From Aphelidium insulamus (Eukaryota; Aphelidiomycota; Aphelidea; Aphelidiaceae): DNA of 64,000 nucleotides. Under the pieces are notes generated by a model. That model did no database searches, had not been told where the DNA came from, and worked only from the letters and a program-made list of their open reading frames with translations. The stretch is taken from contig JAZDSV010000016.1 of assembly GCA_036784855.1 (NCBI GenBank), positions 224,001 through 288,000 of the forward strand, in the 5' to 3' direction. Every line of letters begins with the position of its first letter. The first letter of the stretch is position 1. Positions 1-64,000 of the stretch are shown piece after piece. Made by a program: the position numbers and the translations under genes.

Positions 1-2801
1 GTGGGACACGTTGGTCCGCCGTATATTGCGTGCCACACGCGCGTTGACGCAAGATAGAAAGACGACACACGCACTAGAGCACTTGAAGTCCGTGGTGGCA
101 AGTGTTCGAGAACTTCTTGCCGCCACAAATGCGCTGAATGTTGACTGCGAGTTGGTCAAGCGGCACGAGACGCTGCGTGCATGCCACTCTCAGTTGTTGT
201 CTGCACTGAACAGCGTGGTCACGGCTGGAACGGCGCCACACTCACTCACGACGGACGGAGCCCTTCGCGACTCTGCTAGTCAACTATTGGTGGCAGTGCG
301 TGCATTTGTTGCCGAGGCGATTCAGGTCGGAGTCACAGTCGACGAAGCCGCGGATGAGAGTATTCCACTCTCCGTCCTGGCGCGCCGGTCGTATGAGTTT
401 GGCAAGCAAGAGCATCCCGGTGACCAGTCGGCTGCATCTCCTGGTGCCGCAGATGATCGGCTCGCAGGCTCTGTAGTTACTATTGAGCGCCGCGTGGCTG
501 ACTATGAACTGCTGCGCACGGTTCAGGAAATGTCGACGACGATAAAGAGTGCCAACGACAAGTTGGTTGTGGCCTCAGAAGCACCACATGGGGTAATGGA
601 GGGCAGCGGAGACGAATTCATGGAACCGGCGCGGATAATTATAAATCATGTGGGCAAAATGCTCAACATGCTCGGCGAGACGCGACTGTTGGAAATCAGA
701 GAAACGAATAAGCCGAGCGATGCAGGCGCTGGTGCCATCAACTTTGATTCCTCGATTGCAGATTTTAATCGGGCCAAAGACGCTCTGCACGCCGGGGTCT
801 CGAGCCTAATCACGTCGGCCACATCGGCGTATGATGCGTTTGCCCCCGAGATTGCCATGCGCCAAGTTGTAACGCAATCTGCTATCATTGTCCGTGCCAT
901 CAAAGAGCTTGTAGTGTGCATCAAGGTTCTCATTGAAAAGAAGGAACTCCACCACGGATCCGTATTTGGCAGTTTGCCTCCCGCCGCAGATCTGCATAAC
1001 TCACCGTCACCGCAACGGCATCTGATGAAAACATCAAGATCCATGCCAGCGATATCCGAGCATCTTAGCGCGCCCAGGTCTGGTAGTGCAGCAGCAACGT
1101 TGTCGGTGACATCATCGCTGAGCAAGACGCCCGAATCAGATGACGAGGAAAGTGACGAAAATAACGGCATAGAGCGAGGTTCGGCCAGAAAAAAAGCAAC
1201 ACCTGCATCGTCGGGAAAGTTGAAGAAGTTTTTCGGTATGTAATCGATAGCAAGTCCATGTAATATTAATTCGTTCCAGGAGAAGTCGCAGTGCCCAACA
1301 TTTCGATTGACACCACTGGAAGTCACACCACTCTACGACGCCGGGACTCGGCACAGAGCAGCAGTAGTTTGTTAAGAAGTGCTCCACTCAAGTCATTTTT
1401 GTCACACGATTATCAGCCTGGGCAGTTGCTTTTCAACATGGACGGAGAGGACACAGTCCGTGGTGGTTCCTTGGACGCACTGATCGAGCGTGCCTCGTCA
1501 CATCTTCTTAATGGTACCATTATCACAATTAATTTCTGGATTTTATAATGTCTCATATGGTCTAGATTTGGATGTCGTTGAGACTTTGTTGCTGACATTT
1601 CGACTGTTCACTTCACCGGAGGCTCTGGCTGACAAGTTGATCCGACGATTTAACTTGAATGCACCGGATGGGTTGGATGCGAATGAATTGCAAGAGTGGC
1701 GCGAGCAGAAGCAAAAGATCATTCAAGTCAGGGTTTACAAACTCATATTGAAGTGGACCGAGGACTATTGGTACGATCCCGAAGATCGAAGAGTGTTGCC
1801 GACGATAAAAGATTTCATCAAAACAGATCTGGGTTCCAGCTTTATCAAGGAGGTGGAGCGTTTACTCGAAGTTTGTGTCAAGCTGGAAGCGCATAGTGGT
1901 GAAAACTTATCTGTCGTTCGGCCCAGACGTGTTTCGACAAGCTCTCCTCCCCAGCCTCGTCTACCTCGGACCATGGCCGGTATTAGATTTGTGGATCTGG
2001 ACGCGACCGAGGTGGCGCGACAATTAACTCTGATGGAGTTCAAATATTTTAAAGCGCTGCATACTGCGGAAGTACTGAGCTACAAGCCGCATGGGAAATC
2101 AGTTGCCGTTGATGAGCGCGATCATGTTCGCGTAATGATTGCTCACTCTAATCAAGTCACTGGTTGGGTTGCGCAGACTATACTGTCAGAGTCAGACTTG
2201 CGTCTGCGCGCATTCACATTGAAGCATTTCATAAGGATAGCGGACAAGTGTCACACACTTGGAAACTTTGCCTCACGAGAGGCAATTTTGGCGGCTCTAA
2301 ATTCGACGCCAATATTTCGGCTCAAGCGAACTTGGGACTCCGTGAGCGAAAAGTCGCGACTTGCGTTCGAAACTCTTGTCAAGTATATGGATCGCGATCA
2401 AAATTTCATGGCCTACCGGCAAGCTCTCAAATCGGCCACTCCACCATGCATACCATATCTAGGTACGCTGACTGGATAACTTTAAAAAGCCATCTAATTT
2501 TATAGGATTGTATCTCACGGATATAACTTTCATCCAGCAGGGCAATCCTGACCTGATTGCCAATACTGACTTGATCAACTTTGACAAGTACAGACGGCTG
2601 GCTCAAATAGCTAAAGACATCACACGACTCCAAAGTGCAGAGTACAATTTGATTACTGTGCGTGAGCTTACCACCTACATTTGGACGCATTTAGAAGCTA
2701 GCAAGGATATCCAAGACCTTCATGACATGAGCTTGGAGGTAGAACCTCGAGAACGGGACGACTCTCTCAAACTGGCCACGAAACCCTCAGCTGCACCATA
2801 G
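1..2801 (+). CDS. Ras guanine nucleotide exchange factor (Cdc25 type), 5' partial
   Basis: Catalyses GDP/GTP exchange on a Ras-type GTPase at the membrane. Exons: before 1 to 1235, 1280-1513, 1566-2462, 2506-2801; 886 residues are visible and the start lies left of the window. The first ~410 residues are helical then Ser-rich, with no domain I can name. A REM (RasGEF N) domain follows in exons 2-3, containing MDGEDTVRGGSLDALIE and ETLLLTFRLFTSP. The Cdc25 catalytic domain starts near FVDLDATEVARQLTLMEF and includes TGWVAQTILSESDLRLRA and the conserved PCIPYLGLYLTDI, which spans the last splice junction. Introns are 44, 52 and 43 nt; the first has a branch-like taatattaat just before its acceptor. 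The gene converges on the JHY-like gene with a 56-bp gap. The RasGEF assignment is secure; the subfamily is not. Confidence 0.93.
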
Positions 2802-2857
2802 ATGGCTTTTGTAATCTTAACTGCGGCATTCGTAACATTGTATGTATTAATGAAATG

Positions 2858-4180
2858 CTACAGGCCCAGTGATTTGCGGATGCGATCTACCTCTCGAACC
2901 TTTTCCAGGTATTCTCGTTCCAGTTCAGACATTGGTCCATCCATCTCCGGTATGGCAACCTCTGTAGACTCGGAAGGTGGAGCAGAGACCTTTGGCCGAG
3001 GGATGCTCTTTGCGTAGGCAAGTCGCTATAATGTTGAAAAACAACGATGTGTGAAGTAGGTGACATACCTTTTCGCGTTGAAAGGCGGCCTCGCGCTTCT
3101 TAATCGACAGCATTGTCTCTGTGGACGGCTTGTCGCCAACATGTCCGCCACCATTGTTCCGGCTACGTATACCATGCCGTGACCGTGCCACGGCCAACGC
3201 ATATTCCTTCTGCCGCAGTAGCTTGGATAGCTTGGCCTGCTGTTCATCATCCATGCACGCACCCAATCCGCCCAGTCGTCGCAACTGTGGCAGACATTGT
3301 GTCTTTTGACGGCGGTAATCGCGCAATGTATAAACTGGGTCGTTTTGCGATAAAGTTTTAGTCGAAGGTGCCGAAGCCTCGCCGTACATCTCATCGTAAC
3401 TTGACTCCTCTTCGTACGGCGCCTCCACATCAGGTACTGGCTGAAATAGTTCCACGTGAACATCGCCGTAGGCATCAGAAAATTCCACTTGTGTGTCCAT
3501 GGCGCCTTTGCCGTGAAGTGACGAGTATGTAAGAACTTTGGGCTTGCTTGGCTTGCGCGCTGGCTTTTGTGCCTTCTTAGCCACTGGTCGGGCTATTGCG
3601 GCAACTGATGGACCCTCAGCTGTTTCCGTGTCCCACGATGGTAAAGCGCTCAGCGGGACAAATTTCGCAGGTGGCGGTACGGACGTCCGTGGTGAACTGC
3701 CGGCTGTTTGATCTGCCGGGTTTGTACCACGGGGACTGTCTTCGTAATCCTTCCATTGCATTTCGGAATCCTCGCCTTCGTTGTTAAAGTCGTTGATATG
3801 AGAGTTCGAATCAGATTGTTGGCCGTCGTCTGCACCAAATACGGTTGCGAGTTCATCGGTGTCCGAGGCGGGAATGTCGTCAGCGACAATTATTCTGTCC
3901 ATAGAGTTGAGCAACTCGTCAACAGGACGCGGCAACATATTGTCTTCACGGCAGTTCAACGATTGCATATCACTCAAGATGGCGTCCACAGTGGATTCCC
4001 GCGTGGATAACCTCACGGGGTTTAGGATGCTGCTGTTCAATAATACTTTATCTCCAGCGCCAACAATATCGCCATTGCGAGAAACTTTGGCGGTGCGGCC
4101 CTTGAACTACAGTCGGTGAGTATGTACAGTGCAAAGTGTATATCAACTCTACTTGCCCTCTCGTGAAACTTTGAGCTCAT
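2858..4180 (-). CDS. JHY-like (ciliary) protein, tentative
   Basis: Exons in transcript order: an uncertain short first exon near 4150-4180 (ATG at 4180), then 4106-3069 and 3025-2858. The last intron (3026-3068) joins AAFQREK to RLAYAKS and is well supported. About 410 residues, mostly acidic and disordered. The C-terminal third holds YTLRDYRRQK, then LGGLGA, then LSKLLRQKEYALAVARS and finally SIPRPKV. This spacing (YTL-x-Y, LGGLG, RQKEYA) is what I recall from JHY, a protein needed for motile cilia. The match is from memory and limited to short motifs, so the family call is tentative. If right, the host makes flagella. A helical tail with ELEREYLEKV closes the protein. The donor of the first intron is unclear, since a clean GT in the right phase is missing. 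Confidence 0.55.
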
Positions 4181-4317
4181 TTGTGCGATTTGTACATGTC
4201 AAGAGTGACGATGCCGCTATTACGGTTGCCAAGGAAGTCGGCAAGTGTCACTGGCCGATTAAATTACCATGTCTTTTACCGGCAAGCGTAGTGGAGTAAC
4301 ACTATACGTGTCACTAT

Positions 4318-5589
4318 ATGAAGAATTGGTGCATCTATCAAGCTACAAAATGTGGCACTTCACAAAACGAAAACATTTTGCACATGCACATTCCATTGAT
4401 AAGCAGTGTACTTGTCGCGTCTGTCGGTTCCATGCCAACAGCAACATTGTCGGCAGAGGACGGTGTCGGCGGACAACGTGTATTACGTGACGCGTCAACC
4501 GATGGCAGCGCGCTGGGAATTGCCACAAGCAATGTCGAGATACCTCCTAGCGATGTGAACATCGCCGCGCTGCTTGATGCTCCAGTGTCTACTACTATTC
4601 TCGAATTCTGCGACAGAGGTCATATGGCGTTTACTGGCAGCGTTTGCCATGCTCTGAGAACGCGATACAAAGAGATGTATGGGGCGCGTACATCATATGC
4701 CGCAGCGGCGCAGTCTGTTAATACTGCGCGGCATGCTCTATCTACGGGCGCAGACCGTAGTCTTGTCGCCAAAGCCTCTGTGGAAGCGTGTCCGATTAGT
4801 TTGGATCTGCTAAAGTATCTGCAGCTCGATGAGAAATCCTTGTTCACCGCATCACCGATTTGGACACAGCAAGCTGCACGCGCTGGCAGACTAGATGTTT
4901 TACAATGGTTGCGTGCCGTCAAGGCACCATGGGACGAGCAAACGTTTGCTTGCGCTGCAGAGGGAGGAAACCTCGATGTTTTGACTTGGCTGCGATCCTC
5001 AAGATGTCCTTGGACAGACACAACTGTGAAATCTGCCGTAAAGTTTGCACAGTACACTGTTCTTCTGTGGCTACGGAAGTATGATTGTCCCGGCCATGAA
5101 TATGTCTGTACCTTTGCCGCTAGAGGTGGCCATTTAGATGTGCTGCAATGGGCAGTGGAAAATGAGTTTTTTGCGGACAAGAAAGACTGCATGGCGGCAG
5201 CAGCTTCCGGCCAGCTTGAAGCGTTGCAGTGGCTTCATGCCAGCATCGGTCCACTCACAGACAACTGGATTTGCATCCGCGCTCTGCAAAACGGCCAGCT
5301 GGAGGTGATGGCATGGCTGCATCACATTGGCCTGATGGTGAGAAATAATTCTAGATACAGTAGTGATGCCGCCGAATATGGACAACTTGGCGCTGTCAGA
5401 TGGTTGCACGACAATGGATACCCATGGAGTTCCTTTTCATGTTCAATGGCTGCATATGGCGGCCATTTAGAGGTTTTGCAGTGGCTGAGGGCAAATGGAT
5501 GTCCGTGGAATGCCGATGACTGTGTGAATAAGGCCCAAATACACGGGCATGATAATGTCGAGCAATGGATACTTGACAACACAGAATAG
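4318..5589 (+). CDS. Ankyrin-type repeat protein with LQWLR-motif repeats
   Basis: Single-exon gene of up to 423 residues. From about residue 190 it consists of ~27-residue helical repeats of the type LDVLQWLRA...CPWDE. Examples are LDVLQWLRAVKAPW, LDVLTWLRSSRCPW, LDVLQWAVEN and LEVLQWLRANGCPW. This divergent ankyrin pattern is common in oomycetes, algae, chytrids and giant viruses, where it is usually a protein-binding scaffold. A segment near residue 90 (VSTTILEFCDRGHMAFTGSV) sits where an F-box-like or leader domain often lies, but I cannot confirm one. The true start may be the ATG at 4384 or 4432, because the first 38 residues look unconstrained. No signal peptide is obvious. The partner is unknown. 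Confidence 0.8.
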   Translation: MKNWCIYQATKCGTSQNENILHMHIPLISSVLVASVGSMPTATLSAEDGVGGQRVLRDASTDGSALGIATSNVEIPPSDVNIAALLDAPVSTTILEFCDRGHMAFTGSVCHALRTRYKEMYGARTSYAAAAQSVNTARHALSTGADRSLVAKASVEACPISLDLLKYLQLDEKSLFTASPIWTQQAARAGRLDVLQWLRAVKAPWDEQTFACAAEGGNLDVLTWLRSSRCPWTDTTVKSAVKFAQYTVLLWLRKYDCPGHEYVCTFAARGGHLDVLQWAVENEFFADKKDCMAAAASGQLEALQWLHASIGPLTDNWICIRALQNGQLEVMAWLHHIGLMVRNNSRYSSDAAEYGQLGAVRWLHDNGYPWSSFSCSMAAYGGHLEVLQWLRANGCPWNADDCVNKAQIHGHDNVEQWILDNTE

Positions 5590-5668
5590 AATAATCGGAG
5601 GTTCGACTGTACAATGCCACATTTAATTATAACGTGGCCAACTTGACCATCATCTTGACCATCTGGAG

Positions 5669-7378
5669 TCATCTGGAGTGTCGTGACGCCTCTCGACTAG
5701 CGGGTCTGTGTTTCCCCGGAGTGTCTAGCTGGTTTTGTAGCGGTGATCCCACCGTACTCAACTGCGTAGCAGTATTGGTCCGACTAAGTATTGGGGACCC
5801 CGGCTCCCAGTATCCACCCACGGCCCCGTCAGCGTCCGTGAAACCATTCAGCTCCGGCAGCAACATCGGCTGCTGATGGTCTACGGATGCACCCGTAGTA
5901 GACATATTAGGAAAGTATGGCGTCAGCGATTGCTCAGGCTGCAATAGGTATGCGTGAAAAATTTCTGCAAAGAAGCAATCATACCGAGTTGGCAACCGGC
6001 AACGAAGCGTTGGTTACGGCAGACGCTGCCGAAGCACTAAAACTTGCATTGTTACCGTCGTGACCTTCACGTCGAGGCCATTCCTGCATTCAATCAGTAT
6101 ATGTCCCAACGACCAGGGACCCACGCACCTGGTGCTGATCGACCTGCGGCTGAGGTTGATTGTTGACCGTTCCATTCAGGCACGATTGTATCAAAGTTTT
6201 TCCCGCCGCCTGCGATATGATGGGCTGAAGCTTCGGTGTTGCAAATGTGTACACGTGACCAGACTCGGACGCAACAAGCAGCATTACTTGTGTGCCCGTC
6301 AACGTGCTGAGCTCATAGGCCTGCATGGTTACATTGCATGGTATTGTTTGTACCATAATGAGCTGAAAAATCTCACCTTTTTCATGATGCCCGCCTTACG
6401 CTTGCTAAATGTTATTGCACGCCGAGTGCGGTCGTTGATAAACTCGATTTTCAGACGCCGTTTGCTTCCAATAGGAGCCTCGGCGTCCGTCGAACCGCCA
6501 TTCATGTTGTTGCTGTTGTGAGACGATGCTACGCAAGGCGTAGGCCTGACCACGTTGCCGCCACGTTGAAACGCTGCCGTGTTACTATTACAGTCATTGT
6601 TCAGAGATCGGCTGCTGAGTGGCAGCGGCACGGGCGGCTGCGTATCGGGAAAGACGAATCCTTCGTCATCCAAACCGGTAGTCGACGAGCTGCATCGAGA
6701 ACTGCTGGCACTGCAGACACCACCTCCGCCACCATTACCCATTTGGGCGCCACTACTCATAGGACTTTGTCGGCGGTGTTGCGATGAGTTCAGATGCCGT
6801 TGAAGCTGAGCGTCCAAATCGGAATAGTGCTGGTCGCCGCTGGCCGAGTTGGAAGCCACCGGCTGAGCATGAAATGCGTTTTGCGAATTGCCCATAGCGG
6901 TGCCCGATGATGACGATGATGACAGAGAGTTTGGCTGGGATGCCGACGGCGCATTGTCGCCAGAGTGCCCTTGCGGCGCCGCATCATCCGGCTTGAATCC
7001 AAACTGAGTCATTACGGCATCGATGGGACAGCTGGCTGCGGGCATGCGATGGCTGAACAAGTTGCCGTCGTTGTCATCATCGTCCAGTGCGGGCTGGCGC
7101 TGCACGTAGAATGGGCGTGCCGAGACGCTGGCAGACTCGGTGTCGGACGTGCTGGATTGCAGGCGCAGTGCTGCCGACAGGGGACTTGGTGCCAGTTTGG
7201 GCGGTATAGTGGCTGCGGGTGGGTACGGGTCGCCCATTCGACTGCGGCGCGGTCGCCGGTAGTATGCGGCCGGGATGCCGCCATTGCGTTGCAAGTGTGC
7301 TGTGGCGGCGGGAGCTTGTGCGGCATGTGCTGCTGGCCGCCGGCCGTTCACTTCTCTGCCAGAGGTGCCGGTGGTCAT
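5669..7378 (-). CDS. SRF-type MADS-box transcription factor (Mcm1-like)
   Basis: Exons in transcript order: 7378-6377, 6320-6129, 6083-5985, 5938-5669; 520 residues. The MADS domain lies unusually far into the protein, about residues 303-360, after ~300 residues of low-complexity Ser, Gln, Pro and Asn. It reads GSKRRLKIEFINDRTRRAI, TFSKRKAGIMKK, then across the intron AYELSTLTGTQVMLLVASE and SGHVYTFATPK. The SAM-like extension continues as LIQSCLNG. This is the SRF/Mcm1 branch rather than MEF2. Mcm1 proteins bind CArG-like sites and control mating, cell-cycle and metabolic genes with co-factors. The tail is Gln/Ser rich. It is divergent from the CtIP-like gene, with a 187-bp shared upstream region. 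All introns keep phase 0. Confidence 0.93.
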
Positions 7379-7565
7379 ATGTTGATGTAAGTATGTCTAT
7401 ATGTACAACAGCGGGGAGAAAGCGGCGACAATGCCAGCCGGTGACGACTCGGCAGGTTTAATCTCTTTCTCGGTCAGAGCAATTTCCAGCCAGAAATATT
7501 CCTGGGATAACTTTTGCCTGGGAAATTAAAATCCCTGGTTAGTCGCCGATCCTCAGGGAAGGAAA

Positions 7566-8414
7566 ATGACTGGTTCAAACACCTACCACGTGGAGTGGTC
7601 AGCGAGGCTGCGTGGCGCCATCGACGACATTGTATCGCAGCGATGGGCTGGTGCGTAAACATGTGCAACTAGTCTTCTCTGGTGTAATTGAGCGGGATAT
7701 GTATGCAGAGCGCGAGCAAGCATACCAGCGTCGAATGGCAGATCTGGAGAAGCAGCTGAGGGCGGCCACAGAGAAAGTGAGCGCTCCGACACGCCCCATT
7801 CTAGACGACACAGCTGCTGTGATCACCGATGTGGACCCAGACATCGTTGAAGTTATCCCGGAATCTCCGCCGGCACCGACACAACCTCTATTACCGCAGA
7901 GACATCGCGTTTCACCTCTTGACTCCCCGTCACCAGCTGGAAGCAGGAAAAGTGCGGGCAAAATTACTCGTGCAACGGTTCAACTTGATGATGATACGCA
8001 TAAAACTACCTCGAAGCCACAGCAGCAGAACTACAAGTACACCGAAGTAGTGCGGAACAAGGAGCAACGGAAGGCAATGCACGCATACGACTGCGCGTGC
8101 TGTTCAAAGGTGCGATATTGTACCCTCTGTCAGCTATTTCATTTCTTACTTACTATCCGCAGTACTACGAGATGACTGCGAGTCTGAGACCCGCGGACTG
8201 GGTGCCGCCGAAAAGGAGTTGGTCACCAGACGGCAAGGGTGATGGGGAGAAGCAGGAGCGACTGCGCCTTTCATCGCGTCATCGCGCCCTGCACCGACCA
8301 AACAACACGCCCGAGGGCTTCTGGGACATGGACTTTCATGAGCGTGCTGCTCTTGGCTCTCCCGTCGCCTTCAAACTCACAGACACCGCCAAGCGGAAGA
8401 AGAACAAGTCATAG
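7566..8414 (+). CDS. Sae2/CtIP-like DNA end-resection factor
   Basis: Sae2/CtIP proteins activate Mre11 nuclease to start resection of DNA double-strand breaks. Exons 7566-7650, 7709-8109 and 8163-8414; 245 residues. The ATG at 7566 opens a frame that joins the rest by a 58-nt intron; an alternative acceptor would give a 22-nt intron. The N-terminus has a coiled-coil stretch (QAYQRRMADLEKQLRAA). The C-terminus carries the family signature: YKYTEVVRNKEQRKAM, a CACC zinc-knuckle-like motif, then SSRHRALHRP and NNTPEGFWDMDF. RHR plus PEGFW are the most conserved residues of the Sae2/CtIP C-terminal domain. At 245 residues it is closer to yeast Sae2 than to vertebrate CtIP. The acidic middle (DDTAAVITDVDPDIVEVIPE) could be a SUMO-interaction or phospho-regulated region, but that is inference. 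Confidence 0.88.
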
Positions 8415-8456
8415 AATGCTGTATGCATGTTGTATGTATTAGTGCCGAGAACTCCA

Positions 8457-10051
8457 TCAGCCTGGCAGCGTCACATCGTCCATGTAGGCCGAGATAAAGT
8501 TGACGGCAATGTCGTCAGCCGGACTAACTGGTTGTGAGATTTCCGTTCCCGTCACGACCAATACCGTACTTGCAGGTCTGCTATCCTCGGCAGCAGCAAT
8601 GTTTTTCAACTGTACATCAGCATTGCCGGAGGCATCATGGTCAGCATTATTGCCACCAGCCGGGGCGTGAAAGTAGACGCTGTGTGTACGCCGGTTTGCA
8701 GTGGAGTCACCACCGATAACTTCACCGCCGAACCCACCAAGCGCCTCGTCAACAATGGCCTTATCATCTACGTGATTATCGGTGTTGGGCGCCGGCGAGG
8801 GCGTGGCACTGACTGTGGTAAGTGTGGCCCTGGCGGCGAAATCAGTGGCGGCGTGCATATCATCATCTGCTTTGATGCCAGTGGTGTCGCCAGTCTTGTC
8901 CGCGGCCTGGTTGGCCCTCTCACGGCGCCTGGCCGAACACTTGCGCGCACACACCACCAGATTGTAGACAATTATCGCGATGAGAAAACAACTGGCCACC
9001 ATGATGAGCACGACTTCCGGCTGCATCAAGTACGAGCCAATGGCCGTCACTTGATCCGCCGACGACTGCGGTCCCACGGGAGACGACGCACCGGGCGTCG
9101 GCACAGCCGCAGATGATGTCTGGCTGTTGCCGGTATTACTGTCCGCATCCGTGGCAGACAGGTCCGTGTTCGCGTCGCGGTAGAACACGGACGCGCCGAC
9201 ACAAGCGCCCAGTGTCACTGCAATGCGACCAGACTGCCGCAGCGTAGACTGCAGCGCAGTAAGCACAGACGCGTTCTTGTACAGCGCCGCCTGGTCGTGG
9301 TGCAGTCCGATGACACCACCACTGGCACTCGGACCAGCGGTGGTGGCGTAACTGGCCAGCAGCGTGTCCACCGAAGCCCGCGATAACAGATCGCCACTGT
9401 TTACACTCCACCCGGACAGCACGAACCCCTGCTGCTGCACCAGGCCAAGCACACGCGCATCCACATCCAGTGTCTGCATGCGCAGGAAGCGCGGATACCG
9501 GTCAAACGCGGCGTGAAATGCCTGCGACTCCGCCAGTAGAGTCGAAACTATATCCGCGTCCGACATGGCGGCCGGGTCGGTGTACGGCGGCCACTGCAGG
9601 CCCATCAGGTGGCCGTCCAGCATCGCGGTGCGCAGTGCGTCCACCACCGCACGCGGCACTGTGCCCAGCTTGACGGTGTTTACGTGAAAGGTGGCGCGCA
9701 GGCCGAGTGCCTTGAGTGTGGCCAACACGGACTCGGTGGCGTTGGCGGCCGGGCCATTGTCGAATGTTATGGCCGCGTGTGACGCATTCAGACACCTCGT
9801 TGGCACTGTGTTGCCTGTGGTGCCTGTGGCAGTGGTTGAAGTTGGTGTCAAGACTACTCTTGGTTGGTTACTCTGTGCCTAAAGTACAACATAGAGTTCA
9901 GTATGTTCGTACTGGGAGCGCGTAGAACACGGGTGGGCGCAGTATGACTACCAGTACCAGCACCATCAGTATCGGTATCGCTGTAGTGCAAGTGGTTGTA
10001 GAGCAGCCAGGCCGCCGCCAGAACTATCACACTGCCGCGGAACAGAGACAT
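8457..10051 (-). CDS. Polysaccharide deacetylase-like membrane protein, catalytic residues lost (copy 1)
   Basis: Exons in transcript order 10051-9913 and 9856-8457; 512 residues. An N-terminal signal anchor (GSVIVLAAAWLLYNHLHY) is followed by a NodB-type deacetylase fold. A second hydrophobic segment (PEVVLIMVASCFLIAIIVY) then leads to a basic stop-transfer CARKCSARRRER and a ~130-residue cytoplasmic tail, so it is probably type I or doubly anchored. The metal site is gone: TFDDGP has become TFDNGP, and the HTxxH histidines are replaced in GHLMGLQWPP. The R-x-P-x-G motif is also lost (FLRMQTLD), although LHHD remains. A chitin or other glycan ligand is possible, catalysis is not expected. 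The intron falls after LRAP in phase 1, as in the second copy downstream of the coding direction. Confidence 0.85.
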
Positions 10052-10234
10052 CCAGTTAATCTACAAGGTGTAGTGTGCAGTGCTAATTATAGGCACTCAT
10101 CGTGTGTGCGTCATGGAGTGGGAGATTATAATGTACTGTGTATACTCAGCATCCGCGTGTATATTTAAGTAAGTAGTATAGCGGCATGCCACCGACACGT
10201 CGGCATCAGGCAGTTAAGTAGATAAGAACTCCGG

Positions 10235-11227
10235 CTACCAGAGCATCAGGGCAGCCGAGACCAGGAGGGAGGCGAGCCAGTTGGCAATGGCAACACCGAC
10301 AGCCACGCCGTCAGATTTGCCGCCCACGGACGCGCCGGATCCACCGCCAGTGTTTGTCGTGGAGCCACCCGCAGAGCCACCGCGCGCGTCCACATTGCTG
10401 CTGCGATACGGGTCCGACTGCCCCAGACAGCTGTCCATCGTGACGGTGCTGTAGCCGCGCGTCTTCACGGCCGACACCACCTTGGCCACCACCGTGGGGT
10501 CCTGGTAGATCTGGCTGAGGTCGTGCTGCAGGACAATGAAGCGGCCGGCGCCAGGAGCCATTTTGTCCAGAGTGGTGTTGATGGGGGCCACCACATCGTC
10601 GGCAATCTTGGGCGTAAAGTCGTTGGTGTCAATGTTCCACGCGGACACCACGAAGCCCTGCTGCTGCACCAGGCCGACCACGCGCTGGTCAGTCTCGGTG
10701 CCGGATGGAAGGCGCAGGAATTTGGGATACTTGCCGATGGCCTGGTAGATGGCGTCCGACTCGGCGATCAGCGTCTTGACCAGGGTGTCGTCACTCAGGT
10801 CGGTGGGGTTGATCTGCGTGGGCCAGCGCAGTCCAATGACGTGGCCGGCCTTGGCTGCCACTTGCACGTTGGTGACAGTGGCCACATCCGACTTGAAGTA
10901 CTTGGTCACCACGTGGAAGGTGGCAGTGACGCTCACGGCCTGCAGCGCCTCCAGCACATACTGCGTGAACTCGGACGGTCCCTCGTCAAAGGTCAGCGCC
11001 ACCTGGCCAGCTGTTTTGCAGAACTGGGCCACCGGGGTGGCGGCTGCAGTGTGTTTATGTGTCAGCCGGTGTCATATGTACATATGGATGCACTGGGTAG
11101 ATATGAAGGTGTACGTACTGGGCGCACGCAGGCCACGGTGCTGCACATTAAAGTCCACCAGGAAGTAGTAGTAGCCGGCAAAGGTGACCACGGCCAGCAC
11201 CGCCGCACGGAACAGATTGAATGCCAT
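10235..11227 (-). CDS. Polysaccharide deacetylase-like secreted or GPI-anchored protein (copy 2)
   Basis: Exons in transcript order 11227-11119 and 11043-10235; 305 residues. A signal peptide or anchor (MAFNLFRAAVLAVVTFAGYY) precedes the NodB fold. The C-terminus is a Gly/Ser-rich linker followed by a hydrophobic tail (ANWLASLLVSAALMLW), which looks like a GPI-attachment signal. Of the three paralogs this one keeps most of the fold motifs: FLRLPSGTETD, SAWNIDTND and VLQHD. Yet the metal ligands are altered: TFDEGP instead of TFDDGP and GHVIGLRWPT instead of GHxIGNHTWSH. Chitin deacetylases normally need that Asp-His-His triad. It starts 152 bp from the divergent permease gene. A non-catalytic chitin- or wall-binding role is inference. 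Confidence 0.87.
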
Positions 11228-11379
11228 CTGGCTAGTGTGTGGTTGTCAGTGTCTGTGTTTGGGGGAAGAGAGAAGAGTTTGGTCCCTGCGGCGTCACGGC
11301 GCTTGTTTGCTTGACAACAGCCAGCCACGACGCGCGTCCATGTGGTGGTCACCGGTGTTGAACAAGTCTGTACGGCGCA

Positions 11380-13405
11380 ATGGCAGATGGCGCAAAATTG
11401 TCCCCGCCATCCGCTGCCGGTGGTAGTGTTGGAGGTGTCAGCAGTGCCGGTGGCAGCAACATCGCCGCGCCGCAGCCACACCGGATCGACACTGGGCAGA
11501 TTACGCGTGCCACATCGCCATCGGTGCAAAAGAGCGCCACTGTCTCGGCACCGACGGGCGTGTCATTGGCGTTTGGACAGCGCGTAGCCACTGCTACAAC
11601 CGGCACCGCTGGCAAGCACGGCAAGGCCACCGACCGTGACAGGGACGACGAGTCGAAAAAGTTGGACGAGTGGCCTGCCACGGCGATTGCCGGCAACGAC
11701 CTGCTCTCCTCCATCCTGTACACGCTGGGTGTGTGCACCCTGAGTGCCGGTAGATGGGCGCCGCTCGCCTTCCTGATTGTCACCGGCGGCATACTGTACC
11801 CGTTCCGCCGCATCTATGCCGAAATCGGCCGCGCCTTTCCCTTCAACGGCGGCAGTCTCAACTGCATGGTGCACCTGTTTGGCGACGCGGACGATGGTGC
11901 CGGCGCGCCGATGTCCCCGGAGGAAGGGTCGTTGTCGCCGGCATCGTCGCATACATCCCCGTTCGGCGATGTGCGACGCGCGTTTGACCCCGAGCACGGC
12001 GATGGCGGCAGCAGTAGCAGTGGTGTGAGTGGCGGCTCTCCCAACAGTGCAGTGCCATTCCTGGACAGCGAGGACGTGGTGGCGCCACTGGACGGCGGCA
12101 AATCCTATGTTCCGTACCGCAAGCATGCACATCCACTCCGGCGTGGCAGCAAGAGCTCGGACGCGGGCGGTCTGCTGGCCGTGCGAGACTCTGGCGTGCT
12201 CACGCGCCCCAAACTGATGACTGCCACGGCCGGTATGTATGTGTCTGTGTACAAGCGTACTGCACACTGACACACACTGACACGCGCCCCGTGCAGGCAC
12301 ACTCAGCCTGCTGTCGTACATTGCTACGGCGGTGGTGTCGGCATCATCGGCCACCGCGTATGGTGCGGGAGAGTTTGCCGCACTGCGCGACCACGTGTTC
12401 ATGCTGACATTCGTGGTCCTGGGCATCTTTGCCGTGGTCACGTTGGCCGGACTGCGCGAGTCGGCCAGCGTGGCACTGGCCATATTCACCGTGCACTGCT
12501 CCGTGCTGGCCGCCCTCATCGTGGCCGGCCTGGGCTACATCTGGGCCGACGGCGCCGACACGCTGCTTGCCAACCTGACACTGGCGGACGGGGAGGCGCG
12601 CGCCAGTGTGAACATTGGCTACGGCGCCGCCGCCACCAACCTGGTGTTTGGCGTGTGCACCGCCCTGCTCGGCATCACCGGCTTCGAGACGTCCAGTAAC
12701 TACATCGAGGAGCAGAAGCCAGGCGTGTTTGCCAAGACACTGCGCAACATGTGGCTGCTGGTGCTGGCGTGCAACCCGCTACTGTCGCTGGTGTCGCTGG
12801 GTGTGCTGCCGATGCCGGTGTTCCACGCCCACCCCGACAACCTGCTCAACATTATGGCGGAGCGGGTGCTGGGCAAACTGTTCCGCGTGGTGGTGGCCGC
12901 CGACGCTGTGCTGGCACTGTCTGGGGGCGCGCTCACTGCCTACATCGGCGTGACGGGGCTGGCGATACGCATGACGGAGGAGGGCATGTTCCCCAGTGTG
13001 ATGATGGCGCGCAACCGCTGGAACGGCACCCACCACTGCATTATCCTGGCGTTCCTGGCGCTCACCTCGGCACTGTACGCCATGACCGGGGGCGTGATCA
13101 CGGCGCTGGCCGGCGTGTACACCATCTCATTCCTGGGCGTGTTGTTGGTGGCGACACTTGGCTGCATGGCCATACGGAGACGGCGGCGAAGGAGACGGCT
13201 GGGACGCGGCCGAGTGTGGACCTGGGAGATTGTCGTGGCACTGGGCGGCATTATTGTCGGCATCGGCGGACAGGTCGCCATCAGCCCCGAGAACTTTGCC
13301 TTCTTTGCCTACTACTTTGTCACGTTCATGGCATTCACGGTGCTGTACATGGCGCGGCGATCCGTGCTGAGTGCCCTAGCAGGCAAGAGTGGCGGCAGTA
13401 CCTAG
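11380..13405 (+). CDS. APC-superfamily amino acid permease-like transporter
   Basis: Exons 11380-12232 and 12297-13405 (64-nt intron); 653 residues. A ~105-residue Gly/Ala/Thr-rich cytoplasmic N-terminus precedes the first membrane helices (NDLLSSILYTLGVCTLSAGR, PLAFLIVTGGILYPFRRIY). A ~150-residue polar loop rich in Ser, Gly and Asp is inserted after them. At least eight more hydrophobic helices follow. The motif LGITGFETSSNYIEEQKPG is typical of APC transporters, lying at the TM6-TM8 substrate region. Substrate cannot be read from sequence; amino acids or related amines are expected. The long inserted loop is unusual. The gene sits inside the deacetylase-like cluster, reading opposite to its neighbours, and may share a promoter with copy 2. 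Confidence 0.85.
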
Positions 13406-13455
13406 ATACACCCAAACAGACTATAGACAACGCCTTCTATATTTAAGTGTACTCT

Positions 13456-14528
13456 TCAATGAAGGCTGCCCATGAGCAGCCACGATGATAGCCATGAAAC
13501 AAGTGCCAGTGCTCCGGTAGCCAACGGCTCTGCGGCAGACTGCAGTGCACCAGCCAGAGGGCGCGTGTCCGAGTTGAATGGCCGATATGCCGGCTCCACT
13601 GCGAGACAGTTTGCCAGGCTGACCGGTGACAAGTTGTGCGCGGCAATGTACGCCGCCAACTTGCCCACCACATCTGCCGCCGACTGATACGCCGTGGCCA
13701 TGAACAGACGGCGCAGATCCCGATGCTCGCCAGACAAAAGCATATCAGCCATGGCCGCATCATATGTCACTGCTATGCCGTCTGTCCCGCCCGCGTTCGC
13801 ATCGACAGTCTTGACGTCAATGTTTGGCAGCGTGACCGTGAAGCCGAGCTGCGCGGCCACTGTCAGTACGCGTCCGTCCATACCGGTGCTGCCGGGCAGC
13901 CGCAGGAACCGAGGATACTTGCCCACGGCGCGATATATAGCCTCCGAGTCGTGGAGCAGGGTTTGCACAATGTCTCCGTCCGTCAGTTCGGCTGGCGTGT
14001 TGCGGTCATTGGACCAGCGCAGTCCGATCAGGTGACCGGCGCTCAGGATCTGCTGCAGCTGCATCGCTGGAACCGTGTCGTCTGCACCGGCAATGTCCAC
14101 AGTGCTGCGGCCACTGATACCGCCACCTGCAGTTGAGCCGGTTCCGTCTGCAAGCAGTTTCGCCGCTTGAAGCCCTGACCCGACTATCGGACTGGTGGCC
14201 AGCACGTGGAATGTGGCAGTCAGGTTGGACGCGTCTAGCGCGGCGAGAATGTCCGTCAGGTGGACCGCGACACCCTCATCAAATGTAATGGCCACCTGGC
14301 CAGTTACGCGACAGTACCGAGCAACAGTCGCGGTGCCTGACTGCTCACCCACTGTGCACAAGTAAGTTACAATGTATTCTGATGGGTAAACGTGCCTGGC
14401 GCGCGCCGAACTCTCTCCCTGCCCGCATCTTGGTCACCTGTGGTTGCGGGTCCATTGTCTGCAAAGTACAGGAACCAGATGGCGATCAGTGTGGCCAGCA
14501 GCGCGGTCACTCTGAATGAGTTGAACAT
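13456..14528 (-). CDS. Polysaccharide deacetylase-like protein, most degenerate paralog (copy 3)
   Basis: Exons in transcript order 14528-14396 and 14351-13456; 342 residues. Signal anchor near the start (TALLATLIAIWFLYF), hydrophobic C-terminus (LALVSWLSSWLLMGSLH) compatible with GPI attachment. The fold is recognisable from GQVAITFDEG, GHLIGLRW, ESEAIYRA-like helix and KYPRFLRLPGS, but it has drifted furthest. The motif after TFDEG reads VAV instead of P. A ~35-residue Gly/Asp insert precedes the GH motif, and the C-terminal LHD motif is absent. The intron again follows RAP in phase 1, as in copies 1 and 2, but here only a GC donor (CAG then gcacgt) keeps the frame. It is convergent with the permease (50-bp gap) and divergent from GCN1. 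Confidence 0.82.
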
Positions 14529-14886
14529 TTGTTAATCAGTTCGTGTTCTGTTTGTCCCACTGGTGTGTTCTGTCTCTCCTGTGCTGATACAAGAACACAA
14601 GCACGCAAGACCATAGCCTTTTAACTGGCAACTGATGACTACGTTAAAGTGCCAATGAAACACCAGCTGCACTGTAAAGTAGCGGTACAATTGTCTTTGT
14701 AGCAAACAGTATGAACGTGGGCCAGGAAGTAGTCACATACTGCAATATGATGTATATGATAAAATCGGCGCTTTTCCATACCATATATACGTAATTGTAA
14801 TACGGTTTGGGCATAAATCAATAGTGTTGACCTAAGACAATTATATAAACTGCGATTATACAATTGGCTTCACATCAATCTACAAT
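14529..14886. promoter_or_regulatory. Divergent intergenic region between deacetylase-like copy 3 and GCN1
   Basis: 358 bp, AT-rich toward the GCN1 side (attatataaac about 40 bp before the GCN1 ATG looks like a TATA element). No coding frame supported. Confidence 0.5.
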
Positions 14887-17800
14887 ATGGCATCAACTTG
14901 GCGCGAAATCGCGTCTGATGGCAGCGTCCTTGGTAGCGTGACGGCCCCAACAGCCGCGGCACGTGTCCATGTCTTTGAGGAGGTGCTGTGCGCAGTGGCT
15001 ACCGCGTCCGACACTCCTGGTGGGTTGCCGTTAATGCACTTCAGGTTACTAATAGTCATGCAGCACCCGTGGACCTGTTGCCGTGTCTACTCGATGCCGT
15101 GTGGCTGACATGCGATCGTTATAATGACAAGGCATCGCGCATGGCCGTGGTCAAGTTTGTGCGCGAACTTTACGCTGGCTATCAGCGGGCCGGTGACGCA
15201 GAGTTGGAACGACGCTTCCTGAACGTGTTCACGCGTAAATGCCAGCAATCTGTCGGCAGTGGCACTAGTGGGTACGTCAGCGATTATGGAAGGTCAAGTG
15301 TAGCTAACCTGTGCAGTACTGCAATTACCGCCAACGCGCGGTCTGCCGTGTTTAACTGGGCAAGCACCGTTGCGGGGCTGATGTTGTTGGCCAAGAATGC
15401 TGCAGTGCTGGAAACCCACGATGAAGCAGCATGGAGTCCAGTATTCTCCGCACTACTAAGCACCCAGGCTGCCCTGTATGATAGCCTTTGCAGAGATGGT
15501 GGTCGAAAGAAGAACTTGTTGCTGACTGCCGAGCAGTCGGTGCGCGCCATCTACAGGACTAGTGCCGGGTCCGTCGCTATATATGTCAAGGTCCTCACTG
15601 GCGGAGGCGAATCATCCTCGCTGGCAATGCTGGGATGTCTTCTTGATGAGGCGTGTACCGCTAAAGATCCTATGGTGGGGCAAGTTGAGGTTGCAGTGCT
15701 TCGATTCATGCACGCCACACTTCTCAATTCAAAAGTTTCCGCCGCCGAGTATCAAGTGGTTGGTGGATGATAATTGTCCTTTGGTATAGTTTTCTCATAA
15801 TCTTCTGTAGAATGCTTTCGGCCAATTTTTGCAACATGCCGCATCCAGCAGCGTCGTGGGGCATCTACTCGGCGGCGTGGATCGGCTGCTTCTCAGAAGT
15901 CCCGAGCTCATTCTCTCCACCCTGAAATGGATTGTTACGCAGCTGTCTGGCGAAGTCGAAACATTCTTTAGCTCATCCATCGATAGAATTATTGCTCAAT
16001 TCAAGTCCAGCAATGACACGATTCGAATGGACGCTCTGGATCTTTGGAAATGTTTGGTAATCAAGTCAAACTCGAATTCCGATTTGATGAAGAGTGCGGC
16101 ATCTAGTGTGATAACGCAGTTGCAACAAAAGAATGTTTCCATCGACTTGCGCATATACCTCTGGAAAGCCATGGCCGCCGTGGTAGATTCATCACAGAGT
16201 GCTACTGGAGGCAAAGTTGATGCACTTATTGCCTTAATGTCATCGGAAGGTACACCCAGCTCCCGTTTGTGAAGCAGCTTCTTACCGCCTAGTGAATGAA
16301 ATCACAATCAAAGAATCGTTAACGGTGGGAGTAAAGTTATTGACGAGTGCGACCAGCGCAGCGTCCATAATCCGTGGAATAATAACCTTTCTCAAGTCAC
16401 CCAAAGAAGGTTCCAGGGTTGCGGCACTCCAGGCTCTGGCGTCGGACTCTGTCACTGGCCGACTGTTGCCTAGTCCAGAGCTCGTCGATGTACTGGAAAG
16501 CATTATTAATCGAGTACAGGCGCAGCCGCTTAACGGTGTGTTTTTGAGGGATACCTTGCAGCTCAGGTGTTGTGCTCGTTCGACAAGTCGGACAAAGTTG
16601 TGCGAGCATCTCTTGCCAAACTGGTCGCTCTGACCGCTGATGCGCAGAAACCATTATTTCTGTTCTCCGAGAAGCACATCGCCAAGGCGAATTCCACTGT
16701 AGAACTACGAGCTCTGTTTTGGTGTTGGCAGGCAATTTTATGCGACCATGGCTTGTTCTTGCCATCAAGTGCCGTTGATGCAATTATGGCTTGCCTGCTG
16801 AGCAGCTGCTTGAAGAAACTGAGCTCATTTGAGATTAAGAGACTTGCGTTCGAAACCTTTGCCAGAATCGTTTCGAGTGCGGTGCTCCATCCAAAGCTTA
16901 TCAAGGGAGTCGTTGTTGGCGATCGAGCGGCCGCTTCGCTTAAACAGTTGCTTCTGGAATTGGAAAGCGATAGTGCCGTCGAGATTCCACCTCAGTTTGC
17001 GTATTCCGCTATGAAGTTGCTTGAAAAGTTTATTTCGGGAATTCCCGAGCAGTTTGACTCTAACGTTGCAGTCAGGAGGATTATTTGCAGTTTACTGCTA
17101 GCCAACCACCCTTTAGTAAATACAAAGAGCGAGCTGTTGGTATGGCCTGGATTGGTTGGCTCTAGTACGCATCTTGCGGCCAAGGATGGACCCCAGTTGT
17201 TCAGCGCTGAACACGTGGGCGCTTTACTGACTGAAATTTTGGAAGATCGCAATTTGCTTGCAAAGGTATGACCACGTTATTCAAGCAGATTTTTAACATT
17301 TAATATTTTAGTCGAGTCAATTCACCATCAGCTCGTCACTGTCGCTATCAGCACTATATCTGGTCAATAAGGATGCGGTTTGGGATGCTATCCTGCCGAT
17401 GTTGAAGAAAAATATCAATTTAGACATTTTATCCGACATTTCTCTGACTGATATAGCGGTGTGGAGCACTCCGGCGGGAGTTTTATATGATGACGGTGCG
17501 CATGTTTGGTGCATTTAGTCATTTCGTATTTAACTGCTACTTCCAGTCCTTGCGAGCAAAGAAAATGATGCTTATAATAACAGCAGTAAGAATAGTCGCG
17601 ATGCACAATTGGAACAATGGGATCGTCAGGTGCGCGCCAACATTCAAGCGAAACAACGTCAGAAAACGCTGTCGAAACAAGAACAATCGATTGTTAAGGA
17701 GCAGCTGGCCAAAGAAGGAGCAATTCGAGAGCGAATGTCCAAAATTCACTCGGAGCTTTCGCAATCTTTGTTATGTATTAAAGCGCTGGTACGTGGAAAT

Positions 17801-20800
17801 CCTGAAGCAGTCCGCGAATCGTTGTGCGAGTTTCTGTCGCTTCTTAGACCTATTCTGGAAAGCAGTGCTCGATTGAGCGGAAGTAATGCGATTTCTTTTG
17901 GCTGGTCACTCTTCGATGACGCAGCTGACCTTTTCTTTGCCTTGGGTCGCAGTGTTTGTTCCGAGCTTGGCGCAGCAGCTAGTGCCATAAGCGCATGTCT
18001 ATTGCGGCACATGCACATCAACATACGATCCGAGTGGCTCGAAGAACCGCTACCTGATCAAACCGTGCGCTGCATACAGTTTTTGGGGGCGTCAGTACGC
18101 GACGACCTGCTAGGAACCGTTGTTCCCCTCTCTGTTCCAACAATAACATTCTGCGCACCGCTCTTATATACGGTGATATCTCTTGCGTATGGGTTAACGA
18201 ATGAGAGTGATGAAATGCCTCGTGCCGACTATGCCGTCCCCCTGCTGGACGTTATCCTGGACATCATATCAGCTAATGTGGAAAATATGTCCGCCAAGCG
18301 CAGTCCTCGTGCAACGTTCATCAAATGCTTGTTGACAGTATCCGCCAACAACTCGGGCGGCTTGGCGAAACAAGCTCAAGCAGCATTAGTGAACTTGGCG
18401 TCGGCAATCAGTGAGAATGTCGGCGAAGACGAATTGGCCTTATTTCTGAATGGGCTTACCACCTCGGCAGCCGTTAGCCGTTTGGCTTGCCTGCAAGGGC
18501 TAGAGGTTTGTAATAGGACGTTTGTAATTTGGCAGTGATTGTCTTGTTGCTGATATAGTCGGTAGTATCTCGAAGTGCCCAGCAATCTTGAGACCCAGTT
18601 TTCGACTAGAGTGTGGATAGCCATGCATGATGTGGACGCTGCGGTGGCCAGCACTGCCAAGGAAATCTGGGACGTAACTGGATCACGCATCCAACAGAAT
18701 TACTATGAGGCGTTGGAGCAATTTCTTAGTACGTCTCCGTTTCTTTATCTGTGGCCACTCACAATAATTATGCAGTTGGTGATTACGATCCGGCGATCAG
18801 AACCAGTGCTGCACATTCAATTGCTGGCTCTCTGACCCAATACCCTGCGACAAGTAGTAAAACGTTTCAGGGACTATTTATGGCTTACGCCGAGCTGGTA
18901 AGAATCCTTTCGATTACATTTCTGCCATGAAACGTACGGTTAACGGCATACTTCAGATTCGTCCGCCAGTTCCTGAGAAGGACAAATTCGGAGTAATAAT
19001 TGCATCATCCTTGGAGAAGCATGATACGGTAGCAGCTCGCCGAGGGGTCAGTCAGGCGCTAAAATCTTGCGCTTCAAAATTGCCGGCCGAATCTATCTCC
19101 GCTTTCATGCAGCAGATGATTCAAGACCCTGCCTGTCTGGGCGACTTGTCAGATTCGGTGCGCGGCAACATGCTGAATGCCGCCACCATAGTTGTTGAGC
19201 AGCATGGGAAGCTGAAAGCATCAGTGTTCATTCAAATCTTCAACGATTTCTTGGATGAAAGCGGCAAGAAGTCGCTATCTAGTGACATGCACGATCGTAT
19301 CCGTGAGTCGGTGATTGTGTTGTTGGGTGTTGTAGCCAAGCATCTCGAGCCGCACGATGTTCGTGTGGTCCAAATAGCTGAAAAATTGTTTGATACACTA
19401 CGTACTCCTTCGGAGCCAGTGCAACTAGCTGTCGCCAAATGTCTTCCTCCCCTGGTCAAGAGCTCAACAGCAATGGTGTCTCAATGGATAGAACGCTGTT
19501 TGAATGATGCACTGCATGGGGGAAAATATGCCCTCCGCAAGGGTGGCGCATTCGGGCTCGCCGCAGTGTTGAAAGGCCGAGGAATTACAGCTATCAAAGA
19601 GTTCAAGATACTGGACTCGGTGAAGTCAGCAATTGAGGACAAGAAAAATGCAAATGTGCGCCAAGGTGCCATATTCTGCCTGGAGACAATGTCTCTCCTG
19701 CTGGGTCGCTTATTTGAACCGTACATCATGAATGCGTTGCCGCTGCTATTATCGTCGTTTGGCGATGCAGACAACGAAGTGCGCCAAGCAACACTTGAGG
19801 CCTCAAGAACAATTATGTCTAACCTAAGCGCTCATTGTGTATGTGATATCGTGATGACTGTTTTGTTCACCCTTCATCGTTAGGTTAAATTGATTCTGCC
19901 CGCTGTGCTTAACGGCTTGCAAGACTTGAAGTGGCGAACCAAGGTTGGCAGTGTTGACATGCTGGGCGCCATGGCGTATTGCGCACCGAAGCAGCTCTCG
20001 ATCAGCCTTCCCACTATCATACCTCGACTCACAGGAACCTTGACCGATTCGCATCTTCAAGTTCAAAAGGCCGCCAAAGAGGCGTTGGAGCGATTTGCTG
20101 ACGTTATTCAAAACCCAGAAATCAAGCATTTGGTGCCTACACTGCTAGCGGCCCTTGCTGATCCCACTCGAAACATAAGCAAAGCTTTCTCGGCCCTCAT
20201 GAAGACATCTTTTGCGCATTACATTGACTCGCCATCGCTGGCACTTGTAGTCCCTATTATCGAACGCGGCTTAAAAGAGAGGTCGACGGATGTTAAAAAA
20301 TCGGCAGCACATATTGTGGGTTCAATTGCAACGCTGACGGAACCGCGAGATCTACAGCCGTACTTGCCAGCGTTAACGCCGCTCCTGCGAGAAGTGCTGG
20401 TCGATCCAGTACCGGAAGCCCGCGCTGTATCTGCCAGTGCCCTTGGTCGTATGGTAGAGCGACTTGGAGAATCCAATTTCCCCACCTTGGTAGCGGAACT
20501 GGTGCAGCTTTTGAAATCTGACGTTAGCGGTGTGGATCGCGAAGGCTCTGCTCAAGGTCTTGCCGAAGTTGTAAAAGCACTTGGTGTGGAACGTCTTCAA
20601 GAATTGCTTCCAGATGTATTGGCTAATACTGCTAGCGTGAAGTATTATACTCGCGAAGGGTTCATGTTGCTACTCATATACCTACCCGCGACTTTTGGCC
20701 CCGATTTCCAGGCTTATATTGGACCAGTAGTTCCTGTCGTTCTGTGCGGTTTGGCGGATGAGTACGAATCGGTGCGCGCTGCCTCGATGAAAGTGGCACA

Positions 20801-23636
20801 GGTGATCATTAACCGATTCGCCAGAAAGGCCGTTGATCTGCTATTGCCCAAGCTGGAGGACGGGCTGTTTGATGCCAATTGGCGCATTCGACAAAGCTCT
20901 ACCCACCTCTTGGGTGATTTGCTCTACAAAATTACGGATCGCAGGCGTGAAGCAGTTGACCAACTGGCTAATGATGAAGCTGAAATTGACTTGACCGGTG
21001 GGGACGATGGAGCTGACACTGCTGATAACGAAAAGGGCACCAAAGCCATTATTGCGGTGCTGGGTGAAGAAAAGTTCCAGCAGCTGCTGGCAGCTCTATA
21101 TGTTGCACGATCAGACAGCCATGCCGTAGTGCGACAAGCGACTGTTGTCGTATGGAAATCCATTATATCAAACACTCCGCGAGCCGTGAGAGAAATTGTT
21201 CCCATCATTATGTCATTGGTCATTCGATTTTTGTCCAGCGAGGAGCAAGGTAATTAAACGCTGTTATTTAATCGTCATAACATATTTTGCGTAGGTAAGA
21301 GAGATGTGGCTGCCAACACGCTGGGAGACCTGGTGCACAAGCTTGGGGAGCACATTATGGATGAAATAATTCCGGCCCTCAAGGAAAACTTGGCCTCCAG
21401 TGAGGAGCACATCAGGGAAGGCGCTTGCATCGGACTTTGTCAAGTTATGAACACTGCAACCAAACAGCTTCTAGACCCTTATGTGTCGGATATTATTGAA
21501 TGCTGTCGACGTGGTTTACTGGATCCGTGTTCCGCTGTTCGCGAAGCTGCTGCGCAAGTATTCGACGCGGTACAAGGCCACATTGGCACCAAGGCAGTTG
21601 ATGAAGTCGTTCCTCATTTACTACTGAAGTTGAAAGACTCTCAAAACAAATCAGGAAATGTGGACAGCAGTGTTGCGCTTCAAGCGCTGAAGGAAGTATT
21701 GGCGATCAAGAACGGCGCGATATTCCCAATCCTCATACCCACTCTTTTGGCGAAACCGATTACGCAGTTTAATGCGCGCGCATTAACTTCGCTTATAACT
21801 GTGGCTGGAGCATCGCTTAGCCGTCGACTGTCTTATCTACTTGAAGCTTTGCTGACTGGTCTCGAGCAAGAGGACGATGCCGCCGCCGATATCGAAAACG
21901 CCCTTATGGCGCTGGTCGCCTCGATCAATGAGCGAGATGGGTTGCATTCGCTGATATGTTCTCTGCACGAATTTGTAAAACCAGATGCGTCCATAGCGCG
22001 CAGACAAAGTACATGCCGGATTATTGCAGAGCTGTGCGAGCGGAATGAATACTTTGACCTGTCCAACTACGCCAACGATTGGATCCCTATCTTGGTGGCC
22101 TTGTTGGATAATGCTAACCAACCGTCACTGTCCGAAGCAGCATTGAAAACGTTGGACATCGTGCTTTTGAAATCTTCCAAGGAAAAATATCAGGACAATG
22201 CCGCTACTCTTCAGCGCTCCATAGCTGCTCTGGTCGCTGGCATGGCCAACAACGACGAACAGACCATCAGGGCATTTGATAAGCCGAAAGGAATATCGAC
22301 AGTCTTGCAGGTCTATCTGCACGGTATGACACAAGGACTGCAAGACTCTCGTGCAATATGCGCCAAGGGAATCTTGGACCTTATCAATTACACCGATGCC
22401 GTGCACCAGCGCTCTTTTGTCATCCAAGTCGCGGGGCCGTCAATCCGCATGGCAGGTGATAAACTTTTCCCAGAATTCAAGAGAGCGCTGCTCGCGATCT
22501 TGGAGCTTTACCTCCGCAAATTGGCGCCGGCCATGAAACCGTTTATGCCGCAGCTACAGCGCACATTCGTTAGGGCGCTGGGAGAATCATACGCCTCGGT
22601 GCGAAAGCAAGCAGCATCCGCATTGGGTATATTTATTTCGTTGCAAACAACTGTGGATCCTCTCGTACGTGAGCTCGAGAAGGGGTTCGATGACGATGAT
22701 ACTGCCATTAAAGAGGCCAAGCTGTGTGCTCTGTGGCAGGTGCTAGAGAATTGGACCACTTTGTCTCCACTCTCTGAGCCAGTCAAGGCATCGATGGCAA
22801 AGATTGTCATTGATAGTGGCTTGTGGCACAGTGACGTTCCCGCGCTGAGTCAAACTGCTGCAGCACTAATTGGATTGTTTTGCCGCAGATGCAGCAGTGA
22901 TCAAATGGTGTCATTGCTCATCAAGTAAGTGATGAAGTCCCACTCTGTGATGCTAACTTTGCATAGAAAATGTTTGGACTTTAGTCAGCCAACAATGTCG
23001 CAATGTCTCGGTGCACTGCTGGTGTTAGAATCAGTGCTGAGCCATTGCCCAGAGCTGCTTGCATCAGCGTCCGAAGTAAAGTCTGTGACATTCACCTGCC
23101 TGAACGCCACGAACGCCGCTCCTGCCGTGGTTGACACTAGCTTGAAAATTTTGGCCAGATTAGCGGTGCATTGCGGCTCGATACCCGAACGCGACTTGTC
23201 GGCAATAGCTAATAGGATCGACCCGGAACAGCCAGCAGACACGCGGTTGCTTGCGGTGCAACTACTCAATGAGCTTGCGCTGGTCTCATGGGCCGTAAGT
23301 TCGCAAGAAATTTGCACACAGAGAATTAACGTGCAGGCAATACAACCGTACATGATTCTGGTGGTGCCGCGTTTGATGATATCGGTCCGCGAGAGGAACA
23401 TGCCGATTAAGCTAGCATCGGAAGCGGCACTCATAAATGTGCTGCAATTGGGCACCGGCGACGATTCTGTAATCAAATCGTACTTGGAGTCGGTGCCGGC
23501 GTCAGATGCAAAGACTCTGGCAGACTACCACCGGAGAGTGCTCTCCAAAATAGTGCCGCAGCACAGCCGCGACTTAGCGCTCTCTGATCGACTTGCCACC
23601 AAGATGGTCACGCCAGCTGGGATTCAGACTTCGTGA
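14887..23636 (+). CDS. GCN1: Gcn1, eIF2-kinase activator and ribosome-bound HEAT-repeat protein
   Basis: Gcn1 binds stalled or collided ribosomes and passes the uncharged-tRNA signal to kinase Gcn2. Fourteen exons: 14887-15019, 15064-15271, 15317-15755, 15811-16249, 16293-16535, 16562-17265, 17312-17495, 17547-18505, 18566-18728, 18776-18897, 18957-19838, 19884-21249, 21295-22924, 22967-23636. Every junction keeps phase and the product is 2713 residues, close to the yeast protein (about 2670). HEAT repeats run throughout. Diagnostic stretches include WDRQVRANIQAKQRQKTLSK with KQEQSIVKEQLAKE before the eEF3-like region, and LEDGLFDANWRIRQSSTHLL with LGDLLYKITDRR. Intron 1 has a perfect tactaat branch site. 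Intron 5 (16536-16561) is only 26 nt; a 28-nt reading two bases over is also in frame. Confidence 0.96.
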
Positions 23637-23692
23637 CCGAGGTCGCACCGCAGAAATAGAAACACGCCATCTATATTGCTCACAGATGGTAT

Positions 23693-25885
23693 CTATTCAC
23701 ATTTGTCTGTAGCAGAAGGTCCGCGCGGCACATTCGCTGTCGGCACGTCCACATCAAGTCCCTGGCCAGGAATCAACACATCATCAATCTCGTTCAAGGC
23801 CGCGACAACATCACTAGCAGTCGGCCTGTCGGACATTTGTAGGGCGGTGCATCGGCGCAAAAGTGTGGTGATAAGCGCGGCTGCTTTCTGTTCTGCGGCG
23901 GATCCATCATGCAGCACATCGCCGCTCGGGAATCGAAGCAGCGGTATATGTACAGCCACCGTGCCAGTCGAGTCCCATTGCTGTCGCAAATTGGATCCAG
24001 TTTGCGCGGGAGGCATACTTCGCGAAGCGTGTGCAGCAGATTTGAAACTGGATCCAGAGCCGTTGGACCGGCGGCCAGAGTCTCCGAGGCTTATCGCGTC
24101 TGAAGCTGATTGTAGCGGTGGCGGCGCTGCGTTGGGTACAAGTGGGTTGGCACCACTTTCCCAGAAACCGCGTCTAATGCACCAAAGCTGGTGCGCTGGA
24201 TTTTGAACATCTGAAAACGGTTCGCGTCCAGTTAACAGGGTGTAGAATGTGCATCCAAGGGAGTAGATATCAGTTGGGAATGAGAATGAAAACGTTGGCG
24301 GCGCTAGTATTTCTGGTGCCGAATATGCTGTCGGAAATAGATGTAAGAATAGTGCAGAAGATATAAATTTGACTCACATTGCGTGCCGCGGCCAAGGCCA
24401 TCAGCGAGAAGCGGCTGTGCAAGGTTGGTGTCACTCGGAAAGGCAACCAATGTCGCCCCACCGAAATCTGCCAGTTTCGCGTCCATCTTTCCGTCCAGGA
24501 GGATGTTGTGCTGCAAAAAAGAATAAGGTTGAAAAATTGTAAGACGAACAGTGCTGCAATATGAGGTCACTTACTGGTTTGATATCGTTGTGAAGGAGAG
24601 CGACACAATCAGTGCCACTTAATTTATCATCCAAACCTAGCGCTCCACGGAGCTCAGCCGACACTGGGCGCGCACGATGACAAAATTCGACGGCGGATGC
24701 AATCTGCTTGCACCACCGGATCCACTGGCGGCGTCCGCAGATATCCCGATTCGAGCGCACATAGTCAAACAGTGTTCCCATCTCGCAGTACTCCAGTGCT
24801 AGTAGCAGGCCGCGCGACATGTTCATAGCGCTTTTCCGCCGTGGTGACATTGCCAGTTGAAGTTCGCTGGGCGGAGAATCGTCCTGAACACGGATTCCGA
24901 GCAGCCGAATAATGTTTTCGTGCTGCTGGCCGCCATTAAATGCCGATAATTGCTGCAATGCAAACGCCTCGGCCACTCCGTTTGCATGAGCGTCCCTGTC
25001 CCCATAGCGCATTACTTTGAGGGCACAGAGACGAGGTTCCACACCACCGGACTTGGTATCATCATCGCCGCATTTAACGGGACGATATGAGCCGCGATAC
25101 ACCGTGGCGTATCTGCCTTCGCCAAGCATGTTCTTTGCAATCGGTACAAACAGTGGATCGATATCTGTGCGCAGGCAATTCGCGGGCGGCTCCACTAATC
25201 GACCAACAAAATCGAGCCGTGACGCGGATGCCACATCTGGCTGCGGTCCAGACGAGAACAGAGCGGCGTTCATGTCACGCTGCGAGCGAGAATTCGTGCC
25301 AAACAGCAGCGTATCCTGCATGGATGCTGATCGCGTTGCACTCTGCTTCCTGGCCACTGGCATCGGAGGGGCGGCGCTGAAATCCTGGCTGAACAGCGAA
25401 GCTGTTTTTGTGGTAACCTCTTGACTGTCGCTCGTAACTTCATTATCCTTTGGCACAGAGCTTGCACGTGCGGGAAATGCACTAAAATCTTGGCTGAATA
25501 TGGAGTTCTTGCTGTTGGGAGACGGCGCGGGCAAACTATCGTCAGAGAGTGGCGTAGCACCATTATCAGTGCTGGACGATGTTTCCGTATAGAATATTGA
25601 ATCTTTCTTGAACACTGGTGTCCATGCGGTGGGCTTCTTTGGAGCCGTATTGTCGGAGCGTGGCGGTAGTGGTTCTTGCTGCAATGTTGGGGCGGTATTC
25701 AAAGTGCCATAGAGCTGCTTGACAGGCATGTGCGCCGATTTGCCAGGAGATGCGTCTCTACTGCCCTTGTCAGCCGGTGCACCCATCACGGAGTCGGGCT
25801 GGCTATTGGCGTGAATGTGTCCACCAATGTGTCGGAGTCCGGCCGCCGCGCCCTCGGTATCGACATTATTGGAGAGAATGCGCAT
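23693..25885 (-). CDS. Divergent serine/threonine protein kinase
   Basis: Exons in transcript order 25885-24575, 24510-24378, 24327-23693; 692 residues. The first ~240 residues are disordered and include repeated short motifs: NSIFSQDFSAF and ASLFSQDFSAA, plus a related DSIFYTETSS. The kinase domain begins with glycine loop MLGEGRYATVYRGSY. The VAIK lysine is in CALKVM, the hinge is LLLALEYCEMGTLFDYV, the catalytic loop HNDIKPHNILLDGK, the metal motif ADFGGA and the APE motif YSAPEI. HND replaces HRD, making it a non-RD kinase, and the loop between SAPEI and the last helix is long and polar. GREPF and DRPTASDVVAAL mark subdomains X-XI. I cannot assign a family. The SxFxxDFSA motifs could dock partners, which is inference. 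Confidence 0.87.
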
Positions 25886-26567
25886 GAGTAGAGAGATGAA
25901 GAGATTGCTTGCTTAAGAACGACGGACGACCACGGCAGAGAACGATGAACAGACTACGTGTGCGTGGGAGTGTGTGTGACGGGGGGCGCGACCGAGTGCT
26001 GCGCAGCGCAAAAGCTACTATGACGACGATGGCAAAGGCAACGCGCACGCGCCAAGCGATGTCCACGTTTCAGGTTGCGTGCTGGGCGAATCAGATCGTT
26101 GGCGCCGTTTCACAAATGGCTTGTTGCACACACACCGCTGTGAACCGGTTCGGTACTAAAAATTCTTTCCCCCGCTACAAATAGGTGATAGAGTCCATAC
26201 TATTTATACTATTTGCTGATATAGCACTTCTGCGTATCTAAATAATGTAGTCTTGTCCTTCTTGTTAGATTATCAAGGTTGGTTGATAAGCTTTATATTA
26301 AGTCGAATTATATACTCACCAATATATCAGTCGTCGTAGAGCTGTAAAGTCAAAATATTCTTGTGTATTCTTCATACTGCTACAATACTATAACCGAAGG
26401 TGGCACTTGCAAACTTGAATTTGGGCTCCCCTGCGGCCTCGGATGATGTAATGTCTCCAATAATACTTTAAATACAATCAGTATACACGATGACACTGCA
26501 GTCCTATTTTCATTTCAAGAAATCATTGATTTGTATTGATATTAGCTATCCGTAGCACCAACCAGCA
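25886..26567. other. Intergenic region between kinase start and LDH stop
   Basis: 682 bp. The left third (25886-26180) is GC-richer and presumably the kinase promoter. The right part (26190-26560) is very AT-rich with repeated tatat/atact motifs. No gene, RNA or repeat recognised. Confidence 0.5.
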
Positions 26568-27827
<1,260 letters not shown>

Positions 27828-27888
27828 TTTGTAAATCACTTCACAGTGTGACTCCGCACGTGTTCATTTTACCGTACACAATTATAAT
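27828..27888. promoter_or_regulatory. 61-bp bidirectional promoter region between LDH and SEC22
   Basis: The two start codons lie 61 bp apart and point away from each other, so both core promoters and 5' leaders must fit here or overlap coding sequence. The stretch holds ttcattttacc and attataatat but no motif I can assign with confidence. Confidence 0.6.
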
Positions 27889-28843
27889 ATGGTGAAATCG
27901 GTGCTGATTGCGCGGCTGAATGACGGTGTACGTGCGGTGCACTCACTCTCTCTCTCTCTCCCTGCGTGTGGTGTCTGTGTCTGTATGAGGGCCTACAAGT
28001 ATACTCAATGTGTATGTAGCTCCCGCTTGCTGCCTCCATGGAAGACAGTGAGGTGAGACGCGTCCGTAATGCTGCCGATGGAATGGGCTGCTGATAATGC
28101 TGCGCTGCGCAGGGCGACGGCGTGGACCTGCACCCGTACAAGACACAGGCAAAAGCATTGGCCAAGCAGCTGTCTGCGCGAATAGAGGAGCCGCGCTGCT
28201 CGCTGGAGACTGGCCCGTTCGTGCTGCAGTACGTATTCACTCAAATCGCAGTACTAGCATTTACTGATTGCAGCTATATGGTCGAGTTGAATGCAGTGTA
28301 CATTGTGCTGTGCGACAGGACGTATCCAAAAAAGCTGGCATTCAGCTTCCTGGAAGAGATCCAAAAGGAGTTTTTGTCTTCATATGGCAGTGAGATTGAC
28401 TCGGCTGCCCGGCCCTATGCTTTTGTCAAATTTGGTTCGTTGATATCTATTTTTTAGATACAAATCCTGCTGTGAACGAAATAACTAACTTGTGGCACAG
28501 ACACTTCCATTCAAAAGTCGAAAAAGTTGTACCAGGACTCTCGGGCACAACGCAATCTCTCCAAGTTGAATGAGGATTTGCAAGATGTTACGCGGATAAT
28601 GACGCGCAATATTCAGGAAGTGCTTGGCCGGCAGGAGACTCTTAACGGTAGTACTTGACGCTAATATAAGATGGCATTAATTAAGTAGAGATGCAAAATA
28701 TGTCGAGTCAGTTGGCTGCAGCGTCCAAGCAGTACCTCAAGGATGCGAAGTACCTAAACTTGCAGGCTCTGTACAGAAAGTACGGCACGCCTGCTGTAAT
28801 CATTTTGGTGGTGCTGCTGGTGTTTTACTTTCGGTTCATGTGA
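27889..28843 (+). CDS. SEC22: R-SNARE Sec22 (longin type)
   Basis: ER-Golgi vesicle SNARE. Six exons: 27889-27927, 28020-28052, 28113-28228, 28274-28434, 28501-28647, 28689-28843; 216 residues, matching the family (about 215). Order: longin domain from [13 protein letters not shown] and [11 protein letters not shown] through [19 protein letters not shown] and [15 protein letters not shown]. The SNARE motif follows with [19 protein letters not shown] and [10 protein letters not shown]; the zero-layer Arg is in this region. The tail anchor is [18 protein letters not shown]. Exons 1 and 2 are tiny (13 and 11 codons) and were recovered by matching the family N-terminus. Intron 1 contains a CT-rich run (27945-27962). 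Shares its upstream region with LDH. Confidence 0.95.
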
Positions 28844-29366
28844 CAAATGATCATCTGCATCATCAGCTCAATAAAGCAATTCACATTTAAATGGGATGTA
28901 TGCCTAGATCAATACTTACACTTAATTTTTTTTTCGACATACATTGTATGTTTTATTTACAATTAAATTGGCAGACCAGAACGTCCCAGCTGGCGAGTTC
29001 GATCAACAATGGCCTGACCAATTACTTGATTAACTCACACTTGATTAATTGCAGTGGGATATGGATTACTACAACTGAGCGATAATATACACCAACTGCC
29101 AGATGACTAACTGACTGTGACACATACAACGTGACACGTAATTAACCAGGTGAAACAATCGATGATGACACCGTTGCAGTGACACAGTCGCAATTTGCGG
29201 CAAGGGGCCGACCGAAACGCAGATCAGCCAATCATGTGCGTTCCACGGATGCACGCGCCACGCGGCCAAAAACCGCCATGCCGCGCGCTCATCGCTCATT
29301 GAACACGCGGCTGCACGCGCCGTCGACACACACACACTCGGACATAAATACGGCTGCTTGCATACG
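28844..29366. other. Intergenic region between SEC22 and the bHLH gene
   Basis: Holds the SEC22 poly(A) signal-like aataaa near 28871 and, further right, several attaattg/attaacca motifs (28963-29060 and 29140) of unknown meaning. No gene supported; the antisense frame covering 29069-29803 is a shadow of the bHLH gene. Confidence 0.5.
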
Positions 29367-30689
29367 ATGACTACAATGACTGACAGTGCCGTGCAACAAG
29401 CGGCCACCACTGCTGACAGCCCCTCAGCTCGCCCACTGCAACCCCGTCCCGCTGGTGGCATGTCTGCACCGGTGGTGGCCAGCAGTTCCGTGGCGAGTAG
29501 CCACACCGTCACGCCGCAGCAGCATCGCCCGCTAAAATCTGCGGATGAGGCGCCACCGCCGCCACCGCCAGATAGATTTGCACGTATTGTCTCGTCGACT
29601 TCGGCGCCCAATATGATGGACACGGCGCCGTACGATGCCACTGACCCGGCCTCGTACGGCCGCAACCAGATCAAGCGCGAGAACCACAATGCCACTGAGC
29701 GCGCACGACGCGAAAATCTGAACGGCCGCTTCCAGGAGCTGGCCAACTGCGTGCCGTCGCTGGCCGACGTGCGCAAACCATCCAAACATCTGATCGTGTC
29801 CAAGGCGTGCGACTACGTGCTGTACCTGCAGCGCAAGTCGGCCCGCCGCGACGCCATCCTGGCCGAGCTGCACCGCGAGAATATGGAACTGTTGCACGCG
29901 CTGAATCGGTACCGCACGGCCGCCAACCAGCCAGCGCTGCCCGTGCCGGCCGTCACCGCCGAGGACTATTTGCGCGACGACGAGGGGGACTATGCGCAGC
30001 CGCACAATGGTAGCGGTGTAACGGTGGCCACGTCCAGTGCCAGCAGTTCGCAGAGCAGTCTGTCGCCGCCAAATCAACCGAGGTCGGCGCCGCGCATGAT
30101 GCCCTACATTCGCCCCGCAGATGGCGTGTCGTCGGCACCGCACCTGAATGCCCATCAGCAGCAGCAGCACCAACAGCAATCTGCCGCGTACTATGGCGAG
30201 AATGGTGCGGCCACAGCGATGGGTACCGCGTACTCTGCGCTGTACATTGGCGCTGGACCCGTGCCGCTCATGTACGGTCAGCCACTGCCGCCGTCTCCTC
30301 CACAACAGCAGCAACAGCAGGGCGACGCGTCCCGTCAGCTGGCCGCCCCGCCAAACATGTCGATTCTGCCGTACTCGTCTAGTCCAGTGCGGCTGACCTC
30401 TGGCCCGGGACCGGCGCCCGCCATCGCACCGCAACCCCACTTGCCGAACCTTGGCACATTTACACCGCCACAGCAACCACTTGATTCTCAACAGCAGCAG
30501 CAACAACAACAACAGCATTATCAACAGCCACAGCAGCAAATGCACTACCAGCAGCAACAACAACAGCAACAGACCGTATCGCACTTGTTCCGCCCGCAGT
30601 TCCAGCATTACGCGGCACACATGCACCGCACCAGCTCCCCGGCCGGCTATCAGTATTCAGCGGCAGCACAGCAGACCGTCTCCCAATAA
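29367..30689 (+). CDS. bHLH transcription factor with glutamine-rich C-terminus
   Basis: Single exon, 440 residues from the ATG at 29367. The bHLH domain is near residues 95-165. The basic region KRENHNATERARRENLN contains the His-Glu-Arg pattern (H, E, R in HNxxERxRR) that reads CANNTG E-boxes. Helix 1 is FQELANCVPSL, the loop is ADVRKPSK and helix 2 is HLIVSKACDYVLYLQ, with a leucine-rich extension (ILAELHRENMELLHALNRY) that may form a zipper. The C-terminal half is Pro, Gln and Ser rich with several runs of 5-9 Gln encoded by mixed CAG/CAA, typical of activation domains. Such fungal bHLH-zip factors control metabolism or development; the target set is unknown. The equally long antisense frame is a shadow of this repetitive sequence. 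Confidence 0.9.
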   Translation: MTTMTDSAVQQAATTADSPSARPLQPRPAGGMSAPVVASSSVASSHTVTPQQHRPLKSADEAPPPPPPDRFARIVSSTSAPNMMDTAPYDATDPASYGRNQIKRENHNATERARRENLNGRFQELANCVPSLADVRKPSKHLIVSKACDYVLYLQRKSARRDAILAELHRENMELLHALNRYRTAANQPALPVPAVTAEDYLRDDEGDYAQPHNGSGVTVATSSASSSQSSLSPPNQPRSAPRMMPYIRPADGVSSAPHLNAHQQQQHQQQSAAYYGENGAATAMGTAYSALYIGAGPVPLMYGQPLPPSPPQQQQQQGDASRQLAAPPNMSILPYSSSPVRLTSGPGPAPAIAPQPHLPNLGTFTPPQQPLDSQQQQQQQQQHYQQPQQQMHYQQQQQQQQTVSHLFRPQFQHYAAHMHRTSSPAGYQYSAAAQQTVSQ

Positions 30690-30871
30690 ATAGTTTCATT
30701 GCCCCGATATGGTTGTGGTAATGTGGCTTACGTTGTCGCGTTCATCTCTTACCGGTCATAAACATTGACACAACTCTTCAATTAACAGACCTAAAAGTTT
30801 TTACCAACAGTGAGGGTTGGGTGCAAATAACCTCGACACTGGCTCTGTTAAACGGTGCGGTGCTCGCGAAA

Positions 30872-31018
30872 CCTGTCGCGTGGATTCTTTAGTAGTGTCA
30901 AGACCAACAGGACGCAGACACACACAGCTAGTAGAATCCAACACCCTTTATTTACCTGTCGCGTGGATTCTTTGGTAGTGTCAAGACCAACAGGACGCAG
31001 ACACACACAAGCTACTAG
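30872..31018. repeat. Two-copy direct repeat, ~64 nt unit, 83-nt period
   Basis: Copy A 30872-30934 and copy B 30955-31018 both run from cctgtcgcgtggattctt through gtcaagaccaacaggacg and gcagacacacac to a ctag-type end. They differ by an A/G change and a few bases at the right end. About 20 bp of unrelated sequence separates them. The repeat lies between the bHLH gene and the first secreted cysteine-rich gene. It has no terminal inverted repeats that I can see. Confidence 0.85.
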
Positions 31019-31219
31019 TCGCATGCCGCCTTAAGCTGGCGGTGCCTAGCAACGCTCCGTATACGTAGACGCGTGTCGCAGTAAGGGCGGGACACGCAAA
31101 CGTATCAACAGACCCGCTGCTGTTACATTGTGAATATGTATGTACTGGGCTTGGGCTTTGTGGCGTGCGAGTGTGGCGTGCATCAACAGGTCATTCACAG
31201 CACCATCGCCTAAAGGAGC

Positions 31220-31948
31220 ATGCACTTGTTGTTGCTCGTGCTTGCTGCCCTTCTCTCCACCGCTGCGGCGAGTGCCGTCGCCGTCACCACTTCACCGTCC
31301 TTCCTGGTGCTGCAGGGGGAAGCGGCATCCGATGATCTCGAGCGCGATGGCGGCATCCAAACCATTCACAGCGCTAGCGGCTTACAAAGCCCGCAGTGGT
31401 GCCTGGACCGCTTGGCCGCGGCCCGTGCCAGCTGCAATGCCAAAGGCAAAATCGCCTACATGAACACATGCGTGGTGACGACATCCGCCTCATCCGCCAT
31501 TTCCGGGTGTCTGTCGCCGGACGGAGCGCGGTACAGCAACGACTTTAGTCACAATACCGTGCGTGCCACCGCCAGCTACATCGGCAAGGAGCGCACACGG
31601 CCCTGCGATGGAGTACATGTAATTATTGCGTACCACGGACGGTCGCGCAACGATAGCGACATGGGCGGCACGGCGCAGTGCACACCCGACTCGTCGCTGC
31701 AGTACTTGTTTGACGAGTCGGCACCGGTGCTGAATAACCCCGGTGTGCCGACAAAGTACGACATCAAGCAAGAATGCGCGTACCGAGAGTCCGTGTGCCA
31801 GAACTCGTGCTTCAGCGGCTACGACTTCAAGTGCGGCTGGCAGCCTGTGGTGGAACTGTCGTCCTTTTCGCTTCCAGACCGCGCCGACCCCGTAACGTAC
31901 ACGTGCAATTGCCGCGGTCGTTCCAAGCTCCGCCAGCAGAAGCAGTAG
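31220..31948 (+). CDS. Secreted cysteine-rich protein, member 1 of a local multi-copy family
   Basis: Single exon, 242 residues, with signal peptide LLLLVLAALLSTAAASA. I do not recognise a named domain. The mature protein shares a clear pattern with the genes at 32258 and 54204: WC near the start, a C...K(I/V)A.MN.C block, RYSNDF or similar (Y-x-ND-F/Y), then PCDGV..I.AYHGR. SLQYLFDESAPVLNNPG, PTKYDIKQECA, VCQNSC, FKCGWQPVVELSSF and LPDRADP follow, ending in TCNC. Twelve or more Cys suggest a disulfide-rich extracellular fold. The spacing is conserved across copies, so this is a real family under constraint. Function unknown; a surface or secreted host-interaction role is only a possibility. 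Confidence 0.85.
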   Translation: MHLLLLVLAALLSTAAASAVAVTTSPSFLVLQGEAASDDLERDGGIQTIHSASGLQSPQWCLDRLAAARASCNAKGKIAYMNTCVVTTSASSAISGCLSPDGARYSNDFSHNTVRATASYIGKERTRPCDGVHVIIAYHGRSRNDSDMGGTAQCTPDSSLQYLFDESAPVLNNPGVPTKYDIKQECAYRESVCQNSCFSGYDFKCGWQPVVELSSFSLPDRADPVTYTCNCRGRSKLRQQKQ

Positions 31949-32257
31949 TAGTAGTAGCTGTCTGGCCACTACCGCCACATACTCCGCTCAATTATTATCA
32001 TTGCTTTCATGCCATCTGTTGCCGCGCGTTGCTACTGCTCTCTCAAGTGGTCTTTTTATTGACTGGTAGGCTCCATGGATTTATGCAAACCATACACGTC
32101 CAAGGAACAGCGTGTGCACACCTGTATGCAGACAAGTGACGGCACTCCGACAACACTGTGCATCCATCCTGTTCAGTATGGAACGCGACGCGACGACACG
32201 CCAATTTATATGACAGATGACTGGCGGTGTCACCGTTCCTCCAGCTGCACCGTCCAG

Positions 32258-32854
32258 ATGCACGCACACTTCCAGGTGACAAGTGTCTGCGTACTATTTG
32301 CTGCGGTGGCTGCCCGGCCCGCGCTCCATGCCGTCTCTACCACCAGCAGCGCGATGGTGGGCGGTGCAGCGGGCGCCGAGTGGTGCGGCGGGGCAGTGGC
32401 ACGTCAGCATGCAGTGTGTCTCAGCGAGGGCAAGGTGGCCGCCATGAATGTGTGTGCGGTCGGCGGCACGTTCAGCCGGGCGACCGGGCTGTGCTACCTG
32501 CCAGGCGCTCAGTACGACAACGACTACGGTGTGCCTTCGGTGCAGATCGCCGCCTACTTTGCCGCGCAGTACCGCGACATGCCGTGTGACGGTGTCAACG
32601 TGCTCTCGGTCTATCATGCACGTCTCGGCGACGACGGTGACCGCGTGGTGGGTCTGGCGACACCTCAGTGCTTTCCTCGCGCATCCCTCACTAAGAGTCA
32701 ATCTCTACTGCAATATGTGCTTGACGAGTCGGTCCCGGTGCTGGACACTCCCGGCACGCCCACCAAGTATGACATCGCCGCCACATGTGCCGACCGCAGA
32801 ACCGCTTGCCATCAGCAGTGCGGCAACGGTGTTGTTGGCAGTTTTGCGTGTTGA
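32258..32854 (+). CDS. Secreted cysteine-rich protein, member 2, C-terminus truncated by a deletion
   Basis: 198 residues from ATG 32258, with a hydrophobic leader (VTSVCVLFAAVAARPALHA). It shares with its paralogs GKVAAMNVCAVGG, AQYDNDY, MPCDGVNVLSVYHARLGDD, LLQYVLDESVPVLD and TPGTPTKYDIAATCADR. It stops at GSFAC where the paralogs continue with a WQP motif. Downstream, 32855-32946 still encodes SSFTLPDRPDP and STCDC in another frame, so about 22 nt are missing at 32851-32852 relative to the paralogs. No splice site pair restores phase. It may be a pseudogene, or a working shorter form lacking the last ~30 residues and two to three Cys. It lies ~300 bp after member 1 in the same direction, as a tandem duplicate. 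Confidence 0.7.
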   Translation: MHAHFQVTSVCVLFAAVAARPALHAVSTTSSAMVGGAAGAEWCGGAVARQHAVCLSEGKVAAMNVCAVGGTFSRATGLCYLPGAQYDNDYGVPSVQIAAYFAAQYRDMPCDGVNVLSVYHARLGDDGDRVVGLATPQCFPRASLTKSQSLLQYVLDESVPVLDTPGTPTKYDIAATCADRRTACHQQCGNGVVGSFAC

Positions 32855-32946
32855 GTTCCTTCACGCTGCCGGACCGGCCCGACCCCATTGCATCCACGTG
32901 TGACTGTGCCGCGGCCACTCGGCTGCTGAACCGCCAGACTCTGTAA
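32855..32946 (+). pseudogene. Out-of-frame C-terminal remnant of member 2
   Basis: Encodes SSFTLPDRPDPIASTCDC and a short tail ending at the TAA 32944-32946, the normal C-terminus of the family, but in a different frame from the upstream gene. It shows that the truncation is recent enough for the tail still to be readable. Confidence 0.75.
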
Positions 32947-33037
32947 TATATGTAGATATATATATATATATACATATAGTTGCATAGATGAGCTATAGAA
33001 CTGCACGGCCCAAAAGTGCTTCGAAGTTACTTCATCA

Positions 33038-34086
33038 ATGTGGCCACTGCAAAGACGCTTCATCAGCGCCTGCACCGCGCTGTGGACCAAGGCGCACACC
33101 AAGTGGTCACAGCAGCAGCTGGACACCTTGCTCTCCGCCTACCGTCACCACTTCCCCTCGTCCATACCGCGCAGTGCATGCGGCCGACCACTGGGCGTCT
33201 CGCACCGCGCCACCCGTGAAAAGTGGCGCCGTATCGCCGAGACGGTGGGCGAGGGCCGCACGCCGTTCGCGTGTGCCATGGCTGTGTCGCGTGCGCGTGC
33301 TCGAACTGTGCCGCCACAGGGCAGACAGGGCGACTGGTCGCGCGAGGAGACGGAGCAATTAAAGTGTCTGGTCAAAGAGCTTGGGGCCGGCAACTGGGCC
33401 AGCATTGCCAAGCGCCTTGGTATGTAAATACATATATATATAAGTTATATACACACACACATCTATATACACACAATATATCTGATGATTACTTGTTAGG
33501 GACACGGACACGCGCACAGGTGGCCAATAGAGCACTGCAAGAGAGACTGGAGCAAGAGATTGCCGATGCCGGCCATCAAACTGGGCGCTGGTCCGTCGAA
33601 GAGGATGACCGGCTCTGCCAGGCCATTATAGCCGATATCGACATTCTTGCTCCCGCGCACAGTGACCAGACACAAAAGTTGCTCGATAGGTTCGACACGG
33701 CTATTTGGACGCAGTTGGCGCGGCAAGTACAGACACGCAGTCCGCGCCAGTGCTGGTCTCGCTACTCCACGGCGCAATTCCGGCACAAGCTTCGCCGTGC
33801 CATTGACGCGGACATTAGAGCCAAGAAGAAGGAATCCGAGACTGGGTCGGACTCATTAGAGAATACTGCAATAATTGATGGCCAAACTCCCGTCGTAGCG
33901 GTATCACCAAATTTGTGGTCCATGAAGCAGGCGGAGCGGCTGTCCAAACTGGTGGAGGAGGATACCCGGACATGGATCCAGGTGCAGCAAGAATTTGGGG
34001 GTGGCTACAGCTGGAAACAGCTCAAGGACCGCTATCACTGGGCCAAGGCACAAACAGATGGCAACTGGCCTCCCCGGGATGATTAA
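33038..34086 (+). CDS. Myb/SANT-repeat DNA-binding protein
   Basis: Exons 33038-33419 and 33500-34086; 322 residues. The 80-nt intron is AT-rich. At least three Myb-like helical repeats can be seen. The first is WSQQQLDTLLSAYRHHF with WRRIAETV; the second is DWSREETEQLKCLVKELG with NWASIAKRLG; the third is RWSVEEDDRLCQAIIADI with WTQLARQV and PRQCWSRY. A fourth degenerate one may start at LWSMKQAERLSKLV with YSWKQLKDRYHW. The WxxIAxxLG spacing fits DNA-binding Myb repeats, as in Reb1/TTF1- or SNAPc-type factors, but the subfamily is not clear. The N-terminus (MWPLQRRFISACTALW) is basic and amphipathic, so a mitochondrial form is conceivable. Bounded by the secreted-protein tandem and by caspase-like relics. 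Confidence 0.8.
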
Positions 34087-34104
34087 CTGTGCAAAATGCT
34101 TTTA

Positions 34105-34290
34105 CTTGAGTTGTCCGAGATGTTGCTGAACTTTGGTCAGCTATGTCGTGCTATGGCCTTCATCCAACACTTTGGATGTTGACCGCAACACACTGAGCCA
34201 GAGTCGAAGATAATACGGCCTCGTGCAACTAAATATATATTTATAGGAATTGAATTGCAGCTGTGGTATCCATACTGAGACGTTATATGC
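34105..34290 (+). pseudogene. Decayed 3' end of a second caspase-like gene
   Basis: The stretch ctatgtcgtgctatggcc then cactttggatgttgaccg closely matches the last codons of the intact-looking copy at 35900-35960 (ctatgtcgtgctatggcc, gactttgaatattgaccg). Further right, gaattgaattgcag followed by tgagac resembles 36220-36260 downstream of that gene. The rest of 34290-34865 shows nothing I can identify. It indicates a former tandem copy. Confidence 0.65.
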
Positions 34291-34865
34291 GGTGAGTAGC
34301 GGGTACTGGATCGGTCCGGCCGCCCCGCGGAGCTCGATGCTGATTCAACAGTGCGTTCTACGTGGACGAGTCCTTCATCTTTTGCAGCCACCGAGACATA
34401 AAAACCGACTGATTATAAGACAATTTTGTCTACACAACTCGCTGCGGCTCATGCTGTTTGGCTGCTACAGCAGTGTCGCACCATCGACATCGGTTGCTGG
34501 AATGCAATGCCAGCACAATACAGTGACGAAATTTATCCGGTTGACGGCCAACCTTAACCTTCCGTCTTCCATCCATCGTGGTATCTGTACCGGCACCGGC
34601 ATAAGGCTCTGTCCCGTCGCTGTCTCCGCCTTCTGCTGCTAGCTGCATCCTTAACGGTATTACGTGTGAAGTGACCACGCTATTTCCATTCATCCACAAA
34701 ATTTCCCCGTCGCCGTCGCTGCCGCCTTTTGCCAGCAGCCGCTACTTCTGGCGGCGTCATTTAGGTTTGGATCCGTCGCTCTGTCCGCCTTTTGCAGCCA
34801 GAAGTAAGCGAAACTACGTTGTATATTATGACCGTGACACTTTTGTAGATTTGCGATATACAAAA

Positions 34866-35980
34866 ATGTCTCTACAACAGCTCTTGCGCACTCACTCGCC
34901 GGCCATTCCGAAAGCAGTTAATGCTGACGAAGTGAGAACACATTTGGAGGATGCTATTAAAACTACTCAACGCTCACTCAATGATAAATACGACCAAGTG
35001 GCCATTTTTTGTTGCCACTGGACAACCGACGACACTAAAGCTCATCTTGATTGCGAGCTCTTCAGCCAAACGATGTCGACCATGGCCGCCGAGTGCACTG
35101 AGCGCACTATTTACATTATTTCGGCAGATGACGAATTTGACGACTGGGTTAATGCGTGTCGAACCACCAGGATTACATTGGACAAGTCGAAGCGATCGCT
35201 CTTCATCTTCTTCTACGCTGGCCATGCTACCAAGTCCTCGACGTCAAGTTCACTCATTCTGACAGCATTGTATGAGGACGACGAGAAAGATGAACATTTC
35301 CGGACTCAAAGAAATTTTGCGCGGATCAATGATTATCTCATGGACTCTTCTCGTGACAACCCGCTTATGGATGTTCTCATGGTTGTCGATTCGTGCTGTG
35401 CTTCTGTTGGCGGTCGAGGAGCTTCGATAAGCGGTGGACGGGTCGAGTTTGTCGCCGCGACAACTGAAACAGGAACTGCAAATGCCAGGCAAGACGGTCA
35501 AACATTTACACAAGCATGGTGCGATGCAATAAACAAAATGTGCACGAGTCAGCCAGATTTCACTACGGATGATATGTAAACAAGGTCAATGATGACCCTA
35601 AATTGGCACAGTATCCGCGCTTATTTGTGAAGCACCAAGGACGGGGGCTGCCGATTACATTCTCCAAGTGGCACGATAATGACGAAGTTACTGCTCGACC
35701 TGCAAGACCGACTCATTTGCCGATGGTATTGGTCCCGTTTCATCTTCATGAAAGTCCGAGCGATGATGCGGTCGCCAATCTGGCCAACTATTTGAAGACA
35801 TCCGAGAATCCTGTTTCGATTGTCGGTGCTGTACCTGTTGATTCGACTCTGCTTTTAATCGAGATGCCCGAAATATTGCTGGACTTTCTCCACTTGAATC
35901 GATGCTATGTCGTGCTATGGCCGGTGCCCAAGACTTTGAATATTGACCGAAACATGTGGATTGGGGCCAAGACACACTGA
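34866..35980 (+). pseudogene. Caspase-like (peptidase C14 family) gene interrupted by a one-base frameshift
   Basis: Two overlapping frames, 34866-35579 (237 residues) and 35581-35980, form one caspase-like protein. The first carries a hydrophobic strand plus catalytic His in SLFIFFYAGHA, and the nucleophile Cys strand in VLMVVDSCCAS, followed by VEFVAATTETG and FTQAWCDAINKM. The second continues with LAQYPRLF, the usual end of the fold, and ~120 more residues. The first frame stops at a TAA (35577-35579); one missing base near 35575 would explain the shift. I tried splice pairs around the junction and none restores phase. It could be a recent pseudogene, a sequencing or assembly error, or programmed frameshifting. 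Such proteins belong to the metacaspase/paracaspase-like clan; substrate unknown. Confidence 0.7.
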
Positions 35981-36530
35981 AGCAAATACCACTGCAAAGT
36001 ACGTATGCGTAGAGTTTATTCCTGTTTCATGTCAATGTTAAGTGCGCGCTGACAAGTTTAAAGTGTGTTTTGGCTACTTCTTGTCGCCAGGTCGACGCTG
36101 CGCCATTGGCCATGTGTAATATATATGTATATGTGTGTATCCATCTATATATGTAGACATTGTACGTGGTGCATTAGCGGGCGACGTCTAGGAGCCCGCC
36201 ACCGCCAAGTATATTTTTCTTTGATTTGAATTGCAGGGTGGTGTGCTTATGGAGACATTGTACGTGATAAGATGATTTCAGCCAAGGAGCGTTGTTTTGA
36301 TAATCTGAAAATTTTGGACAACCTCGCGGCTTCTGTCAGCATTCAGCGTGGCAGCGACTCTCATTAATTGGGCCGCCGCGCAGTAATTGACCTGCTTATA
36401 TAAACCCTTGAACCTTAAACTTCGGGGTAGGTTTGAAACCCCCTATTATTCACTGATTATTAGACAGGTCGGAGTTTATTTCGTCTCTTGCTATAGTTCA
36501 CACGTGGCTGTCAGACTACGGCACCCAGCC
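35981..36530. other. Intergenic region, no gene seen
   Basis: 550 bp between the caspase-like gene and the N-glycanase gene. Contains an AT-rich, TA/TG-repeat stretch near 36120-36165, and two near-identical copies of gacattgtacgtg (about 36157 and 36253). No coding frame supported. Confidence 0.5.
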
Positions 36531-38652
36531 ATGGACGACGCCGAGATCCGCGCCATTGCCCGCCGCGTCACCCAGCTGTGGACAGAGCGTGTGGCCACCT
36601 TGTCCTCTTCTGCAAGCGGCCAACGCAACACTGCGGCATTCTTGCAGCGGTTGCGTGACTACTCGGCGCATGTGCAGCGGTACGACAAATGCTGTGCTAT
36701 GCTGTGCTGCTATTACACGTTGTCACTTAATGCGCTTGTGGCAGCTACGAGGAGTGGCCGCTGCAGGAAAAGGCTCTGTCGGTGGTGCCGGTGGACAGGC
36801 TGCATGAAGAGGCACATGCGCTGATGGCCACCGAGCAGGCTCGTCCCGGTATCGCCGCCAACGGACTGTTTGAAGTTTGCCTGGTCAAGCGCCTTTTGCA
36901 CTGGTCAGTTCAATGTCCACGCATGCATATACATACGCATAACAAGACACCTGTGTGCAGGTTCAAGGCGGACTTTTTCAAGTGGGTCAACCAGCCGCCA
37001 TGTCCTCGGTGTGCCGCGGCTACGGTGGGAGCTGGTTCGGCGACTCCCACCGCGCAAGAGCAGCGGCACGGAGCTGGCCGCGTAGAACTGTACAAGTGTC
37101 CGCAGTGCTCACAAGCAGTACGCTTTCCGCGCTACGGGCATGTTCTCGTATCATATTAGCTGTTTAAATCTAATTGGGCAGTGACCCTGCCAAGCTGTTG
37201 GAGACGCGCCAGGGTCGGTGTGGCGAGTGGGCCAATGTGTTCACGTTGCTTTGTCGGGCGCTTGGCTACGAGGTGCGGCATGTGCACGACTGGACAGATC
37301 ATGTCTGGACCGAGGTTTATCTGGAGAATTTGGCGCGATGGGTGCACTGCGACTCTTGTGAGGCCGGCAAGTCTGTAGTGATTTTTTGCATGTTTGTACA
37401 TATAACTGACAAGCATTATTAGCATTCGACGCACCGCTGATATACGAGAGTGGTTGGGGCAAAAAGCTGTCATACGTTATCGCTGTGTCGGGCAAGCATA
37501 TTGACTATCTGTATTTAAGAGTACAGATTAAAATTTGCTGCAGTTGATGAGACGGTGGATGTGACTCGCAGGTACACTGTGCACTATGCCGAGACGGTGA
37601 AGAGGCGCACAGAGGTGCCAGAGCACTGGCTGGCGCAAACAATACTAGCTGAAAACAGCCTTAAATTTGCCTCGTTTGCCGCCGACAAGCAGGCACTGCT
37701 GACAGTGCGCAGGCGGGACGAAGAACGGGAACTGTCTGAGGCAGGTCTGCGCACGCCCTCAGCCGCAGAAGGCATCGGCCGCCAATCGGGCTCGGTGGAG
37801 TGGCGAACGCTGCGCGGTGAAATCGGCCACCTCACCGACGGCAATGTGGATGTGTCGCGCTTGATCACGCAGCGAGTAATATTCGCGCTGGACGGCGAGG
37901 CGGCCAGTCGATCGTCGGAGGCGCTGCAGCTCGTTGGCAGTGCCAAGATGCACAACACTGAACTGATCTTGACGCCGGCGCTCAGGGATCAAGTGGGCGC
38001 CGCGTGGTTGCGCGAGACTGTTTCAACCAGTGCCAGTTTTATGGTGGAGTTCTCGTTCAGAGTGGACAGGGCAGGACAGTCGGGTGGTGCAGACGGGCTC
38101 GCCGTTGTGCTGCAGAGCCAAGGTTCCGGCGAGGTGGGCGAGGGCGGGTGTGGACTCGGCTATCAGGGCATACCCAGGAGGTACATTATACACCGTTGTA
38201 CACCGTTTTGTCTGACCTACTCACATCATATCAGTGTGGCCGTAGAGTTCGACATGTACTGCAGCGCCGACCACTGCAACGATCCGGACGACAATCACAT
38301 CAGTGTGCAGACACGCGGCACCCAGCCCAACTCGGCGCACCACTCGCACTCACTGGCATGCACCACGGCCTCGTCACTACCGCCACTATCATCTGGCGCC
38401 ACTTACCACTCCATGGTGCTGTACAGCCACGACAAGCAGACGCTGTACGTGTACCTCAGTGATGCCAATGCCGGTGACACTGACCGCAACTACCTGCCCG
38501 TGCTGCGTGTGCTCAACTTCAATTTGGCGCGGACCCTGGGCGACTCTGTCAACTGCTGGGTGGGCCTGACAGCGTCCACTGGCGGCCTCAGCCAAGCACA
38601 CATAATCCCATCACTGCGCTGCTGCCTTGTCCGGCGTGGTCCACAACAATAG
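36531..38652 (+). CDS. Cytosolic peptide:N-glycanase fused to a C-terminal L-type lectin-like domain
   Basis: Removes N-glycans from misfolded glycoproteins during ER-associated degradation. Exons: 36531-36679, 36745-36903, 36961-37137, 37182-37366, 37423-37491, 37544-38180, 38235-38652; 597 residues. The transglutaminase-like core has [12 protein letters not shown], Zn-binding CPRC and CPQC, and the catalytic Cys in [13 protein letters not shown]. The His is in [12 protein letters not shown] and the Asp in WVHCDSCE, with [14 protein letters not shown] and DVTRRYT following. After a linker, residues ~400-597 resemble an L-type lectin beta-sandwich: [39 protein letters not shown] and [13 protein letters not shown]. 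Animal PNGases have a PAW domain in this place. Three of six introns need GC donors to keep frame. Confidence 0.93.
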
Positions 38653-38800
38653 ACCATGTAAGCCATAACAAGCACCTGTCTAATCTGTCAAAGAGTGGAA
38701 CTAGGTGATGTCAACTCTTGTTCTCAGTACATAGCAGATAGAAACAACCTACAGAAGAGACACGCACCGAAGAGATAAATCGAAAACAGTTGTATATTGA

Positions 38801-40129
38801 TCAGTGGCCCACGGCTGAGCGCTTCACAAACACCTCGGCCAGGCATGGCAAGTCGCGGCCAACATCCGTGCCGCCGTCAGACACCCGGAGACCCTCTATC
38901 CGCTGCACCCCGGGCGACAGCGGAAACAGTCGCACTTCGCACTGCCTGGACTGGCCGGGCTGCAGTTCACCGACGCTGATGTGTGCCGCACCGACCAGCA
39001 GCACGGCACTCATCTTGGTCTTGTTGGCGGTGAGCTGCACGTCCATCGCACTCCCGCGGCCGCTATTGGTCACCAGGAGCTGGATGGAGAACGGGGTCTC
39101 GAGCAGGACTTCCGCGGGAACACTGACCACACTCACCTCAATGAGGTGTGGCCGGGGCTGTTTGCGGGCGAGCGGCGTGGTCTGCAGCCGACCAGTCTCG
39201 CCCATCGCCGTGCGCCACACCATGCTCAGCTTGCCGATGGTGGCGGTGCTGGTGGCTGCAGAAATTACTCCGTTGCCATCATGATCAGGTGTAGGTGTCG
39301 GCGCCGGACTGAGCAGGAACAGGTACTGTCGCACATCCTGCGGACTGAGATACACGCCACCCTCTGGCACGTCGTCCACGTTCAGGTCCGTGCAGACCAG
39401 GTGTTCGGCCGGCTCAAAGGTGATACGGTCCAGTAGCATGGGGGTGCGTGTCACGTTCTGCAGCTGCGCCTCGCAAAACAGCCGCCCGTCGCCCAGCTGG
39501 TCGATGAACTTGGTCTTGACCGCCAGCGGGTTCAGCACCTGGAACTTGTATAGCTTGCGAAAGGTCTGTCGCTCCCCGCCAATACCACCCTGACTGGCAG
39601 CAGTAGCCGCCGCCGAGGTCACGGAGCACAGCAGCTGGTGCAGACCGACGTCCTTCATCTCATGGCTGATGACAAACTCGATGGTCTGGCCGGGGAGTAG
39701 GTTGGCCACCGGTTCGGCCGAGGTGTCGGACAGGCACAGTCGCTGTGACGCCGTCTGCAGCTCCGCCTTGAACACGACGTCGCGCGCTGTTGTGCCAGCA
39801 GTTGCGGCTGCAGGCGGCACGCCGGTGCCACTCGTGGGCAGAGCGGGTTCGACATCATTCTTCACCAGGAGATATGTGCACAGCGTCTCGCCGAGGTAAA
39901 TGTTGCCGAAATTAATGGGGAAGAGGAGCAGGTCGCCGGGGCCGGTGCCCGTCTGCTGGCCCAGCACGGGATTGGCGCCCAAGACGGTGTGTGGTGTGAG
40001 AGGGTGACTATCCGCGGCAGTAGAGGCAGTGTCAAGCGCAGGTGGAGGTGGTAGCAGCACTGGCACCAGTGTGTCCGTGTGGGCAAAGCTGGGCCTGGCC
40101 AGGCGCATCACCTTGAGCGTAAGCGGCAT
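38801..40129 (-). CDS. TRAPPC13: TRAPPC13 homolog (TRAPP complex subunit)
   Basis: Subunit of the TRAPP tethering complex acting on Golgi Rab GTPases. Single exon, 442 residues from the ATG at 40129. That start gives MPLTLKVMRLARPSF, matching the family N-terminus; the open frame extends 20 codons further up without support. Family signatures: LLLFPINFGNIYLGETLCTY, GQTIEFVISHEMKDVGLHQL, RKLYKFQVLNPLAVKTKF and the SPQDVRQYLFLL segment. The C-terminal Ig-like part has SIQLLVTNSGRG and ends with GLRVSDGG. Two beta-sandwich regions are usual for this family. It is convergent with the N-glycanase gene (148-bp gap) and its upstream region faces the ankyrin gene at 40415. Confidence 0.92.
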   Translation of the reverse strand: MPLTLKVMRLARPSFAHTDTLVPVLLPPPPALDTASTAADSHPLTPHTVLGANPVLGQQTGTGPGDLLLFPINFGNIYLGETLCTYLLVKNDVEPALPTSGTGVPPAAATAGTTARDVVFKAELQTASQRLCLSDTSAEPVANLLPGQTIEFVISHEMKDVGLHQLLCSVTSAAATAASQGGIGGERQTFRKLYKFQVLNPLAVKTKFIDQLGDGRLFCEAQLQNVTRTPMLLDRITFEPAEHLVCTDLNVDDVPEGGVYLSPQDVRQYLFLLSPAPTPTPDHDGNGVISAATSTATIGKLSMVWRTAMGETGRLQTTPLARKQPRPHLIEVSVVSVPAEVLLETPFSIQLLVTNSGRGSAMDVQLTANKTKMSAVLLVGAAHISVGELQPGQSRQCEVRLFPLSPGVQRIEGLRVSDGGTDVGRDLPCLAEVFVKRSAVGH

Positions 40130-40414
40130 GTAATATTCAATGAAGATCAGCGCCAGTAAATCCGCCACGTCTGACACCATCAAAATCACAGTGACATGTG
40201 TGTGAAAAGACTTCTATCTTACATACATAGTTATAGCAAGGCCCATACAGTGCGCACTATGTGCCTGTGCATGTTCCTGTGCATGTGACGTGAGCGCGCT
40301 CCAGATTATGCATCCTCGATCGGCCAATCACCGTTCAATGATGCGATCAAGATGCAGGCAGACGCAAGCTGCAGCACGGTTGGTTCTTGCTCATTTCAGA
40401 AGAAAGATACAAAC

Positions 40415-41559
40415 ATGCTAATATTTGTGCGCTTCCTGTTTTTGGGCCACGCTCTTTCCTCGATTGCCTTCGCTCAACCAAATCTCAGTCTGCCTGCGTC
40501 ATACTTTGACACGTATGTGCCGCAGGGACTAACAAGCAGCTTCCCGCTTACGCCGCCAGAATTGTACATGCAAGAATTCTCGAGGATGTGCATGGCGGCA
40601 CGGGCAGGCGATGCAAAGAGCGTGCAGCAAATGCTGGAACGAGGGATGTCTCACAACAAGCGCGGCATGCGCGATCAACGCCCCATTCATATGGCAATTC
40701 TTGCTGGTGCCAAGGCAGTCGAAACTATTGCTGTTCTGCACGACTACGGCGCAAATCTGGACGCGATTTGGGGCTTCTGGACTCCTCTCTTAATGGCCAT
40801 TGAATTGAATTTGATTGATGTCGTGCAGGAACTGCTTACTTGCGGGGTGGATGTTAATCTTCGTATCAATGGAGTTTTGCCGCCGCTACTCTTTGCGCTT
40901 AATTTGAGACATTGGGACATGGCGGAGCTGCTGATACGGTCGGGTCGAGTGGAGGCTTTTTCGAGCGACGATAACTTACCAACGAAGCGGAAGGCCATCC
41001 ATGCCGCATCATTTGCGGGCCAGTCCAAACTAGTGCAGCTCATGCTGACATACGGAGCAAGCATTACGGCGCAAAATGGTCGTGGAGAGCAAGCTATTCA
41101 TTGTGCGGTTATGGCGCCGGAAAATTCCGTCGCGACGGTCAAAGTGCTGCTAGAAGCCGGCGCTGATCCACTAGCTTGTGTCGGGAAAGCGATTTATCCT
41201 TACGCAACAAGCATCGTAGTAGACGACATATATGTGGACTCGAAGGAACTCGCAAATCTTGAACGCGAATATCAATCTTCCTTGCAACGAAGTGATGGGT
41301 CATCGGCAAGTATTGCTGCAGATCTGCGAAATTTAAAAGTTCGAATTTTAAAAAGTATCAGTCAAACCATTTGCTTCACAAAGGATTGAGCTTTTCGTTG
41401 TCTGGTGCTGATCATGATGGGGATGAGATCATAACGTGTAGAACTGCACTGGATGTAGCGCTTGAAATTCACAATGATGCAGTTACAAATGTATTGCAAC
41501 AAGAAGCTCGACTCAGAGGCTCGAAAGCTGGCGGGTGGCGCAGGAGCAAAACAGTTTAA
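40415..41559 (+). CDS. Secreted ankyrin-repeat protein A
   Basis: Exons 40415-41354 and 41384-41559, 371 residues, if the 29-nt stretch gtatcag...acaaag is an intron; otherwise a one-base frameshift splits the gene. A signal peptide (MLIFVRFLFLGHALSSIAFA) precedes ASYFDTY, a motif shared with protein B (ARYFDTY) next door. At least five ankyrin repeats follow: RPIHMAILAGAKAVETIAVL, WTPLLMAIELNLIDVVQELL, LPPLLFALNLRHWDMAELLI, KAIHAASFAGQSKLVQLML and QAIHCAVMAPENSVATVKVL with LEAGADP. Secreted ankyrin proteins are rare outside pathogens and symbionts; here secretion rests only on the predicted leader. The ATG at 40352 upstream in frame would hide the leader, so 40415 is preferred. Confidence 0.8.
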
Positions 41560-41695
41560 GCTGCTTGCTATTTAAAGGCTAAATAAAGAGCACGACGTTA
41601 ACCAATCATTTGCTTGCATCCATTAGCCAATCATAATTGACACCCAGACATTGCAGTATGCACCCCTGCAAACAAGAATTTGTTCAATCTTTACA

Positions 41696-42901
41696 ATGCA
41701 CCAAAACGCGCTGCTTGCTGCCGGCTTCATCGCCAGCCTGATATCGCTTGTTGTGTGCGTGCCACCGCTCCCTCTCCTCGATGCGCGCTACTTTGATACC
41801 TACTTGGCCTCATCCAAGAACAGTATCGTTTACTGCACTGAATATTGCAGCGAGGCGGTATTGATGGCCGATGCGCACTACGTTTATACAAAATCAGAGT
41901 CTTCCGAGAACGATATTGTTGATTGCACTGAATGCACCGAGGCGGTAATGGTGGCCGATTCGCGCGACATTGGTACATATGCGGTCTCTTCCGAGAGCAG
42001 TATCCTAAAATTCACTGAATGCACCGAGTCGCTGTTGATGACAGCGCGTTACGGATTAGTGCCACAATTGCAAGAGGCACTAGCTGATGAGAAATGTTGT
42101 GCCAGTTGCCTCGGCGCACGTGGTGAGCAACCTATTCATATGGCAGTGTTGGCAAGTGAAAATGCAATTGCCACAATTTCAACTCTGCTGCAAAATGATG
42201 CAAGATTGGACTTGAATGCACTGTGGGGCTACTGGACTCCACTTCACATGTCAATCGCTATGGGCAAGGTTGAAATTGCCCGGTTTTTGATAGATCATGG
42301 GGCGAGTATAGAACGGAAAGGCGGTGTCGCAGACTTGACACCGCTGCAGGCAACACTAAATCTGGACCTGTGGTCACTGGCCAAGTATTTGATAAAAAAG
42401 GGCGCAGATGTTAATGCTCCATACAAGCAGTACGGATACGCACATACAACCCACATGCCCATCAACGTGGCCGCTAGTGCAGGCAAAGCATCTATAGTTT
42501 CTATCATGCTCACGCATGGTGCTAAATTGGAGTCTCGGCGCAATACTGGCGAATTGCCCATTCACGATGCGATAATGGCGGACGAAGGCTCATACAAAAC
42601 TGTCAAGGTCTTACTGGATGCCGGCGCCAGTCCTCGTTCTGTAGTAGGTTTTGCTACTCCTGTGCCATCTGCAGATCAAGATACAACGACGCATGAAATT
42701 CATCTACCAAATGCTCGAATTAAGCACATAATGAGCGATGCAATGCGCCGGAAGTCTCGTTATTTACGGTCCACCGAGATAAAGTCTAATGAATTGACTG
42801 CAATTGACGTGGCAGAGAGATTCCGCAATGTTGAAGTGTTAAACTTGCTTCGCGCGAGACTGCAAGCAGAAAGGAGGTACAGCAGTACAAGATTTCAATA
42901 A
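41696..42901 (+). CDS. Secreted ankyrin-repeat protein B with three internal Cys-rich repeats
   Basis: Single exon, 401 residues. Signal peptide AGFIASLISLVVCVPPLPL, then DARYFDTY as in protein A. Residues ~38-118 hold three copies of a ~30-residue unit: SSKNSIVYCTEYCSEAVLMA, SSENDIVDCTECTEAVMVAD and SSESSILKFTECTESLLMTA; protein A lacks them. Ankyrin repeats follow (QPIHMAVLASENAIATISTL, WTPLHMSIAMGKVEIARFLI, TPLQATLNLDLWSLAKYLIK, MPINVAASAGKASIVSIML, LPIHDAIMADEGSYKTVKVL). The C-terminus has TAIDVAERFRNVEVLNLLRA, equivalent to the end of protein A. Tandem duplicate of A, with a 136-bp gap. A third decayed copy lies at 44690-45250. Confidence 0.87.
   Translation: MHQNALLAAGFIASLISLVVCVPPLPLLDARYFDTYLASSKNSIVYCTEYCSEAVLMADAHYVYTKSESSENDIVDCTECTEAVMVADSRDIGTYAVSSESSILKFTECTESLLMTARYGLVPQLQEALADEKCCASCLGARGEQPIHMAVLASENAIATISTLLQNDARLDLNALWGYWTPLHMSIAMGKVEIARFLIDHGASIERKGGVADLTPLQATLNLDLWSLAKYLIKKGADVNAPYKQYGYAHTTHMPINVAASAGKASIVSIMLTHGAKLESRRNTGELPIHDAIMADEGSYKTVKVLLDAGASPRSVVGFATPVPSADQDTTTHEIHLPNARIKHIMSDAMRRKSRYLRSTEIKSNELTAIDVAERFRNVEVLNLLRARLQAERRYSSTRFQ
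41810..42055 (+). repeat. Three tandem ~90-nt coding repeats inside ankyrin protein B
   Basis: Units start near 41810, 41900 and 41989 with tcatccaag or tcttccgag and share cactgaatgcaccgag or similar. Period about 90 nt, in frame, so they add ~30-residue modules. The third has lost one of the Cys codons. Confidence 0.8.
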
Positions 42902-43093
42902 AAAGTATTTGAATACTCTAAGGCAAAATGCTTTGCGCACATTTATTTGAATTTTTACACGCCGCGTTAACTCACTCGCACACCGCATTGACATTAAATT
43001 TGCGTACACGCCAAACAAATTAAATGTGTGGGAAAATGCTTAGCCATCCTCTAAATAGTAATAATAATACTCTGGAATAGACATCAGTATCTT

Positions 43094-43455
43094 ACTGATC
43101 AGCGACAGAGCGTGCAAGTTCCACTATATCTGCATCCTGCTCCGCTTCAAGTGCCTCTTTGCGCAACAGCATTTCCACCAGCTCATGCGCCACCTCGTCG
43201 CACCGCTGGTCCGTTTTGCTAGATGCATCTTGCAGATGATGAGTTACACCTTACGACGGCGCCTATTCTGGCTACCCGCCACCGTGGCAGCAACATGAGA
43301 AGACTATTTAGAAGTTCGAGACGGTCAGAGAGCTCTTTGGGGCCGGAAAGTGGTAAAAACTTATGAGTCAGGATGTCTATCTTGTCCTAATAGTGCAGCG
43401 CGTCGCGAGACAAGACGAGAAGCAGCAGGTCTTGATCGTAGTGATGAATTGATTG
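43094..43455 (-). pseudogene. Decayed copy of the 3' part of HGH1
   Basis: Matches the end of the intact HGH1 gene at 45294-45730, including tcagtatcttactgatcagcgac, the run ctttgcgcaacagcattt and caccagctcatgcgccac (cacctcgtcgcaccgctg), and later gaagcagcag and cttgatcgt. Numerous deletions and frame changes destroy the reading frame. It sits just after the intact ankyrin gene B, the mirror image of the decayed ankyrin copy beside intact HGH1. Confidence 0.82.
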
Positions 43456-43843
43456 ATCCATTAAACGTATCTAACCATTACGCTGCACCAAAATATGGTT
43501 CAGTTCAGTGCTGGACTCCATGCGGAGTAAAGCGGTGTGGTCAGCCGTTGCACTGCGTGAAACGTTTGCAAGTACTGCTGCCGCTTGTGGATGTCGTAGT
43601 ATTGGACGCAGCTCCAGTGTGAATATGCCGAGTTGAGCCAAGTTGTCACGGAGTTGAGCACGTTACGCCTACCTAGCCAGATAATGTCGGAAGCGGTGGG
43701 CAATGTCATCACGCGTACCACATTATCGACAGTCGGCACAGTCTGTCCCAAGAGCATAGATGACATAGTTTAATGTTATTGGAAATTAATTTGATCAATT
43801 TTATTATGCTATTGAACGCTCCCATTTCGCGCGGCCTGGACAC

Positions 43844-44359
43844 TTATACAGCAGTGAAGCAATGTACCTTGGCGTGACTCGTTGAGCACGGCGGGTCCTT
43901 TTTGAAGTCGTAGGTGTTGGTGACGTCCTTCACCGTGCACTCTTTGGTAAAGAACGTGACATTTGCGCCAATGTTTTCAGTGCACGTGGCCCGGATGTTG
44001 CTGTAACACTTGCCGTCAGCCAAATAGATAATGGAAGACGTCGCCTTGCCCTCCTCACACTTTGGCGATTCAAAAAAAGTGACAGAGAGGTACTTTTTGC
44101 CGGGTGTTAGTTTTCGTGTGGGAGCATACAACGTGGCCGTTTTGTTTTTGCACGTAGTGAACTGCGTTTTCTTGTTGTCGACTAAACATTCGTCGGCGTT
44201 GCAGATGGATGAGTCGGAGCGATAACGCTGTGCCAAGACAACTACACCAGCGCCACACTTTGAGGCTCCCTCAGTGCGCACCAAAGTGATAGCAGCGCGG
44301 TTGTCAATCTGCGCGCTTGCAATACCGGCAAAGATTGCGAGTACAATTGCTGACTTCAT
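43844..44359 (-). CDS. Small secreted cysteine-rich protein
   Basis: Single exon, 171 residues. Clear signal peptide MKSAIVLAIFAGIASAQ. The mature protein has ten or so Cys, spaced as SKCGAG, SICNADECL, TTCKN, PKCEEG, GKCYSN, ATCTEN, KECTV and PPCSTS. Several N-glycosylation sequons (NKT, NVT). It does not share motifs with the CDGV-type family elsewhere in the window, and I recognise no domain. A putative TATA-like tatagttaaaa lies ~55 bp upstream (about 44417). It is embedded between the two halves of the ankyrin/HGH1 duplication, so it may have arrived or been trapped there. Confidence 0.82.
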   Translation of the reverse strand: MKSAIVLAIFAGIASAQIDNRAAITLVRTEGASKCGAGVVVLAQRYRSDSSICNADECLVDNKKTQFTTCKNKTATLYAPTRKLTPGKKYLSVTFFESPKCEEGKATSSIIYLADGKCYSNIRATCTENIGANVTFFTKECTVKDVTNTYDFKKDPPCSTSHAKVHCFTAV

Positions 44360-44689
44360 TGTTCGGATTGTTCAATTGATTTGAGTGTTGTATATTGTGT
44401 ACAGTGGCTGCCTTTTATAGTTAAAAAGTGTACTTAAAATTGACGTCAGCGGACTTTGTTCAGCTAATCGGGAGCGAAGTAGATTTGGCAACGTGACTAG
44501 CGTGCGCCAATCGGCATCCAGAAATCTTGGCAACAAAATACGTCATGTGTTTCCATTTTTAGCAACAATTATAGTTGCTAGAAGCAGCTGGTGCGGCTCA
44601 ACTCGATCTTGTGTCACTACAGTTGTCAATAAAGGTCGTTAATTTGCCAAAGAACGTAGTACATTACAGAAGCTCGCTGATTGTTTGTA

Positions 44690-45250
44690 ATGCGACATTG
44701 AACTTGAATGCACTGTGAGGCTACTGGACTCCGCTTCACATGGCAATCGCCATGACAAAGGTTGATTTTGCCAGTTTTTAATACTCCATGGGGTGAATAT
44801 TGACTTAAAGGCGGTGTACGGATACGCACATATTTACAATTCTCATGCCCATCGACGTGGCCGATCGCGCAGGCAGGCCTTCTCTCGTACAACGGCGCCA
44901 AATTGGAGTCTCGGCGCAATTGCTTATTCACGATGCAATTGGCTGATCAAGGTTGACTCGGAATGTCAAAGTTCTACTGGATGCCGGTGCCAATATTACA
45001 ATCCTCGTTCTGCAGTAGTTTCTGCTATGCCATTGCCGTTTGCACATCAAGATAACGTCTCGAATTATTGACATAACGAGCGACTTATTGCCCCGGAACT
45101 CTCGTAATTCATGGTTCACCAAGAAAAATTCAAGGAATTAATTTGAAGAACAACGTGCTCATGACAAAGCAGCGAGCCTATTTTTCAGCAACGCTATCGA
45201 GATATTGACTTCCGCGAGACTGCAAGCAGAAACAGCAATACAAGAATTTA
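44690..45250 (+). pseudogene. Decayed third ankyrin gene, homologous to protein B
   Basis: Aligns to 42200-42900. Shared strings include cttgaatgcactgtg and ggctactggactcc, gtacggatacgcacat, aaattggagtctcggcgcaa and gcgagactgcaagcagaaa. The first Trp codon of LWGYW has become TGA (ctgtgaggc), and several deletions shift the frame. The region corresponding to the signal peptide and Cys-rich repeats is absent. Downstream sequence runs straight into the intact HGH1 gene, as it does in the left copy into the HGH1 relic. Confidence 0.85.
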
Positions 45251-45293
45251 ATAGAAAGCATTTGAATACTCTAATGGAATAGATATCAGTATC

Positions 45294-46555
45294 TTATTGA
45301 TCAGTGACGGAGCCAGCAAGTTCCACGACATCCGCCTCTTGCTCCGCTTCAAATGCTTCTTTGCGCAACAGCATTTGCACCAGCTCATGCGCCACCTCGT
45401 CGCACCGCTCATCCGTCTCGGCAAGATGCATCTCGCGAATGATGGGATACACCTTGCGACGGCGCATTATCTGTCTGCCCGCCACGGTGGTGGTCAACAT
45501 GAGCAGAATGTTCAAAAGTTCGAGACGCAGGCCGGCATTCGGCTCGCGTGTCTTTTCAGGTTCCAGCAGCTGCAACGCGTCCGGCATGCCGTCCATGTCA
45601 TCGTCCGACAGCTCTTCAGGGCCTGCAAGCGGCAGCAATACATGTGGTAGGATGTCGATCTTGTCCTCATCCAGCAGTGCGTCGTGCAACTCCACCGAGA
45701 AGCAGCAGTTCTTGATCGTGGTGATGACTCCGCCGCGCCGGTACAAGTTTTCGTGATCCAATGAACTCAGCATCTTGTGCAGCGGGTAGTGACGGCTCTC
45801 ATCCAGCAGGAATTCGCGACACTCTTTAATCTAGGGAATTGAGCATATCTTCATTTATGCAGTAATCTGCGCCTACCACCGAAATGTTGGCGAATACCGA
45901 CGCCAAAAAGTCAAAATTTGCCGCGGGATTATGTGCCTTGCCGTGTAGAAACACCTCAAGTAGCTGGAGCAGATAAAGGCCCTGCAGCGACGACTCGCTG
46001 TCTTCCTTGTCTTGCAGGACGAGACGCGCGATCCGCGGTGACTTTGTGATATTGCTCAGCAACATGCACGCCAAATCGGCCAACGCAAACTTTTTATGCT
46101 GCAAAGATATCATTAAAGCATTGTGGAGCATATATGTATGCACTATATAATAGAAATACCGTTATCAGCTTGATGATATTGCAGACAAACTCCTCGTCCA
46201 TAGAGTCGGTGCCGGCCGCGGTCTCGGCAGTGATATTGATCAGTGCCTTGAATGCTTCGTGTGCGATAGGCTGCGCATATCAGATAATTTATAAAGACAC
46301 ACATACTACACCTGCAGATGCGTACCAGCGCGTCCAGGCAAAGCGTCTTTAAGCGCGGAATAACTTTGGATTGAGGGGCGCGGTACACGGCGAGCGCGTC
46401 CGCGTTTGTGGACAGGCCGGCAATGTTTTGCGCGGCCTGCAGACGCACGGCCTCGTTCGGACTGACCAGATAGTCGGATATCTGCATGACGTGTCAGGAA
46501 TTGCGCGACTGGCGACGTTTAGCACCGCACTGACCTCGGCAAGCAAATCTTCCAT
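45294..46555 (-). CDS. HGH1: HGH1 homolog (eEF2 folding chaperone, ARM-repeat protein)
   Basis: Hgh1 works with the TRiC chaperonin in folding of elongation factor eEF2. Exons in transcript order 46555-46535, 46481-46326, 46270-46160, 46098-45877, 45830-45294; 348 residues. Exon 1 encodes just MEDLLAE. ARM-like repeats follow (EAVRLQAAQNIAGLS, IAHEAFKALINITAE, FALADLACMLLSNITKS). The C-terminal half has the family hallmarks: LYRRGGVITTIKNCCF, LLPLAGPEELSDDDMD and EKTREPNAGLRLELLNIL, then GRQIMRRRKVYPIIREMH and an acidic tail. Length agrees with the family. Its 3' part was duplicated to 43094-43455. Confidence 0.93.
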
Positions 46556-46619
46556 GATGCCGGAGGGAAAAAATTGAAGTCTAATCAATTAAATTTATTA
46601 TGGCGCATTAAAGACTAAA

Positions 46620-48831
46620 CTAGTTTCCGGCATTGTGACTGTGACCCTCATTGCCGGCTACTTCCGGTATGGATACGGGCATTTGGGATTTAATGGCTCC
46701 GGCTGCAGACGCCGACTTGTTCTCCGGACGACCCACGGTGTAATACGAGCCGGCCGTGGAGTCGCTGCCCAGTGATTTGAGCAGACTGTCACGCTCAGCC
46801 AGCACATCGCGCGTCTTCTTGTCATATATCTCCAGCAGCTCGTTGAGGATGGCTTGCATCTTCAGCACGTCCGCCCGCTCCGCCTCCGTGCTGATCTCGA
46901 CCATCTTGTCAATGTTCTTCATGAGATGGCGATGCACCGCGGCCAGGTGCCGCTCAATGTCAATCACCTCCGTGGCCTTGGAGTCCTGAGCGCTTTTACC
47001 GCTCTTGAAGACACCAAACAGCTTGCCTACCGCAGACTTGCCCTCCTTCTTCTTTGGTTTGTTCAGCTCCTCGTCGCTGGCCATGCTGATCTCGTCGACA
47101 AACTTTTTCATGCGGCCAATGTTGGTCTCCACCAGGTAGTTCAATCCCACCATGAACGGCTCCTTTTTGCCGTCGAATGGTGTCATATTGGCCAGCTGCT
47201 GCACCGTCTTGGATATCAGTGTGAGCGTGCGAGCGTTCCTGGCATTTGGTGGCTCGCCGTCCGTCGACAACCCAAACAGTTGTGGTCCTGCACACACAAG
47301 TTATTTTAGACTTTTATATGCATAGAAACTACAGAGACAACACAGACAGACAGACATACCGAGAATGGCAGCGTTAAAGAACCGCAGAAAGATGAAGGCC
47401 GTGACGACGGTGTAGGAAATGTTGGCGTCGCCCTTGAACTTTTGCACGGCTGTGGCGCGGATGTGCTGAAAGGTTCGACGAAGGTGCGGCGGGCACTGCG
47501 GCGCCGATGTCAGAATGCGGTCCAGCGCCCACTTGATGTAGGCCTCGAGCACGGTAAAATGCTCCTCCTTGTCGTCGCCGCTGTCCAGCCGCGTCGGGTC
47601 CAGCTCGCACGAACGGTTCTGCAGCAGGATCTCGGTGATGAGTGGCTGCAGCACGCCCTTCAGGTACTTTATCGCCGTCAGCTTCATGTACTGGTCGATG
47701 GACTTGCTGCCGAGACTGTTTGCACGGAAGATGGTGTTTGGGTCGATTGTGATGGCGATCTCGGCGTCCGCAACCGCCTGCAGATACCGCACCGCCTGTC
47801 CCGAATTCTCGAATATCGTCACCAGAGTCTTGGCCACTTCTTCACGCTCGTCGGTGGCGCGTCCCAGCGCGTGCACCACGTGGAACTGCCCGTCCGACAG
47901 CAGCTCCAGCAGTTTGGGGTAGGTGGAGATGGGCAGGATGTAGTCCTCGACGTACACGTACTTCATCCTGATCTGGCCGAGGGAGCCGCACTGACTGGGC
48001 GCCTGCTGCGCGCACTTTAAGTGGCACATGTAACCGCACGAGGTGCACTTTTGCGCGTCCGTCTGCGCCACCGCGCCCCAGATGAGACCGTGGCACTGTT
48101 CGCACGTGTGCGGCGTGACAATCTTGACCGCGGCAAATTCGTGGCTCTTGGTGGAGCGCTTGGCGTCGTCTCCATCCACGATGGCGGCCAGTTCGTTGTG
48201 TGCCGGCCGGAGTGCGTGCCACTCTTCGTGCGACCGCGAGTCAATGATGAACGAATACTTTGGCAGGCTGACCACGCCCAACAGCTTGTCTTTGATGAGG
48301 TTCTTCTGGTACAGCTCCACTACAGCGATGCCCCCGTGAGCCTCAACACACAGAGCACACTGCATACTAGCACACAGTGGCACCTGCCTGTCAGCTCCTT
48401 AAAGTCGGCCGTCAGCTCAAACTCAAACTCCTCGTCGAACCACGGGCCGGCCGTCTTGACCACGGTCTTGGTCTTGCAGGCGGCCGTGGACACAATGTCG
48501 CCGCCCTTGTTGGCGGTGGAGCGCCGTGTTTTGCGCGCGCTACTCACGCTCTTGGCGTCGGAATCGTCGGAGGCTTTCATGGACACATCGGTGGCACTGT
48601 TGCCAGTGCTGTTGTTGCCACCACCGGTTGCACCTCCTCCGGCCACATTGTTCCAGACCCGCACGCTGCAGTAGGTGTCACACTCGTCGCCGCGGTTGAT
48701 TCCCTTGGCCTCGACCACTTTGAGTGTGACCCCTGCCGCCCACAGACATCAACACTGGCATATGTATAGAAGTGTATGTACATTTACGTACGGTGGTCCT
48801 TGCGTAGTGACTTGGCTGCCACGTCGGCCAT
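46620..48831 (-). CDS. C2-C1-RasGAP protein
   Basis: Stimulates GTP hydrolysis by Ras. Exons in transcript order 48831-48792, 48732-48388, 48319-47360, 47287-46620; 670 residues. A split C2 domain opens the protein (VTLKVVEAKGINRGDECDTY, WFDEEFEFEL, then across the second intron FKELTVELYQKNLIKDKLLG). A disordered insert of ~50 residues lies inside it. Next comes a C1 zinc domain (TPHTCEQCHGLIW, KCTSCGYMCHLKCAQQAPSQC). The GAP domain has the Arg finger in TIFRANSLGSKSIDQYMK and FIFLRFFNAAILGPQLFGL, where the usual FLRxxxPA Pro is Ala. The C-terminus is helical. Intron 48320-48387 must use a GC donor (ACAG then gcaggt) to restore the C2 core. Counterpart of the RasGEF at the left edge. Confidence 0.93.
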
Positions 48832-48959
48832 CAGTGCGGTTCAGTTTACTGCGACTATATGTATAACAAGTAATACAACAAACAAGGGACGACCGCGCTC
48901 CCGTGTCCTAGCGGTGGCGACAAACAGTTGTCAGTGTGCCCTACATACATATGTACATG

Positions 48960-49330
48960 CAATGCAAGTGATATACTAAGTGTGTGACATATGTGTGTAT
49001 ATTCCCTATGCGTGAGTATGCGCGCCTAGTCTGCTTGAATGAGCAGAGAATCCACTTCACGGCAATGGACCTAATTGGGAACTGTCTACGGCGCCGCGTG
49101 AAAGATGAGAGTTCCACGATGGAATACCAGCGACAGGTAAATTTATCCACCCTACTCCATTCGTTGCAGCGCTTGTTGCATTCGTCTTCCATCTTGCAAC
49201 AGAACGCGTCCTTCTCGTACTCGGCGGGCGCGCCCGTCCTGTACAATTAAAAGATGAGGATGCAGTACTGAAATTGAAAGCTCTGGATGAACCGATTGCA
49301 GTCTCGTACGAGGGACCTGCTGAAATGGAA
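48960..49330 (-). pseudogene. Relic of the secreted cysteine-rich family
   Basis: On the minus strand, 49250-49080 reads TGAPAEYEKDAFCCKMEDEC, NKRCNEWSRVDKFTCRWYS and IVELSSFT, matching the C-terminal third of the family (TPTKYD, C..RC, F.C.WQPIVELSSF). An in-frame stop precedes it, and the LPDR segment is degraded to RRRR. Its 3' flank (49010-49062) is nearly identical to 52390-52436 beside the other relic. Confidence 0.75.
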
Positions 49331-49459
49331 CCAAGTGATCCTTCCAAGCCTAAATCCAGGCAACGTTGGCCTTGGACTAAAAGCCGAGCATGGCCTATTC
49401 AAGTTGCTAACGCATAAATCTTAAGATATAAATATATTTACATCATTATAAACATTTTG

Positions 49460-50142
49460 TTAACAGCACATCCACCCCAAGTAAGACTGCAGGATGATCC
49501 GCGCCGACTCAGAGTCCCGGTCTAGTCCGTAACCGTTGCGCACTTTGCTGTCAAATAAAGCAACATGTGCTACTGTGGACCGACGTGCCAGTGTGGTCTG
49601 CTACTAGCGCCACTTGAAGATCGTAGATTCTCTCTTGCAGCTACTGAGGACCGTCTCTCGTCCATCAACAGTACGGGCATTGCCGTCGAGTCCACTCCGG
49701 TCGGGCTCAAAGTTTGAGTGCTCGCATCATTCTGCATGGGCAAGACAGCTGTGAATGCTTCTTGGAGGAAGGCGCGCACATCATCGCATGACGCGGTGTC
49801 ATCACTGCCGTCATTGTCCATCGGCCAGCCCACCACCCAACCGCCTACCCTCCAGGGTGCGGCCCCACTGACCAAACTGCTACCCAGTCCTCCGTAGCTT
49901 TGCCCGGCCAACAGGGTGGGCAGCATGCGCACACAGTCGCGTCGAGCAACGGTGCCAAGGGGACGCGAATGGCGTCTGCCAGCGTCCGACACGGCAAGGC
50001 CAACCCACTTTGTGCCCACGTCCACGCCCAGCAGTAATGGCCGCGCACTGCAAGCTGGCCGCGTGCGCGCTTGCCGATGCAGGCATTGCGTGAACGCGGC
50101 GGCGCTTCGGCTTACGAGCGCGATGCCGTGGCCGCCATGCAT
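49460..50142 (-). CDS. YqgF-type Holliday junction resolvase-like protein, probably organellar
   Basis: Exons in transcript order 50142-49614 and 49572-49460; 213 residues. YqgF/RuvX proteins act in bacterial rRNA processing and DNA resolution. The RNase H-like fold shows LLLGVDVGTKWVGLAVSD with the first catalytic Asp, then GGWVVGWPMDNDGS, and LLMDERRSSVAARE with the Glu/Arg motif. The last conserved helix DSESARIILQSYLG, with the final acidic residue, lies in a second exon joined by a 41-nt intron (49573-49613). Without it the protein ends early. The N-terminus (ALVSRSAAAFTQCLHRQART) is basic and Ser/Ala rich, as in mitochondrial presequences. The gene is bacterial in origin and unusual among well-studied fungi. 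Divergent from the triple-repeat gene over 59 bp. Confidence 0.88.
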
Positions 50143-50201
50143 TAATAAATAACACGGCGTGACCCTGACCGAAGCAGACACAACACAAGCTAATTACACA
50201 C
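50143..50201. promoter_or_regulatory. 59-bp bidirectional promoter region
   Basis: Separates the divergent start codons of the YqgF-like gene and the secreted triple-repeat gene. No motif can be assigned; it holds aagctaattacacac close to the right-hand start. Confidence 0.5.
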
Positions 50202-52120
50202 ATGCTGCTGGCGGCTACTTTTTGCGTGGCGGCCGCGGTGCTGCATGCACCTGGTGTGGTGGCCGGAGATGTCGCGGCATCCTCGGCGGTGGCACAGATG
50301 TCGGCTGCGGTGCCATATATTCCAGTTTTCACCGTGTCGGTGGGAAAGGATATGGTGTGGGATGGTTCGTCCAACGCCACATACATGGTGGACGGCGTGA
50401 ATGGACGCGTACGGGTGGACTATGAGCCACACAGATTTTCCCTATATTATCATGTATGCTCCAGCTGCATTAATGCGCTTATGTATGTAGTAATTGCTTG
50501 TGTTCAGGATTCCGCGTATGATTTTGTGGTGGACGGCGCCGATGGATCGTGCTCGTCGTGGAAGCGTCAAGCGATCAAATGGCAAATCTACACCAATATG
50601 TTCGAGAATGCGACTCTGGCCGGCTCCATGAAGCACAATGGCCGTGTCATGCAGCGCTGGACAATGTTGAAGCCGTGGCTGTATGGAGTAGGTGGTGTAA
50701 ACGAAGACCCAATGGAGTTGTTGGTGGATTCTCGTGGTAACTACGCTGCAATTGCAAGCGGGAGAAGCTGGCCAACAATGTACTATGATATTTACAACTT
50801 TACACGTACGATAAATGAGAGCGCATTCGACTTGGATGGTCTACTTCATTCATGTTCACCGGTTGGCGAACCAAACGTGCCTGAATTCACAACGTTCTTC
50901 CACGATCGCCACCACAACACGACAAAGAAGATTGCAAGATCGGCATATCAGTCGGTTGTCAAGATGACCGAGACCAACAGCCACGGCCAAGAGTACATTA
51001 GCGTGAAGACAAAGGTGAGCTTTGCCTTGAGATTGAAGTTGCAATCGCTAAATTGTGGCCAGAAGAAAAAGTATGAATTCACGACGGCAAATGAGGAACC
51101 CTTTTGTGCCGCATGGCCAATTACTGAAAATGAATGTGACGATGATGTGACGCTATTTGACCGTTCACAGGTGCGATGATTTGGGTGCTGCTTTGCACAA
51201 ATTTTAATGCTATGTACATGCAGTATTATGGATCATTCAATGTGAATGGCCGTCAGCTGCTGATGTGGAAAGACGTGCAGTTATTGATTGACTCGTGGGA
51301 CTGGCATGGTAGCATAATGCTCACCGATGCATCCACGGGGGACTACGTTGCGTTCACGTCCTACCTTCATCCAGATCATTCGGTGAGGAATATTTCGGAG
51401 TATGAACTTACGTTTGAGGACTTTACACAATTCGCCGACTTGTCCACGCCATTACCGTTTGACAAATGCCAACTTCAGTATGACGACAATACCGTGGCAA
51501 ACAGTTTGCTCCGAGAGCAGAAGCCCGTGCCTTTCATTCCTCAATTCACTGCTACGGTAACGCTGCAAGATTCTACTTATAAGTACGCGGTGGATGCTCT
51601 GAATAACCGCGTAAAAGTGGTTTATGGTGAAAAAACCGATTTGTTCCTTCCTATACAAAATTCCCAGGTATGTAAAATTGCTTGTTCATACGGAGCTGAT
51701 GTCAACCTAATTAGATGGCGACATATGATTTCACTTTCGGTCAAGATGACTGTTACTTGTTGCAAGTAAAGTATCAGTGGGATTGCGATATCTTTTCGAA
51801 CGCAACGGTAAGCCCACACGATTATGTAAATTATTCTCTCATATACAAAGTATGCCGGTGAAACCGTATTCCAAGGTCGCAAGGTGGATCGCTGGTTGCA
51901 TGTGCGCGGCCTCGATTGCGGGCCCGTGGTATGGCCTAACCAAGTTATGCTTGTCGATGCCACGAGTGGCGATTACGTGGCCTACATTGAAGGCCCCAAT
52001 GACCCATGGGTGTTTCAAACCATTGAGCGCCGTGTGGCACCTGGAGCATTCGAGCCAGGCATTCCACTGGAGCGCTGTGGACCAATGTGGGCGATGGAGC
52101 GTGACGTAAGGTTTCGCTGA
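50202..52120 (+). CDS. Secreted protein with three tandem ~190-residue repeats (LolA/ependymin-like pattern)
   Basis: Exons 50202-50453, 50508-51170, 51224-51667, 51715-51807, 51851-52120; 573 residues, all introns phase 0. Signal peptide LLAATFCVAAAVLHAPGVVA. Three units each run from IPVFTVSV or FIPQFTATV through a strand of type Y.VD..N.RV.V.Y, a Cys pair, R.V..W, a strand (L)V.D...GDYVA and end in PLE.C or LLHSC. Units begin near residues 30, 225 and 380. Units 1 and 3 have an intron at the same place, after the Y.VD...RVKV strand. The pattern resembles LolA-like/ependymin-type lipid-binding sandwiches known from protist surface proteins, but this is from memory and weak. The final exon may have a further unseen continuation. 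Confidence 0.78.
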
Positions 52121-52440
52121 TTCGTGGGATTTCATATACTTCAATGCAACACAATAATACAGCATCATCACCATAAGAGTGCATGTATGAGTGGTATGAA
52201 TTGTGTATGTGCTGCCCGTTTTGTTCGGCCCCCGTTCCACGCGCGCCACAGCCTCCGTTATATTTCTATCGTCCGTGAAGTGAAGCGACTGTTTGACACA
52301 CCACGCACTCTCTCTCCCTCAAGCACCAATACATCAATCAACCATATGCAATGCAAGAGATATACTACGTGTGTGACATATGTGTATGAGTGAGTGTGCG
52401 CGCCTAGTCTGCTTGAATGAGCAGAGAATCCACTCCACGT
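52121..52440. other. Intergenic region and duplicated flank
   Basis: No gene seen in 52121-52340. From about 52340 to 52436 the sequence matches 48955-49062: gcaatgcaag then gatatactacgtgtgtgaca and cgcgcctagtctgcttgaat then gagcagagaatccact. This is the shared flank of the two relics of the secreted cysteine-rich family. Confidence 0.65.
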
Positions 52441-52469
52441 GAAACGCATCAGCTAGAGGAAGTGATGGG

Positions 52470-53065
52470 AGACCGTCGAGGGCGCAGCGTGAAGGACGAG
52501 AGCTCCACGATGGGACACCAGTGGCAAGAAAACTCGGCTACCCGATTATAGCAGATCTCTGAGCACCTTTTTTTTCTTGTGCACAAAAAACATGTCGTAC
52601 TGAGAGGGCGCGACAGTTAGTGCTGCTGAGAGTGCTGCTCACCACCGGCACAGAGAAGTCGTACACGTACTGCAGCTCCCGTTGGGAATGCATTCCGGCC
52701 CGTGATGACCAATGGTCTCATCAGAGGGATAGTCAATGTGGAAATATTGCGAGCGTGATAAACGGCAAAGAATTCACGCCATCGCATTGTTTGCGGAGGT
52801 ATTCGGTCGCCAGGTCATAGGCACGCTTCACCACCGACTCCTTGAAGTCGTTGTCATAGATGGCGCCACCAGGCGGCACACACCTGCCAGTGGCAGTTGC
52901 CCTGTCGGTGCTAATCCAGCAAACCCCCTTCCACTATGTCCAAGAATACCTGGCACCAATTGCCACCGCTTTTCCCAACAGAGATTGTGTGATCATACCG
53001 CCATCTTGTTCAATGAGAGCCACAGCGTCACTGCCGCGATAAAATTCATTTCAAAATGCACTTAT
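52470..53065 (-). pseudogene. Frameshifted copy of the secreted cysteine-rich gene
   Basis: On the minus strand, in order: a leader-like MNFIAAVTLWLSL, then GGAIYDNDFKESVVKRAYDL and QCDGVN, a frameshift into VYHARN. Another shift follows to ELQYVYDFSVPVVSS and finally PIVELSSFTL near 52510. All these blocks are in family order (Y-x-NDF, CDGV, VYHAR, LQYVFD, IVELSSF). At least two frameshifts and an internal loss make it non-functional. It is the most complete decayed copy. Confidence 0.82.
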
Positions 53066-53099
53066 AAGTGCCAACTATAGTTGGCAAATATTTGGTATG

Positions 53100-54203
53100 T
53101 AAACTGTAGTTCGGGGCACTCTGGAAAAAGGTGTAAACTTAAGGTTTCGGCTGATCGGCATATATAGCAAAGTGTAAAATATAGGTACTACGGTGTAAAC
53201 TCAGTACACCGCCAGCCTTGCAGAGCATTGCGGAGCGTGGCAGGAAAGCAGTGAAGGCGGCACTACGCACTGGTTGCACACGCAGCAGTGCAGAACGTAG
53301 CAGAGTGACGCACATGGAAGTAGTATGACAATGGAGGAACAGAATAGTGGTACGCGGACGTCCCCTTTATATACCTGAGCTGTCGCGCGTCGCGTATGAT
53401 GCACCTTGGCAAAACCTTGGCAAAAATTTGTCGCGACGTGACGCGTCGCGTTGAGTACCGTATCCATAGCGGCACACATGCACGTCAGTGACAGTACGTT
53501 ATGTCAATGTAGGGTGTAATGTGTAACTGCTGAATTTGCTTAATAAGTGAGTGGCTCGCAGTTATTACTCATTGTATGGCGATACACAGTGGCAGCCTCA
53601 CTATAATGAGAAAACATAACCAAAAGTTATATGTAAAGCGCGAAAATAGGAATGCACCGTCTACGGATAGCGCCTTGCAGCTCTGCTCGTTGTAAGACCG
53701 ACCACAAGTATGAAGCAGCAATTGCTCGATATAGATCCATCATTTACAACTATTGTGCTGTAAAATATAAGATGCATCGTCTAATCGTCATCTGCACAAA
53801 GCACAGTTAATTGGTTCCTGCTGCCTCACTTAGCTAGTAATGTATGGAACTGATTGAACGCCAAAATGGCGCTGAAATGCGAGTAGATGCAGCTCTAGGT
53901 GTACCTGCTATAGAGCGCAGCATTTTTTTATGCATCGGCATGAACGGTGGCACTTAGCCGCTGACACACGATGAAACATTGTTTGTTGCGGGTGCCATCG
54001 GTTAAGGCTATCTGAGTAACCTTAGCGGGTGCCATGGGGGTGCCATAGTGACCCGAGCTATCAATCACCTACCAAAGATTGTAAAAGGGTAACTGCCAAT
54101 CAGGACACAGCGAGCGTTGTTTCTGTTTAAAACGAAACGCAGGCGATACGGGACCTCAAACGTTATATTAATGCCTCATTGAGTGATAACTACAGCGATA
54201 CCT
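53100..54203. other. 1.1-kb region without recognisable genes
   Basis: No long frame has codon-like structure or family motifs. Repeated short phrases occur (gtgtaaac at 53131 and 53191, ccttggcaaaa twice at 53404-53424, gggtgccat three times at 53988-54045), suggesting worn repeats. No terminal inverted repeats or tRNA-like structure seen. Confidence 0.5.
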
Positions 54204-54920
54204 TTACAGATTGCTGCTTTGAAAGCGGAGTATTTTGACACAGTCACACGTGGATGAAATGGGGTCGGGTCGGTCAGGCAGTGTGAAGGAACTCAACCCC
54301 ACTATCGGCTGCCAGTCACATGTAAATTCCCCGACATTATCGCTGCCGCACCGCTGATTGCAAGCGATTTTGCGTTCGGCGCATGTGGCGGCAATGTCGT
54401 ACTTGGTGAGCGTGCCGGGAGTGTTCAGAACCGGGACCGACCGGTCAAACACGTATTGCAGCTCTCCGGCGCCGTAGCAATTGTCACCGACAAATCCAAT
54501 ATCACTGAGATAACCATTACGAGCATGATACACCGAGACGATACTCACGCCGTCGCACGGCTGATCACGCAAGCGCAGAGCCAATTCTTCCGCCACGCGC
54601 ACCACGAGCTCACTGAAATCATTGTCGTACTTTGTGTCGTTGGCGGCGAAGCAGAATCCCGACGAGAAACTGCTGTCATTGCCCACACCACAGACGTTCA
54701 TTGCGGCTACCAAACCCTGTCCCAGTGCCATGCAATCTGCTTGACGTTTGGATAGACTATTTTCGCACCACGCCACTCCGTCCGCGCCAGACAGAGAAAC
54801 AGTCAACGTGGTCACGTCTACGGTCAGCGGACCGTGCCCGTCAGCCGTCTGTTGAGACAAGAGCGGGTGCGCTATGACCGTGGCAGCAGCGACAAGCGCG
54901 ACGATTGCCGTGACCAGCAT
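54204..54920 (-). CDS. Secreted cysteine-rich protein, intact member 3 of the family
   Basis: Single exon, 238 residues, with signal peptide MLVTAIVALVAAATVIAHP. The full family pattern is present: VAWCENSLSKRQADC, GLVAAMNVCGVGND, TKYDNDFSE, QPCDGVSIVSVYHARNG, ELQYVFDRSVPVLNTPGT, TKYDIAATCAERKIACNQRC, FTCDWQPIVGLSSFTLPDR and STCDC near the end. Most similar to member 2 (32258), and it shows what member 2 lost. It lies 20 kb away and in opposite orientation, so the family is dispersed as well as tandem. Function unknown. It is divergent from the UPRT gene. Confidence 0.87.
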   Translation of the reverse strand: MLVTAIVALVAAATVIAHPLLSQQTADGHGPLTVDVTTLTVSLSGADGVAWCENSLSKRQADCMALGQGLVAAMNVCGVGNDSSFSSGFCFAANDTKYDNDFSELVVRVAEELALRLRDQPCDGVSIVSVYHARNGYLSDIGFVGDNCYGAGELQYVFDRSVPVLNTPGTLTKYDIAATCAERKIACNQRCGSDNVGEFTCDWQPIVGLSSFTLPDRPDPISSTCDCVKILRFQSSNL

Positions 54921-55166
54921 GTCTGGTGAAGTTCACTGACTAAAGCGTGACTCATTGTCGTTTGAACAAGGATGGCCGATTATACGCGTGTCATCCACTT
55001 TGCTGCTTTCCCCTGTCACGACATTCAATTACGTGAATATATTGATCAATGTAGTGGCTGTGTTCTATGGAAGTTGTGGTGGCCACATTGTGAGTTTGCG
55101 TTGCTCGTGGCAGCACGTATATTGATTTTTTCGATCTTCGAAGATTACTTAACCTTGAATCGCGAT

Positions 55167-56133
<967 letters not shown>

Positions 56134-56245
56134 ACAACAACATACGATAACTTTTACAAAATACAAAATATACAGAATACATTGTAAAGAAAACGATAAA
56201 CTTTATAATCTTAACGAATGAATGAATGAAGTGGTAAGAGCGCGG

Positions 56246-57834
<1,589 letters not shown>

Positions 57835-58420
57835 AATTGATGTATAAGGATAGAATGCAGAGAACTACAACGTCAGCATGTGAGCAATACATAGCAGTAG
57901 CAACGCGCGGACCTACACGACACGATGGCAGTGAAACGGCGGTACGGATTCTGCAGTCAGGAGGTCGAGCGAGGAGAGCGTCGGCGAACAATGTCAATTT
58001 CCACGGAGACTTTGAGGAGAACGCCGAGGGGCCATTGCGCGCTTTTTAAGCTTCGGCTTCGGTTGGCCGCATCCTGCGTCGATGATTGGCTGCTGAACGA
58101 TCGCGTGCAGAATCGGCGATCAATGACGGCTGCCATTGGCTGCGTGCTGGATCGCTGCATCCTGTGCCATTATCTCGCCGGATCTCCCTACAACTCAAGG
58201 TCTACATATTGATTGTTAGACCTGTTGCAGGAATATTGCCCTTTCTATGTGCCGTACATTATAATTAATCATATCTGCTATCTCTCGGTCATGACCGCAC
58301 TCATCTTTCACTAAACTGACAGCCATGGTCAGGTATCGATAGGCAAACGTAAAGGTTTTATTACCTGCACATATTATATCGTGCTTGCAATTGTTTTAGC
58401 TCTCCATTAGACCGATCAAG
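57835..58420. promoter_or_regulatory. Divergent intergenic region between the C2H2 factor and Mob1
   Basis: 586 bp with no supported coding frame. Contains an imperfect repeat of ttggctgc...atcgcg blocks at 58088-58105 and 58135-58155 and a taatt-rich part near 58260. Presumably holds both promoters. Confidence 0.45.
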
Positions 58421-59335
58421 ATGCTTGACAAGGCGAACTCCGGTTTCTTGTGCGCTATCCCTGTACCATGAATACGTGCTCACCTAGCGCCGCAGTTCCG
58501 AGGACAAGACATTCAGAGCAAAGAAGAACTTTGCATTCATACAGGGCTCTGCGAAGCGGGACCAGATCAAGGAGTACCTCGTCGTCACCCTGGGCGCAGG
58601 GAGCTTAGCGTATGTAACGAGCACATTCTCTGTGCCACTTTGCATACCACTCGCTGCTGACCGAGTTATGTTGGTTTTGTGTAGTAACGCAGTAAAGGTC
58701 CCGCCGAACGGGGATCGCAACGAGTGGCTGGCCATGAACAGTGAGGCGATGCAGGCACAGGATCCACTGACATGACTCACCCTGACAGCGGTGGACTTCT
58801 TCAACAACATCAACATGGTGTACGGATGCGTCTCAGAGTTCTGCACCGATACTACCTGTCCTATTATGGGCGCTGGCAAAAAATACGAATACCTGCTGTG
58901 GCCCGACCCAAAGCGCAACTCGAAACCCACAAACTGCACCGCGCCCGAATACGTGGCCGCGCTAATGGAGTGGATCGAAGATCAGCTGGACAAGTATGTG
59001 CTACTCGTATTTATACTTGTTGCTGACACGGCTAAAGTGAGGCGATATTCCCCCATGACGGCAAGTTCCCCGACACGTTCGAGAAGAACATTATCCGCAC
59101 CATATTCAAGCGGATATTTCGCGTCTTTGCCCACATATATCACGCACATCTGCCAAAGATCGAGGAGCTGGGCGAGCAGCATCACCTCAACACCTGCTTC
59201 AAGCATTTCATGTATTTCGTCGAAGAGTTTGACCTGGTGGACAAGGCCGAGCAGAAACCGCTGGCTCACATCATTGAGCAGATTCTAAAGGACTTTCACC
59301 GCTCCACCGATGCGATAAGCAGTGCGAAAAAGTAG
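58421..59335 (+). CDS. Mob1-family kinase co-activator
   Basis: Mob1 activates NDR/LATS-type kinases in mitotic exit and Hippo-like signalling. Exons 58421-58449, 58496-58609, 58685-58740, 58789-58993, 59038-59335; 233 residues. Exon 1 (MLDKANSGF) is joined by a phase-2 intron to SEDKTFRAKKNFAF. Conserved parts: LGAGSLANAVKVP, DRNEWLAMNTVDFFNNINMV and YGCVSEFCTDTTCPIMGAGK with two Zn-binding Cys. Then come KYEYLLWPD, APEYVAALMEWIEDQLDN, FKRIFRVFAHIYHAHL with Zn-binding His residues, and LNTCFKHFMYFVEEFDLV. Length is typical (about 215-235). A 25-nt alternative first intron is possible but less likely. Confidence 0.94.
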
Positions 59336-59414
59336 TGGTTATGGCAATGGAGTATGGTACACTGCACTTTATAGAGCCCGAGGTTGAATTATGTCCAGCA
59401 GCGCAAAATACAGC

Positions 59415-62085
59415 TCATATAATGTGAATTGTTTCGTCGCGCTTATTCTTGACGTTCACTGTGCCGGGTTTGACTTGCGCGGCTGCAAATGTTAACTTCA
59501 CCAAAACAGTGTTACATTTAATGGACATACCCTCATGACTGCTTAGTGCTGATGGGACCTTTTCGCCCGACTGCTGCAGCATCTGCTTCAGGTCATAGTA
59601 CACCGCAGTGTCGTTCGGCGTCAAAAATGTGATGGCAACTCCCCGCTTGCCGGCTCGCCCCGTCCGCCCAACTCTATGAGTGTAATCTACAGCCACAGCG
59701 TCAATAGTGTGAATTTTGACATTGCGTGACGAACCTTCAATGTTCTTGGCCATGTCATAGTTGACCACCAGGGATACGTTTGGAATGTCGATACCACGAC
59801 CGGCCACGTCAGTTGCCACCAATATGTCCTTGGTACCTTGTCGCAGTTGATTCAGCGACACCTCACGCAGATCCTGAGACTTTCCGCCGTGCAGAGTCGT
59901 CACCTTGAAATTGTCCTTCTCAAGTTGTCGCGCCACCACATCCACCGTGCGCTTCAAGTTGACAAACACGATAATGGGCGGTGCCCAGCCTTCTCGCAGC
60001 AGCGCGTGCAGCCGGTTCGGTTTCTTGTCCTCGGGCATCATTTCAATGCGCTGCTCCACCGTGTCCACCGCCTTGCCCAGCGATCCGATCTGCACCACAG
60101 CGGGTCGACGCAGATACTCTTTCGCCAGCCGTTCCACCGCCGGCGGCATGGTGGCTGAAAACATGGTGGTCTGTCGGTACTGCGGCAAACCATCGACCAC
60201 CATGCTATTGGCATTCTCCGCAGACTCGTCGTCCGGCTTGGTGTTGGAGACGGGTAGAGCGTCCAGAATGTAGTTGACATCGGCCTCGAAACCCATATCA
60301 ATCATGCGGTCCGCCTCGTCCATCACCAGATACGTGCACTGGTTCAGGGCCACAAACTTCCGGTCCTGCCATGGATGAGCGCTAGATATGCATCAATTCT
60401 CACATACCAAGCAGTCTTTCAGTCGGCCAGGTGTGGCAATGATTATTTCGGCACCGTTGCGCAAGTTGAATGACTGGTCCTCGATGGAGTGACCGCCCAC
60501 CAGTGACACTACGGTGTAGCCCATGTACCGCGAAAACTTGACGGCCTCGCCTTCAATTTGCTGAGCCAGCTCACGGGTCGGCGCCAGAATCAACGCATAC
60601 GGCCCGTCGTGCGCATTCAAATCCGATATTTTTGGCATGCGGGTAATAAATGCCAGAATGGGAATGAGGAACGCTGCCGTCTTGCCGGAACCCGTCTCGG
60701 CAATACCGATCAGATCACGATTCTGCAGCGCAATCGGAATGGCCTGCCGCTGGATGGGAGTCGGATCCTTGTACCCGACCTCCTCCAGTGCTTTAAGGAC
60801 CTCTTGCGGAACGGGCGCCTCACGCCAGAAGCGCAACGGTTTCGGTATACTGCCGCCCTTGGACGAGATCTCGAACTCACTGCGCAGAATACGCCAGTCA
60901 CGGTCCGTCATCTTGTCCAGTGGTTTGTCGGACCAGTGTCGGTCTTCATACTGGCGCTTCTTTTCCCGCTCGGCCACACTCTTTTCCATCTCCCTGCGAC
61001 AAGTAGTTTCACATTAAACGGATGTAATATACTAGAATCGTACTTGACACGGTCACGCTCCACGTCGGTGCGCCGATCGCTGATCAGAGTCTTGTAGTAG
61101 GTGGACTGGTTCTTGTCCTGCTCCTTGGGATCGATGCCGCCCAAGTGTCCGCGACCAAACATGACTGCATGCTGCCTGTTCACGTCGTAAATGGGGTTCA
61201 TGGAGCTGCTGGTGTCGTCCGTCTCGTCCCACTCGAAACGATACTTTTGGTCCACATTTCGCTTGCTCCTCGTGGTGTCTGTCGATTCCATCCCGAGATA
61301 TCGGTCCTGTCAGGGATGATTATATTATTGTATTGTAAGTACAAATCTATCTGGCATACCCGCACGGCCACAATTTCCTTGTCCAGTTTGGGCGCGACGC
61401 TTGCCTTCACTGTGGCTGCTTTACGGTAAGCTGGCTTCACTGCGACTACACTGGACATACCCGGAACACCGTTACCGGAGCGAACAGATTGCAATGCGCG
61501 CTGCTCAGCTTCCTGGCGAAGTCGACGCTGCTCTACCTCCTCCTGGCGTCGCTGCAGTGCCAGGGCCTCTCGTTGAGCCTTTGTCAGGAACACGGGCTTC
61601 TCCTTGGTCTCGCGCTCCTGGCGACGCTTCTCCAGCAGTTCCTGCAACGCCAGGGGTTCCCGTTTCTTGTTATTCGTCTGCAGCTCCTCGTCGGTGGCGG
61701 CAGGTATAGTTGCAGCGCCGTCTTTCATGGGTGAGGCGAGACGAGATCCCTCGCCAGATGCCGCGGTCGGACTTGGCGCATTATCGGCATCGCGTCGCTC
61801 ACGGCCACCACCATCACCGGCACTATCTCTACGATGGCGGTGTCGGTCACCGTCTCCTCTGCCATCGCGCATCTGCTGCGACTGTGGCGGCAGAGCGCGT
61901 CGATGGCGATCATGGGACGAGGTAGTAGGCGGCGATCGGGAGCGCCGTCTGTGTGACGGTATACGCGCACTGGATGGTGGCGGTGAGCGGGACCGTGAGG
62001 AGCGCCGACGCCTGTGCACTGCCGGCGAACGCGACCGGCGCCGAGGTCTGTCTGCTCGGTCGCGGTAATCGTCGCCGCGGTGCAT
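59415..62085 (-). CDS. PRP28: Prp28/DDX23 DEAD-box splicing helicase
   Basis: ATP-dependent helicase that swaps U1 for U6 at the 5' splice site. Exons in transcript order 62085-61360, 61306-61044, 60993-60408, 60365-59735, 59686-59531, 59482-59415; 809 residues. The N-terminus is rich in Arg-Ser and Arg-Asp, as in metazoan DDX23. Then [20 protein letters not shown] and [29 protein letters not shown]. Helicase motifs: [50 protein letters not shown] and [10 protein letters not shown], ending KRDETIHII. Intron 59687-59734 is 48 nt and keeps frame if retained, which would put 16 residues in front of motif VI. Directly downstream of the E2 gene, same strand. Confidence 0.95.
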
Positions 62086-62212
62086 ATTTAAGATGTGAAT
62101 AAGACAATTGTGTATTATATGTTGTGACTGGTGTGTATATAGCCTTGTAGTGCCGTCCAGGCACACGCACTCACGCACGCTTAGATACACTGCTGCCATG
62201 CGATACAAATGT

Positions 62213-62367
62213 TCATAAATCTTCCTGAGAGCGGCGAACAATTCTCTGGACGCGCTTCTTGAACGCCTCGGGCTGTTCACGCCACTCAACCTGCACGATT
62301 GTATATAAAGCCAGGGTATACATATGTACAACAAATATGTCTACAATATATCTTATGTATATATACA

Positions 62368-62404
<37 letters not shown>

Positions 62405-63102
62405 GTTACCGCAGCTTCAATGTTGGCAGGCGACTCGTCATTGGGCGAAGAGAGCATGGATATAACGCTGAGCAGAATGGTTTCAACCGTGTGGACCTTG
62501 TCATTAGTGCTCGACAGCGGCACAAAAACAACAATACCGGCAGCCAGCGCTCCTCGGCCTTCTCGTAGCCATACTTGTCATCGCCAGGTGGGTGAAGAAT
62601 AGATATACAGACGCGGCCATCGGGATATACTGTGCATTAATAACATTAGAGACTTGAATAATACCAACCATTCGGATGCCAAAAATCCTTCACGAACCGC
62701 ATTGTCGGTGGCATCTACACCTTCATATTACTATTTGAGTGCAATATTGACGAGAGTGACGTATAGTGCAGTGAGATAGCCACACAAGAAGAGATAGCAG
62801 AATCGCGAGATCAACTCTACAGCCCAGTCAGTAGCTTGCCTGAGGGTAGGCGCGCGGAAAGGACAGCAGTGTCTTGAAGAAGCCGCCCTCATAGAGCGTT
62901 TCTGGCGGCCCAATAATAAGCACCTCCCACTCGTACACGTCCGAGTCATCGACCAGACCGGCGCTAAATCCATCCACGGGGTTCTTGCGCAAGTCTGCCA
63001 AGTGGTGAGCGCGATGTGCACCTACCAGCACATGTGCACCCAGACACAGCAGTTCTGCACACCTTTGAGCTGTTTCCGCAACAAAAGCGCCGACTGCTCC
63101 AT
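62213..63102 (-). CDS. Ubiquitin-conjugating enzyme E2, UBE2G1/Ubc7 type
   Basis: Transfers ubiquitin, often for ER-associated degradation. Exons in transcript order 63102-63063, 62994-62840, 62714-62669, 62629-62538, 62496-62410, 62290-62213; 165 residues. N-terminus [20 protein letters not shown] is close to human UBE2G1. Then [19 protein letters not shown], the catalytic Cys in [17 protein letters not shown], the acidic-loop region [20 protein letters not shown], and [20 protein letters not shown]. Intron 62715-62839 is 125 nt and starts with GC (cctcag then gcaagc). The last intron (62291-62409) contains a (TA)n run. This gene and the N-glycanase both serve ER quality control. UBE2G2 is the alternative, less similar at the N-terminus. 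Confidence 0.95.
62375..62400. repeat. (TA)n microsatellite in an E2 intron
   Basis: About 26 nt of alternating TA within the last intron of the E2 gene. Similar short TA tracts occur at 32951-32970 and 33429-33441. Confidence 0.85.
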
Positions 63103-63679
63103 CGCGTGTATGTATGAAGGGCGGCAAAGAGATCTCGCGCTCGGCACACAATCACACACACACACACACACAGACAAACAGGTCTACGCCGTGGAATAGG
63201 ATGCGACTTGTTTATGTAAAGAGTCCGACTATGTATTATTTCGCTCGTAAACACATAATCAAGCATGTAAGGCATTGAAAGCATAGAGTCTTCTAATCTC
63301 TTCGTAGCGGTACTCGGGGAGTTTCATGGGCGGGAGAGTTCAGCAGACGAGGTGCACTTGCATAAATGCTACTAATAACGTGTAAATGTAATGGAATCTG
63401 AAGAAGTATTACATAGTGTTGTATGTTGTATATAATGGTGCAATCTCTTCGTGTTATGTATGGTAACATGAAGTTTGCACACATGGTCCTCCGTTGTAGC
63501 ATTTACAGCAATATGCCGGGGTGTCGATAGACAAGGTTAAGTTACCAGTGTCAATGTATGCATAAAGACATGTGCCCGGCCTGCATTCTGTTAATATTTA
63601 AATACACACAACTGGAGCCTACCTAATCTCGCGCATCACTTTCACCACACACATCAGCACACATTTAAATAATCGCTGA
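63103..63679. promoter_or_regulatory. Divergent intergenic region between the E2 and Erv genes
   Basis: 577 bp without a supported gene. A (CA)n run lies at about 63152-63171. The remainder is AT-rich near 63360-63490. It must contain both promoters. Confidence 0.45.
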
Positions 63680-64000
63680 ATGAACCTGTCCAACGTGTCC
63701 ACGCCGGTGTCGGGCGTGGTGCCGCCACTGGTGCTGTCGGACCGCTCACAGCGCCGCCTGGCTGCCATTGACCTCTTTCCCAAGGTGTGCAGTGTGCGCC
63801 ACAGAACTGCATCTGCCCACAGTTCACGCATCTCAGGTGGACCGCCACTTTGTGCACAGTACCGCTGGCGGCGGCGTTGTCACGCTGCTGGTGGGCGGGT
63901 GTCTGATGATGTTGGTGCTGGCAGAGCTGGTGGAGTTTTTGACGCCGCAGCATCGGTACGAGTACCTGGTGGACAACACGGACATTGGGAGTGGCCGTCT
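63680..64000 (+). CDS. Erv41/Erv46 (ERGIC) family cargo receptor, 3' partial
   Basis: Exons 63680-63784 and 63837 to beyond 64000. The visible 90 residues contain AAIDLFPKVDRHFVHSTAGG, then a first membrane segment (VVTLLVGGCLMMLVLAELVE), FLTPQHRYEYLVDNT. The order FPKV, GG.VTLL, hydrophobic helix and YEYxVD is the start of ERGIC2/ERGIC3-type proteins, which cycle in COPI/COPII vesicles between ER and Golgi. A ~30-residue Ser/Pro-rich leader precedes it. Which paralog (41 or 46) cannot be told from this part. The intron is 52 nt. Confidence 0.85.
   Translation, partial: MNLSNVSTPVSGVVPPLVLSDRSQRRLAAIDLFPKVCSVRHRTASAHSSRISGGPPLCAQYRWRRRCHAAGGRVSDDVGAGRAGGVFDAAASVRVPGGQHGHWEWPS

Follow-up and report, generated by a model that had tools for sequence, protein, structure and literature searches.

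A multi-copy family of cysteine-rich, putatively exported proteins without a recognised domain in the genome of Aphelidium insulamus

The window, by which we mean the whole stretch of 64,000 nucleotides analysed here (C64:224001-288000; GC content 52.85%), belongs to a eukaryotic genome of 17,953,404 bases in 169 contigs, all of which was searched. It contains both intact and degraded members of a family of cysteine-rich proteins, and nearby ORFs encode RasGEF, RasGAP, bHLH, polysaccharide deacetylase, TRAPPC13 and legume-type lectin domains. The features that belong to the family are:

31220..31948, plus strand: copy 1, intact, 242 aa, with a hydrophobic N-terminus, 12 conserved Cys, YHGR, DESAPVL and a C-terminal CxC; no C-terminal membrane helix
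32258..32854, plus strand: copy 2 ORF, carrying the modules as far as the last FxC, then a TGA past a 22-bp gap
32809..32925, plus strand: the end that copy 2 has lost from its ORF, a C-terminal module (LSSFTLPDR...CDC) in a different frame
49064..49255, minus strand: relic 1, C-terminal module only, final CxC lost
52401..52987, minus strand: relic 2, both modules fragmented by several stops and frame changes, YHAR still legible
54204..54920, minus strand: copy 3, intact, 238 aa, with a hydrophobic N-terminus, 12 Cys, YHAR, DRSVPVL and a C-terminal CDC; no C-terminal membrane helix

A sequence-only reading of this DNA had described three coding copies and two relics. The copies at 31220 and 54204 are intact as claimed, but that at 32258 is not full-length as assembled, because 22 bases present in the DNA of copy 54204 are missing right past the last F-x-C, and the resulting frameshift deprives the ORF of its conserved C-terminus. 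Both relics exist, on the minus strand and interrupted by stops or frame changes. Aligned in the same orientation over 198 columns, they are 75% identical in DNA, the similarity of relic 1 to relic 2 extending to 48957, and both appear by eye to have their closest match in the membrane-anchored subfamily (C42 and C64:12.7 kb), not in the three named copies.

A six-frame search of the whole genome with copy 54204 returned 25 matching stretches, while L026, L017 and L018 returned 14, 24 and 24 respectively, although two hits of the last search lie in other proteins that match just the membrane tail of L018. A paralogue of copy 54204 on another contig shares 61% identity (E 4.6e-80), which together with the 25 stretches excludes a chance origin. 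When matching stretches were merged by hand, the family came to at least 21 loci genome-wide, all such counts being lower bounds:

Intact ORF (10 loci): window 31220, window 54204, C126, C41, C117 (two), C42, C137, C149 (two)
One lesion (6 loci): window 32258, C56, C85, C92, C64:12.7 kb, C37:9.9 kb
Remnants (5 loci): window 49 kb, window 52.5 kb, C37:7.1 kb, C129, C86

C137 was counted as intact on its Cys region alone, and its C-terminus is undefined; at C37:9.9 kb the second TAA was taken as the natural stop; and C86 retains fragments of its two ends but lacks the middle. Eleven of the 21 loci are broken as assembled and the arrangement is both tandem and dispersed. The sequence-only reading had proposed a multi-copy family of this arrangement with dead copies, to be counted across the genome, and the count of at least 21 loci bears it out.

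The ordered series of motifs first described from the window is confirmed, in slightly amended form: WC / C / MNxC / YxND / CDGV / YHxR / LQYxFDxSxPVL / PTKYD / CxxR...C...C / F-x-C-x-W...SSF..PDR / C-x-C. The element previously written as 'C..RC' is present, although it is better given as C-x6-C-x3-C. In an alignment of the 10 intact proteins 12 Cys are in register throughout, so that the conserved spacing expected from three copies holds with more members; total Cys content is approximately 4-6%. The cysteines define two modules, A and B, each of the form C-x6-C-x3-C...C...C-x-C, with spacings across the 10 intact proteins of 6,3,11-13,9-10,1 in module A and 6,3,7-24,21-23,1 in module B. Between the modules lies an insert of around 90 residues that carries two more invariant Cys together with Y-H-x-R and D-x-S, both invariant in all 10, as is an F...R pair near the end, and one Glu in the C-terminal module is kept in at least 90% of the aligned intact proteins. 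Among the 19 loci examined, two remnants standing outside the count, YHxR is legible in 17 and lost in two with multiple lesions.

Such conservation of Y, H, R, D and S, with YHxR surviving in broken loci too, is what might be expected of a secreted enzyme, for instance a nuclease or hydrolase, with Y-H-x-R and D-x-S at its active site and the cysteine modules as a brace, and the retained Glu would suit this too. However, the alignment columns contain no second invariant His, and searches of Pfam and the PDB gave no match above cut-off and no useful match respectively; we regard an enzyme as distinctly improbable. The Pfam scan covered the 10 intact members, the copy 2 ORF and three family consensus sequences, and no family exceeded its cut-off in any of these; a PDB sequence search found no match at E < 0.76. 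This agrees with the sequence-only reading, which had recognised no named domain. No family match was found among 5.8 billion proteins in a protein database search, although a true DUF7707 protein of the same genome was equally unmatched there, so the database looks poor in relatives of this genome and the family's empty search means little for lineage restriction.

Module A has only four of its six Cys in seven of the 10 intact proteins. The two that vary, which are the 13th and 14th of the protein, occur together in L024, L026 and L032, are both missing from the other seven and never occur singly. These three proteins form one clade (support 100/99, with a warning from the tree program of long branches), and hence the paired change may have been a single event. 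Joint presence or absence is as expected of two cysteines that would be linked in one disulfide; the 12 invariant Cys would fit six disulfides, and the additional pair of this clade would make a seventh, in module A.

Structure prediction with AF2 placed a helix (45-65) and strands (73-79 and 84-91) in the first module of copy 54204, and a helix (176-191) and strands (195-203 and 221-229) in the second; module B modelled alone gave a helix at 25-40 and strands at 44-52 and 70-78, with ten-residue confidence means of 57-86 over residues 21-80. With low confidence, each module may thus be a helix plus two strands (alpha-beta-beta). A fold search of the PDB with these low-confidence models found no match. 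The predicted order of helix then two strands resembles that of the CS-alpha-beta superfamily, to which AtDEF (PF25052, defensin-like) and PF00537 (scorpion toxin-like) presumably belong, and in which a helix bearing C-x3-C packs on a hairpin bearing C-x-C while disulfides join C1-C4, C2-C5 and C3-C6. The cysteine order of that superfamily, C...C-x3-C...C...C-x-C, is found in module B of all 10 intact proteins and complete in module A of three, and the variable pair of module A corresponds to C2-C5 of the scheme. Profile matches are slight: AtDEF-like (12.0 bits, cut-off 25) gave E 0.27-0.37 against module A, and Toxin_3 (13.5 bits, cut-off 21.5) gave E 0.087-0.46 against module B and E 0.89 against module A of L032. 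These scores are below the cut-offs and no better than chance matches to unrelated families, with no PDB fold match; in addition, the family differs in having two modules per 240-aa protein, larger loops and anchored forms.

The other candidate relative is DUF7707 (PF24808), a Cys-rich domain of secreted fungal proteins. Its Pfam cut-off is exceeded by two genes here, L048 (C64:136.6 kb) and L049 (C132), with Cys gaps of 6,3,8,8,1,20,6,3,10,3,5 and 6,3,10,8,1,22. The DUF7707 pattern, C-x6-C-x3-C-x(8-10)-C-x8-C-x-C, equals module A in its first, second and last gaps and has shorter middle gaps (6,3,8-10,8,1 against 6,3,11,9-10,1 in the three of 10 proteins with six Cys), and L048 has a second C-x6-C-x3-C, as do the family modules, and by eye its C-terminal tail is hydrophobic and resembles a GPI signal. 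On the other hand, DUF7707 proteins possess no Y-H-x-R insert, the second module of L048 ends otherwise (10,3,5) and the family falls below the Pfam cut-off. Kinship with DUF7707 is possible on these patterns, and invites the explanation that the proteins are structural components of the wall or cyst coat, a lineage-specific elaboration of a DUF7707-type scaffold with an insert between the modules and no host-directed role. The gaps of the anchored clade (6,3,11,9-10,1 then 6,3,9-24,23,1), set against those of the two DUF7707 genes, speak for this, as does the alignment of L010 residues 39-74, the stretch with the first cysteines, to profile positions 11-43 (E 0.2). Yet that match, the best, scores 12.3 bits where the cut-off is 23 and occurs in one of the nine members of set A1, with none in L032 or the three consensus sequences; and hhalign of family against DUF7707 gave a probability of 36.7%, using a two-sequence DUF7707 profile aligned over residues 1-60, partly signal peptide. 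A coat protein would have export and fold in common with the surface recognition proteins that we favour below and would differ from them in function; we consider it an unlikely explanation.

A hydrophobic N-terminus is present in all 10 intact proteins (best N-terminal 11-residue hydropathy mean at least 2.23), and on hydropathy alone the family is probably exported. Two forms can be distinguished: one looks soluble, ending soon past the last C-x-C, and the other continues into a C-terminal membrane helix and tail. Hydropathy across alignment A3 places such a helix in L018, L026 and L032 (19-residue mean 1.55-2.95; the value of 1.55 for L032 is close to the 1.52 of an internal stretch of L017), with none inside the aligned part of the remaining intact members, and in L024 a hydrophobic helix is seen by eye just beyond the aligned end. 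At least four intact members therefore look membrane-anchored. The tail of L018 and of its nearest relative, C64:12.5 kb, which has one stop, is shared at 47-55% with two large tandem ORFs, L088 and L089 (C64:180.8-186.2 kb; 815 and 875 aa), in which repeated units can be made out by eye and Pfam finds no domain above cut-off. Searching with the tail from one of the two large ORFs recovered the four tail-sharing genes at E < 1e-10, and weakly a 1908-aa open frame on C150 (E 0.010) and C92:84.6 kb (E 0.036). Since the tail matches L018, C64:12.5 kb and both large ORFs, one membrane tail is carried by four genes with two unrelated ectodomains.

In the three closest pairs, dN/dS is 0.38, 0.35 and 0.44, with dS of 0.78-1.33 (Nei-Gojobori, pairs with pN < 0.42). 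Selection is purifying on average, this being a whole-gene average that is silent on single sites. The sequence-only reading had suggested fast-turning surface or effector genes, and these nearest pairs bear no mark of fast adaptive change. The same ratios weigh against secreted effectors, delivered to the algal host, acting in or on it and evolving under conflict, as does the membrane-anchored appearance of at least four intact members. Nevertheless, aphelids are parasitoids of algae (PMC10608142), and the multi-copy, tandem and dispersed organisation, the lesions that 11 of the 21 loci show in the assembly, the hydrophobic N-termini and the Cys content all suit effectors, an explanation to which we nonetheless give rather little credence. 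In general kind, the enlarged families of secreted Cys-rich proteins known from plant-pathogenic fungi are alike in export, Cys content and copy turnover.

A p25-alpha gene is present in the genome, as expected in flagellated lineages. PMC10057920 ties p25-alpha to such lineages, and PMC11767097 gives 120 of 589 genes highly expressed in A. insulamus zoospores as specific to A. insulamus. The explanations considered here overlap, and the weights we attach to them need not add up to one. We give about even credence to an undescribed family of exported, disulfide-braced recognition proteins, surface-bound or secreted, under birth-and-death turnover, a function that we infer from sequence features. 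Such proteins would be displayed on, or released from, the surface of the cells or cysts of a flagellated, fungus-like organism that is perhaps an algal parasite, and would bind a partner, whether the alga wall, the wall of the organism itself or another cell. The cores of the modules would hold the shape, and specificity would come from the variable loops that surround the invariant motif of the insert; anchored and soluble forms might interconvert through loss or exchange of the anchor, and copies would arise and vanish by birth and death.

A bolder version, which we put forward tentatively and think unlikely as a whole, is that of an alga-parasite recognition family, surface or secreted, at the root of Fungi, in which two CS-alpha-beta-like modules flank a new Y-H-x-R insert, membrane tails are traded with large repeat-built surface proteins and one ectodomain occurs both anchored and soluble, making it a counterpart of variable surface-antigen families. 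In an aphelid genome, the family as such would be a concrete, countable candidate for the molecules through which the sister group of Fungi makes contact with algae as hosts, and to our knowledge few such host-contact candidates are known. Two Cys that are either both present or both absent predict a disulfide that can be tested directly, and the tail held in common predicts a location that can be tested as well, while kinship with DUF7707, if true, would give a so far uncharacterised domain a deeper ancestry.

Other ORFs in the window deserve mention in their own right. At 40289-42898 (plus strand) two adjoining ORFs have by eye a hydrophobic N-terminus, the first with ankyrin repeats and the second of similar appearance; export would be unusual for ankyrin proteins. 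A Cys-containing ORF of 171 aa at 43844-44359 (minus strand) likewise looks hydrophobic at its N-terminus when read by eye, and Pfam gave no match for it at E 0.01. ORFs at 50202-51769 (plus strand), of which the first gave no Pfam match at E 0.01, combine a hydrophobic N-terminus with a repeated unit, VPYIPVF... / VPFIPQF..., again by eye. Finally, a GCN1-like gene at 17534-23633 (plus strand) shows by eye in-frame stops inside short introns of 3n length, which are easily mistaken for stop-codon reassignment.
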